This document shows positions 1 through 64,000 of a stretch of DNA of 64,000 nt, piece by piece. The DNA is from Aphelocoma coerulescens. Lineage: Eukaryota; Chordata; Aves; Passeriformes; Corvidae. How positions within the stretch are numbered: the first letter of the stretch is position 1; each line of letters starts with the position of its first letter. The position numbers were made by a program, and so were the translations under genes. The DNA lies in the NCBI RefSeq assembly GCF_041296385.1, contig NW_027183575.1, forward strand, positions 157,187 through 221,186, written 5' to 3'. Below the pieces are notes generated by a model, which made no database searches, had not been told where the DNA came from, and was given only the letters and a program-made list of their open reading frames with translations.

Positions 1-255
1 GATGGCCATTTAGCTTTATTTTCTAATTTATACAGTGGCCACCACTGGGTACAATATTTTATAAGGGTTTTTTTATTTTCTGTGCCTCCAGCTCCTACTA
101 TCTCCTTCCAATGGGCTAGAATACAGCCGAGCGGGCTTGCTCTGGGGATTTCCTTACTTTGTCTGGTTCCCATCCTATTTGAGCTTACTCAAATACTGTG
201 CCACCCCCTTCGGGTCACCTGTATCCTATGCCTTTTGCCAAGGCTGCTTGAAATC

Positions 256-259
<4 letters not shown>

Positions 260-294
<35 letters not shown>

Positions 295-318
295 TTTTTT
301 TTTTGTTTTTTTTTTTTT
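260..318. repeat. Poly-T tract
   Basis: This is a run of T from 260 to 318 broken by single Gs at 294 and 305. On the minus strand it reads as poly-A. It could be a retroposed poly-A tail or simple homopolymer growth; no retroposon body is recognised next to it. Confidence 0.9.
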
Positions 319-862
319 CCTTTCTCCGACTTCCACAAGATCTACACTGAACTTACACCCACACACCAAGCAGGGAGTCCTCTCTATCACTCGAGCAGAT
401 AGGACATATGAATGGAGAGAGTTTTGTCCCCTAGCGTTATCTCGTTTCCACCCAAATCTTTCTTCACACTTTCTCACAATTCTTTCCCAATTTTCTTCCC
501 GAACCTCCCAAACCTCAGGCACCAAATGCGACTTCCCACACACAATCTTTAAAATCTCAGGCTCAAAATACAAACTTTACACTGCATTACTATCCATGCA
601 ACTTGCTGTCCTCCCGTTGAAAAAGGTTCTGATACATCCACAAGAGCAAGCTATTTCTTGTACTCTTTCAAACTTTAAATTCTCTGCTGCTGGTTGTTCT
701 CAATCAAAGGCCACTAATATTCCTGCAGAGGTTCTTCCAGTCAAGATTCCAAATTCAACGAACAAGCACTCTTCCAAACAAATGTCTCAATATCACACTC
801 TCAAATATCACACGGCAACACGCAAGCTTCCTGTTTTACAAACGAATAAGCGACCTGATACA

Positions 863-902
863 CATCTGCACGACCGAATATACATCTGCACGACCGAATA
901 TA
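863..902. repeat. Two tandem copies of a 20-bp repeat
   Basis: A 20-bp unit beginning catctgcacgaccg occurs at 863-882 and again at 883-902, with a decayed third copy to the right. It lies in the unassigned proviral leader and has no known function. Confidence 0.85.
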
Positions 903-1388
903 CATCCACACCCATAAAAGCAATCCGACAACAACCAATGTCTGCACAAACATATAAACAACATTCAAACCAGCTACTAGTAGCAAAATGTTCGTAACAC
1001 TCGCTTGTAATAGTTTCAGGGTCCCGCTTGTATTTTTCCAACACAGTAACAAGTTCCACCGGGACCCCCCCTTGGAATCACCCAATCCGCCCCCAGGATT
1101 GCTAGCGGCCGCTCTATCGGTCGGCGATTCCCCCTTGCCGGCCCCACCTTTTCCCTCACAGGGACTACGCTGCGCGTGGGACGTCTCCTCACGGCTTACC
1201 AGCAGCCCTGGCCACGCGTACGACTTACAGGCACCTTAAATGCAAAACATACCGTTTGTCCGCAGCTTTAGCAGGTCGTTGTCTGTCCGCTGCAGTGAGC
1301 GAGCTGAGGGGAGGAGATCCGCCAGGAAAGCCCTGGGGCGCGCCTAGGATGTCCGCTCCTCAGCCGATCCTGCAGCCGGGCAGAGTCT

Positions 1389-1406
1389 CTCCTGGCTGGC
1401 TCGCCA
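1389..1406 (-). promoter_or_regulatory. Primer binding site, tRNA-Arg type
   Basis: The minus strand reads TGGCGAGCCAGCCAGGAG two bases after the LTR end. From established knowledge this is the 18-base complement of the 3' end of a vertebrate tRNA-Arg, including its CCA tail. In a retrovirus it is where the tRNA anneals to start minus-strand DNA synthesis. Its position marks the neighbouring LTR as a 5' LTR and shows that the provirus body extends to the left. Confidence 0.75.
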
Positions 1407-1408
1407 AA

Positions 1409-1935
1409 TGAAAGGCAGGAAAGGACTCCACTACTAGAAAAGTAGTAAAGTAGGTATGTTTTATTCCAGCGCTGGGACGCATGGGGGATAGCTCCTCCAA
1501 AATCATGCGTGCCTACAGCTGTTTTCAGCTCGGTATTTATCGGGTTACAAGTTCCATATTCATTAAGTTTCCTAACAAACTCATACATATTCATCACCTA
1601 GCCCCGCCCAGCCTCGCTTCGTATTATAATGAACTCAAAAGTCATTTACATCCGCATTGCGCTTGCGCAGTGTTGTCTGGTGGTTGTGGTAGGGGTCTCT
1701 CGGGGGTCTTGTGACGAAGTCAGGGAGAGTCTTCCTCGTCTGAACTTTTCACCTTTCTCTCCTGCGCATGCTCTTTTATACCTTTGGCCTGGGTTTAAGC
1801 TTTGGGACTGGTTTGAGCTAGTTTTGGGATGAAGCAGGATGCCTGTCTGAGACTCCCCCTGGTTTTATCAGCAGTCTCTTATCTTCTTCTTCCTGCTCTG
1901 GTATGCTGACCAAGCTAGATGCATTGTTCCTAACA
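1409..1935 (-). mobile_element. 5' LTR of a tRNA-Arg-primed provirus
   Basis: This LTR is about 527 bp. On the minus strand it begins TGTTAGG at 1935 and ends CA at 1409, next to the primer site. It has a TATA box (GGTATAAAAG, about 1773-1782) and an AATAAA polyadenylation signal (1460-1465) followed by a CGCTGGGACGCATGGGGG stretch. The TATA-to-poly-A spacing implies a long R region of about 300 bp. It differs from both gamma-like LTR families elsewhere in the window. A purine-rich stretch just right of it (minus strand, 1944-1964) could be a polypurine tract, in which case it would be a 3' LTR, but the matching primer site makes 5' LTR the better call. Confidence 0.72.
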
Positions 1936-1970
1936 AACGAATTCTTTTGCTCCCCATCCCCCTGATTCAG
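1936..1970. other. Breakpoint where the 39.3-kb tandem unit begins inside gag
   Basis: Sequence from 1970 rightward matches 41269 rightward, where the same bases lie inside the gag gene of a full-length provirus. Left of 1970 the two loci are unrelated: cctgattca precedes here, ttctaaag at 41261-41268. The 34 bp from 1936 to 1969 separate the tRNA-Arg LTR from the breakpoint. Only two G residues are shared at the join, so homology there is minimal. Confidence 0.8.
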
Positions 1971-1973
1971 GTC

Positions 1974-2363
1974 TCAGCCTTTTTTCTCTTCTGTTTGCTT
2001 TTCCTCTGCGGTTTCTGATATTTTGAAGACTTTGGTTCCCAGAGGTTTTGTAATTCCTGTCCAGCAAGAAGCATATTCTCTCTCCTCAGGGTGAGATGGC
2101 TCTTTTGAATTTACAAATACATTTAGAGCCTGGCAAATCCATGCCTCATCAGACCCGTATTTTGGCCAGTACACATGATCAGATCTGATTTCCTTTTTTA
2201 CCCACTCTTTCATGCAGAATTGAATCATTTTTACTTTCTCTTTTCCTTTTGTAGAAGGATCAGTTTCCCAGTTTGCGAGTTTGACCCCGAGGGGACTGTC
2301 TCGGGGTATATCCTCTGGCACCCTTTTATAATTTGAACTTAATTTACTAGGTTGTTGTCCCAT
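1974..2363 (-). pseudogene. gag: gag N-terminal fragment (matrix), truncated
   Basis: This 129-codon open frame starts MGQQPSKL, with a glycine at position 2 as expected for an N-myristoylated gamma-like matrix protein. It ends at a TGA at 1974-1976, and provirus sequence stops four bases further on at the breakpoint. The frame is identical to 41273-41662 in the full-length provirus, where the same TGA interrupts gag. Capsid, nucleocapsid, pol and env are absent here because the tandem-unit boundary cuts the provirus. Confidence 0.85.
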
Positions 2364-3254
2364 TTTCCCAGGAGTTCTCTATTACTCAAAATACCAATTT
2401 ATCCCCCCCTTTGAAATACTAATTCATTCCTTTAAAACACCAATCTTCACTGCTGTAAAATACTACCCACCCTTTCACAGTACAAAAAACACCAAAAAAT
2501 TTATTAGAGCCCACCTTCCCCAAAAACAAAGTTAACTTCGAATTACACAGTTTTTCATTCACACATTCACTCTTTTTTAATATTTGTTCACTCACTCATT
2601 CCTACTCACAACAGAATAATAAGGTACCTCTTTCAAGTCACTTGTTAGTATCCACCCATGGGTATGATATAATCCTTAGGATTCTGGGTGCTCTTGGATT
2701 TCCCTCAACCCGGCATTGCTAGCATCCAAACCCCAACCTCTCTTGGGGTACTTTTAGGCCCTGGGTGCTCTTGGAGTTTTCCTCAACCCAGCATATGGGG
2801 GGGTAGCTCCCACTTTGCAACCCCTTCTCTGGGACCCCGTCCCAGTCACCCCCGGAGATTCTTTCACTCCGCTTATCTCTTGCTTTGTCTCCTCGCTGGC
2901 CGCTGTTCTCGTGAACAAGACGGAACGGCAGCACTCAGAGACTGCCACACTCGCTTCGCAGATCTGGGGGCAACCAGCCCACGTCTCATTCACACACGCT
3001 CATCTCCCGTAACCACCCCCTTTTTCTTTGGCAATACTTCCCAGTCCTGTTTCTTTTCCAGTGTCTGTGGGATTTTTGTCGAGAGCGCTCTCTTTCATTT
3101 GCTTTATTTTTGTGTCTTTCTTGTCCTCCGGGTGTTGCCCTGCTGCCACCAAATCACGCCAGAGGATGCTAAGCAAAGGTCCTGCCAACTTGGGCGGGAG
3201 GCGCCTTACCCTTGCTTCTTGAATCCTCCCACGCTTTTCAGAGGCGAGGTGTAG
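2364..3254 (-). other. 5' leader of the gamma-like provirus (truncated copy)
   Basis: This untranslated proviral leader of about 0.9 kb lies between primer site and gag start. It contains two diverged copies of a segment beginning ctgggtgctcttgga (about 2684 and 2760 on the plus strand). It matches 41663-42554 with a one-base indel near 3030/42331. Packaging signals would be expected here but none can be assigned by eye. The short frames on both strands look incidental. Confidence 0.65.
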
Positions 3255-3272
3255 CTCCGGGACGAGCCCTTA
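3255..3272 (-). promoter_or_regulatory. Primer binding site, tRNA-Pro-like (decayed)
   Basis: The minus strand reads TAAGGGCTCGTCCCGGAG just after the LTR. It agrees at 14 of 18 positions with the classical gammaretroviral tRNA-Pro site as I remember it; two of the four differences are G-to-A at the TGG start. The same bases occur at 42555-42572. Confidence 0.5.
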
Positions 3273-3274
3273 AT

Positions 3275-3931
3275 TGTGAAAAACGAGGTTCACTCTCCTG
3301 TGAGAATTTAAAGGGTTTAATATAAAGACAATAAGAGACACATCAAATAAAGCAACGGGGTAATGGCCGGGTGCCTTGGTGCTCTGCCAAGAGCACACCT
3401 GATGCCAGAGGTGAGTCTTTTTTATACCATTTTTACTGTCTGTTCTTTATTCATATTAAAACTTTTCCTGGAGCTGTTCTGCATGGCCACTCCTTGGTTC
3501 CGCCTTTTTAGAGCATGCGTAGTCTTCTGCCTTGTGGTTTTATTTCTCTTGATTCTTGGGGTTGGGCCCGCTAGGCAAGAGTCGATGGTAGGGTGGATTT
3601 CTTAATTCTCCAGACAGACAGGGCTGATTGCAGCTTTGGGCCTCTTCGTCTCTCCGGGCAGAGTGGTGATAACGGCTCTTGGACTCTCCTGGCCGCCTGT
3701 TCTCCGGGCGGAGTAGCCTTTGGGCCCTTTTGCTCCCTAGACAAAGTGTTGATTAGCAGCTTTTCGGGCCTCATCCTCTGTTCGTTTGGAGGTTATCTTA
3801 CGTGCTCACACTTGTTAACATTCTTGCTAAAAAGAGAGAAAACTACATCCACACAGCAAAAAGCATTTCTAACATTATATAATATCTACTTTATACTTTG
3901 CGAGAAGCCAATATAATATATGTTTATAACA
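3275..3931 (-). mobile_element. 5' LTR of the gamma-like provirus (tandem copy 1)
   Basis: This 657-bp LTR runs from TGTTATAAAC (right end) to CA (left end) on the minus strand. It has a TATA box (GGTATAAAAAAG, about 3419-3430) and an ATTAAA signal near 3315-3322. By eye it is identical to 42575-43231 and differs at about 23 sites from the 3' LTR at 33136-33793. It belongs to the provirus that was cut by the tandem-unit boundary at 1970. Confidence 0.9.
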
Positions 3932-4639
3932 CCTCCATTGGCGACCTCCTTTTCCCTCTGATTCAGCTACCTTGTGGTAGGTGCGATGGTGCTGAAGAAG
4001 GGTGGCGGCTTGGCACAGTTGCTGTCACAGGTGGATCTTTGAGTGGCATGTGTGAGGGTAGGAGGGTACGGCACCCATAGCTGAAGGCAAAAAAGGTCAG
4101 GGCATGTCATCAGCCGCAGTCGTGCTAAGTTGTTCATCTATGCAAACTGCTTGCCGAGTTGTTCCTTTCTTAGGTAATGGGGGCTTGTATCAACCAGAAC
4201 TGCAAATGGTCAGTATTTGCAGAGAAGGTTACTTGGACTGTTGTTGAAGTGAGTGTAGCAGTTTCTATGGCATTCTGCAAAAAAAGTGACAGGTCTCCCT
4301 GTGTTCCCCAGTTCTTAACAAAGATGAAGTTAACAAACCCCTGAAAAGAGGTTTTGCAAAACTTCAGGGATATTTTCCTACTAGTACTGTAGAGACAACC
4401 ATAGTCACCTTGTCTTTCCAAAAGTGAAGGTTCCCTATTTTTGTCCAAGAGCATCAAGTGCTTTTGATCAGCGTTTGTGTGCATGCATTAGCCTCGTTCT
4501 TGCTCTTCCTTGGAGAACTTTTACAATACTCACATGATCTGTGTAGGCTGCAGACTGCAGTGGTGAACTTCAAGGCTTCCAGCAGAAGGGAGATGCTGTC
4601 CACGTTTTGGATTCTCCTTAGCCTGAACCTTCAATGTCC
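3932..4639. repeat. Outer end of a palindrome right arm (belongs to a preceding unit)
   Basis: This is the reverse complement of 10195-10922 in the left arm and is repeated at 43232-43939. It is the part of a right arm lying outside the provirus. It lacks about 20 bp present in the left arm near 10800-10825. Similarity stops after the bases ccttcaatgtcca at about 4628-4640. It holds one 104-codon minus-strand frame (4170-4484) shared with the other arm copies. Confidence 0.88.
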
Positions 4640-4829
4640 AATAACGCAGCGTTTGGTGCTCGAGGCACTGACTCTGGCGTGCCCCTGGTCAGAGACAGTC
4701 CAGCTGCGTTACCTCCACGCGTCGCTGAAGCGACTTCGGGATCAGGAAAAGAGCTTGCTGGGCTAGCTAGCTGGCTTCTTTGCAGAGGGAAACACGGCAG
4801 GAGCCGTTGATGTCGGCTCACGTTAGCTC

Positions 4830-5035
4830 AGAGACAAAGGAAGAGAGGGGCTGTTCAGGTCTGGCTTCTAACAGGTTTAATGCGATAGGATGAGGATGAG
4901 GTCGGATTGATGGGAATCCGCTCCTCGGAGCCTTGTCCTCAGTTTTATAGGGAATTTGAAAACCCCCTGTAACTATTCCTGAAAAGACCTGCCTTGCTAA
5001 ATTAGTGCCTTTTAAGTCTTGTGTCCCCAGGATAG
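4830..5035 (-). mobile_element. LTR fragment, minus strand
   Basis: On the minus strand there is a promoter-like TATAAAACTG (about 4943-4952) followed about 65-70 bases later by the signal ATTAAA (about 4876-4881), the usual LTR order. The U3 side is short or truncated against the pol fragment that begins near 5036. The termini are uncertain. The 190 bases to its left (4640-4829) hold nothing I recognise. The copy in unit 2 is at 44130-44335. Confidence 0.45.
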
Positions 5036-6046
5036 AACAACAAACTCACAAAGATAACAGCAGTGGATCTACAGGACTTCTGCAGGCCTTCTGGACTGCA
5101 GACATCTCTGACCAAAGGCCACAGATGACGTGTACCCTGATCCTGCCGAACGCCCGTCCGCCCTGGACTCAGCTTCAAGGTTTGATTGATACTGGTGCTG
5201 ATGTAACTATCATCTCCTTCTCTGCGTGGCCTCCCTCATGGCCTTTACCCCCAGTGGGATCGGCCATCACAGGATGAGGATGAACCACACAGAGCTATTG
5301 AAGCGAACGGCCTGTGACGGTGAAGGACTCAGAGGGGCACACAGCTACAATTAGGCCTTATGTTACTACCACTTCCCTTAACCTTTGGGGACGGGATGTG
5401 TTGGCAGCCTGGGGCATACGGATCGGGACAAATTTTTAGCAGGGGTCACTGTGCGCAAAGGTGCACAGTATCCTACACTGCCTTTGCAGTGGTTGATTAA
5501 CACACCAATCCGAGTCAGACTCTGCTTAGTTAGTTGAATTAAGGGCTGTTATCATGGCTTTTCAACGATTCTCACAGGAACCTTTGAATTTGGTTACTGA
5601 AGCCGACTAGCAAAAGCTCGTATACAATTAATCACCTTACGGTACCACAAAATTCAAAGAATCCTGTTCTTCTGAATCACTTTCTCTCATTGCAATCTGC
5701 AGGCAAGAGACAACTGCCCTGGGCAAAAGTCTGGGTGTGGAATTTACTCACTAACCAGTGGGAAGGCCTGCGGGAACTTATGGTTTGGGGTCGTGGCTAT
5801 GCTTGCGTTTCTACAGATACTGGGGTACGGTGGCTAGCTGCAAAATGTGTTCGCCCTGCCCTACGGCACCAGAGGCAGAACAGGCAACCTCCAAATGATG
5901 ACCAGAACACCAACCATCCAAGTGGCCACCAGAATGTAGATCATCAGCCATCAGACTCTTCTGATGATGACCAAGATGTTGACCATCAGGCAGATGGTCC
6001 TTCTACAAGCAGAGACTGGGATGGTCCTTCCACAAGCAGAGACTGA
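5036..6046 (+). pseudogene. pol: Class II (betaretrovirus-like) pro-pol remnant with internal deletions
   Basis: The frame at 5005-5277 contains the aspartic protease motif LIDTGADVTII. After stops and frame changes the C-terminal protease motif WGRDVLAAWGIRIGT follows (about 5380-5440), then an RT N-terminal segment (VRKGAQYPTLPLQW, about 5450-5495). Next comes an abrupt jump to an RNase H-like piece (AFQRFSQEPLNLVT, about 5553-5600). The frame at 5690-6046 is the integrase C-terminal DNA-binding domain (LLTNQWEG, WGRGYACVSTDTG) with a Gln/Asn/Asp/His-rich tail. Most of RT and integrase is deleted and gag and env are absent. This is a dead remnant, copied at 44336-45346. Confidence 0.8.
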
Positions 6047-6162
6047 ACTTTAAATTTCTTGTTATGGAGTCAGATCGTTAAAGCCTTAAGGACATATTTA
6101 GAATTAATAACTGATGTAAATTTCTATTTAGGATTAATAGTGGAGTTGTTATCTTATCAAAC

Positions 6163-6578
6163 AAAAAGGGGGAATTGTAGATACCAAAATGCTGCTAGCG
6201 AGGATTTTCTTGCTATTTTCTAAGTCTGTGAGAGACTTTTCTCTCTCACAGAAGAGGTAGCAGAGTATGTAAACAACCAAGCCACCTGCAACCTTGAAAA
6301 GTCTGGTTTATGGTCTAGTAGAAAAATATTTTGACAATGGATGGTTTAGGATTTTAGCCAATCACCCCAAGGGGGGGGGCTGATCCTTTGTCCAATTAGA
6401 CTATGAAGAAAAAAGTCTGTAAAAGAGTTTGTGAAATAATTAAATGAATAAATCTTGGTGCACAATTCCTGCCTGCTGGATCTTCTCTCCTCCTCCTCCC
6501 TATGGCTGCGGGACACAGTGATACACCCTAGGGCCCAGGCCTGCGGTAATAGACCACAATTACAAGTGAACTGCAACA
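6163..6578 (+). mobile_element. Polypurine tract and 3' LTR of the class II remnant
   Basis: The polypurine tract AAAAAGGGGGA (6163-6173) is followed by an LTR starting TGTAGATACC at 6176 and ending near ...GCAACA at 6578, about 403 bp. It contains an AATAAA signal at 6447-6452. Plus-strand order (integrase, polypurine tract, LTR) matches the pol remnant to its left, so it is the 3' LTR. The exact 3' end is uncertain because no target duplication can be checked. The unit-2 copy is at 45463-45878. Confidence 0.75.
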
Positions 6579-9500
6579 CAAGCAGCTAACACATTCCTCC
6601 TGTGATAAATGAGTGAACGATAAATTTTGTCTTTCGCATCTATCACTTTAACATTTAGAAGTGAGAATGTACTATGTAGAAATAGTGTTAAGGTAAAATA
6701 TAGGTAAGTAAAAACAAGACTAGAGTAAATTGTAACTTCGAATGAGTGGTAACATGTTGGGAAACGTAGGAAGAAACACATGATAATAAATGTCCTTTAA
6801 GTTGAGAAATTACAGAGGTGGAAACCAAGACATCTTCAAGAAACAAAGAAGATAAACCGCATGCATCCCAGGAAGTCTGTTATCTCATCAAAACTCACAC
6901 CTCCCAAAGAACCCATCAACTACAAATTAGGTTGGAGACTGAGGAGGCACCGGAGGGGGGTGCCTGCCTTCAATTCTGGAGCTACTCAGAGGACCGAGGT
7001 GGCAGTGTGCTGGCGTGTGCTGGCGCAAGGGGGCAGAGACGGAGGGGGGAAAGTTGAGTGAAGTGTAAATGACTTTCTGGGCTTAAGGACTATGTTTAAA
7101 GAAGTACTAAAGTTCACAGTAAAATGAATGGAGCCACGCCTCTAGCAATATTGCTAAGTGCTCCTGCACTGTGATATGCCTTTGTTCTACTAATAAATGC
7201 TCAATATTATGCTGCTGAAAATTCCGCTTGGGAATTCATCTTTCTCACTTCTTCCCTTAAAATCAGTTCTAAGAATTTAGTGTGAAATACATTTAGGCTT
7301 GGTCCACATTATTTTTAGTTCAAATAAACACATCTAAATTTTTTCCATCTTTCCCATTAAAGGATTTTGGTTTTGGCTCATTCTTTCAGCATTTTGCCAG
7401 CAATCTGCTCAATGCTCTTTCCTTAGGAATGAAAGCTGTAGCCTGATATTACAAAGTGTTTGGTGAAACCTTTACCATGACTCTCAAGTCGCAACATGCC
7501 AGATAATCACTGGTTTTCAAAGCTGCTTGAAGATAGAAGGAAAGCGTCAAAGGTTTATGCATGAATCAGCATCCCCTTGTCACAACGTCATGCTGCAGTG
7601 ATCCTTGCAGAGCTCTAAGACTGGATTTAAAGGAGAAAAGCTCAATACTGGCTCCTGAGCCAGCAGGATGAAACATCCAAGATTGTACATATATTACTTC
7701 TGTGCTAAAACTACTGTATGAAAACGTCTTACCATTATGGCAGTTTTATAGTACTCCATAGGAGACATCTCTTTAAATGACTCTAATATCCTTTCAGTGC
7801 TAAAATTGAGAAGGGGGTTGATCCATAGTTAACTCATGTAAACACGAGTGAACTACTAAGAGACAGCAAATGTTAATCACAAAACCTAAGCAGCAGGATT
7901 CGCCTTAATCTTGTCAAGATAAGAGGAACAGGATCTTTTGAAAACCGGCACAGAGATCGCTGCATCAGCCACCGAAGAACTGTGCATGCTCCAGAAAGAA
8001 AGGTAAAAAGTGCATTGTGACAAAGACTACTGATCTTCATCAGAAAGACCCTCGAGGAAGAAGAGGAGCCTTCCTCAGTGCGCCCATCAGCGTACACAGC
8101 GCATGCATGGCACGTATGCTAATGATATTAATGACTTCCGAGAAGTAATTTCTAGAACCACTCCTATCCCAAGAATTGTGATGAATGTTCATAAATTTTA
8201 CACATAATGCTGGACTGTATGGAGTGCTCTGTGTGTGTGTGTTAGGAGGAGTGATCCCCCATGCACCCAGCGCCGAATAAAGCAAATACCCGCTTCTCTG
8301 ACTCTGAAGCATCTCTAGGCCTGGTTTTGGGCAATTCAAAATAGGTGAATACACATTACAACTACAGCTGAAGTTGTTGCATAGGCAGATTGAAGAGGAA
8401 AGGATTTCATCTTCATCACTCTCCTTCTTTCTTGTTTTGACAGAATTAAGAACTTGTAAAAAATCTGATATCACTGATGCTCACCACTCTTCCAATTAGA
8501 CTACGCTCACTTAGGCAACGAAGTCCAGAGCTTCGGATATCTCCCGCTTCTGCCCTAGGAATTGCTTCCAGTGCTGTACCTTTGCTCCAGCTGCGAAACC
8601 AAACCAGCAGAACCAAGGAAGTTCTCTCTGAATGAACCATTGCTCTTGAAGGCTACAACGGTAGTCATGGCAGTGAACACTGCTCTTCACTGGGCCATTC
8701 CTCTGAAAAAAAACCATGCACCACCTCTCAACCTAAACCGTTAAGCCTCCTGCTGATGCTGACTGACAAAGCGTCCAACTGCACTTAGATTCCAACAGCT
8801 ACTTCCAATGACCTGTCAACAGAGCTTTGCAGACTTGCAACAGAGCAACAAACTAAAGGGGCTATGTTTCATGGCTGTTTTTCAAACATCATTGACTTAT
8901 GTCCCTTTGCCAGCTTAAGTGAAGGTGGCCCATCCACCTTGGTCAAAATCAGCAGAATTTTGGCCCAATTTGTTGTTACGCAACACATCATGACACAATC
9001 TCTTGGTGTTGATGCAAAATTCCCACTGAAGTGCATGTCGTTACATGACTTAAGGCTACCTACTCACAGAGTGTCCACTCCACTGCCACACCCATTTTCT
9101 GGCCACCTTGAAATGACTGAGCTGTCTTACTGTTCCCAACATTCCTCAGGGGTACGTGACCACCATAGCCTCCCTTCTGAAGTTTAGGAACCTAAGTAGT
9201 ACTAGCAATAGCAGTTTATCCAAAATCCATTTGCTCCATCAACAAACTCCGAGCAAGCGCTGAGAATTAGTTTCAAGACTTCTACATATATTTACAGGGA
9301 GCTTTTTGTTTGCTTGTTTGTTTTTAAAGCAGATGGAGTAGTGCGATGTTTCCCTGAGGCTACCAGGGCTGCGAGGCAGGCAGGCAGAGCCCTGGCATGG
9401 GTGGCACAGGGGACCCCGGGCGCTGACGGCTGCCACCAGCGCAGGCCAGCTCGGAACTGGCAGGCAGGGCTGCACCCCGCGTCTGCCACAACAGCTGCAG

Positions 9501-10194
9501 CTTCTGCAGCCTGAAACACAGCTGGCTCAGGGGTTCAAATTAAGAGCCAAAACCTTTTGCTGCTCAATTTGGGGCAGAGAAAGGTCATCACTTCTAGCAT
9601 GGCATAAGCCTGCCACTACATTTCTGTGAAGGAAAATCACCTTGTTAGAGTGAAACTCCTGAGTAAAATACTGAAGCGCTTTCAGATTCGTATTATCTGA
9701 CATTTCTGTGACCTTCTTTTATACCTGCATTGTTTCCTACTGCTGGTTTTGGGCACAAGTTCTGTGTACACTATTCTGGAAACAAAAAAATAACCCAAAA
9801 CCAACACCCACTCCTCCCCCACCATCACTCCTTCCCCAGCCCCAAGCCTAACAAAACCAGCCTGCAGAATGTGCAGGATTTCAAATGAGAACAAGCATAG
9901 ATGGGACATCAAAAGATGGATTCTCCTTAGACATTTGTGCATGCAGTGCTCTGCAATCAACTCCTAAATTCTACTCCTCGTACACCAAATATTTGTCTTG
10001 GGAACTCCTTGTTCTCCATTCCAACCCTTCTGAGAGGGTAATCGAGGAGTTACTCTACATATTTTAAGCACATGTTGCACTAGTCAAATCCAATGCACAG
10101 CATTACTTGACTAACTGAGGCGGTGGCAAGGTCAATTAAGACCTGTTCATGTCTTAATTTGGAGCTCTTCCAACTGCTTGAAAAGTGAAGCCTT
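6579..10194. other. Unidentified spacer sequence between palindromes
   Basis: This 3.6 kb of mixed-composition DNA is not part of the palindrome and is repeated at 45879-49494. Frames up to 144 codons exist (8040-8474 minus, 8864-9187 plus) but show no domain. A splice-acceptor-like pyrimidine tract ending gacag lies at about 8420-8443, followed by frames that close quickly. A short TG run is at 8231-8241. It may be host intronic or intergenic DNA. Confidence 0.6.
6790..7260 (+). mobile_element. Possible degraded LTR-like element
   Basis: An AATAAA signal at 7192-7197 lies in a context resembling a retroviral R/U5 region, with a GC-rich block upstream (6940-7060). No termini, primer site or polypurine tract can be fixed, so this is a weak suggestion only. 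Confidence 0.22.
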
Positions 10195-10349
10195 GGACGT
10201 TGAAGGTTCAGACTAAGGAGAATCCAAAATGTGGATAGCATCTCCCTTCTGCTGGAAGCCTTGAAGTTCACCACTGCAGTCTGCAGCCTACACAGATCAT
10301 GTGAGTATTGTAAAAGTTCTCCAAGGAAGAGCAAGAATGAGGCTAATGC

Positions 10350-10664
10350 ATGCACACAAACGCTGATCAAAAGCACTTGATGCTCTTGGACAAAAATAGG
10401 GAACCTTCACTTTTGGAAAGACAAGGTGACTATGGTTGTCTCTACAGTACTAGTAGGAAAATATCCCTGAAGTTTTGCAAAACCTCTTTTCAGGGGTTTG
10501 TTAACTTCATCTTTGTTAAGAACTGGGGAACACAGGGAGACCTGTCACTTTTTTTGCAGAATGCCATAGAAACTGCTACACTCACTTCAACAACAGTCCA
10601 AGTAACCTTCTCTGCAAATACTGACCATTTGCAGTTCTGGTTGATACAAGCCCCCATTACCTAA
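10350..10664 (+). CDS. Unidentified 104-codon open frame in the arm's outer segment
   Basis: The frame starts MHTNADQKHL and ends FWLIQAPIT. I do not recognise the product. It has no signal peptide, membrane segment or known motif. It is intact in all four arm copies in the window (here, 4170-4484 minus, 43470-43784 minus, 49650-49964 plus), but these copies are almost identical by recent duplication, so this is not evidence of selection. It may well be non-coding. Confidence 0.2.
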   Translation: MHTNADQKHLMLLDKNREPSLLERQGDYGCLYSTSRKISLKFCKTSFQGFVNFIFVKNWGTQGDLSLFLQNAIETATLTSTTVQVTFSANTDHLQFWLIQAPIT

Positions 10665-10918
10665 GAAAGGAACAACTCGGCAAGCAGTTTGCAAAGATGA
10701 ACAACTTAGCACGACTGCGGCTGATGACATGCCCTGACCTTTTTTGCCTTCAGCTATGGGTGCCGTACCCTCCTACCCACAAACATGCCACTCAAAGCTC
10801 CTTGCGTGGAGCTCTCGCACCACCTATGACAGCAACTGTGCCAAGCCGCCACCCTTCTTCAGCACCATCGCACCTACCACAAGGTAGCTGAATCAGAGGG
10901 AAAAGGAGGTCGCCAATG

Positions 10919-10922
10919 GAGG
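10919..10922. other. Empty (pre-integration) site of the provirus in the left arm
   Basis: In the right arm, sequence matching 10923 leftward to the axis side ends at 33135, and sequence matching 10922 outward starts at 43232, with the provirus between. The four bases gagg here (cctc on the other strand) appear as cctc right of the provirus and tctc left of it. This is a 4-bp target duplication with one substitution, the length typical of gammaretroviral integration. Confidence 0.75.
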
Positions 10923-10959
10923 GAAGTTGTACCCCCTGACAGCTAAGCTCCAACTACGG

Positions 10960-11880
10960 TGTCGCTTATGTCCTTCCCAGGACGGGCGGGAAAACGCCTC
11001 GGCGCAGCGCAGCGCTGGCCGGGAGCGGCCGGCACGGCACCGAGCGCGCTCCCCACTCCCTCCCGCCCGCGCCGCTGCGGAGACCCCGGGTTCGCCGGAA
11101 TCGGCCACATGCTGCACGGAGGGCAGCGCGGCAAAGGCGGCCTCCCCTCGTCGCCCGGGGAAGGCCGGCCTCGGATCCCCGCTCTCTCCACCGGCACGGG
11201 CAGTGCCAGCAGCCTCTCGCTGTGGCCGCCGCTGGCCGAAAGCCTCGCCGCGCACCGCCCGGCCGGCCCCGCCGCTCCGCGGGCTCACACGGCACCTGCC
11301 GTGGGCGGCCGCCGAGCGACAGGAAGCAGAAGCGCTCACCGCCGCGCCGCTCGCCGCCCCGCCCGGGCGCTCCTCTCCTCGCGCTACCACGATGGCGCCG
11401 GCCCGCCCCGCCTTCCCCGTCGCCTGCGGCGCAACGCGGCTGCTCCGAGCCACGCAGCACGCGTGCGGCCGGGCCCTGCCGAGCTGCCGGCGGAGCCGGG
11501 GCACAGCCCGGGCGGGAGAGCTTCCGGCGAGGCTGGGCGGGCGGCGAGCGCGGCCGAGCGTGAGCGCGCCAGGCGGGCGGCGGGCGGCGGCGCGATGGAG
11601 AGCTAGATGGAGGCGGCAGCACCGCGCGGCATAAAATAGCTGATCGTCCGGCAGCCGCCCGCTCCGCAGCCCCTCGGCTGCTGTCGAGAAGGGCCCCGGC
11701 CCTGGCCGCGCCGGTGGCGAGGCGGCTCCGCAGCCCGCGGGCAGCCCTGGCGGGGCAGGGGAGCACTGCGGGCAGCCCCGGGGCCGCGCAGCCGTCTGCA
11801 ACGCGCGGTGGGAGCCGCTGGGAACTATTTTACACGTTCCGGGGGGCTGGAGAGGAGCACGGAGACCACGCGGCAGGTCG
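10960..11880. promoter_or_regulatory. CpG island, left arm
   Basis: About 0.9 kb of very GC-rich DNA is dense in CpG, with many GGGCGG/CCGCCC-type boxes, in an otherwise CpG-poor neighbourhood. A YY1-like ACGATGGCGCCG occurs at 11389-11400; its ATG opens an arginine-rich 80-codon frame to 11634 that I cannot identify. Long frames on both strands here are expected from GC content. Retention of CpG suggests an unmethylated, promoter-like element. Copies are at 32174-33094 (inverted) and 50260-51180. Confidence 0.75.
11630..11637 (+). promoter_or_regulatory. TATA-like element at the inner edge of the CpG island
   Basis: CATAAAAT lies in GC-rich sequence and points toward the palindrome axis. 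A transcript starting about 25-30 bp downstream would cross the outward-facing deleted provirus in antisense. Inverted copy at 32417-32424 (minus); tandem copy at 50930-50937. Function is inferred from sequence only. Confidence 0.35.
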
Positions 11881-11926
11881 CTGCCGTTAGGGAAAATTAA
11901 TCCACGATGCCTGAGGTTTATATCCG

Positions 11927-12386
11927 AAAAGGAGACAGAGGAGTCCTGCAACATTCTTCGACTACAGGGAGAGTCCATGGGGCTTTTCCCATGGCGTCTG
12001 TCAAACGGTTGCGGGATGCAGCCCCCTTTTGATGCCAAGTTCCCGGCCACAGCACCCTCTTCCTTTTCCCCACTGGCTGAGGTATTCGGGAGATACAGAC
12101 TTCCGGAACTGCCTACTCTATGCGCCCCCCTCTAATATGCACCCCCCTCTTGGCATCGAGAAGAAAGAAAAGAACCCCATTCCTAATGCTCTTAAGTCTT
12201 TGTTGCCTTGCTCTAGGTTCAGGAATTTAACACGGCCTTGATTAATCAACAGTCTCTGATGATTAGTAACAGTTCTAGAGAACTCCTAGTTTCTTCTGTT
12301 ACTTCACTAGCCATAACTTCCTAGCCTTGTCTACAGGCCGATTCACACGGTCTCTTTGTAAAGACTCATCCATCTCATTCCTTTTA
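11927..12386 (-). mobile_element. 3' LTR of a deleted gamma-like provirus (left arm)
   Basis: This LTR of about 460 bp aligns throughout with 15592-16028, with many substitutions and indels, so the two form a diverged LTR pair. A polypurine tract (AAAAAGAGGAGGGA, minus strand, about 12388-12401) abuts its right end, which identifies it as the 3' LTR. Its outer end lies about 45 bp from the CpG island. Termini are placed from where the two copies stop aligning. Confidence 0.75.
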
Positions 12387-12599
12387 ATCCCTCCTCTTTT
12401 TATTTGCTCTGTATTTGTCTTTACAAACCTTAATTACCATGGATTTAATTTTTTCTTCTGGAGTCTTCTTGGGTTTTGCTATTATTTGCAGTGACATTCT
12501 TTTCTGTCCTTTTGTAGTCATTTCTGGATCAGGTAGGCATGGCTGCTAGCGGCATCCCCTTGAGCACCTGCTGAAAGAGCTGCCGCCAGCATGGTGTCA

Positions 12600-14045
12600 C
12601 GCATGGTAAAAAGATGAGAGTTGCTATAGCATGTAAGAGGAGGAATCGTATTCATTTAGCCCAGAGCTGGCCAGTTAACCATGAAAACATGTCCCATCCC
12701 CATCCTTTCAACATTTGGACAGGTCCACGAGCTGACGTTATTTCCTTTGTTATTTGTTTGACCACTTTTCCGCTGTCATCTGCTTGCAAACAGCAGCTCG
12801 AGTCATTTAATTTCCCACAAACTCCTCCTTCTTCTGCCAACAGATAATCTAATACCATCCAATGTTGAAATACCGCTTTCCTCATTTAAGTGGGTTGCTC
12901 AGCAAAAAGGTCAAGCGCTGTGGCTGGCTGGTTGGTAATTATTTCCGAGACAGCTTGTAACCTAATTATCTCCTTCAAATGATAAATGGGTTCCCAGGCA
13001 TCTGGGATTAATTCCTTAGGTTTCCAAGGGGCTGGTCCATCGTGTTGGGTAACTTGTTCTGTTGGCCGTTCATCATTTCCCCGTTTTGGGGTGCTCCCTC
13101 CAGCCAGGGCTGCATCAGCTGACTGCTTTTCTCTAATTAAATCATCACAGATTTTGATTCCTAAGCGATTTCCCAGAACTTGTAGTAGCAAAAAGAACAA
13201 CAGTCTACTAAATATACCATATCCCTGACCAGTTTGGAGGTAACCTGAGCTAAGCATGTTGGCCACAAATCCAATACTGTCCTTTCAAAGCCCGTGTTCC
13301 ATTAGCAAAGGAACCTACCCATGGTCATCAATTGGTGGCTCAAAATACAGCAGGATTCCCGGGCCTAACGGTCCTCCAACAAGAGTTGCCCCACCATAAG
13401 GGTCCCAGCATTTGCATTTCCAAGCTCCCGCACAGGGTTCCCACCTACATTTACATCTGCAAGCTGCTTGGTTGGATTTGGAGCAGAACTCACTAAAAGG
13501 CTTTGAGTTCCAATCCGGTGTGGCCATTCCCACTGATAATCACAAACAACATGTCTTCTACTTGTGGAATTTTTGTGGGGACTGCTCAAAAACAGGTGGT
13601 CAAAAAAACCCCTTGTCCCTCCCCATTGCTTTACAGGCTTCCAAATATTTTTGGTAAGTGTGATAAGAACGCCTTACGCAGCTACTGTTAGTGAGCCGAA
13701 CAGGTATTTGATTGCATTTGCCTTGATATTTGGAACAATTGGAAGGAGGGCAATTGGGGGTCCAAACCCAGTTGATCAAGCCCAGAGGGAAAGTCAATTG
13801 ACAATTGCCTTTTCCTACATAGACACGCCCTATCCTATTTAGGCAATAAGTGCCTGTTGGAGAAGAATGAAGTGGCCATGAACTTCCTTCTTTGGCCCCA
13901 AATCCCATCCCACTGTGGCCCACACAATGACCCACCATTTAGGTTCAGCTGGGCTAGCCAACTATGGCCACTCTTCAGATCCTCCTGGCCCTCCACAGAG
14001 CCAGCAATTGCTAAGGTTAAAAACTTTTGCTACTTCTTCTCCTAA
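12600..14045 (-). pseudogene. env: env remnant of the deleted provirus (left arm)
   Basis: The minus strand carries a broken gamma-type envelope. A surface-subunit-like segment lies at 13938-13600, cysteine-rich frames at 13589-13315, a further stretch at 13266-12886, and a transmembrane-subunit piece at 12885-12652. The last contains [12 protein letters not shown] and a CC pair with seven residues between the first Cys and the CC. Frames are split by stops and frameshifts, and the cytoplasmic end decays before the LTR. Copies are at about 30009-31454 (inverted) and 51900-53345. Confidence 0.75.
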
Positions 14046-14561
14046 GGCTGCAAATTGATTCTCCCACTCCTGGCCTAAACTCAGCTGACCATATCAAAGT
14101 AGAATTAGTAAGGAAAATGTTTTAATAGTGTCATCTAATTAGCTAGTCTAATTTTCCCGTTGTCTTCTGCAGCACCTGTGGCAATTGAAGACACAGAAAC
14201 CACTTAACGTAACAAAATGGCCACAAGTATTAGCCCCCAAGTGAGTGGAGATTCTAGAGGAGGGATGCCTATACAGTCTATTTCAGCAGACGGTCTGAAG
14301 GTAGGACTGCGGGGCTTCTTCCGATGTCGAAGCACTGCCTACTGCTCCGGCCCACTCCTGCAGAGTGTCAGTCACGGCCTCCCGGCCTTCTCCTCCAGCT
14401 GAGATGTGCAAATCTCCGAGGCTTCAGAGACCTTGACCCGAGAGTGACGGGTTCACCTGTGTTCAGCTTACTTGACGGCTGTTTTCTGTCGTCAGTGACA
14501 CTTGGAATGGGCCACGCCATTTCACCAGCACTGGCGCTTCTTTCTACTCCTTAATTAGGAC

Positions 14562-15252
14562 TCAATCTCCTGGTTGGATGTTAAAAGCAGCAAAGTCCAA
14601 AGGCCGGGCTTGCGCCAGCTGAGTTTCCTGTTGAAGGGGTTTCACAAGAAGCAGGATCCTGGCCACAGATGGTTTTAAAAATGCATCACTTGCCTCTACC
14701 CCCCCCACTGGGTGGAGACTTACCAGGAGGGCAATTGCAAACAACGATTGAAAGGGAGATAACTGAATCTCTCTTCTGGGTTGGGCCCTCATTCTCACCA
14801 AAGCCAATGTCCAAAGCCCTACCCATGGCATCTTGGTTTCTATTACCAGCTTCAAAAGGTGTTTATTTCTCTCTTCATTGTTTTCTACCCGAGCCGAGCT
14901 CTGGGGGTGCCAGGGCCTATGGAGGTTCCATTGTGTTCCTAAAGAAGCCAAAACCCCTTGAAGGATCTTTCCTGCAAAATGAGTTCCCCTATCTGAATCT
15001 ATTGCTTCTACAATGCTGTATCTTGGAATGATTTGTTCCAAAAATGCCTTAAGAACTGATCCTGTCATTACTGAAGTAGTTGGAAATACTTCTGGCCACC
15101 TTGCTAGCTGACATACGATTACCAGAAGATATTAAGCCTTGCCACTTGGGGCATCTCCGGAAAATCCACCTGGCATCTTTGGAAGGGCCATGCAGCCCAA
15201 GGCCTCCCTCCTCTAGCAAGTTACTTTGTAACTTGGCTGTTGGCTTTAGCAC
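14562..15252 (-). pseudogene. pol: pol remnant: integrase (left arm)
   Basis: The 168-codon frame 15068-14562 contains the integrase core motifs DSDRGTHF and HRPWHPQSSARVE, that is the second Asp and the Glu of the DDE triad. The first Asp segment (QVDFPEMPQ, about 15170) lies upstream in a different frame interrupted by a stop near 15130. The frame then reads into a C-terminal domain remnant. The RNase H, RT, protease and gag sequences expected to the right are missing. In tandem copy 2 the C tract at 14699-14706 is two bases longer and shifts the frame. Confidence 0.78.
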
Positions 15253-15591
15253 AGATCAAGCAACCTTCAACAGCTCCTTTTGCCAGTCTAAAAAGACCCC
15301 CAGCAACATACATCATGAGATAGGCTTCTGCCAATCCTCAGGAAGTGCAAGAACTCTCTTAATGGAGTTGCTTTAATATTGGTAGGGCCAAAGGTTCTGG
15401 TATCTCTTGTTTGCCATCCCTTGGAAACCAATTCTTGCCTTTTTTCTCTGCCACACGACTTTTAACTGTATGTCAAACTGCTGCGGTAGAAAAGACAGCT
15501 TCCTGGGGCAGTGATGGAGTCACGGGGAGCAAAGGGGGCATCTTGGAGAGTTCTGGCAGAAGTGTGGCTTTCTGAGTTTCTTCATCCACCA
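15253..15591 (-). other. Unassigned internal sequence of the deleted provirus
   Basis: These 340 bases lie between the integrase remnant and the 5' LTR. No retroviral motif is readable. The 5' leader end, just left of the LTR, reads GGTGGATGAAGAAACTC on the minus strand; it is in the primer-site position, but I cannot match it to a tRNA. Confidence 0.5.
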
Positions 15592-16028
15592 AAAAGGAGA
15601 CAGAGGAGTCCTGTAACATTCTTCAACTCCAGGGAGAGGCCATGGGGCTTTTGCCATGGAGTCTCTCAAATGATTGCGGGATGCAGCTCCCTTCTGATGC
15701 TAAGTTCCTGGCAACAGCACCCTCTGAGGTACTCGGGAATTACAGACTTCCGGAACTGCCTACTCTATGCCCCCCTCTAATATGCACTCCCCTTTTGGAA
15801 TGGAAAAGGAAGAAAACCAAACTATTCCTAATGCTAGGAAGTCTTTGCTGCCTTGCTCTAGGTTCAGGAATTTAGCAGGGCCTTGGCTGAGCAACAGTCT
15901 CTGTTGATTAGTAACAGTTTCTAGAACGAATACTTTCTTCTGTTACTTCCCCCCCTGTAAATTCCTAGCCTTGTCTAAGGAGAGATTCACACGGTCTCTT
16001 TGTAAAGACACATCTATCTTACTCCTTT
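15592..16028 (-). mobile_element. 5' LTR of the deleted gamma-like provirus (left arm)
   Basis: This is the LTR partner of 11927-12386 (shared segments include ggagacagaggagtcctg and cttccggaactgcctactct). It lacks a 17-base segment near 15727 that the 3' LTR has. Divergence between the pair is visibly greater than between the LTRs of the full-length provirus, so this element is older. Confidence 0.75.
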
Positions 16029-16098
16029 CACGCCCACACCTTCCTTGCGGTGGAACGGCTCTCCCCGGCACAGCACCTGGCACAAAACCCCCGTATAC

Positions 16099-16156
16099 GC
16101 ACACACACACCTGCACTTACCCTGCACTCCACTGCACACACACACACACACACACC
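16099..16156. repeat. CA microsatellite
   Basis: Two (AC)n runs at 16099-16110 and 16134-16155 lie in C-rich DNA. Length differs slightly from the inverted copy near 27901-27960. The tandem copy is near 55401-55458. Confidence 0.9.
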
Positions 16157-16429
16157 TCCCGCACACTAACACCCCCTCCACACCCCCACCATGCTACTTG
16201 CAGTGGCCCCGCCCCTGCCATCCCCACCGGCTGGCAGCACCCACTCCTCGCATGCTTCCCCATGCCTTGCATTTCCTTGCTGCCCCCTCTGTAGCCTTCC
16301 CTCAACCTGCCTTTTCTCCCCTGCCTTGCACTGACTTGCTCACCCATCCCCCACCTGACTTCCTTTCACATTCGTCTAGGTCTGGCCTCACCTTTCCTTT
16401 TCCTTCTAGGACCCTCATTGCCTTGCCTC

Positions 16430-17464
16430 GCCTCGCAAAGCCACCACTTGCCTTGCCTTGCCCTTGAACCCCTCCCTTGCCTTGCATGACCTTGCTCACC
16501 CCTCCCCCACCTGGAATTCAACACCCCTTTTCAATGACATTTCTGGGCCTTGCCCTGCCCTTTCTGCTCCTCCGAGGAATCTCAAAGCTCTCAAGCATCT
16601 CCGGTGTTTCAGGATCCCATGAGAGGAAGACCAGGGGAGGACGCATGTTGCCACACTCATCTCTGTGGGCAGCCTTTGTCTGGGAGCAATCCTTGCATGT
16701 CTTGAACCTTGGAGGGGCAATTCACATTTTGCCCTTGAGCTCGGGGACCAGAAAGAGAGTTCTTTTGCATACAAGGGAAGGCAGGTAGCTCAAGTCTTTT
16801 AGGTACAGAGGAGAGATGACCCACGCGGGATCAAGGCCACACAGAGCACTTGGTCCTGGCCACTTTTGTGCACCAGCAGTCCTTGAATGTACTTCTCACC
16901 TGCCTTGCCTGGCCTTGCCTTGGCAACACAACACTTGCCTTGCCTTGCCCTGCTAGCCCTCTGTAGCCTTGCATTCCTTTGCAGGGCCCTGCCCCGCACA
17001 TGACCTGCCTACTGTTTTCCTCCAGGGCCTTGGCTTGCTGAGCCCTTCCTGTTTCTGCCTGGCCTTCCCATCAGTGGCCCTTCCTTCCTACAGCCAGCCT
17101 TGCCTCTAACTTCTGGGCCTTCTCTTGCCTACCAGTCCATTTGCTTTCCCCTCACTGCTCTGGCCTTGCCTACCTCTCCCTTGACTTGCCCACCAGTCCA
17201 TTTGCTTTCCCCTCACTGCTCTGGCCTTGCCTACCTCTCCCTTGACTTGCCCACAATTGCCTGCACTCGGTTTGCAGCGCCTTGCCTGCATGGAAGGCAA
17301 GGGAAAGAGTGGTAGGCCGGGCAAAGCAAAGCCAGCAAGTTGTAGGCAGTGCGAGGCAAGGCAGACGTAGGCAAAGGAAGCAGAGCAAGGGTACCTTAAG
17401 AAGAACTAGACAAGGCAAGGCCAAGAGACTCGGAGTGCCTTTCCTTGGGAAGGCAAGGACATAG
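16430..17464. repeat. CCTTG-rich low-complexity tract
   Basis: Interspersed runs of the pentamer family CCTTG/TTGCC appear over about 1 kb, pyrimidine-rich on this strand up to about 17290 and then purine-rich (GGCAAGG) to 17460, so the tract is itself partly self-complementary. No coding evidence is seen. Copies are at about 26658-27627 (inverted) and 55732-56766. Confidence 0.75.
17131..17252. repeat. Two tandem copies of a 61-bp unit
   Basis: The segment beginning accagtccatttgc at 17131 repeats at 17192 with perfect agreement. The right arm has a single copy, which accounts for the 61-bp coordinate step between arms. Tandem copy 2 (56433-56554) has both, as the left arm does. Confidence 0.92.
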
Positions 17465-18850
17465 TGCCAGTGTTGCTGGAGCAGATGTTAAGGTACTGTG
17501 GGGAGGAATAGTCCAGCAAGACATTTCTCTTCTGGCCCCTGTGCGTGTAGGGGCAATTGTTGGACATATTCAATACTGGAGGCGGATCAGTCGCTGGATG
17601 TGTTGTATTTTGGAGGAGGGGATGCCGTTTCTTTGGAGATGGGCTTGTAGTTGCTCTCTTTGGCAAGGAAGGCAGGTTTGGATGTGCACATCAGGTACTC
17701 CTAGGGATTTTAAAGGCTTTTCCCAACAGGCAGAGCTCTCTCTGGGTTCGAGCTGTTGAGCTGTCAGTGGGAATGCAAAGGCCAAGCTCTTAAGCTATTT
17801 GTCCTGGTGCCTTCAGTGTGTGAGCAGTCCCTGGTGCCGTTGCCTTTGGATCCTGACTCTGGGAGAGGGAAGGCTTAGGATGGTACCTAGAGCTGAGAAG
17901 GAGAGTGCTGAGAACAGCGTGTGTGCTGCTAGTTTGAGGGGTGCAGGTGAAGTTGTAGGCAGCAAGATCTTCCTCAGCTGGCACTGTTTTGAGCCCTGTT
18001 TTTGCCAGATGGTTTCAAGTTGGTGGGCGGAATCTGCGAGAGGGAAAAGATTTGTTTGGGCCAAAGAGGTGTGGTGTAAAGAAGAGTGTGCTCTTGGAAG
18101 GGGAAGATGAGGGCAATCTTTTTGTCCTGACACCGTTGATTTGAGTGCAGGGCCGTTTGCAAGTTGCCTCTGTCTGCCCTTGGGGTGGTTTCGAGCTGGG
18201 CCAGGTGCTTGGCCTTCTTTTGCAAGTCTGCAGCGCCGTCGTGTGGTTGTTTCCATGAGCGCTGACAGTGCCCGGCAAAAAGCGCTTGGCTGGCGCGGCC
18301 CCAGTCGTGTGGAAGCAGTTGGTGGAAGAGCTCTGCTGTGCATCCTGCCTCTTGGAGACATAAAAGGATGTAACCCTGCGCGTAGGGGGGAAGCAAGACG
18401 AATCTTTTCATTGTTGGCTGAGCAGTTTCTACGCGGCAAAAGTAAAGGCAGTTTCAGCACGGCCTCTTTCTTTCAGAACCTTTTCTGTGCCATCATGAAC
18501 ATGCTCAACATGCCACTCGCACCCGCTGAACTGCATCAAAGGCCCTGGAGATAGGCACTTTCCTTCAAGCTCTCTGTAGCATCCTACCCTCCACCTCTGG
18601 CGGATCCCAAAGCCCTTCCAAACATCCAGCAGCTGCACGCAGAGAACAAGTGCTAGAACAAGGCGTTGGCCTTCCTAGTCCTTTTAAAGTCTGTGAACTA
18701 GGCGAAACATTCCAGTGAGCAGCACTTTCCTTCGCAACTATATCTAGAGCATCATCACATTCTCTCCAAGTGGGTAAGTCCACCCTTGCAGCGCAGCGTT
18801 TGCAGCCACAGTTCGGACTGAGAGATAGGCCAGGTGAGAAAGCATTTCTT
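17465..18850. other. Unidentified arm sequence with overlapping open frames
   Basis: About 1.4 kb of moderate GC content has a 215-codon minus frame (18460-17813) overlapping 145- and 137-codon frames in other phases. None shows a domain, and mutual overlap with no clear codon bias argues against coding. Inverted copy at about 25268-26653; tandem copy at 56767-58152. Confidence 0.6.
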
Positions 18851-21800
18851 GACTATCCCTCTTCTCTGGAAGACTTGATACTCGCAGCGCGACCACGTCC
18901 ACACACCTTCAGTGTGGCCAGGTTCAAGCAGCTAGAGCTCCCAGAGATGGGAGAGTCAGGAGAGAAGACGTTCCAAAAGTACCGTGTACTTACAGCAGCA
19001 TTAAAACTGTGCACAGCAGTCTGCAGCACTGTAGACTGCGGCTTCTCCGACAGACGAGCCATCCCATTGTTGCCTCTCGCAGCCTGCTTGCTAGCTGCTC
19101 TCCTGAAGAAAAGAACTAGAAGAAAAAGCCAATGCTGGGCTGCACCTTCCCCTTGCCTTACGTAAAGCCACCTAAACTCCCCGCTGCACTCTCTACTTCC
19201 CCTCTCCTTGGAAGCGACCACTGTGTTTGCTGCATCTCGAAGCCTAAAGTTAAGCGCCAGTGGTTTTGGGGATGGTTGGAAGAGGGATAAGTAGTAGCAC
19301 AAGGAAGTAGTTGTCGTTGAACTTCCTCCTTCTCAATGCTAACGTGAATTGGGCAGGCAGGCGAGTGCTAGCCACGCTCCTTTCTCAGTTTGTACGCTGC
19401 GGACACGAGTCCGGTGCTCTGCGCCTTCGTTCGGCCTCTTTAGTACCCATGTCGCTCTTTCATTCAGCCGGAGTCGAAGCGTCGTCTACTTCTCGCCCAG
19501 AGAGCACGGTGCCGGCAGCGAAATGCCCCAGCCGACTGCTTCTGCCGGCACACGCCTGGTCTATGCACTTTCCCTCGCAGCGACATACAGCAGCACTTTC
19601 GGTCTTTCTTGTCGTCCAAATGGAAAGGGAAAGATTCTCTGCTATGTCCCGCCCAGAGAACAGTTTTAGGTCAACCAGCACGCCCAGAGCTTGCCCTCGA
19701 CGCGTGGAAACTTGTGTTTGCACCACATTCAAGTGGTAGCCGTCTTTCCTTTACAGGCTGCAGAACGCCGTCAGATCCCGGTGCTCTCTGCACCTGCCTT
19801 CTCAGTTCCAATACCGCCGCGCACAATACAGCTTTGCAGGAAGCAAACACGCGGATAGTCATGTCGCTCAGAAGAACGTGCCAGGACGAAAAGATGTTCT
19901 TCCTTTCTCCTCGTCGCCCAGATTGTGGTGCTGTACTGAAAGCCATGGCCAGCGAAAGGCTAATCCAGCAAGTGTTTCTCACCTGATGCATTTCGCTGAG
20001 GGAGAGCTGAGGAAAATCCTTGCACAGCACACTGCGGATGCGTGCAGTACACATGCTGAAGAGAGCCACAGCTAAAAGCAATCGCTGGGCTTCAGTTCTG
20101 TCCAGACGGCAGAAGGCGAAGAACGAAGCAGCTGGGCACCGCGTTAACGTACTCAGTGGACCGAATTTCAAATGTCCAGCCAAGAGCTGCTTCACAAGCA
20201 GATTCAGCTGAGAATGCTCTGGATGGTTCACAAAGTAAGGCGTAGCCGTTGCACTCTATCACACTACCTGGCCAGAAGAAGTTTCTTACACCTTCAATGC
20301 TGCAGAGTCCATGCAGCTGGAGCACACGCAGTAGGACGCGTCCAGATAGACGGCGTTCTTCAAGTACCCCCCTCCTCCAAGCAGCCTTGAAACTGAGCAC
20401 AACACACTGCGGCTCGGGAGCTTCCTTCTCAGATAGACGTGCCGTCACGTTATTCACTCTCGCAGCTCCGTTGCCCACTAGCAGCAGGTGCTACCAAAGC
20501 AAAATGCTCCAGAAGTAAAAAGCACTGCTGAGCAAACCTTTTCCTTTGCCTCACGTAAAGCACTGTAAACTGTCCGCTGCACTCTTTATTTCCATTCTCC
20601 GCTGCATCTACCACTGTCATCTCTGCATCTCGAAGCATAAAGCTCGGCACAATTCTTCCCAGGGAAAGCTGGAAGAGAAATAGGTAGCAGCACAAGTAGC
20701 TGCAAGTGGAACTTTTGTTTTCAACTGCTAACGTGAATCCGCAAAGAAGCGAGCGGCAGCCACGCTTCTTCTTGCAGCCTGTGCGATGCGCACACCAGCT
20801 CGGTGCTCTGCGCCCTCATTCGTATGCTCTTCGTACCATGTCGCGCTTTTCATTCTGCCGGAGTCGAAGCGTCGTCTACTTCTCGCCCGGAGAGCACGGT
20901 GCCGGAAGAGAAATGCCCCAGCCGACTGCCCTTCCGAAACACACCAGGGCTATGCACTTTTCTCGCAGCGACATACAGCAGCACTTTCGGTCTTTTCTTG
21001 TCGTCCAAATGTAAAGGGAAAGATTCTCTGCTATGTCGGGCACAGAGAACAGTTTTAGGTCAACAAGCACGCCCAGAGCTTGCCCGCGACTCGTGGAAAC
21101 TTGTGTTTGCACACATTCCAGTGGCAGCCCTCTTTCCTTTACAGCCTGCAGAGCGCCGTCAGATCGCGGTGCTCTCTGCACCTGCCTTCTCCCTTTCAAG
21201 TACCACTGCGCAGAATATAGCCTTGCAGGAAGCAATGACGCGGATAGTCGTCTCGCAGAGAAGAACGTGCAAAGACGAAAAGATGTTCTTCTTTGCTCCT
21301 CCTCGTCGCCCAGATTGTGGTGCTGTACTGAAAGCCATGGCCAGCGAAAGGCTAATCCAGCAAGTGTTTCTCACCTGATGCATTTCGCTGAGGGAGAGCT
21401 GAGGAAAATCCTTGCACAGCACACTGCGGATGCGTGCAGTACACATGCTGAAGAGCGGCAAAACTCAAAGCCATCGCTGGGCTTCAGTTCTGTCCAGACG
21501 GCAGAAGGCGAAGAACGAAGCAGCTGGGCACCGCGTTAACGTACTCAGTGGACCGAATTTCAAATGTCCAGCCAAAAGCTGCTTCATAAGCAGATTCAGC
21601 TGAGAATGCTCTGGCTGCTTCACAAAGTAAGGCGCAGCCGTTTCCATTCATCACACTACCTGGCCAGAAGCGGTATCCTACACCTTCAATGCTGCAGCGT
21701 CCATGCAGCTGGAGCACACGCAGTAGGACGCGTCGAGATAGAAGGCGGTCTTCAAGTACCCCCTTCTCCAAGCAGCCTTGAAACTGAGCACAACACACTG

Positions 21801-22500
21801 CGGCTCGGGAGCTTCCTTCTCAGACGTGCCGTCACGTTATTCACTCTCGCAGCACAATTCTTCCCAGGGAAAGCTGGAAGAGAAATAGGTAGCAGCACAA
21901 GTAGCTGCAAGTGGAACTTTTGTTTTCAACTGCTAACGTGAATCCGCAAAGAAGCGAGCGGCAGCCACGCTTCTTCTTGCAGCCTGTGCGATGCGCACAC
22001 CAGCTCGGTGCTCTGCGCTTTCATTCGTATGCTCTTCGTACCATGTCGCGCTTTTCATTCTGCCGGAGTCGAAGCGTCGTCTACTTCTCTCCTGAGAGCA
22101 CGGTGCCGGCAGAGAAACGCTCCGGGCTTCTGCCTCTGCCGAAACACGCCTGGGCTATCCCTCTCAGCGTTAAGTAGCACAAAATGCTGTCTGCGTTGTG
22201 GTCTTAATCTTAAGGGAAAGATTCTCGGCTTCGGCTAGCACAGAGAACTTTGCTGGGACAATACATGTGTTTTATTATCCTTTCTCGCAAGAAGACTATG
22301 GTGCTTCTTTGGAACTGTTGGCCAGTGTAAGGCTAATCCAGCAAGTGCTTCTCTCCTGACACATTTCTCTGAGCGAGAGCTTCGGCGGACAGTTGGGCTC
22401 TGCGAAGCAGAAAGTCTGTGCTTGCACGTAGCGCTGAGGAGAATCTGTGCACAGCGCGCTCTGGATGCGTGCAGTACACACACTAAAGAGAGCCAAAGCT
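18851..22500 (+). repeat. Array of diverged 1.2-1.4-kb tandem repeats (left arm)
   Basis: The landmark gctaacgtgaat recurs at 19338, 20727 and 21932 (periods 1389 and 1205). Other landmarks (ggagtcgaagcgtcgtc, ggctaatccagcaagtg, gatgcgtgcagtacacac) recur in the same order. A more diverged partial unit precedes (18851-19337), and the third unit is truncated at the axis. Frames of 60-190 codons occur on both strands, but none is conserved as a full-length protein across units. I do not recognise the repeat family. Confidence 0.85.
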
Positions 22501-22585
22501 CAATGTCTCAGTTCTGTCCAGCGCCGGAAATTGAGAAGAACGCAGCCCCAGAGCTCTGGGCTGGAGTGTGCGACGGTTATGAGCT
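22501..22585. other. Palindrome axis spacer
   Basis: The segment gatgcgtgcagtacacac on the left (about 22464-22481) is mirrored by its complement around 22600-22618, leaving about 85 bp of non-palindromic DNA centred near 22544. Arms flanking it are diverged for about 1 kb on each side. The unit-2 axis is near 61850. Confidence 0.7.
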
Positions 22586-25267
22586 GTGCCGCTCTTCTGC
22601 GTGTCTACTGCACGCATCCATAGTGTACAGTGCAAGGATTTTCCTCAGCTCTCGCTCAGCGAAATGCATTAGAAGGGAAGCACATGCTAGATTAGCCATT
22701 CGTTAGCCCACGCTTTCAGTAGAGCACCACAAGCTGGGCGACGAGGAAAAGCAAAGAAGAACATCTTTTCGTCTTTGCACGATCTTCTCTGCGAGACATC
22801 TCTCCACGTCTTTGCTTCCTGCAAGGCTGTAAGGTGCGCGGTGGTACTTGGAAGGGAGAAGGCAGGTGCAGAGAGCACCGCGATCTGACGGCGCTCTGCA
22901 GGCTGTAAAGGAAAGAAAGCTACCACTTGAATATGGTGCAAATACCAATTTCCACGCGTCGCGGGTAAGCTCCGGGTAAGCTTGGTGACCTAAAACTGGG
23001 CGCTGAGTGAGACGTAACCGAGAATCTTTCCCTTTGCATTCCGGCTCCAACGCAAACAGAATGTGATGCTACTTAGCGCTGCGAAGGAAAGTGCATAGCC
23101 CTGGTGTGTTTGGGAAGAATCAGCAGCCTGGAGCGTTTTTCTGGAGCCTTTCTCCGCTGGCACCGTGCTCTCTGGGCGAGAAGTAGACGACGCTTCGACT
23201 CCGGCAGAATGAAAGCGCGACATGGTACGAAGAGCATTAAAGAATGAGGGCAGAGCACCGAGCTGGTGTGTGCATCGCACAGGCTGCAAGAGGAAGCCTG
23301 GCTGTCACTCGCTTGTTTCCGGATTCACGTTAGCGTTTTAAAACAGAAAGTTCCACTTGCAGCTACTTGTGCTGCTGCCTATTTCTCTTCCAGCGTTCCC
23401 TGGGAGGAATTGTGCCGAGCTTTATGCTTCGAGATGCAGAGATAACAGTGGTAGATGCGGCGGAGAATGGAAATACAGAGCACAGCGGACAGTTTATGGT
23501 GCTTTACGTGAGGCAAGGGAAAGTGCAGCCCGGCAGTGCTTTTTACTTCTGGAGCATTTTGCTTTGGTAGCAGCTGCTGCAAGTGGGCAACGGAGCTGCG
23601 AGAGTGAATAACGTGACGGCACGTCTATCTGAGAAGGAAGCTCCCGAGCCGCAGTGTGTTGTGCTCAGTTTCAAGGCTGCTTGGAGGAGGGGGGTACTTG
23701 AAGACCGCCTTCTATCTCGACGCGTCCTACTGCGTGTGCTCCAGCTGCATGGACGCTGCAGCATTGAAGGTGTAGGATACTGCTTCTGGCCAGGTAGTGT
23801 GATGAATGGAAACGGCTGCGCCTTACTTTGTGAAGCAGCCAGAGCATTCTCAGCTGAATCTGCTTATGAAGCAGCTTTTGGCTGGACATTTGAAATTCGG
23901 TCCACTGAGTACGTTAACGCGGTGCCCAGTTGCTTCGTTCTTTGCCTTCTGCGGTCTGGACAAAACTGAAGCCCAGCGATGGCTTTGCGTTTTGGCGCTC
24001 TTCAGCGCGAACACTGCACGCATCCACAGTGTGCTGTGCACGGATTTTCCTCAGCTCGACGTACAATCATTTTCTTGCTGTTTCCAGAGTCTAAACTCTT
24101 CGTGAAACTCTCGCTCAGCGAGATGCGTCAGGAATGAGGCACTTGCTGGATGAGCTTTTCGCTAGCCAAGACTTTCAATACAGCACCACAATTCAGGCAA
24201 GAAGCAGGAGAAAGGAAGATCATCCTTTCGTCCTTCCACGTTCTTCTCTGCGAGATGACTACCCGTGTCTTTGCTTCCTGCAAGGCTGTAAGAGGCGCGG
24301 TAGTACTTAGAACTGAGAAGGCAGGTGCAGAGAGCACGGCGGTCTGACGGTGCTCTGCAGGCTGTAAAGGAAAGACGGCAGCCACTTGAATGTGGTGCAA
24401 ACACAAGTTTCCACGCGTCGAGGGCAAGCTCTGGGCGTGCTGGTTGACCTAAAACTGTTCTCTGGGCGGGACATAGCAGAGAATCTTTCCCTTTACATTT
24501 GGACGACAAGAAAGACCGAAAGTGCTGCTGTATGTCGCTGCGAGGGAAAGTGCATAGACCAGGCGTGTGTCGGCAGAAGCAGTCGGCTGGGGCATTTCGC
24601 TGCCGGCACCGTGCTCTCTGGGCGAGAAGTAGACGACGCTTCGACTCCGGCTGAATGAAAGAGCGACATGGGTACTAAAGAGGCCGAACGAAGGCGCAGA
24701 GCACCGGACTCGTGTCCGCAGCGTACAAACTGAGAAAGGAGCGTGGCTAGCACTCGCCTGCCTGCCCAATTCACGTTAGCATTGAGAAGGAGGAAGTTCA
24801 ACGACAACTACTTCCTTGTGCTACTACTTATCCTTCTTCCAACCATCCTTGGAAACTTTGGCGCTTAACTTTAGGCTTCGAGATGCAGCAAACACAGTGG
24901 TCGCTTCCAAGGAGAGGGGAAGTAGAGAGTGCAGCGGGGAGTTTAGGTGGCTTTACGTAAGGCAAGGGGAAGGTGCAGCCCAGCATTGGCTTTTTCTTCT
25001 AGTTCTTTTCTTCAGGAGAGCAGCTAGCAAGCAGGCTGCGAGAGGCAACAATGGGATGGCTCGTCTGTCGGAGAAGCCGCAGTCTACAGTGCTGCAGACT
25101 GCTGTGCACAGTTTTAATGCTGCTGTAAGTACACGGTACTTTTGGAACGTCTTCTCTCCTGACTCTCCCATCTCTGGGAGCTCTAGCTGCTTGAACCTGG
25201 CCACACTGAAGGTGTGTGGACGTGGTTGCGCTGCGAGTATCAAGTCTTCCAGAGAAGAGGGATAGTC
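22586..25267 (-). repeat. Array of diverged repeats (right arm)
   Basis: This is the inverted counterpart of 18851-22500. The landmark reads attcacgttagc here and ends at 23334 and 24780, a period of 1446. The inner unit is a mosaic: its promoter-side part resembles the third left unit and its distal part the second. This suggests unequal exchange or conversion within the array. Confidence 0.82.
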
Positions 25268-26657
25268 AAGAAATGCTTTCTCACCTGGCCTATCTCTCAG
25301 TCCGAACTGTGGCTGCAAACGCTGCGCTGCAAGGGTGGACTTACCCACTTGGAGAGAATGTGATGATGCTCTAGATATAGTTGCGAAGGAAAGTGCTGCT
25401 CACTGGAATGTTTCGCCTAGTTCACAGACTTTAAAAGGACTAGGAAGGCCAACGCCTTGTTCTAGCACTTGTTCTCTGCGTGCAGCTGCTGGATGTTTGG
25501 AAGGGCTTTGGGATCCGCCAGAGGTGGAGGGTACGATGCTACAGAGAGCTTGAAGGAAAGCGCCTATCTCCAGGGCCTTTGATGCAGTTCAGCGGGTGCG
25601 AGTGGCATGTTGAGCATGTTCATGATGGCACAGAAAAGGTTCTGAAAGAAAGAGGCCGTGCTGAAACTGCCTTTACTTTTGCCGCTTAGAAACTGCTCAG
25701 CCAACAATGAAAAGATTCGTCTTGCTTCCCCGCTACGCGCAGGGTTACATCCTTTTATGTCTCCAAGAGGCAGGATGCACAGCGGAGCTCTTCCACCAAC
25801 TGCTTCCACACGACTGGGGCCGCGCCAGCCAAGCGCTTTTTGCCGGGCACTGTCAGCGCTCATGGAAACAACCACACGACGGCGCTGCAGACTTGCAAAA
25901 GAAGGCCAAGCACCTGGCCCAGCTCGAAACCACCCCAAGGGCAGACAGAGGCAACTTGCAAACGGCCCTGCACTCAAATCAACGGTGTCAGGACAAAAAG
26001 GTTGCCCTCATCTTCCCCTTCCAAGAGCACACTCTTCTTTACACCACACCTCTTTGGCCCATACAAATCTTTTCCCTCTCGCAGATTCCGCCCACCAACT
26101 TGAAACCATCTGGCAAAAACAGGGCTCAAAACAGTGCCAGCTGAGGAAGATCTTGCTGCCTACAACTTCACCTGCACCCCTCAAACTAGCAGCACACACG
26201 CTGTTCTCAGCACTCTCCTTCTCAGCTCTAGGTACCATCCTAAGCCTTCCCTCTCCCAGAGTCAGGATCCAAAGGCAACGGCACCAGGGACTGCTCACAC
26301 ACTGAAGGCACCAGGACAAATAGCTTAAGAGCTTGGCCTTTGCATTCCCACTGACAGCTCAACAGCTCGAACCCAGAGAGAGCTCTGCCTGTTGGGAAAA
26401 GCCTTTAAAATCCCTAGGAGTACCTGATGTGCACATCCAAACCTGCCTTCCTTGCCAAAGAGAGCAACTACAAGCCCATCTCCAAAGAAACGGCATCCCC
26501 TCCTCCAAAATACAACACATCCAGCGACTGATCCGCCTCCAGTATTGAATATGTCCAACAATTGCCCCCACACGCACAGGGGCCAGAAGAGAAATGTCTT
26601 GCTGGACTATTCCTCCCCACAGTACCTTAACATCTGCTCCAGCAACACTGGCACTAT
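25268..26657. other. Unidentified arm sequence, inverted copy
   Basis: This is the reverse complement of 17465-18850 with very few differences. It has the same overlapping long frames and no recognised motif. Confidence 0.6.
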
Positions 26658-27960
26658 GTCCTTGCCTTCCCAAGGAAAGGCACTCCGAGTCTCTTGGCCT
26701 TGCCTTGTCTAGTTCTTCTTAAGGTACCCTTGCTCTGCTTCCTTTGCCTACGTCTGCCTTGCCTCGCACTGCCTACAACTTGCTGGCTTTGCTTTGCCCG
26801 GCCTACCACTCTTTCCCTTGCCTTCCATGCAGGCAAGGCGCTGCAAACCGAGTGCAGGCAATTGTGGGCAAGTCAAGGGAGAGGTAGGCAAGGCCAGAGC
26901 AGTGAGGGGAAAGCAAATGGAGTGGTAGACAAGAGAAGGTCCAGAAGTTAGAGGCAAGGCTGGCTGTAGGAAGGAAGGGCCACTGATGGGAAGGCCAGGC
27001 AGAAACAGGAAGGGCTCAGCAAGCCAAGGCCCTGGAGGAAAACAGTAGGCAGGTCATGTGCTGGGCATGGCCGTGCAAAGGAATGCAAGGCTCCAGAGGG
27101 CTAGCAGGGCAAGGCAAGGCAACTGTTGTGTTGCCAAGGCAAGGCCAGGCAAGGCAGGTGAGAAGTACATTCAAGGACTGCTGGTACACAAAAGTGGCCA
27201 GGACCAAGTGCTCTGTGTGGCCTTGATCCCGCGTGGGTCATCTCTCCTCTGTACCTAAAAGACTTGAGCTACCTGCTTTCCCTTGTATGCAAAAGAACTC
27301 TCTTTCTGGTCCCCGAGCTCAAGGGCAAAATGTGAATTGCCCCTCCAAGGTTCAAGACATGCAAGGATTGCTCCCAGACAAAGGCTGCCCACAGAGATGA
27401 GTGTGGCAACATGCGTCCTCCCCTGGTCTTCCTCTCATGGGATCCTGAAACACCGGAGATGCTTGAGAGCTTTGAGATTCCTCGGAGGAGCAGAAAGGGC
27501 AGGGCAAGGCCCAGAAATGTCATTGAAAAGGGGTGTTGAATTCCAGGTGGGGGAGGGGTGAGCAAGGTCATGCAAGGCAAGGGAGGGGTTCAAGGGCAAG
27601 GCAAGGCAAGTGGTGGCTTTGCGAGGCGAGGCAAGGCAATGAGGGTCCTAGAAGGAAAAGGAAAGGTGAGGCCAGACCTAGACGAATGTGAAAGGAAGTC
27701 AGGTGGGGGATGGGTGAGCAAGTCAGTGCAAGGCAGGGGAGAAAAGGCAGGTTGAGGGAAGGCTACAGAGGGGGCAGCAAGGAAATGCAAGGCATGGGGA
27801 AGCATGCGAGGAGTGGGTGCTGCCAGCCGGTGGGGATGGCAGGGGCGGGGCCACTGCAAGTAGCATGGTGGGGATGTGGAGGGGGTGTTAGTGTGCGGGA
27901 GGTGTGTGTGTGTGTGTGTGCAGTGGAGTGCAGGGTAAGTGCAGGTGTGTGTGTGCGTAT
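26658..27960. repeat. CCTTG-rich tract and CA microsatellite, inverted copy
   Basis: This is the mirror of 16099-17464, purine-rich on this strand (GGCAAGG runs), with the TG run at 27901-27920 and a second short one near 27945. It contains one copy of the 61-bp unit (about 26870-26930). Confidence 0.8.
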
Positions 27961-28024
27961 ACGGGGGTTTTGTGCCAGGTGCTGTGCCAGGGAGAGCCGT
28001 TCCACCGCAAGGAAGGTGTGGGAG

Positions 28025-28463
28025 TGAAAGGAGTAAGATAGATGTGTCTTTACAAAGAGACCGTGTGAATCTCTCCTTAGACAAGGCTAGGAATTTACAG
28101 GGGGGGAAGTAACAGAAGAAAGTATTCGTTCTAGAAACTGTTACTAATCAACAGAGACTGTTGCTCAGCCAAGGCCCTGCTAAATTCCTGAACCTAGAGC
28201 AAGGCAGCAAAGACTTCCCAGCATTAGGAATAGTTTGGTTTTCTTCCTTTTCCATTCCAAAAGGGGACTGCATATTAGAGGGGGGCGTAGAGTAGGCAGT
28301 TCCGGAAGTCTGTAATTCCCGAGTACCTCAGAGGGTGCTGTTGCCAGGAACTTAACATCAGAAGGGGGCTGCTTCCCGCAATCATTTGAGAGACTCCATG
28401 GCAAAAGCCCCATGGCCTCTCCCTGGAGTTGAAGAATGTTACAGGACTCCTCTGTCTCCTTTT
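28025..28463 (+). mobile_element. 5' LTR of the deleted provirus (right arm)
   Basis: This is the inverted copy of 15592-16028. The proviral remnant here reads on the plus strand, toward the outer end of the right arm. Confidence 0.75.
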
Positions 28464-28801
28464 TGGTGGATGAAGAAACTCAGAAAGCCACACTTCTGCC
28501 AGAACTCTCCAAGATGCCCCCTTTGCTCCCCGTGACTCCATCACTGCCCAGGAAGCTGTCTTTTCTACCACAGCAGTTTGACATACAGTTAAAAGTCGTG
28601 TGGCAGAGAAAAAAGGCAAGAATTGGTTTCCAAGGGATGGCAAACAAGAGATACCAGAACCTTTGGCCCTACCAATATTAAAGCAACTCCATTAAGAGAG
28701 TTCTTGCACTTCCTGAGGATTGGCAGAAGCCTATCTCATGATGTATGTTGCTGGGGGTCTTTTTAGACTGGCAAAAGGAGCTGTTGAAGGTTGCTTGATC
28801 T

Positions 28802-29492
28802 GTGCTAAAGCCAACAGCCAAGTTACAAAGTAACTTGCTAGAGGAGGGAGGCCTTGGGCTGCATGGCCCTTCCAAAGATGCCAGGTGGATTTTCCGGAGA
28901 TGCCCCAAGTGGCAAGGCTTAATATCTTCTGGTAATCGTATGTCAGCTAGCAAGGTGGCCAGAAGTATTTCCAACTACTTCAGTAATGACAGGATCAGTT
29001 CTTAAGGCATTTTTGGAACAAATCATTCCAAGATACAGCATTGTAGAAGCAATAGATTCAGATAGGGGAACTCATTTTGCAGGAAAGATCCTTCAAGGGG
29101 TTTTGGCTTCTTTAGGAACACAATGGAACCTCCATAGGCCCTGGCACCCCCAGAGCTCGGCTCGGGTAGAAAACAATGAAGAGAGAAATAAACACCTTTT
29201 GAAGCTGGTAATAGAAACCAAGATGCCATGGGTAGGGCTTTGGACATTGGCTTTGGTGAGAATGAGGGCCCAAGCCAGAAGAGAGATTCAGTTATCTCCC
29301 TTTCAATCGTTGTTTGCAATTGCCCTCCTGGTAAGTCTCCACCCAGTGGGGGGGGTAGAGGCAAGTGATGCATTTTTAAAACCATCTGTGGCCAGGATCC
29401 TGCTTCTTGTGAAACCCCTTCAACAGGAAACTCAGCTGGCGCAAGCCCGGCCTTTGGACTTTGCTGCTTTTAACATCCAACCAGGAGATTGA
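28802..29492 (+). pseudogene. pol: pol remnant: integrase (right arm)
   Basis: This is the inverted copy of the left-arm integrase remnant. The frame 28986-29492 holds the second Asp (DSDRGTHF) and Glu (ARVEN) motifs; the first Asp region is out of frame upstream. Same inactivating lesions as in the left arm. Confidence 0.78.
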
Positions 29493-30008
29493 GTCCTAAT
29501 TAAGGAGTAGAAAGAAGCGCCAGTGCTGGTGAAATGGCGTGGCCCATTCCAAGTGTCACTGACGACAGAAAACAGCCGTCAAGTAAGCTGAACACAGGTG
29601 AACCCGTCACTCTCGGGTCAAGGTCTCTGAAGCCTCAGAGATTTGCACATCTCAGCTGGAGGAGAAGGCCGGGAGGCCGTGACTGACACTCTGCAGGAGT
29701 GGGCCGGAGCAGTAGGCAGTGCTTCGACATCGGAAGAAGCCCCGCAGTCCTACCTTCAGACCGTCTGCTGAAATAGACTGTATAGGCATCCCTCCTCTAG
29801 AATCTCCACTCACTTGGGGGCTAATACTTGTGGCCATTTTGTTACGTTAAGTGGTTTCTGTGTCTTCAATTGCCACAGGTGCTGCAGAAGACAACGGGAA
29901 AATTAGACTAGCTAATTAGATGACACTATTAAAACATTTTCCTTACTAATTCTACTTTGATATGGTCAGCTGAGTTTAGGCCAGGAGTGGGAGAATCAAT
30001 TTGCAGCC

Positions 30009-31454
30009 TTAGGAGAAGAAGTAGCAAAAGTTTTTAACCTTAGCAATTGCTGGCTCTGTGGAAGGCCAGGAGGATCTGAAGAGTGGCCATAGTTGGCTAG
30101 CCCAGCTGAACCTAAATGGTGGGTCAATGTGAGGGCCCACAGTGGGATGGGATTTGGGGCCAAAGAAGGAAGTTCACGGCCACTTCATTCTTCTCCAACA
30201 GGCACTTATTGCCTAATAGGATAGGGCGTGTCTATGTAGGAAAAGGCAATTGTCAATTGACTTTCCCTCTGGGCTTGAACAACTGGGTTTGGACCCCCAA
30301 TTGCCCTCCTTCCAATTGTTCCAAATATCAAGGCAAATGCAATCAAATACCTGTTCGGCTCACTAACAGTAGCTGCGTAAGGCGTTCTTATCACACTTAC
30401 CAAAAATATTTGGAAGCCTGTAAAGCAATGGGGAGGGACAAGGGGTTTTTTTGACCACCTGTTTTTGAGCAGTCCCCACAAAAATTCCACAAGTAGAAGA
30501 CATGTTGTTTGTGATTATCAGTGGGAATGGCCACACCGGATTGGAACTCAAAGCCTTTTAGTGAGTTCTGCTCCAAATCCAACCAAGCAGCTTGCAGATG
30601 TAAATGTAGGTGGGAACCCTGTGCGGGAGCTTGGAAATGCAAATGCTGGGACCCTTATGGTGGGGCAACTCTTGTTGGAGGACCGTTAGGCCCGGGAATC
30701 CTGCTGTATTTTGAGCCACCAATTGATGACCATGGGTAGGTTCCTTTGCTAATGGAACACGGGCTTTGAAAGGACAGTATTGGATTTGTGGCCAACATGC
30801 TTAGCTCAGGTTACCTCCAAACTGGTCAGGGATATGGTATATTTAGTAGACTGTTGTTCTTTTTGCTACTACAAGTTCTGGGAAATCGCTTAGGAATCAA
30901 AATCTGTGATGATTTAATTAGAGAAAAGCAGTCAGCTGATGCAGCCCTGGCTGGAGGGAGCACCCCAAAACGGGGAAATGATGAACGGCCAACAGAACAA
31001 GTTACCCAACACGATGGACCAGCCCCTTGGAAACCTAAGGAATTAATCCCAGATGCCTGGGAACCCATTTATCATTTGACGGAGATAATTAGGTTACAAG
31101 CTGTCTCGGAAATAATTACCAACCAGCCAGCCACAGCGCTTGACCTTTTTGCTGAGCAACCCACTTAAATGAGGAAAGCGGTATTTCAACATTGGATGGT
31201 ATTAGATTATCTGTTGGCAGAAGAAGGAGGAGTTTGTGGGAAATTAAATGACTCGAGCTGCTGTTTGCAAGCAGATGACAGCGGAAAAGTGGTCAAACAA
31301 ATAACAAAGGAAATAACGTCAGCTCGTGGACCTGTCCAAATGTTGAAAGGATGGGGATGGGACATGTTTTCATGGTTAACTGGCCAGCTCTGGGCTAAAT
31401 GAATACGATTCCTCCTCTTACATGCTATAGCAACTCTCATCTTTTTACCATGTG
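30009..31454 (+). pseudogene. env: env remnant of the deleted provirus (right arm)
   Basis: This is the inverted copy of 12600-14045. Open pieces are at 30116-30454, 30465-30739, 30788-31168 and 31169-31402; the last contains the LLAEEGGVC and CC transmembrane-subunit motif. It is broken by stops and frame changes. Confidence 0.75.
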
Positions 31455-31667
31455 TGACACCATGCTGGCGGCAGCTCTTTCAGCAGGTGCTCAAGGGGAT
31501 GCCGCTAGCAGCCATGCCTACCTGATCCAGAAATGACTACAAAAGGACAGAAAAGAATGTCACTGCAAATAATAGCAAAACCCAAGAAGACTCCAGAAGA
31601 AAAAATTAAATCCATGGTAATTAAGGTTTGTAAAGACAAATACAGAGCAAATAAAAAGAGGAGGGAT

Positions 31668-32127
31668 TAAAAGGAATGAGATGGATGAGTCTTTACAAAG
31701 AGACCGTGTGAATCGGCCTGTAGACAAGGCTAGGAAGTTATGGCTAGTGAAGTAACAGAAGAAACTAGGAGTTCTCTAGAACTGTTACTAATCATCAGAG
31801 ACTGTTGATTAATCAAGGCCGTGTTAAATTCCTGAACCTAGAGCAAGGCAACAAAGACTTAAGAGCATTAGGAATGGGGTTCTTTTCTTTCTTCTCGATG
31901 CCAAGAGGGGGGTGCATATTAGAGGGGGGCGCATAGAGTAGGCAGTTCCGGAAGTCTGTATCTCCCGAATACCTCAGCCAGTGGGGAAAAGGAAGAGGGT
32001 GCTGTGGCCGGGAACTTGGCATCAAAAGGGGGCTGCATCCCGCAACCGTTTGACAGACGCCATGGGAAAAGCCCCATGGACTCTCCCTGTAGTCGAAGAA
32101 TGTTGCAGGACTCCTCTGTCTCCTTTT
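31668..32127 (+). mobile_element. 3' LTR of the deleted provirus (right arm)
   Basis: This is the inverted copy of 11927-12386. The polypurine tract aaaaagaggaggga is at about 31653-31666, immediately upstream. Confidence 0.75.
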
Positions 32128-32173
32128 CGGATATAAACCTCAGGCATCGTGGATTAATTTTCCCTAACGGCAG

Positions 32174-33094
32174 CGACCTGCCGCGTGGTCTCCGTGCTCC
32201 TCTCCAGCCCCCCGGAACGTGTAAAATAGTTCCCAGCGGCTCCCACCGCGCGTTGCAGACGGCTGCGCGGCCCCGGGGCTGCCCGCAGTGCTCCCCTGCC
32301 CCGCCAGGGCTGCCCGCGGGCTGCGGAGCCGCCTCGCCACCGGCGCGGCCAGGGCCGGGGCCCTTCTCGACAGCAGCCGAGGGGCTGCGGAGCGGGCGGC
32401 TGCCGGACGATCAGCTATTTTATGCCGCGCGGTGCTGCCGCCTCCATCTAGCTCTCCATCACGCCGCCGCCCGCCGCCCGCCTGGCGCGCTCACGCTCGG
32501 CCGCGCTCGCCGCCCGCCCAGCCTCGCCGGAAGCTCTCCCGCCCGTGCTGTGCCCCGGCTCCGCCGGCAGCTCGGCAGGGCCCGGCCGCACGCGTGCTGC
32601 GTGGCTCGGAGCAGCCGCGTTGCGCCGCAGGCGACGGGGAAGGCGGGGCGGGCCGGCGCCATCGTGGTAGCGCGAGGAGAGGAGCGCCCGGGCGGGGCGG
32701 CGAGCGGCGCGGCGGTGAGCGCTTCTGCTTCCTGTCGCTCGGCGGCCGCCCACGGCAGGTGCCGTGTGACCCCGCGGAGCGGCGGGGCCGGCCGGGCGGT
32801 GCGCGGCGAGGCTTTCGGCCAGCGGCGACCACAGCGAGAGGCTGCTGGCACTGCCCGTGCCGGTGGAGAGAGCGGGGATCCGAGGCCGGCCTTCCCCGGG
32901 CGACGAGGGGAGGCCGCCTTTGCCGCGCTGCCCTCCGTGCAGCATGTGGCCGATTCCGGCGAACCCGGGGTCTCCGCAGCGGCGCGGGCGGGAGGGAGTG
33001 GGGAGCGCGCTCGGTGCCGTGCCGGCCGCTCCCGGCCAGCGCTGCGCTGCGCCGAGGCGTTTTCCCGCCCGTCCTGGGAAGGACATAAGCGACA
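32174..33094. promoter_or_regulatory. CpG island, right arm
   Basis: This is the inverted copy of 10960-11880, nearly identical, with the TATA-like element at 32417-32424 on the minus strand, facing the axis. The full-length provirus begins about 40 bp beyond its outer edge, so here the island sits between two proviral 3' LTRs. Confidence 0.75.
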
Positions 33095-33135
33095 CCGTAG
33101 TTGGAGCTTAGCTGTCAGGGGGAACAACTTCTCTC

Positions 33136-33793
33136 TGTGAAAAACGAAGTTCACTCTCCTGTGAGAATTTAAAGGGGTTTAATATAAAGACAATAAGAGA
33201 CACATCAAATAAAGCAACGGGGTAACAGCCAGTTGCCTTGGCGCTCTGCCAAGAGCACACCTGATGCCAGAGGTCAGTCCTTTTTATACCGTTTTTACTG
33301 TCTGTTCTTTATTCATATTAAAACTTTTCCTGGAGCTGTTCTGCATGGCCACTCCTTGGTTCCGCCTTTTTAGAGCGTGCCTAGTCTTCTGCCTTGTGGT
33401 TTTATTTCTCTTGATTCTTGGGGTTGGGCCCGCTAGGCAAGAGTCGATGGTAGGGTGGATTTCTTAATTCTCCAGACAGTCAGGGCTGATTGCAGCTTTG
33501 GGCCTCTTCGTCTCTCCGGGCAGAGTGGTGATAAAATCTCCCGGACTCTCCTGGCCGCCCGTTCTCCGGGCGGAGTAGCCTTTGGGCCCTTTTGCTCCCT
33601 AGACAAAGTGTTGATTAGCAGCTTTTCGGGCCTCATCCTCTGTTCGTTTGGAGGTTATCTTACGTGCTCACACTTGCTAACATTCTTGCTAAAAAGAGAG
33701 AAAACTACATCCACACAGCAGAAAGCATTTCTAACGTTATATAATATCTACTTTATACTTTGCGAGAAGCTAATATAATATATGTTTATAACA
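33136..33793 (-). mobile_element. 3' LTR of the full-length provirus
   Basis: This 658-bp LTR runs TGTTATAAAC to CA, with a TATA box near 33282-33290 and ATTAAA near 33176-33183. About 23 differences (3.5%) from the 5' LTR are visible, including a one-base insertion and a cluster near 33533-33541. Confidence 0.93.
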
Positions 33794-33806
33794 ATCCCCC
33801 CTTTTC
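33794..33806 (-). promoter_or_regulatory. Polypurine tract
   Basis: GAAAAGGGGGGA on the minus strand is followed by one T and then the LTR. It would prime plus-strand DNA synthesis and confirms the 3' LTR assignment. Confidence 0.85.
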
Positions 33807-33810
33807 TATT

Positions 33811-35783
33811 TTATAAATCATTTGGCTTGAGCAATAATTCTTTTTTCTTGGCTTCTAATGTCTGTTCGTTCTTTTCACAGATCAATTTGGCTTCTTCAAG
33901 AGGGTCTTTTGTATCACTTTGTCTTTTTAATACCATAATTTTTTGTGCTGTTCCAGACATAGCCAACTTTGGGTCAGTAGGCATTGCCACAACTTGCATG
34001 CCTTGAACTATGCTGGTGATTAGCCGAATAAAGCAGGGGATCAAGCAAGGGAGAAATATTAGACTAGCTGTAGCACATAAGAGGAAGAAACCTAGCTTCT
34101 TCCACCATTCTTTCCCCAATATGCCATCCCACCAGTTAGCAGACATCATTGATTCCCATTTTTGGACTGGTACATGGGCTATTTTTCTGATTTGGTTGGC
34201 CATATCTAGAACGGCATCCCCATTGTCATCAATTTTTAAACAACAGTCCGATGTATTGAACTTCCTGCACACACCGCCTTCTTCGGCCAGTAAATAGTCT
34301 AAAGCCAGCCTATTTTGATGTATTGCAGCTCTGGTTTGGCGTTGCTGGCTGACTATTAATTCCATAGCCCCAGCTGTTTCATTGGTTATGATTTCTACAA
34401 GAGCTTGGAGTCTGATGATACGATTCAGCATGTAAATTGGGGTCTGATATCCCCAACTTCCATCTTGTGCTTAGGTAGCTGGCCCATCTGTTTCTAATAT
34501 TCGTTCAGGGGGCCATTCCTCATCTTTCCATTTTTGGAATCCTCCAATTAAATCTCTTTTCTTTCTTTTGAAGTCTTCATAGAGAGGTATACCTAATTGA
34601 TCTCCCACTGGTTCTGGGAAAAGGAAAAACCCTGGTTGAATGATTCTTAGTGTACAACTCCCTTTCCAATGTGAAGGGAGTCTTGGGGATGCCCTTTTCC
34701 CACATATCCAAAAGAAGCCATCTGGTGCTTTCCAATAATCACCTTCTTGTTGATTTATATTCTCCCCAAATTTGGCTATTTCTGGGATTCCAAAATAAGG
34801 ATTTTTCCTCGTGTCATTACACGGAAAGAGTCCAACTTCATGATCATATACACAGTCTTTTCCTTTTTTCTGGGCTCAATACCAAGTTGGTTTTTCTGGG
34901 ACCCACCACCTTGAAGTTTTGTTACTCACTTTATAGCTTTTACAGGGAGTGTTTCCTACTTCATTAAGAAAGTTTATCCCAGTTCGCCAGAGGCATTCTT
35001 CCCCTATCACTGTTGAACTTAAAATCCACCCCTCAGGTCGGTTCCCCCCTCTTATATTTGTCCGGTTCCATTTAAGGAGTTCTACCGGGCCTACGCTGCT
35101 ACCTTTCCGTGGCCATTCTTCTGTCATTAAAGCTCCTCCACAGACCCAACAGTTGGTTATGTTAAGTTCTTTACCTATCCTCTCCCCCAATTCCACAAAC
35201 AGGTTTTTTCCTAACCTTGGGGTTTTTTCCTCTTTGTTGTTTGAGCTTTGCATACAGGTCCTGGTGTGGTGAGGTGAATATAGGGCGAGGTTGCTGTGCT
35301 GGCTTTGTATCTTTACTTACCACTTGCTCTTTTACCAAATCTTGGACTGTTCCCCTGGTGGCAGCTGTGGAGCAAATCTATTTTTCTCCTTTTGGACAAT
35401 TGCTTCTTAGTCTGTTTCCACTTGTTCCTAAATTTTCTGTAATCCAATATTTTTCTCCTTTATGCATGCAAATACCTAATTTGGATGAGTCATAACAGTG
35501 ACTGTTGGTATGGGTATGAGTAATAAGAAAGAAGCCCCGGTGTCTTTCCATGTAGAGCTTTCGATAGCATTTGTAACATGGTCTTGCCGGTGTCCCAAAA
35601 GGGACCAGGAGAAGTGACAAAAGAAGGAATAACAGAGGTCCGGCATGGCTTATACTCCCACCTCCCTTGCCTATGAGGTTGCAACCCATAGCAGGTGTAT
35701 TGGATCTTCTCGGTGGCGAGTACAGTGGCCGACCCGGTCTTGCCCTCTATTTCCTTGTCACTTCCTTTGTAGCTTTTAGGCAA
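33811..35783 (-). pseudogene. env: env, gamma-type envelope with stops and a frameshift
   Basis: A signal-like hydrophobic stretch (LLFLLLSLLLVPFG) lies near the start of the frame at 35689. The surface subunit follows with a CWVCGG motif. A KRKKR furin-type cleavage site lies at about 34554-34568. The transmembrane subunit (frame from 34431) has [12 protein letters not shown], a CC with seven residues between, and a membrane segment ([18 protein letters not shown]). Lesions seen: TAG at 35378-35380, a frameshift in an A6 run near 35203-35208, TGA at 34876-34878 (tryptophan-context) and TAA at 34471-34473. The true start is uncertain because two frames overlap at 35490-35783. The env is not functional as read. 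Confidence 0.88.
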
Positions 35784-36395
35784 ATTTCTTTTGGCACCTT
35801 TTTAACTGTAGTATCTTATCGTATCTTAGGTGTTTCCCATTCAACAGGCACTAGTAATTCCCATCTGCAGAGCAAAGTTATTGCTTTTGTTGCTTATGAT
35901 TTTGTCTGGATAGGGGGTTGATTTTGTGCTTGACACCCTTTACAACTAGGGTGTCGACGGTGTGAAATGCCAATTTCCCTCTAGATTAATTACTTATATT
36001 TGACGTGGTTGGCATGCCCCGTGTTAGAATGATTCAAACAGGGTATATGATGTGGCACTGATGGAAGTTGTGATTCTCCCCCTTCTTAATACAAATCACA
36101 GGCTAGAATCAGGACATGAGAGTTCCCTGTTTGATCCAGTCCCAACCCTTCCTGTTTGAAGTGAGAATATTCTTCTCCACGATGTCCCAGAATTTGTCCA
36201 GGGGCCACTGATATAAATTTGGCTTTTACTTCTCAGTTAGGTGTGATTCTTTGCATATCCCTTGGATTATTTAGATTGTTCTAGCTCATTGCCACCTGGT
36301 CTCCGTTTAAGAATCAATTTGGTATCACCTGGTTTGGATATTACAGTCCACTCTTCAGGTTCTTTTACAGGTCCTTTGATTCTGCTGGCATGGAT
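35784..36395 (-). other. Region between integrase and env signal sequence
   Basis: These 0.6 kb lie between the last readable integrase codon and the first env frames. They contain fragments that look like the integrase tail (about 36240-36395) and then sequence with several stops. The env leader or splice acceptor probably lies here but cannot be fixed by eye. Confidence 0.5.
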
Positions 36396-39300
36396 CTACC
36401 CTCGTTCCTTGGTCTGGATTGCGGCCTCAGTCATCAGCAGTACCTGAAAAGGACCCTCCCATTGTGGAGTCAAAGATTGTTCTTTCCATGTTTTTACTAG
36501 TACCCATTCCCCTGAATGGATATTATGAATTTTGAACTCCAAAGCTGTGGTTTGAGGGATCATTCCTTTCAGCCGCAAATTTTCAAGTGTTCTGGCAATT
36601 GCGGTGACATATTTTTTGACACTTACTTCTCCTACTTCATAAGTGGCTGTTTCATGTTGAGCAGTAAGGAAGGGTAATCCGAACATCATCTCATAAGGAG
36701 ACACTCCCAGGTCTGACCTGGGCTGTGTTCGGCCTCTCAACAGAGCCAAAGGTAAGCATTTTACCCATGACATTTGAGTTTCAATCATTAATTTTGTTAA
36801 AGTTTTTTTCAAAGTCTGGTTCACTCTTTCTACTTGGCCTGAACTTTGTGGGTGCCAGGGGGTATGTAATTCCCATTTTATTCCCAAGGCTTGAGTTATT
36901 TGTTGTAAGACTTTGGATGTAAAATGTGTTCTTCTATCTGAGTTTATTTTATTAACCATTCCATATCTGGGAATAATTTGTTCCAGAAGGGTTTTGCATA
37001 CTATGTTAGCTGTAGCTCTAGTAGCAGGAACTGCTTCTACCCAACAAGTTAGGTGGTCTGCTATTACTAATAGGAACTTCCATCTCTGTATTTGAGGAAG
37101 TTTAGTGAAATCTACTTGGATACTTTGGAATGGTCGCAGAGCTAACTCACGGCCTCCTAATGTTGTTTTTCTCATTATTTTCCTAGTCACTCTTTGGCAA
37201 GTTCTACAGTTCCCAGTTATTTGTTTTGCTACCCCAAAGATTCCAATACACCCATAATTTTTTAGAAAATGATCACACAAGCTAGCTTGAGTACCCCAAT
37301 GAGTTTTTTGATGCATATCTTCTAATATTCTCTTAGTGAGTGGCTTATTAAGTAACTGTCTCCCATCAGGAAGTTTCCGTTTTCCAGATTGATCTTGTTC
37401 TCCCCCTATCTTAAATAATTCTTTTTCTTCTTCTTTACTAAATTTGGGGATTTCCAATTCTCCCCTTTCTGGGGTCAGGATTAACAGAATTGGTTCAGTC
37501 CCATTTTCTGCTGCATCTTTGGCTTCTTGGTCTGCTAGGTTATTCCCTCTTATTTCTGGGGTCATCCCTTCTTGGTGTCCTTTGATATGCACTACGGCTA
37601 TTTCTTCAGGCAATTTTAATGCTTCCAACACTTCTGAAATCAGGCCTTCATGTATCAGTTCTTTCCCCTTTGAATTTAGTAAACCCCTTTCTTCCCAGAT
37701 CTTTCCAAAGGTATGTACTTTGAATCAGTATAGACGGTCCCCTTTTTGTGTGCTAAATGCTCCAGTGCTCTCTTTAGAGCGTATAATTCACAAGACTGCG
37801 CCGACCAATTTGAAGGTAGTTTTCCTTTTTCGATGGCCTGCATATTTATCCCATCGACTAAGGCATATCTTGACATTCTTTTTCCTTGCAAGCATCTGGA
37901 TGAACCATCCACATATATTCTTTCCTCTTCTAAGAGGGCTTGTTCAGCTAGATCTTCTCGAACTTTTGTTTGGTATTGAGTAATTTCTAAGCAATCATGT
38001 GCCAGGTCATCTTTTGGTTCTCCATACAGGAATTGGGCCGGATTGAGGCTTTTGCTTGCTTCTATAGTTAGATCATTACTGTCAATCAGAATTGCTTCAT
38101 ATTTTAATAGCCTGGAGTCTGTTAACCATTTTTCAGCTTTTTGATTTAGCACATTTCGGACCGCATGGGGTGTGTATACAATCAGTTTACTTCCAAAGGT
38201 GAGCTTACGGCTCTCCTCCACCAAAATAGCGGTAGCTGCTATGGCTTGAATGCATACTGGCCAGCCACGGCTTACTGGGTCCAATAGTTTAGCTAAATAA
38301 GCTATTGGTCTTCTCACCCCTCCCCATTCCCGGACTAATACACCATGAGCTACTCCATTTTCTGCATTCACATATAAATGAAAGGGTTTTTCTAGTGAGG
38401 GTAAGCTTAGGGCTGGTACCGAGGCTAGTTTCAACTTCAGTTTTTCTAATTTATTATCATCATCATCTTTGGTCCATTGTATATTGTCTCCCCCTGTTAA
38501 TTTTTCATATAAAAATTTTACTGCTTGTGTATATCTTTCAATCCATAATCTGCAATATCCCAGTAGCCCCAGCAGTCTCCTAACCTCCTTTTTTGAAGAG
38601 GGAGGAGGGAGGGATAAAATCCCTGTAATTGTTTCAGGACTTAGTTGTCAGCTACCTTTGCTTATCAGGTGGCCGAGATATTTTACTTCTGATTCCACAA
38701 ACTGTAATTTCCTTTTTGATGCCTTTAGTCCCTTTTCCCCAAGAAAATTTAGAAGCTTTATGGTAGCTCCTTTAACTTTCATTTCATCTTCTCCTGATAT
38801 TAGAAGGTCATCTCCATATTGGATAAATTGTATTCCTGGGGGAGTGGGGAAGGTTTGTAGTATTTCTCCCAAGGCTTGCCCAAATAAATTTGGGGCCTCA
38901 CAATAGCCCTGTGGCAGTTTAGTCCACCTCAACTGGTTCTTTTTCCCTGTGTTTGGATCTTCCCATTCAAAGGCAAAAATATTTCGGCTTTCCTCTGCCA
39001 GTGGGCAGGCCCAAAAGGCATTTTTAAGATCTACCACACTAAACCACTGATGTTGAGGTGGAATTTTGCTTAAAAGAGTGCAGGGATTAGGAACCATAGG
39101 GTAGCAGGCCCGTGTTCTTTTGTTTACTTCTCTTAAATCTTGCACTAATTTATAATTTCCATCAGATTTCTTTACTGGGAGAATAGGGCTATTATGAGGG
39201 GATTTACAAGGTTCTAGTGTCCCATCCTTTATTAATTCTTCTATCACTGGTTTTAAGCCTTTTCTCCCTTCTAAAGATATAGGGTACTGATGTACACAAA

Positions 39301-39775
39301 TGGGACCTTCTTCTTTTTCAATTGTGACCCTTATGGGGTCAAGATCTAGTCCACCCCTATTCCCTTCCCTAGCCCAAACCTCTCTGTTAATTTTGCTTTC
39401 ATCTTCTTGGCTAAGTTTAAACACTTTGGCCGTCATTTTCCCTTCTTCTGGTATGACTCCAATCCCCAGTTGGATTTGTAAATCCCTTCCCAATAAATTG
39501 CTGCCAGCCTCAGGAGCTAACAAAGCATCCCCTATCCCTATTTTTGTTTCCCCTTCAATAACCACATCTTTAATGACAGAGACCTTAAATCCTTCCCCCT
39601 TTGCTCCTGTTACTTTTACCATATCATTACTCCCTTTTGGAATATTCATCACACAAGTCTTTTCTGCCCCAGTGTCAACTATAAATTCCAATACTTCCTC
39701 TTCGGGGCCTACTTTTAAAGTTATCAAAGGCTCCAGATGGTATTTATCCCCCCAAAAATAGAGCCCATGATTTCC
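36396..39775 (-). pseudogene. pol: pro-pol: protease, reverse transcriptase, RNase H, integrase
   Basis: This follows gag in the same frame after UAG. The frame from 39727 shows protease D-T-G at residues 18-20 and LLGRD at 78-82, RT VVDLKNAF at 231-238 and the YGDD active site at 304-307. A TGA at 38648-38650 interrupts RT after residue 359; the frame is then open through the connection and into RNase H. RNase H is broken near 37712-37719, where sequence between the DSKY and TFGK regions is missing and the phase changes. The 411-codon frame 37631-36396 holds the end of RNase H and the integrase: HX3H (107, 111), CX2C (142, 145), and D174, D232, E268 with 35 residues between the last two (intact DD35E). 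At about 1127 codons the length suits gamma-like pol. Confidence 0.92.
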
Positions 39776-41662
39776 CTATTTTTCTTCTGTGCGTGTCTCT
39801 TGAAATCTTTTCAGATCCCTCCTCAGGTGGGGGCATTCTCTTTGATAATGCCCTTCTTCCTTGCAATAGAAACAGGCATCCCCGGGTTGTTCTTGGAATC
39901 TTGATTGTGCTGAGGTTTTATTTTTCTCTTTTCCACCATTTCTGAATCTGGAATGTTTAGGAGTGTTACCTGAGGGCTTTAGATTTTTTTTGGAAGGTAC
40001 TCTCTCGCATAGTGGCTATCATGATCTTTGCTCCCACTTTGGCTTTTTCTTCATCCCTCCGGACATATATATCTTTTGAGCTTCCCTTACTAGGTCTTGT
40101 AATGGTTTCTCATACCAATCTTCTATTTTTTCCAATTTTTTTCTAATATCTGGCCAGGCATGAGTGACAAAGTTAACTCTTAGCAGGGCTTGCCCTGCTA
40201 GGGACTCCAGGTCTCTCCCAGAATATTGTTTCATATTCTTTCGGAGCCTCTCCAGCCACTCAGTCGGGGTTTCTTCCTTCCCTTGCTGCCCCTCAAAGGC
40301 CTTTCTGACATTTTGTCCTCAGAGTGCCCCCTCTTTTATTCCCTTGATTATCAAATTACAATAATCATTCATATGTCCCCTCCCAGCTTCATCATTTTGG
40401 TTCCAGTTAGGAGGTGTAATGGGCATTTTCTGATCCCCGGGTGGACCTTGTTGGTTTTCTTTTCCCCAAATTTTTATTCCAGCAATTCTAATCATTTCTC
40501 TTTCTTCTTGGGAGAATATTATTTTCATTATTGATTGCATTTCTTCCCAAGTGAAAATGTTGGGACCTAAGAACTGGTCCAACATTTCAGCTGTACCTAT
40601 GGGGTCTTCTAATAATCCTTTAATTTCTTTTTTGAAATTCCTAACCTCTGTAGAGGTTAGAGGAGCACTCACAAAGCCGCTTCCCCCTCCTCCCCTAGGT
40701 ACTTCTCTTAACGGAAAGAAATGAATTTCTCGGCTTCCCTCTGTTTGTTTAGCAATGGAGGGCTTGTTGGGCTGCCTCGGAGCCTTAATGGCACCTCCTG
40801 TATTCTGGGATGGTGCTCCTTCGTTAAGAAGAGGGTTGATTTGGGAAGAAAGCACCGAACTCCCCTGGGGAGGAGGGGCAGATTCAAAGTCTGGCGCTGA
40901 AGCTGAATATTCTGTGGTGCAGAGGGTGGGGGTGGGGTATGGCAGTGAAGCCAGATATTCCGGAGCACAGGAGGCGGGCACCGGGGCTAAAGCCGGGTTT
41001 CTCAAGGCAGGAGAGGTAGGGGCTGAAGCCGGGACGTGTGACCTTTCCCTTGATGCAATTGAGGGTGCTGGGATTCCCGAGATATATGGGAAGGGTGGGA
41101 TCCCCGGCATGGGCGGGGGCAGGGCTCCCCCCCAGCTCCATTGGGGCGGGAGGGCTGCCGGGGGAAAGGCCCCCGGTGCGGGCGGAGGGGGGGCTGGCGG
41201 GGGAAGCCCCGGAGCCAGGGGGAGGAGGGCAGCTTCTGGTGCTGGCGGCGGAGGCAATACTTCTAAAGGGTCTCAGCCTTTTTTCTCTTCTGTTTGCTTT
41301 TCCTCTGCGGTTTCTGATATTTTGAAGACTTTGGTTCCCAGAGGTTTTGTAATTCCTGTCCAGCAAGAAGCATATTCTCTCTCCTCAGGGTGAGATGGCT
41401 CTTTTGAATTTACAAATACATTTAGAGCCTGGCAAATCCATGCCTCATCAGACCCGTATTTTGGCCAGTACACATGATCAGATCTGATTTCCTTTTTTAC
41501 CCACTCTTTCATGCAGAATTGAATCATTTTTACTTTCTCTTTTCCTTTTGTAGAAGGATCAGTTTCCCAGTTTGCGAGTTTGACCCCGAGGGGACTGTCT
41601 CGGGGTATATCCTCTGGCACCCTTTTATAATTTGAACTTAATTTACTAGGTTGTTGTCCCAT
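39776..41662 (-). pseudogene. gag: gag: matrix, proline-rich region, capsid, nucleocapsid
   Basis: This begins MGQQPSKL (myristoylation glycine). TGA at 41273-41275 ends the first 129 codons. The same frame then continues through a long Pro/Ala-rich domain and capsid to a second TGA at 40319-40321, in the context CTC-TGA-GGA that suggests a decayed CGA arginine codon. Capsid continues to 40019. An extra AT in the ATATAT run near 40068 shifts the frame, and an A8 run near 39985-39992 appears to restore it. The nucleocapsid has one CCHC knuckle (CX2CX4HX4C, 39833-39874). gag ends at UAG 39776-39778 with pol following in frame, the gammaretroviral readthrough arrangement. Confidence 0.92.
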
Positions 41663-42554
41663 TTTCCCAGGAGTTCTCTATTACTCAAAATACCAATTTA
41701 TCCCCCCCTTTGAAATACTAATTCATTCCTTTAAAACACCAATCTTCACTGCTGTAAAATACTACCCACCCTTTCACAGTACAAAAAACACCAAAAAATT
41801 TATTAGAGCCCACCTTCCCCAAAAACAAAGTTAACTTCGAATTACACAGTTTTTCATTCACACATTCACTCTTTTTTAATATTTGTTCACTCACTCATTC
41901 CTACTCACAACAGAATAATAAGGTACCTCTTTCAAGTCACTTGTTAGTATCCACCCATGGGTATGATATAATCCTTAGGATTCTGGGTGCTCTTGGATTT
42001 CCCTCAACCCGGCATTGCTAGCATCCAAACCCCAACCTCTCTTGGGGTACTTTTAGGCCCTGGGTGCTCTTGGAGTTTTCCTCAACCCAGCATATGGGGG
42101 GGTAGCTCCCACTTTGCAACCCCTTCTCTGGGACCCCGTCCCAGTCACCCCCGGAGATTCTTTCACTCCGCTTATCTCTCGCTTTGTCTCCTCGCTGGCC
42201 GCTGTTCTCGTGAACAAGACGGAACGGCAGCACTCAGAGACTGCCACACTCGCTTCGCAGATCTGGGGGCAACCAGCCCACGTCTCATTCACACACGCTC
42301 ATCTCCCGTAACCACCCCCTTTTTCTTTGGACAATACTTCCCAGTCCTGTTTCTTTTCCAGTGTCTGTGGGATTTTTGTCGAGAGCGCTCTCTTTCATTT
42401 GCTTTATTTTTGTGTCTTTCTTGTCCTCCGGGTGTTGCCCTGCTGCCACCAAATCACGCCAGAGGATGCTAAGCAAAGGTCCTGCCAACTTGGGCGGGAG
42501 GCGCCTTACCCTTGCTTCTTGAATCCTCCCACGCTTTTCAGAGGCGAGGTGTAG
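41663..42554 (-). other. 5' leader of the full-length provirus
   Basis: This is the same leader as 2364-3254, about 0.9 kb, with the diverged internal duplication near 41983 and 42059. No start codon context other than that of gag stands out. Confidence 0.65.
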
Positions 42555-42572
42555 CTCCGGGACGAGCCCTTA
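42555..42572 (-). promoter_or_regulatory. Primer binding site, tRNA-Pro-like
   Basis: Identical to 3255-3272, it lies two bases after the 5' LTR. It agrees at 14 of 18 positions with the gammaretroviral tRNA-Pro site as I remember it. Confidence 0.5.
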
Positions 42573-42574
42573 AT

Positions 42575-43231
42575 TGTGAAAAACGAGGTTCACTCTCCTG
42601 TGAGAATTTAAAGGGTTTAATATAAAGACAATAAGAGACACATCAAATAAAGCAACGGGGTAATGGCCGGGTGCCTTGGTGCTCTGCCAAGAGCACACCT
42701 GATGCCAGAGGTGAGTCTTTTTTATACCATTTTTACTGTCTGTTCTTTATTCATATTAAAACTTTTCCTGGAGCTGTTCTGCATGGCCACTCCTTGGTTC
42801 CGCCTTTTTAGAGCATGCGTAGTCTTCTGCCTTGTGGTTTTATTTCTCTTGATTCTTGGGGTTGGGCCCGCTAGGCAAGAGTCGATGGTAGGGTGGATTT
42901 CTTAATTCTCCAGACAGACAGGGCTGATTGCAGCTTTGGGCCTCTTCGTCTCTCCGGGCAGAGTGGTGATAACGGCTCTTGGACTCTCCTGGCCGCCTGT
43001 TCTCCGGGCGGAGTAGCCTTTGGGCCCTTTTGCTCCCTAGACAAAGTGTTGATTAGCAGCTTTTCGGGCCTCATCCTCTGTTCGTTTGGAGGTTATCTTA
43101 CGTGCTCACACTTGTTAACATTCTTGCTAAAAAGAGAGAAAACTACATCCACACAGCAAAAAGCATTTCTAACATTATATAATATCTACTTTATACTTTG
43201 CGAGAAGCCAATATAATATATGTTTATAACA
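42575..43231 (-). mobile_element. 5' LTR of the full-length provirus
   Basis: This LTR is 657 bp, with TATA at about 42719-42730 and ATTAAA at about 42615-42622. No difference from 3275-3931 is seen by eye, against about 23 from its own 3' LTR. Confidence 0.93.
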
Positions 43232-43939
43232 CCTCCATTGGCAACCTCCTTTTCCCTCTGATTCAGCTACCTTGTGGTAGGTGCGATGGTGCTGAAGAAG
43301 GGTGGCGGCTTGGCACAGTTGCTGTCACAGGTGGATCTTTGAGTGGCATGTGTGAGGGTAGGAGGGTACGGCACCCATAGCTGAAGGCAAAAAAGGTCAG
43401 GGCATGTCATCAGCCGCAGTCGTGCTAAGTTGTTCATCTATGCAAACTGCTTGCCGAGTTGTTCCTTTCTTAGGTAATAGGGGCTTGTATCAACCAGAAC
43501 TGCAAATGGTCAGTATTTGCAGAGAAGGTTACTTGGACTGTTGTTGAAGTGAGTGTAGCAGTTTCTATGGCATTCTGCAAAAAAAGTGACAGGTCTCCCT
43601 GTGTTCCCCAGTTCTTAACAAAGATGAAGTTAACAAACCCCTGAAAAGAGGTTTTGCAAAACTTCAGGGATATTTTCCTACTAGTACTGTAGAGACAACC
43701 ATAGTCACCTTGTCTTTCCAAAAGTGAAGGTTCCCTATTTTTGTCCAAGAGCATCAAGTGCTTTTGATCAGCGTTTGTGTGCATGCATTAGCCTCGTTCT
43801 TGCTCTTCCTTGGAGAACTTTTACAATACTCACATGATCTGTGTAGGCTGCAGACTGCAGTGGTGAACTTCAAGGCTTCCAGCAGAAGGGAGATGCTGTC
43901 CACGTTTTGGATTCTCCTTAGCCTGAACCTTCAATGTCC
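43232..43939. repeat. Palindrome right arm, outer part (tandem copy 1)
   Basis: This continues the right arm beyond the provirus and mirrors 10195-10922. It contains the inverted 104-codon frame (43470-43784). Similarity to the left arm ends near 43939, which defines the outer palindrome boundary. Confidence 0.9.
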
Positions 43940-44335
43940 AATAACGCAGCGTTTGGTGCTCGAGGCACTGACTCTGGCGTGCCCCTGGTCAGAGACAGTC
44001 CAGCTGCGTTACCTCCACGCGTCGCTGAAGCGACTTCGGGATCAGGAAAAGAGCTTGCTGGGCTAGCTAGCTGGCTTCTTTGCAGAGGGAAACACGGCAG
44101 GAGCCGTTGATGTCGGCTCACGTTAGCTCAGAGACAAAGGAAGAGAGGGGCTGTTCAGGTCTGGCTTCTAACAGGTTTAATGCGATAGGATGAGGATGAG
44201 GTCGGATTGATGGGAATCCGCTCCTCGGAGCCTTGTCCTCAGTTTTATAGGGAATTTGAAAACCCCCTGTAACTATTCCTGAAAAGACCTGCCTTGCTAA
44301 ATTAGTGCCTTTTAAGTCTTGTGTCCCCAGGATAG

Positions 44336-45346
44336 AACAACAAACTCACAAAGATAACAGCAGTGGATCTACAGGACTTCTGCAGGCCTTCTGGACTGCA
44401 GACATCTCTGACCAAAGGCCACAGATGACGTGTACCCTGATCCTGCCGAACGCCCGTCCGCCCTGGACTCAGCTTCAAGGTTTGATTGATACTGGTGCTG
44501 ATGTAACTATCATCTCCTTCTCTGCGTGGCCTCCCTCATGGCCTTTACCCCCAGTGGGATCGGCCATCACAGGATGAGGATGAACCACACAGAGCTATTG
44601 AAGCGAACGGCCTGTGACGGTGAAGGACTCAGAGGGGCACACAGCTACAATTAGGCCTTATGTTACTACCACTTCCCTTAACCTTTGGGGACGGGATGTG
44701 TTGGCAGCCTGGGGCATACGGATCGGGACAAATTTTTAGCAGGGGTCACTGTGCGCAAAGGTGCACAGTATCCTACACTGCCTTTGCAGTGGTTGATTAA
44801 CACACCAATCCGAGTCAGACTCTGCTTAGTTAGTTGAATTAAGGGCTGTTATCATGGCTTTTCAACGATTCTCACAGGAACCTTTGAATTTGGTTACTGA
44901 AGCCGACTAGCAAAAGCTCGTATACAATTAATCACCTTACGGTACCACAAAATTCAAAGAATCCTGTTCTTCTGAATCACTTTCTCTCATTGCAATCTGC
45001 AGGCAAGAGACAACTGCCCTGGGCAAAAGTCTGGGTGTGGAATTTACTCACTAACCAGTGGGAAGGCCTGCGGGAACTTATGGTTTGGGGTCGTGGCTAT
45101 GCTTGCGTTTCTACAGATACTGGGGTACGGTGGCTAGCTGCAAAATGTGTTCGCCCTGCCCTACGGCACCAGAGGCAGAACAGGCAACCTCCAAATGATG
45201 ACCAGAACACCAACCATCCAAGTGGCCACCAGAATGTAGATCATCAGCCATCAGACTCTTCTGATGATGACCAAGATGTTGACCATCAGGCAGATGGTCC
45301 TTCTACAAGCAGAGACTGGGATGGTCCTTCCACAAGCAGAGACTGA
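44336..45346 (+). pseudogene. pol: Class II pro-pol remnant, tandem copy 2
   Basis: This is the same remnant as 5036-6046, with protease motif, RT start, RNase H piece and integrase C-terminal domain in broken order. No additional lesion or repair is seen. Confidence 0.8.
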
Positions 45347-45462
45347 ACTTTAAATTTCTTGTTATGGAGTCAGATCGTTAAAGCCTTAAGGACATATTTA
45401 GAATTAATAACTGATGTAAATTTCTATTTAGGATTAATAGTGGAGTTGTTATCTTATCAAAC

Positions 45463-45878
45463 AAAAAGGGGGAATTGTAGATACCAAAATGCTGCTAGCG
45501 AGGATTTTCTTGCTATTTTCTAAGTCTGTGAGAGACTTTTCTCTCTCACAGAAGAGGTAGCAGAGTATGTAAACAACCAAGCCACCTGCAACCTTGAAAA
45601 GTCTGGTTTATGGTCTAGTAGAAAAATATTTTGACAATGGATGGTTTAGGATTTTAGCCAATCACCCCAAGGGGGGGGGCTGATCCTTTGTCCAATTAGA
45701 CTATGAAGAAAAAAGTCTGTAAAAGAGTTTGTGAAATAATTAAATGAATAAATCTTGGTGCACAATTCCTGCCTGCTGGATCTTCTCTCCTCCTCCTCCC
45801 TATGGCTGCGGGACACAGTGATACACCCTAGGGCCCAGGCCTGCGGTAATAGACCACAATTACAAGTGAACTGCAACA
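45463..45878 (+). mobile_element. Polypurine tract and 3' LTR of the class II remnant, copy 2
   Basis: Identical in layout to 6163-6578: polypurine tract, TGTAGATACC start at 45476, AATAAA at 45747-45752. Confidence 0.75.
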
Positions 45879-48800
45879 CAAGCAGCTAACACATTCCTCC
45901 TGTGATAAATGAGTGAACGATAAATTTTGTCTTTCGCATCTATCACTTTAACATTTAGAAGTGAGAATGTACTATGTAGAAATAGTGTTAAGGTAAAATA
46001 TAGGTAAGTAAAAACAAGACTAGAGTAAATTGTAACTTCGAATGAGTGGTAACATGTTGGGAAACGTAGGAAGAAACACATGATAATAAATGTCCTTTAA
46101 GTTGAGAAATTACAGAGGTGGAAACCAAGACATCTTCAAGAAACAAAGAAGATAAACCGCATGCATCCCAGGAAGTCTGTTATCTCATCAAAACTCACAC
46201 CTCCCAAAGAACCCATCAACTACAAATTAGGTTGGAGACTGAGGAGGCACCGGAGGGGGGTGCCTGCCTTCAATTCTGGAGCTACTCAGAGGACCGAGGT
46301 GGCAGTGTGCTGGCGTGTGCTGGCGCAAGGGGGCAGAGACGGAGGGGGGAAAGTTGAGTGAAGTGTAAATGACTTTCTGGGCTTAAGGACTATGTTTAAA
46401 GAAGTACTAAAGTTCACAGTAAAATGAATGGAGCCACGCCTCTAGCAATATTGCTAAGTGCTCCTGCACTGTGATATGCCTTTGTTCTACTAATAAATGC
46501 TCAATATTATGCTGCTGAAAATTCCGCTTGGGAATTCATCTTTCTCACTTCTTCCCTTAAAATCAGTTCTAAGAATTTAGTGTGAAATACATTTAGGCTT
46601 GGTCCACATTATTTTTAGTTCAAATAAACACATCTAAATTTTTTCCATCTTTCCCATTAAAGGATTTTGGTTTTGGCTCATTCTTTCAGCATTTTGCCAG
46701 CAATCTGCTCAATGCTCTTTCCTTAGGAATGAAAGCTGTAGCCTGATATTACAAAGTGTTTGGTGAAACCTTTACCATGACTCTCAAGTCGCAACATGCC
46801 AGATAATCACTGGTTTTCAAAGCTGCTTGAAGATAGAAGGAAAGCGTCAAAGGTTTATGCATGAATCAGCATCCCCTTGTCACAACGTCATGCTGCAGTG
46901 ATCCTTGCAGAGCTCTAAGACTGGATTTAAAGGAGAAAAGCTCAATACTGGCTCCTGAGCCAGCAGGATGAAACATCCAAGATTGTACATATATTACTTC
47001 TGTGCTAAAACTACTGTATGAAAACGTCTTACCATTATGGCAGTTTTATAGTACTCCATAGGAGACATCTCTTTAAATGACTCTAATATCCTTTCAGTGC
47101 TAAAATTGAGAAGGGGGTTGATCCATAGTTAACTCATGTAAACACGAGTGAACTACTAAGAGACAGCAAATGTTAATCACAAAACCTAAGCAGCAGGATT
47201 CGCCTTAATCTTGTCAAGATAAGAGGAACAGGATCTTTTGAAAACCGGCACAGAGATCGCTGCATCAGCCACCGAAGAACTGTGCATGCTCCAGAAAGAA
47301 AGGTAAAAAGTGCATTGTGACAAAGACTACTGATCTTCATCAGAAAGACCCTCGAGGAAGAAGAGGAGCCTTCCTCAGTGCGCCCATCAGCGTACACAGC
47401 GCATGCATGGCACGTATGCTAATGATATTAATGACTTCCGAGAAGTAATTTCTAGAACCACTCCTATCCCAAGAATTGTGATGAATGTTCATAAATTTTA
47501 CACATAATGCTGGACTGTATGGAGTGCTCTGTGTGTGTGTGTTAGGAAGAGTGATCCCCCATGCACCCAGCGCCGAATAAAGCAAATACCCGCTTCTCTG
47601 ACTCTGAAGCATCTCTAGGCCTGGTTTTGGGCAATTCAAAATAGGTGAATACACATTACAACTACAGCTGAAGTTGTTGCATAGGCAGATTGAAGAGGAA
47701 AGGATTTCATCTTCATCACTCTCCTTCTTTCTTGTTTTGACAGAATTAAGAACTTGTAAAAAATCTGATATCACTGATGCTCACCACTCTTCCAATTAGA
47801 CTACGCTCACTTAGGCAACGAAGTCCAGAGCTTCGGATATCTCCCGCTTCTGCCCTAGGAATTGCTTCCAGTGCTGTACCTTTGCTCCAGCTGCGAAACC
47901 AAACCAGCAGAACCAAGGAAGTTCTCTCTGAATGAACCATTGCTCTTGAAGGCTACAACGGTAGTCATGGCAGTGAACACTGCTCTTCACTGGGCCATTC
48001 CTCTGAAAAAAAACCATGCACCACCTCTCAACCTAAACCGTTAAGCCTCCTGCTGATGCTGACTGACAAAGCGTCCAACTGCACTTAGATTCCAACAGCT
48101 ACTTCCAATGACCTGTCAACAGAGCTTTGCAGACTTGCAACAGAGCAACAAACTAAAGGGGCTATGTTTCATGGCTGTTTTTCAAACATCATTGACTTAT
48201 GTCCCTTTGCCAGCTTAAGTGAAGGTGGCCCATCCACCTTGGTCAAAATCAGCAGAATTTTGGCCCAATTTGTTGTTACGCAACACATCATGACACAATC
48301 TCTTGGTGTTGATGCAAAATTCCCACTGAAGTGCATGTCGTTACATGACTTAAGGCTACCTACTCACAGAGTGTCCACTCCACTGCCACACCCATTTTCT
48401 GGCCACCTTGAAATGACTGAGCTGTCTTACTGTTCCCAACATTCCTCAGGGGTACGTGACCACCATAGCCTCCCTTCTGAAGTTTAGGAACCTAAGTAGT
48501 ACTAGCAATAGCAGTTTATCCAAAATCCATTTGCTCCATCAACAAACTCCGAGCAAGCGCTGAGAATTAGTTTCAAGACTTCTACATATATTTACAGGGA
48601 GCTTTTTGTTTGCTTGTTTGTTTTTAAAGCAGATGGAGTAGTGCGATGTTTCCCTGAGGCTACCAGGGCTGCGAGGCAGGCAGGCAGAGCCCTGGCATGG
48701 GTGGCACAGGGGACCCCGGGCGCTGACGGCTGCCACCAGCGCAGGCCAGCTCGGAACTGGCAGGCAGGGCTGCACCCCGCGTCTGCCACAACAGCTGCAG

Positions 48801-50259
48801 CTTCTGCAGCCTGAAACACAGCTGGCTCAGGGGTTCAAATTAAGAGCCAAAACCTTTTGCTGCTCAATTTGGGGCAGAGAAAGGTCATCACTTCTAGCAT
48901 GGCATAAGCCTGCCACTACATTTCTGTGAAGGAAAATCACCTTGTTAGAGTGAAACTCCTGAGTAAAATACTGAAGCGCTTTCAGATTCGTATTATCTGA
49001 CATTTCTGTGACCTTCTTTTATACCTGCATTGTTTCCTACTGCTGGTTTTGGGCACAAGTTCTGTGTACACTATTCTGGAAACAAAAAAATAACCCAAAA
49101 CCAACACCCACTCCTCCCCCACCATCACTCCTTCCCCAGCCCCAAGCCTAACAAAACCAGCCTGCAGAATGTGCAGGATTTCAAATGAGAACAAGCATAG
49201 ATGGGACATCAAAAGATGGATTCTCCTTAGACATTTGTGCATGCAGTGCTCTGCAATCAACTCCTAAATTCTACTCCTCGTACACCAAATATTTGTCTTG
49301 GGAACTCCTTGTTCTCCATTCCAACCCTTCTGAGAGGGTAATCGAGGAGTTACTCTACATATTTTAAGCACATGTTGCACTAGTCAAATCCAATGCACAG
49401 CATTACTTGACTAACTGAGGCGGTGGCAAGGTCAATTAAGACCTGTTCATGTCTTAATTTGGAGCTCTTCCAACTGCTTGAAAAGTGAAGCCTTGGACGT
49501 TGAAGGTTCAGACTAAGGAGAATCCAAAATGTGGATAGCATCTCCCTTCTGCTGGAAGCCTTGAAGTTCACCACTGCAGTCTGCAGCCTACACAGATCAT
49601 GTGAGTATTGTAAAAGTTCTCCAAGGAAGAGCAAGAATGAGGCTAATGCATGCACACAAACGCTGATCAAAAGCACTTGATGCTCTTGGACAAAAATAGG
49701 GAACCTTCACTTTTGGAAAGACAAGGTGACTATGGTTGTCTCTACAGTACTAGTAGGAAAATATCCCTGAAGTTTTGCAAAACCTCTTTTCAGGGGTTTG
49801 TTAACTTCATCTTTGTTAAGAACTGGGGAACACAGGGAGACCTGTCACTTTTTTTGCAGAATGCCATAGAAACTGCTACACTCACTTCAACAACAGTCCA
49901 AGTAACCTTCTCTGCAAATACTGACCATTTGCAGTTCTGGTTGATACAAGCCCCCATTACCTAAGAAAGGAACAACTCGGCAAGCAGTTTGCAAAGATGA
50001 ACAACTTAGCACGACTGCGGCTGATGACATGCCCTGACCTTTTTTGCCTTCAGCTATGGGTGCCGTACCCTCCTACCCTCACACATGCCACTCAAAGCTC
50101 CTTGCGTGGAGCTCTCGCACCACCTATGACAGCAACTGTGCCAAGCCGCCACCCTTCTTCAGCACCATCGCACCTACCACAAGGTAGCTGAATCAGAGGG
50201 AAAAGGAGGTCGCCAATGGAGGGAAGTTGTACCCCCTGACAGCTAAGCTCCAACTACGG

Positions 50260-51180
50260 TGTCGCTTATGTCCTTCCCAGGACGGGCGGGAAAACGCCTC
50301 GGCGCAGCGCAGCGCTGGCCGGGAGCGGCCGGCACGGCACCGAGCGCGCTCCCCACTCCCTCCCGCCCGCGCCGCTGCGGAGACCCCGGGTTCGCCGGAA
50401 TCGGCCACATGCTGCACGGAGGGCAGCGCGGCAAAGGCGGCCTCCCCTCGTCGCCCGGGGAAGGCCGGCCTCGGATCCCCGCTCTCTCCACCGGCACGGG
50501 CAGTGCCAGCAGCCTCTCGCTGTGGCCGCCGCTGGCCGAAAGCCTCGCCGCGCACCGCCCGGCCGGCCCCGCCGCTCCGCGGGCTCACACGGCACCTGCC
50601 GTGGGCGGCCGCCGAGCGACAGGAAGCAGAAGCGCTCACCGCCGCGCCGCTCGCCGCCCCGCCCGGGCGCTCCTCTCCTCGCGCTACCACGATGGCGCCG
50701 GCCCGCCCCGCCTTCCCCGTCGCCTGCGGCGCAACGCGGCTGCTCCGAGCCACGCAGCACGCGTGCGGCCGGGCCCTGCCGAGCTGCCGGCGGAGCCGGG
50801 GCACAGCCCGGGCGGGAGAGCTTCCGGCGAGGCTGGGCGGGCGGCGAGCGCGGCCGAGCGTGAGCGCGCCAGGCGGGCGGCGGGCGGCGGCGCGATGGAG
50901 AGCTAGATGGAGGCGGCAGCACCGCGCGGCATAAAATAGCTGATCGTCCGGCAGCCGCCCGCTCCGCAGCCCCTCGGCTGCTGTCGAGAAGGGCCCCAGC
51001 CCTGGCCGCGCCGGTGGCGAGGCGGCTCCGCAGCCCGCGGGCAGCCCTGGCGGGGCAGGGGAGCACTGCGGGCAGCCCCGGGGCCGCGCAGCCGTCTGCA
51101 ACGCGCGGTGGGAGCCGCTGGGAACTATTTTACACGTTCCGGGGGGCTGGAGAGGAGCACGGAGACCACGCGGCAGGTCG
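50260..51180. promoter_or_regulatory. CpG island, tandem copy 2
   Basis: This is a copy of 10960-11880 with one G-to-A difference seen (11698/50998). The TATA-like element is at 50930-50937. CpG content is kept despite duplication. Confidence 0.75.
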
Positions 51181-51226
51181 CTGCCGTTAGGGAAAATTAA
51201 TCCACGATGCCTGAGGTTTATATCCG

Positions 51227-51686
51227 AAAAGGAGACAGAGGAGTCCTGCAACATTCTTCGACTACAGGGAGAGTCCATGGGGCTTTTCCCATGGCGTCTG
51301 TCAAACGGTTGCGGGATGCAGCCCCCTTTTGATGCCAAGTTCCCGGCCACAGCACCCTCTTCCTTTTCCCCACTGGCTGAGGTATTCGGGAGATACAGAC
51401 TTCCGGAACTGCCTACTCTATGCGCCCCCCTCTAATATGCACCCCCCTCTTGGCATCGAGAAGAAAGAAAAGAACCCCATTCCTAATGCTCTTAAGTCTT
51501 TGTTGCCTTGCTCTAGGTTCAGGAATTTAACACGGCCTTGATTAATCAACAGTCTCTGATGATTAGTAACAGTTCTAGAGAACTCCTAGTTTCTTCTGTT
51601 ACTTCACTAGCCATAACTTCCTAGCCTTGTCTACAGGCCGATTCACACGGTCTCTTTGTAAAGACTCATCCATCTCATTCCTTTTA
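51227..51686 (-). mobile_element. 3' LTR of the deleted provirus, tandem copy 2
   Basis: This is a copy of 11927-12386, with the polypurine tract to its right. Confidence 0.75.
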
Positions 51687-51899
51687 ATCCCTCCTCTTTT
51701 TATTTGCTCTGTATTTGTCTTTACAAACCTTAATTACCATGGATTTAATTTTTTCTTCTGGAGTCTTCTTGGGTTTTGCTATTATTTGCAGTGACATCCT
51801 TTTCTGTCCTTTTGTAGTCATTTCTGGATCAGGTAGGCATGGCTGCTAGCGGCATCCCCTTGAGCACCTGCTGAAAGAGCTGCCGCCAGCATGGTGTCA

Positions 51900-53345
51900 C
51901 ACATGGTAAAAAGATGAGAGTTGCTATAGCATGTAAGAGGAGGAATCGTATTCATTTAGCCCAGAGCTGGCCAGTTAACCATGAAAACATGTCCCATCCC
52001 CATCCTTTCAACATTTGGACAGGTCCACGAGCTGACGTTATTTCCTTTGTTATTTGTTTGACCACTTTTCCGCTGTCATCTGCTTGCAAACAGCAGCTCG
52101 AGTCATTTAATTTCCCACAAACTCCTCCTTCTTCTGCCAACAGATAATCTAATACCATCCAATGTTGAAATACCGCTTTCCTCATTTAAGTGGGTTGCTC
52201 AGCAAAAAGGTCAAGCGCTGTGGCTGGCTGGTTGGTAATTATTTCCGAGACAGCTTGTAACCTAATTATCTCCTTCAAATGATAAATGGGTTCCCAGGCA
52301 TCTGGGATTAATTCCTTAGGTTTCCAAGGGGCTGGTCCATCGTGTTGGGTAACTTGTTCTGTTGGCCGTTCATCATTTCCCCGTTTTGGGGTGCTCCCTC
52401 CAGCCAGGGCTGCATCAGCTGACTGCTTTTCTCTAATTAAATCATCACAGATTTTGATTCCTAAGCGATTTCCCAGAACTTGTAGTAGCAAAAAGAACAA
52501 CAGTCTACTAAATATACCATATCCCTGACCAGTTTGGAGGTAACCTGAGCTAAGCATGTTGGCCACAAATCCAATACTGTCCTTTCAAAGCCCGTGTTCC
52601 ATTAGCAAAGGAACCTACCCATGGTCATCAATTGGTGGCTCAAAATACAGCAGGATTCCCGGGCCTAACGGTCCTCCAACAAGAGTTGCCCCACCATAAG
52701 GGTCCCAGCATTTGCATTTCCAAGCTCCCGCACAGGGTTCCCACCTACATTTACATCTGCAAGCTGCTTGGTTGGATTTGGAGCAGAACTCACTAAAAGG
52801 CTTTGAGTTCCAATCCGGTGTGGCCATTCCCACTGATAATCACAAACAACATGTCTTCTACTTGTGGAATTTTTGTGGGGACTGCTCAAAAACAGGTGGT
52901 CAAAAAAACCCCTTGTCCCTCCCCATTGCTTTACAGGCTTCCAAATATTTTTGGTAAGTGTGATAAGAACGCCTTACGCAGCTACTGTTAGTGAGCCGAA
53001 CAGGTATTTGATTGCATTTGCCTTGATATTTGGAACAATTGGAAGGAGGGCAATTGGGGGTCCAAACCCAGTTGATCAAGCCCAGAGGGAAAGTCAATTG
53101 ACAATTGCCTTTTCCTACATAGACACGCCCTATCCTATTTAGGCAATAAGTGCCTGTTGGAGAAGAATGAAGTGGCCATGAACTTCCTTCTTTGGCCCCA
53201 AATCCCATCCCACTGTGGCCCACACATTGACCCACCATTTAGGTTCAGCTGGGCTAGCCAACTATGGCCACTCTTCAGATCCTCCTGGCCCTCCACAGAG
53301 CCAGCAATTGCTAAGGTTAAAAACTTTTGCTACTTCTTCTCCTAA
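51900..53345 (-). pseudogene. env: env remnant of the deleted provirus, tandem copy 2
   Basis: This is a copy of 12600-14045 with the same broken frames (53238-52900, 52889-52615, 52566-52186, 52185-51952). Confidence 0.75.
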
Positions 53346-53861
53346 GGCTGCAAATTGATTCTCCCACTCCTGGCCTAAACTCAGCTGACCATATCAAAGT
53401 AGAATTAGTAAGGAAAATGTTTTAATAGTGTCATCTAATTAGCTAGTCTAATTTTCCCGTTGTCTTCTGCAGCACCTGTGGCAATTGAAGACACAGAAAC
53501 CACTTAACGTAACAAAATGGCCACAAGTATTAGCCCCCAAGTGAGTGGAGATTCTAGAGGAGGGATGCCTATACAGTCTATTTCAGCAGACGGTCTGAAG
53601 GTAGGACTGCGGGGCTTCTTCCGATGTCGAAGCACTGCCTACTGCTCCGGCCCACTCCTGCAGAGTGTCAGTCACGGCCTCCCGGCCTTCTCCTCCAGCT
53701 GAGATGTGCAAATCTCCGAGGCTTCAGAGACCTTGACCCGAGAGTGACGGGTTCACCTGTGTTCAGCTTACTTGACGGCTGTTTTCTGTCGTCAGTGACA
53801 CTTGGAATGGGCCACGCCATTTCACCAGCACTGGCGCTTCTTTCTACTCCTTAATTAGGAC

Positions 53862-54554
53862 TCAATCTCCTGGTTGGATGTTAAAAGCAGCAAAGTCCAA
53901 AGGCCGGGCTTGCGCCAGCTGAGTTTCCTGTTGAAGGGGTTTCACAAGAAGCAGGATCCTGGCCACAGATGGTTTTAAAAATGCATCACTTGCCTCTACC
54001 CCCCCCCCACTGGGTGGAGACTTACCAGGAGGGCAATTGCAAACAACGATTGAAAGGGAGATAACTGAATCTCTCTTCTGGCTTGGGCCCTCATTCTCAC
54101 CAAAGCCAATGTCCAAAGCCCTACCCATGGCATCTTGGTTTCTATTACCAGCTTCAAAAGGTGTTTATTTCTCTCTTCATTGTTTTCTACCCGAGCCGAG
54201 CTCTGGGGGTGCCAGGGCCTATGGAGGTTCCATTGTGTTCCTAAAGAAGCCAAAACCCCTTGAAGGATCTTTCCTGCAAAATGAGTTCCCCTATCTGAAT
54301 CTATTGCTTCTACAATGCTGTATCTTGGAATGATTTGTTCCAAAAATGCCTTAAGAACTGATCCTGTCATTACTGAAGTAGTTGGAAATACTTCTGGCCA
54401 CCTTGCTAGCTGACATACGATTACCAGAAGATATTAAGCCTTGCCACTTGGGGCATCTCCGGAAAATCCACCTGGCATCTTTGGAAGGGCAATGCAGCCC
54501 AAGGCCTCCCTCCTCTAGCAAGTTACTTTGTAACTTGGCTGTTGGCTTTAGCAC
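53862..54554 (-). pseudogene. pol: pol remnant: integrase, tandem copy 2
   Basis: This is a copy of 14562-15252. Here the C tract (53999-54008) has ten bases instead of eight, so the C-terminal part is out of phase with the integrase core: a further lesion specific to this copy. Confidence 0.78.
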
Positions 54555-54893
54555 AGATCAAGCAACCTTCAACAGCTCCTTTTGCCAGTCTAAAAAGACC
54601 CCCAGCAACATACATCATGAGATAGGCTTCTGCCAATCCTCAGGAAGTGCAAGAACTCTCTTAATGGAGTTGCTTTAATATTGGTAGGGCCAAAGGTTCT
54701 GGTATCTCTTGTTTGCCATCCCTTGGAAACCAATTCTTGCCTTTTTTCTCTGCCACACGACTTTTAACTGTATGTCAAACTGCTGCGGTAGAAAAGACAG
54801 CTTCCTGGGGCAGTGATGGAGTCACGGGGAGCAAAGGGGGCATCTTGGAGAGTTCTGGCAGAAGTGTGGCTTTCTGAGTTTCTTCATCCACCA

Positions 54894-55330
54894 AAAAGGA
54901 GACAGAGGAGTCCTGTAACATTCTTCAACTCCAGGGAGAGGCCATGGGGCTTTTGCCATGGAGTCTCTCAAATGATTGCGGGATGCAGCTCCCTTCTGAT
55001 GCTAAGTTCCTGGCAACAGCACCCTCTGAGGTACTCGGGAATTACAGACTTCCGGAACTGCCTACTCTATGCCCCCCTCTAATATGCACTCCCCTTTTGG
55101 AATGGAAAAGGAAGAAAACCAAACTATTCCTAATGCTAGGAAGTCTTTGCTGCCTTGCTCTAGGTTCAGGAATTTAGCAGGGCCTTGGCTGAGCAACAGT
55201 CTCTGTTGATTAGTAACAGTTTCTAGAACGAATACTTTCTTCTGTTACTTCCCCCCCTGTAAATTCCTAGCCTTGTCTAAGGAGAGATTCACACGGTCTC
55301 TTTGTAAAGACACATCTATCTTACTCCTTT
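54894..55330 (-). mobile_element. 5' LTR of the deleted provirus, tandem copy 2
   Basis: This is a copy of 15592-16028 at +39302. Confidence 0.75.
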
Positions 55331-55400
55331 CACGCCCACACCTTCCTTGCGGTGGAACGGCTCTCCCCGGCACAGCACCTGGCACAAAACCCCCGTATAC

Positions 55401-56766
55401 GCACACACACACCTGCACTTACCCTGCACTCCACTGCACACACACACACACACACACCTCCCGCACACTAACACCCCCTCCACACCCCCACCATGCTACT
55501 TGCAGTGGCCCCGCCCCTGCCATCCCCACCGGCTGGCAGCACCCACTCCTCGCATGCTTCCCCATGCCTTGCATTTCCTTGCTGCCCCCTCTGTAGCCTT
55601 CCCTCAACCTGCCTTTTCTCCCCTGCCTTGCACTGACTTGCTCACCCATCCCCCACCTGACTTCCTTTCACATTCGTCTAGGTCTGGCCTCACCTTTCCT
55701 TTTCCTTCTAGGACCCTCATTGCCTTGCCTCGCCTCGCAAAGCCACCACTTGCCTTGCCTTGCCCTTGAACCCCTCCCTTGCCTTGCATGACCTTGCTCA
55801 CCCCTCCCCCACCTGGAATTCAACACCCCTTTTCAATGACATTTCTGGGCCTTGCCCTGCCCTTTCTGCTCCTCCGAGGAATCTCAAAGCTCTCAAGCAT
55901 CTCCGGTGTTTCAGGATCCCATGAGAGGAAGACCAGGGGAGGACGCATGTTGCCACACTCATCTCTGTGGGCAGCCTTTGTCTGGGAGCAATCCTTGCAT
56001 GTCTTGAACCTTGGAGGGGCAATTCACATTTTGCCCTTGAGCTCGGGGACCAGAAAGAGAGTTCTTTTGCATACAAGGGAAGGCAGGTAGCTCAAGTCTT
56101 TTAGGTACAGAGGAGAGATGACCCACGCGGGATCAAGGCCACACAGAGCACTTGGTCCTGGCCACTTTTGTGCACCAGCAGTCCTTGAATGTACTTCTCA
56201 CCTGCCTTGCCTGGCCTTGCCTTGGCAACACAACACTTGCCTTGCCTTGCCCTGCTAGCCCTCTGTAGCCTTGCATTCCTTTGCAGGGCCCTGCCCCGCA
56301 CATGACCTGCCTACTGTTTTCCTCCAGGGCCTTGGCTTGCTGAGCCCTTCCTGTTTCTGCCTGGCCTTCCCATCAGTGGCCCTTCCTTCCTACAGCCAGC
56401 CTTGCCTCTAACTTCTGGGCCTTCTCTTGCCTACCAGTCCATTTGCTTTCCCCTCACTGCTCTGGCCTTGCCTACCTCTCCCTTGACTTGCCCACCAGTC
56501 CATTTGCTTTCCCCTCACTGCTCTGGCCTTGCCTACCTCTCCCTTGACTTGCCCACAATTGCCTGCACTCGGTTTGCAGCGCCTTGCCTGCATGGAAGGC
56601 AAGGGAAAGAGTGGTAGGCCGGGCAAAGCAAAGCCAGCAAGTTGTAGGCAGTGCGAGGCAAGGCAGACGTAGGCAAAGGAAGCAGAGCAAGGGTACCTTA
56701 AGAAGAACTAGACAAGGCAAGGCCAAGAGACTCGGAGTGCCTTTCCTTGGGAAGGCAAGGACATAG
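55401..56766. repeat. CA and CCTTG-rich tract, tandem copy 2
   Basis: This is a copy of 16099-17464, including both 61-bp units at 56433-56554. Confidence 0.8.
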
Positions 56767-58152
56767 TGCCAGTGTTGCTGGAGCAGATGTTAAGGTACTG
56801 TGGGGAGGAATAGTCCAGCAAGACATTTCTCTTCTGGCCCCTGTGCGTGTGGGGGCAATTGTTGGACATATTCAATACTGGAGGCGGATCAGTCGCTGGA
56901 TGTGTTGTATTTTGGAGGAGGGGATGCCGTTTCTTTGGAGATGGGCTTGTAGTTGCTCTCTTTGGCAAGGAAGGCAGGTTTGGATGTGCACATCAGGTAC
57001 TCCTAGGGATTTTAAAGGCTTTTCCCAACAGGCAGAGCTCTCTCTGGGTTCGAGCTGTTGAGCTGTCAGTGGGAATGCAAAGGCCAAGCTCTTAAGCTAT
57101 TTGTCCTGGTGCCTTCAGTGTGTGAGCAGTCCCTGGTGCCGTTGCCTTTGGATCCTGACTCTGGGAGAGGGAAGGCTTAGGATGGTACCTAGAGCTGAGA
57201 AGGAGAGTGCTGAGAACAGCGTGTGTGCTGCTAGTTTGAGGGGTGCAGGTGAAGTTGTAGGCAGCAAGATCTTCCTCAGCTGGCACTGTTTTGAGCCCTG
57301 TTTTTGCCAGATGGTTTCAAGTTGGTGGGCGGAATCTGCGAGAGGGAAAAGATTTGTTTGGGCCAAAGAGGTGTGGTGTAAAGAAGAGTGTGCTCTTGGA
57401 AGGGGAAGATGAGGGCAATCTTTTTGTCCTGACACCGTTGATTTGAGTGCAGGGCCGTTTGCAAGTTGCCTCTGTCTGCCCTTGGGGTGGTTTCGAGCTG
57501 GGCCAGGTGCTTGGCCTTCTTTTGCAAGTCTGCAGCGCCGTCGTGTGGTTGTTTCCATGAGCGCTGACAGTGCCCGGCAAAAAGCGCTTGGCTGGCGCGG
57601 CCCCAGTCGTGTGGAAGCAGTTGGTGGAAGAGCTCTGCTGTGCATCCTGCCTCTTGGAGACATAAAAGGATGTAACCCTGCGCGTAGGGGGGAAGCAAGA
57701 CGAATCTTTTCATTGTTGGCTGAGCAGTTTCTACGCGGCAAAAGTAAAGGCAGTTTCAGCACGGCCTCTTTCTTTCAGAACCTTTTCTGTGCCATCATGA
57801 ACATGCTCAACATGCCACTCGCACCCGCTGAACTGCATCAAAGGCCCTGGAGATAGGCACTTTCCTTCAAGCTCTCTGTAGCATCCTACCCTCCACCTCT
57901 GGCGGATCCCAAAGCCCTTCCAAACATCCAGCAGCTGCACGCAGAGAACAAGTGCTAGAACAAGGCGTTGGCCTTCCTAGTCCTTTTAAAGTCTGTGAAC
58001 TAGGCGAAACATTCCAGTGAGCAGCACTTTCCTTCGCAACTATATCTAGAGCATCATCACATTCTCTCCAAGTGGGTAAGTCCACCCTTGCAGCGCAGCG
58101 TTTGCAGCCACAGTTCGGACTGAGAGATAGGCCAGGTGAGAAAGCATTTCTT
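56767..58152. other. Unidentified arm sequence, tandem copy 2
   Basis: This is a copy of 17465-18850 with the same overlapping frames and no recognised motif. Confidence 0.6.
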
Positions 58153-61100
58153 GACTATCCCTCTTCTCTGGAAGACTTGATACTCGCAGCGCGACCACGT
58201 CCACACACCTTCAGTGTGGCCAGGTTCAAGCAGCTAGAGCTCCCAGAGATGGGAGAGTCAGGAGAGAAGACGTTCCAAAAGTACCGTGTACTTACAGCAG
58301 CATTAAAACTGTGCACAGCAGTCTGCAGCACTGTAGACTGCGGCTTCTCCGACAGACGAGCCATCCCATTGTTGCCTCTCGCAGCCTGCTTGCTAGCTGC
58401 TCTCCTGAAGAAAAGAACTAGAAGAAAAAGCCAATGCTGGGCTGCACCTTCCCCTTGCCTTACGTAAAGCCACCTAAACTCCCCGCTGCACTCTCTACTT
58501 CCCCTCTCCTTGGAAGCGACCACTGTGTTTGCTGCATCTCGAAGCCTAAAGTTAAGCGCCAGTGGTTTTGGGGATGGTTGGAAGAGGGATAAGTAGTAGC
58601 ACAAGGAAGTAGTTGTCGTTGAACTTCCTCCTTCTCAATGCTAACGTGAATTGGGCAGGCAGGCGAGTGCTAGCCACGCTCCTTTCTCAGTTTGTACGCT
58701 GCGGACACGAGTCCGGTGCTCTGCGCCTTCGTTCGGCCTCTTTAGTACCCATGTCGCTCTTTCATTCAGCCGGAGTCGAAGCGTCGTCTACTTCTCGCCC
58801 AGAGAGCACGGTGCCGGCAGCGAAATGCCCCAGCCGACTGCTTCTGCCGGCACACGCCTGGTCTATGCACTTTCCCTCGCAGCGACATACAGCAGCACTT
58901 TCGGTCTTTCTTGTCGTCCAAATGTAAAGGGAAAGATTCTCTGCTATGTCCCGCCCAGAGAACAGTTTTAGGTCAACCAGCACGCCCAGAGCTTGCCCTC
59001 GACGCGTGGAAACTTGTGTTTGCACCACATTCAAGTGGTAGCCGTCTTTCCTTTACAGGCTGCAGAACGCCGTCAGATCCCGGTGCTCTCTGCACCTGCC
59101 TTCTCAGTTCCAATACCGCCGCGCACAATACAGCTTTGCAGGAAGCAAACACGCGGATAGTCATGTCGCTCAGAAGAACGTGCCAGGACGAAAAGATGTT
59201 CTTCCTTTCTCCTCGTCGCCCATATTGTGGTGCTGTATTAAAAGCCTTGGCCAGCGAAAGGCTAATCCAGCAAGTGTTTCTCACCTGATGCATTTCGCTG
59301 AGGGAGAGCTGAGGAAAATCCTTGCACAGCACACTGCGGATGCGTGCAGTACACATGCTGAAGAGAGCCACAGCTAAAAGCAATCGCTGGGCTTCAGTTC
59401 TGTCCAGACGGCAGAAGGCGAAGAACGAAGCAGCTGGGCACCGCGTTAACGTACTCAGTGGACCGAATTTCAAATGTCCAGCCAAGAGCTGCTTCACAAG
59501 CAGATTCAGCTGAGAATGCTCTGGATGGTTCACAAAGTAAGGCGTAGCCGTTGCACTCTATCACACTACCTGGCCAGAAGAAGTTTCTTACACCTTCAAT
59601 GCTGCAGAGTCCATGCAGCTGGAGCACACGCAGTAGGACGCGTCCAGATAGACGGCGTTCTTCAAGTACCCCCCTCCTCCAAGCAGCCTTGAAACTGAGC
59701 ACAACACACTGCGGCTCGGGAGCTTCCTTCTCAGATAGACGTGCCGTCACGTTATTCACTCTCGCAGCTCCGTTGCCCACTAGCAGCAGGTGCTACCAAA
59801 GCAAAATGCTCCAGAAGTAAAAAGCACTGCTGAGCAAACCTTTTCCTTTGCCTCACGTAAAGCACTGTAAACTGTCCGCTGCACTCTTTATTTCCATTCT
59901 CCGCTGCATCTACCACTGTCATCTCTGCATCTCGAAGCATAAAGCTCGGCACAATTCTTCCCAGGGAAAGCTGGAAGAGAAATAGGTAGCAGCACAAGTA
60001 GCTGCAAGTGGAACTTTTGTTTTCAACTGCTAACGTGAATCCGCAAAGAAGCGAGCGGCAGCCACGCTTCTTCTTGCAGCCTGTGCGATGCGCACACCAG
60101 CTCGGTGCTCTGCGCCCTCATTCGTATGCTCTTCGTACCATGTCGCGCTTTTCATTCTGCCGGAGTCGAAGCGTCGTCTACTTCTCGCCCGGAGAGCACG
60201 GTGCCGGAAGAGAAATGCCCCAGCCGACTGCCCTTCCGAAACACACCAGGGCTATGCACTTTTCTCGCAGCGACATACAGCAGCACTTTCGGTCTTTTCT
60301 TGTCGTCCAAATGTAAAGGGAAAGATTCTCAGCAATGTCGGGCACAGAGAACAGTTTTAGGTCAACAAGCACGCCCAGAGCTTGCCCGCGACTCGTGGAA
60401 ACTTGTGTTTGCACACATTCCAGTGGCAGCCCTCTTTCCTTTACAGCCTGCAGAGCGCCGTCAGATCGCGGTGCTCTCTGCACCTGCCTTCTCCCTTCCA
60501 AGTACCACTGCGCAGAATATAGCCTTGCAGGAAGCAATGACGCGGATAGTCGTCTCGCAGAGAAGAACGTGCAAAGACGAAAAGATGTTCTTCTTTGCTC
60601 CTCCTCGTCGCCCAGATTGTGGTGCTGTACTGAAAGCCATGGCCAGCGAAAGGCTAATCCAGCAAGTGTTTCTCACCTGATGCATTTCGCTGAGGGAGAG
60701 CTGAGGAAAATCCTTGCACAGCACACTGCGGATGCGTGCAGTACACATGCTGAAGAGCGGCAAAACTCAAAGCCATCGCTGGGCTTCAGTTCTGTCCAGA
60801 CCGCAGAAGGCGAAGAACGAAGCAACTGGGCACCGCGTTAACGTACTCAGTGGACCGAATTTCAAATGTCCAGCCAAAAGCTGCTTCATAAGCAGATTCA
60901 GCTGAGAATGCTCTGGCTGCTTCACAAAGTAAGGCGCAGCCGTTTCCATTCATCACACTACCTGGCCAGAAGCAGTATCCTACACCTTCAATGCTGCAGC
61001 GTCCATGCAACTGGAGCACACGCAGTAGGACGCGTCGAGATAGAAGGCGGTCTTCAAGTACCCCCTTCTCCAAGCAGCCTTGAAACTGAGCACAACACAC

Positions 61101-61806
61101 TGCGGCTCGGGAGCTTCCTTCTCAGATAGACGTGCCGTCACGTTATTCACTCTCGCAGCACAATTCTTCCCAGGGAAAGCTGGAAGAGAAATAGGTAGCA
61201 GCACAGGTAGCTGCAAGTGGAACTTTTGTTTTCAACTGCTAACGTGAATCCGCAAAGAAGCGAGCGGCAGCCACGCTTCTTCTTGCAGCCTGTGCGATGC
61301 GCACACCAGCTCGGTGCTCTGCGCCCTCATTCGTATGCTCTTCGTACCATGTCGCGCTTTTCATTCTGCCGGAGTCGAAGCGTCGTCTACTTCTCTCCTG
61401 AGAGCACGGTGCCGGCAGAGAAACGCTCCGGGCTTCTGCCTCTGCCGAAACACGCCTGGGCTATCCCTCTCAGCGTTAAGTAGCACAAAATGCTGTCTGC
61501 GTTGTGGTCTTAATCTTAAGGGAAAGATTCTCGGCTTCGGCTAGCACAGAGAACTTTGCTGGGACAATACATGTGTTTTATTATCCTTTCTCGCAAGAAG
61601 ACTATGGTGCTTCTTTGGAACTGTTGGCCAGTGTAAGGCTAATCCAGCAAGTGCTTCTCTCCTGACACATTTCTCTGAGCGAGAGCTTCGGCGGACAGTT
61701 GGGCTCTGCGAAGCAGAAAGTCTGTGCTTGCACGTAGCGCTGAGGAGAATCTGTGCACAGCGCGCTCTGGATGCGTGCAGTACACACACTAAAGAGAGCC
61801 AAAGCT
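58153..61806 (+). repeat. Array of diverged repeats, tandem copy 2
   Basis: This is a copy of 18851-22500 with array landmarks at 58640, 60029 and 61238. It differs from copy 1 in clusters (near 59222-59252, 60328-60333 and 60802-61128). Several of these bases match the right-arm array, pointing to gene conversion. Confidence 0.85.
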
Positions 61807-61891
61807 CAATGTCTCAGTTCTGTCCAGCGCCGGAAATTGAGAAGAACGCAGCCCCAGAGCTCTGGGCTGGAGTGTGCGATGGTTATGAGCT
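61807..61891. other. Palindrome axis spacer, tandem copy 2
   Basis: This is a copy of 22501-22585, with one base difference seen (22573 c, 61880 t). Confidence 0.7.
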
Positions 61892-64000
61892 GTGCCGCTC
61901 TTCTGCGTGTCTACTGCACGCATCCATAGTGTACAGTGCAAGGATTTTCCTCAGCTCTCGCTCAGCGAAATGCATTAGAAGGGAAGCACATGCTAGATTA
62001 GCCATTCGTTAGCCCACGCTTTCAGTAGAGCACCACAAGCTGGGCGACGAGGAAAAGCAAAGAAGAACATCTTTTCGTCTTTGCACGATCTTCTCTGCGA
62101 GACATCTCTCCACGTCTTTGCTTCCTGCAAGGCTGTAAGGTGCGCGGTGGTACTTGGAAGGGAGAAGGCAGGTGCAGAGAGCACCGCGATCTGACGGCGC
62201 TCTGCAGGCTGTAAAGGAAAGAAAGCTACCACTTGAATATGGTGCAAATACCAATTTCCACGCGTCGCGGGTAAGCTCCGGGTAAGCTTGGTGACCTAAA
62301 ACTGGGCGCTGAGTGAGACGTAACCGAGAATCTTTCCCTTTGCATTCCGGCTCCAACGCAAACAGAATGTGATGCTACTTAGCGCTGCGAAGGAAAGTGC
62401 ATAGCCCTGGTGTGTTTGGGAAGAATCAGCAGCCTGGAGCGTTTTTCTGGAGCCTTTCTCCGCTGGCACCGTGCTCTCTGGGCGAGAAGTAGACGACGCT
62501 TCGACTCCGGCAGAATGAAAACGCGACATGGTACGAAGAGCATTAAAGAATGAGGGCAGAGCACCGAGCTGGTGTGTGCATCGCACAGGCTGCAAGAGGA
62601 AGCCTGGCTGTCACTCGCTTGTTTCCGGATTCACGTTAGCGTTTTAAAACAGAAAGTTCCACTTGCAGCTACTTGTGCTGCTGCCTATTTCTCTTCCAGC
62701 GTTCCCTGGGAGGAATTGTGCCGAGCTTTATGCTTCGAGATGCAGAGATAACAGTGGTAGATGCGGCGGAGAATGGAAATACAGAGCACAGCGGACAGTT
62801 TATGGTGCTTTACGTGAGGCAAGGGAAAGTGCAGCCCGGCAGTGCTTTTTACTTCTGGAGCATTTTGCTTTGGTAGCAGCTGCTGCAAGTGGGCAACGGA
62901 GCTGCGAGAGTGAATAACGTGACGGCACGTCTATCTGAGAAGGAAGCTCCCGAGCCGCAGTGTGTTGTGCTCAGTTTCAAGGCTGCTTGGAGGAGGGGGG
63001 TACTTGAAGACCGCCTTCTATCTCGACGCGTCCTACTGCGTGTGCTCCAGCTGCATGGACGCTGCAGCATTGAAGGTGTAGGATACTGCTTCTGGCCAGG
63101 TAGTGTGATGAATGGAAACGGCTGCGCCTTACTTTGTGAAGCAGCCAGAGCATTCTCAGCTGAATCTGCTTATGAAGCAGCTTTTGGCTGGACATTTGAA
63201 ATTCGGTCCACTGAGTACGTTAACGCGGTGCCCAGTTGCTTCGTTCTTTGCCTTCTGCGGTCTGGACAAAACTGAAGCCCAGCGATGGCTTTGCGTTTTG
63301 GCGCTCTTCAGCGCGAACACTGCACGCATCCACAGTGTGCTGTGCACGGATTTTCCTCAGCTCGACGTACAATCATTTTCTTGCTGTTTCCAGAGTCTAA
63401 ACTCTTCGTGAAACTCTCGCTCAGCGAGATGCGTCAGGAATGAGGCACTTGCTGGATGAGCTTTTCGCTAGCCAAGACTTTCAATACAGCACCACAATTC
63501 AGGCAAGAAGCAGGAGAAAGGAAGATCATCCTTTCGTCCTTCCACGTTCTTCTCTGCGAGATGACTACCCGTGTCTTTGCTTCCTGCAAGGCTGTAAGAG
63601 GCGCGGTAGTACTTAGAACTGAGAAGGCAGGTGCAGAGAGCACGGCGGTCTGACGGTGCTCTGCAGGCTGTAAAGGAAAGACGGCAGCCACTTGAATGTG
63701 GTGCAAACACAAGTTTCCACGCGTCGAGGGCAAGCTCTGGGCGTGCTGGTTGACCTAAAACTGTTCTCTGGGCGGGACATAGCAGAGAATCTTTCCCTTT
63801 ACATTTGGACGACAAGAAAGACCGAAAGTGCTGCTGTATGTCGCTGCGAGGGAAAGTGCATAGACCAGGCGTGTGTCGGCAGAAGCAGTCGGCTGGGGCA
63901 TTTCGCTGCCGGCACCGTGCTCTCTGGGCGAGAAGTAGACGACGCTTCGACTCCGGCTGAATGAAAGAGCGACATGGGTACTAAAGAGGCCGAACGAAGG
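61892..64000. repeat. Palindrome right arm, tandem copy 2 (start only)
   Basis: This is a copy of 22586-24694, array units only. The window ends before the unidentified region, the deleted provirus and the expected second full-length provirus. Confidence 0.92.

Follow-up and report, generated by a model that had tools for sequence, protein, structure and literature searches.

A gene-poor palindromic amplicon in Aphelocoma coerulescens, about half nested ERVs and most likely on the W chromosome

The window, a stretch of 64,000 nucleotides from Aphelocoma coerulescens, contains a direct repeat of 22.7 kb in which positions 1970-24694 recur at 41269-64000 with 99.84% identity and an offset of about 39.3 kb. 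Repeats of such length and identity cannot be of chance origin, and near-identical adjacent copies in direct order are the mark of a recent segmental tandem duplication. Aligned with MAFFT, the two unit copies differ by 30 substitutions and three indels (7 gap columns). The initial annotation had described a 39.3-kb tandem of nearly identical copies, and this is borne out, with the "array" amounting to about 1.6 units in view, as 0.58 of the second unit lies inside the window. Each 39.3-kb unit is made up of two arms of 11.3 kb, a centre of 1.1 kb, a spacer of 5.6 kb, and a provirus, ERV#1, of 10.1 kb. Unit 2 (43942-64000, forward strand) begins with its spacer (43942-49492) and continues into a left arm that starts at 49493 and stops at the window end. 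Differences between the units are unevenly distributed, with 2/7,513 in the spacer and ERV part versus 26/14,502 in the arms and centre (P = 0.002, excluding the 710-bp piece at 3932-4641, which holds two of the 30 substitutions); the spacer has a single mismatch.

The left palindrome arm measures 11,285 bp (10193-21477, forward strand) and the right arm 11,276 bp, in two pieces separated by ERV#1. The inner piece (22570-33135, reverse strand) matches 10919-21477 at 96.2% over 10,636 columns, and the arm resumes beyond the provirus at 43232-43941 (forward strand), an inverted match to 10193-10922. The equivalent outer end in unit 1, likewise beyond ERV#1 (3932-4641, forward strand), is an inverted match to the same stretch at 96%. 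With ERV#1 included, the palindrome spans 33.7 kb (10193-43941), and successive palindromes are joined by a 5,551-bp spacer (4642-10192, forward strand). These lengths agree with the arms of 11-12 kb and the 5.5-kb spacer first reported, but the axis spacer of about 85 bp reported with them was not found; the centre is instead 1,092 bp (21478-22569) in which we found no match in the main register. The closest feature to a short axis is an inverted pair of 70 bp, with 79% identity and a 77-bp gap (22433-22502 and 22580-22649), in another register. Identity between the arms is uneven: 6.2 kb of the outer arm match at 99.5%, the outermost 706 bp at 98.3-98.6%, and the inner 1.5 kb at 88%.

ERV#1, which interrupts the right arm, is a gammaretrovirus-like provirus of 10,096 bp (33136-43231, reverse strand), with its 3' LTR at 33136-33793 and its 5' LTR at 42575-43231. 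Class I ERVs are recognized by Gag_p30, an MLV-like reverse transcriptase, a TLV_coat envelope, a 4-bp target duplication, and TG...CA LTRs, and ERV#1 has all of these. Pfam domains above the cut-off, lying in separate pieces, are Gag_p30, RVP, RVT_1, RNase H, rve, and TLV_coat, with MLVIN_C just under the cut-off, and the reading frames are disrupted by stops and a frame change. The nearest named relatives of the pol piece are songbird proteins (77% to Hirundo rustica), and the integrase piece had no match in IMG/VR. The provirus is flanked by TCTC and CCTC, and the empty site in the left arm (10919-10922), present in both left-arm copies, holds CCTC once, which points to a 4-bp target duplication with one of its four bases differing between the flanks. 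Unit 1 retains the 5' part of ERV#1 (1970-3931, reverse strand), comprising the gag start, the leader, and a 5' LTR (3275-3931) identical to the unit-2 copy (0/657 differences); the remainder carries one mismatch and one gap in 1,305. The initial annotation was silent on ERVs at this unit, though they form about half of it, and missed the provirus in the right arm.

Other retroviral remains are nested around this element. ERV#2, old and shortened, is present in both arms (11924-16028, reverse strand, in the left arm), with LTR-like ends at 11924-12384 and 15589-16028 that form an 82% direct repeat. It contains an rve domain (14565-15131) and an ORF (12889-13284) with no Pfam match. The spacer carries betaretrovirus-like remains of a protease (PF00077, 4.1e-15) and of an integrase C terminus (PF00552, 4.5e-5). 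Among solved structures, this protease has its best relatives in Gag-Pro-Pol proteases, for example 3sqf and 1nso, which we take to be those of Mason-Pfizer monkey virus. Together, ERV#1, both copies of ERV#2 at full length, and the protease-integrase remains account for 50% of the unit. A third element, ERV#3, appears at the start of the window, where a 561-bp block (1409-1969, reverse strand) forms a putative 5' LTR with TG...CA ends, TATAAA at 190 of 561, and AATAAA at 505. It adjoins TTTGGCGAGCC, the start of the leader, which is primer-binding-site-like. Beyond the LTR-like block, positions 1-1408 (reverse strand), within the unit-1 copy of ERV#1, are probably the leader and 5' part of ERV#3; neither of the two ORFs tested there has a Pfam match, and the other end and the target duplication fall outside the window. 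It is probably the edge of this nested LTR, not a unit boundary, that ends the tandem homology at 1970, a position first read as the start of the unit.

Our searches agree with the earlier view that the unit holds no recognizable host gene. Six-frame scans of 4642-11923 and 16029-24107 gave no host Pfam domain above the cut-off, with 11924-16028 (ERV#2) covered through two ORFs; such a scan could miss genes that have very short exons or encode no Pfam domain. In the parts scanned, solely retroviral domains passed the cut-off, and the arms showed no host gene family of the HINTW or human Y type. Weak matches below the cut-off in the arms and core (DUF4149, Tsp36_N, and Acyltransferase) were treated as chance. 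Rfam gave no match at the gathering score over the whole window, a tRNA search returned none, and we found no two-copy runs of CR1-tail or telomere motifs. Both arms contain a CpG island (10923-11923 in the left arm; GC 75%, CpG o/e 1.04) with an ORF whose protein search, scoring just the 7,986 candidates with the most shared words, found five relatives, one of them named ("translation initiation factor IF-2-like, partial", from Corvus kubaryi). In our reading, this similarity reflects a shared CpG island rather than a proven gene. The core of the palindrome (18903-25215) consists of repeats of about 1.4 kb, in several copies and both orientations. Its ORFs were also set aside as genes, having no clear third-position excess (17/38, 17/44, and 29/92 differences in three comparisons; by codon position, for example, 11/10/17 and 33/30/29), alignment gaps in 13 of 17 comparisons among six ORFs, and a single unnamed relative, at 50%, in a protein search.

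The provirus allows the arms to be dated against it. Because one arm carries ERV#1 and the other keeps an empty site, the palindrome predates the insertion, and the empty site indicates that both arms were present when it occurred. The LTRs of ERV#1 diverge by 3.35% (22/657), a value that could be inflated if one LTR was converted from another ERV, versus 0.53% (33/6,201) for the outer arms (Fisher P = 1.7e-9). The contrast persists with 2.3 kb of extra arm (P = 6e-9) and with non-CpG differences alone (P = 4e-5, with rough denominators; a second count gave 12/609 in the LTR and 17/4,987 in the arm). Arms that are older than ERV#1 yet over 6.2 kb less diverged than its LTRs have therefore been homogenized since the insertion, which suggests that the outer arms copied each other after ERV#1 landed, presumably by arm-to-arm gene conversion of the HINTW and human Y type. 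As the two copies of the 5' LTR are identical, tandem copying or unit-to-unit homogenization would be later still. These comparisons support the initial proposal of recent amplification or active homogenization. Homogenization is patchy: divergence is 1.4-1.7% over the outermost 706 bp and reaches 11.6% in the core, where the central 1.4-kb repeats have escaped it. Within the 6.2-kb piece, and with a single complete right arm to compare, differences between the left-arm copies match the right arm three one way and three the other, so they leave the direction of conversion unproven.

We consider it likely that the locus is a gene-poor songbird amplicon, about half of it nested ERVs and most probably belonging to the W chromosome, that arose in the order ERV#2, palindrome, ERV#1, tandem, ERV#3. 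ERV#2 would have inserted before the stretch bearing it turned into an inverted duplication, or it could alternatively have been spread by conversion. ERV#1 would then have landed in the right arm, and the 39.3-kb block would have been duplicated in tandem, perhaps by unequal exchange, or its units kept alike through exchange, with ERV#1 evidently copied along with the unit. ERV#3 would finally have inserted into one ERV#1 copy. Such DNA may be carried along by recombination among the repeats it contains, in a region where ordinary crossing-over is absent, and would need no protein product. Of the ampliconic sex-chromosome or germline architecture first proposed, the sex-chromosome-like architecture holds; sex or germline linkage is plausible, and we infer the W.

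The locus seems to belong to an established class of sex-chromosome-type repeat rather than to be a system of a new kind. The duck chrW is reported to contain 38 transposon palindromes of 15.2-345.5 kb, and the palindrome described here is similarly an inverted repeat of tens of kilobases (arms of 11.3 kb) that is largely built of transposable elements, with nested repeats and, in the duck, seemingly no robustly expressed genes (PMC7787181). It differs in that its palindromes stand in tandem, an arrangement we did not find described for the duck, in its one-arm provirus clock, and in a W placement that is inferred. Tandem W repeats that stay alike, for which gene conversion has been proposed, are also seen in the chicken HINT1W array (PMC9974502) and in galliform HINTW (PMC3403216). 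The chicken array consists of 52 copies of a unit of 5,648 bp that includes a host gene, whereas the unit here is 39.3 kb and its scanned parts showed neither a HIT domain nor any other host domain; in songbirds, HINT1W is reported to be limited to two or three copies (PMC7692361). In New World sparrows and blackbirds, which are also songbirds, a W palindrome with signs of conversion holds part of a CHD1W intron (Davis et al. 2010, via PMC3403216). Human Y palindromes likewise have inverted arms homogenized through gene conversion, but with arm identity above 99.9% (PMC3723533), unlike the arms here, which reach 99.5% across 6.2 kb of their outer part but 88% near the axis and in which no gene was found. 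Gene protection is a role often attributed to the palindromes of sex-limited chromosomes (PMC3403216). In the present palindrome, in which no gene was found, the outer arms appear to have been homogenized after a provirus landed; if this is true, homogenization can be a by-product of geometry, with no gene to protect needed. A provirus paired with its empty site provides an internal clock independent of other species, and it may be applied to other ERV-rich palindromes.

ERV-rich heterochromatin occurs outside the W too, and an amplicon of the same kind might instead lie in the pericentromeric heterochromatin of a dot chromosome, on the Z, or on a germline-restricted chromosome, which we regard as unlikely but worth serious consideration. 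We found no sex-specific feature in the window, and large amplicons are reported on chicken dot chromosomes and the Z (PMC9974502) and, on the zebra finch Z, as tandem units with medians of 59 and 268 kb (PMC13060935). However, the arrays in these accounts hold testis-expressed genes, other genes, lncRNAs, or PAK3L, whereas the parts scanned here gave no host domain, and the ERV share at the present locus better fits the W, for which a transposon density of >55% is given versus <10% genome-wide (PMC8310711). An improbable alternative is that the second unit is a false duplication, in which the assembly set two haplotypes in tandem, or a repeat that had been collapsed and then expanded again. 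A divergence of 0.13% would be within the two-allele range, and the window shows a single crossing between units, but that crossing, at 41269, lies inside ERV#1, whose LTRs and target duplication are at the right ends and whose gag stays in one frame save for an in-frame stop at 41273-41275. As ERV#1 extends across 41269, the order at the join appears natural, which weakens the concern over an artefact originally raised at this position. The differences between units are, moreover, mostly substitutions (30, against three indels), and 17 of the 30 fall in the core, unlike random error.

Selection might also amplify a transcribed host element, such as an ncRNA or a promoter at the CpG island or core, with the ERVs as passengers. 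The CpG island would fit this, being in both arms and having an 88% relative over 165 residues in Corvus kubaryi, as would the core, which keeps a CpG o/e of about 0.8 (over 19300-25200) despite differences of about 12-25% between repeat copies and has a CpG:non-CpG change ratio of 2.2, versus 16 and 5.9 in two arm stretches. Saturation, however, lowers this ratio in the core, and GC-biased conversion could equally keep the CpGs; together with the codon-position counts and the Rfam and Pfam results above, this makes a selected host element doubtful. A more speculative version, to which we give very little weight, is that the CpG-rich core of about 18.9-25.2 kb is a germline-unmethylated functional centre, either an ncRNA promoter or a centromere-like or recombination-initiating nucleation site, with the ERV-filled arms as the homology that keeps copies alike. 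Under the favoured reading of a gene-poor, ERV-rich amplicon, the CpG-retaining core is the oddity of the locus. Both alleles occur among paralogous repeats at 6/17 core sites, versus 8.8% expected (P = 0.002; the expectation comes from 296/300 random core sites with paralogues, and the P value treats sites as independent, some being neighbours), and at 0/13 sites outside the core, where at most one paralogue exists and which therefore provide no control.

The 39.3-kb block is present in the window as one full and one partial copy, 99.84% identical over 22.7 kb (1970-24694 against 41269-64000), with 30 substitutions and three indels in the aligned part, confirming the near-identical tandem units described in the initial annotation. 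The palindrome of each block consists of two opposed 11.3-kb arms (10193-21477 on the left, 22570-33135 and 43232-43941 on the right) flanking a 1,092-bp centre, and successive palindromes are set apart by a 5,551-bp spacer (4642-10192). Arms of about 11-12 kb and an asymmetric spacer of 5.5 kb had been anticipated; the proposed axis spacer of about 85 bp is replaced by the 1,092-bp centre, which has no match on the arm register. A 61-bp tandem repeat (2.1 copies; 17124-17254 and 56426-56556) is found where the arm alignment breaks internally.

The right arm is interrupted by ERV#1, a gammaretrovirus-like provirus (33136-43231, minus strand). In the left arm of both units its target is unoccupied, with CCTC present once (10919-10922), and at the same target the right arm has TCTC-provirus-CCTC; the arms were therefore already present when ERV#1 inserted. 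Its LTRs (33136-33793 and 42575-43231) differ at 22/657 sites, whereas a 6.2-kb part of the outer arms has 33 differences in 6,201, making it about six times less diverged (P = 1.7e-9). Since the arms predate the provirus yet are less diverged than its LTRs, they must have been homogenised after insertion, unless conversion from another ERV inflated the LTR divergence. Going inwards, the next 2.3 kb differ at 20/2,315 sites, the half kilobase inside that at 47/500, and the innermost part at 171 of 1,471 aligned bases (11.6%), so that homogenisation does not extend into the central 1.4-kb repeats. On the far side of ERV#1, the last 706 bp of the arms diverge by 1.4-1.7% and are thus also less alike than the 6.2-kb piece. 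Between units, the 5' LTRs of ERV#1 are identical and the spacer has one difference in 5,551, and 17 of the 30 substitutions fall within 20% of the length, at 19500-24107 (P = 1.3e-5). Of these 17 sites, 6 have both variants represented among paralogous repeats of the core, where random changes would give 8.8%; this suggests local copying among those repeats.

The unit join had been placed at 41269. ERV#1 continues through this position, and nothing marks a unit end there, because the gag frame is unchanged across it and the LTRs and target duplication are located at the two ends of the provirus; a gag stop codon at 41273-41275 is common to both units. Inter-unit homology ends at 1970, against a 561-bp block with TG...CA ends and TATAAA and AATAAA signals, adjoined by a primer-binding-site-like stretch. 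From these motifs we read the block as part of a third ERV, ERV#3, whose 5' end probably occupies 1-1969 (minus strand), with the other end lying beyond the window; it would have landed in ERV#1 of unit 1, although position 1970 could instead be a misjoin or a real array edge. Two ORFs tested in the ERV#3 region had no Pfam match, and a nearly pure 59-base T-run lies at 260-318.

Two short stretches of the 561-bp block resemble spacer positions 7984-8295 in opposite orientation (E 9e-5 each), which suggests that the spacer may contain a related LTR. The spacer also carries a betaretrovirus-like protease with remains of the integrase C-terminus close behind it, so the bulk of pol is apparently absent. 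In keeping with the initial annotation, no host gene was recognised in the parts scanned: six-frame Pfam scans of the spacer, outer arm, and inner arm plus core gave retroviral domains only, with protease alone above the cut-off alongside integrase remains, and the integrase piece of the spacer exceeds the cut-off when searched as an ORF. About half of the unit is accounted for by ERV#1, the protease-integrase piece and both copies of the older, shortened ERV#2 (11924-16028 in the left arm; taken at full length). The arm CpG island and the CpG-rich core are the two features left without an ERV assignment.

The island (10923-11923, GC 75%) has relatives in other sequences; an ORF over it is 88% alike in Corvus kubaryi across 165 residues, the relative being annotated as IF-2-like. 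The core (18903-25215) comprises 1.4-kb repeats in both orientations, with slight CpG decay despite about 12-25% divergence and no clear coding signal in its ORFs. CpG sites there change at 2.2 times the rate of other sites (59/279 vs 160/1,689), compared with 16 times (10/182 vs 17/4,987) in one stretch of the arms and 5.9 times (6/158 vs 14/2,157) in another; for the ERV#1 LTRs the factor is about 11 (10/46 vs 12/609). This low excess may reflect sparse methylation in the germline or GC-biased conversion, and saturation contributes by lowering the ratio.

Duck chrW has 38 nested-repeat palindromes, apparently without robustly expressed genes (PMC7787181), and the W chromosomes of birds are rich in ERVs (PMC8310711; PMC11745021). 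The Aphelocoma unit would belong with such ERV-rich, gene-poor W palindromes, its W linkage being putative. A literature search that combined palindromes and gene conversion with the W chromosome and endogenous retroviruses gave one paper, on the rattlesnake (PMC9447483), which is not proof of absence in print.

ERV#1 is 10,096 bp long with disrupted reading frames. Searched in separate pieces, it has Gag_p30, retroviral protease, reverse transcriptase, RNase H, integrase and TLV_coat envelope above the cut-off; two further pieces had no match or one below it. The closest solved structure to the reverse transcriptase piece is of MLV type. Among the best 120 of 288 relatives at 1e-10, on which the comparison is based, the top match reaches 99%. 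The closest named relatives among the matches listed are songbirds (Hirundo rustica, 77%; Taeniopygia guttata, 57%; Zosterops borbonicus, 78% covering 70% of the query), followed by other birds, rays, sharks and a snake, the closest ray being Hemitrygon akajei at 55%.
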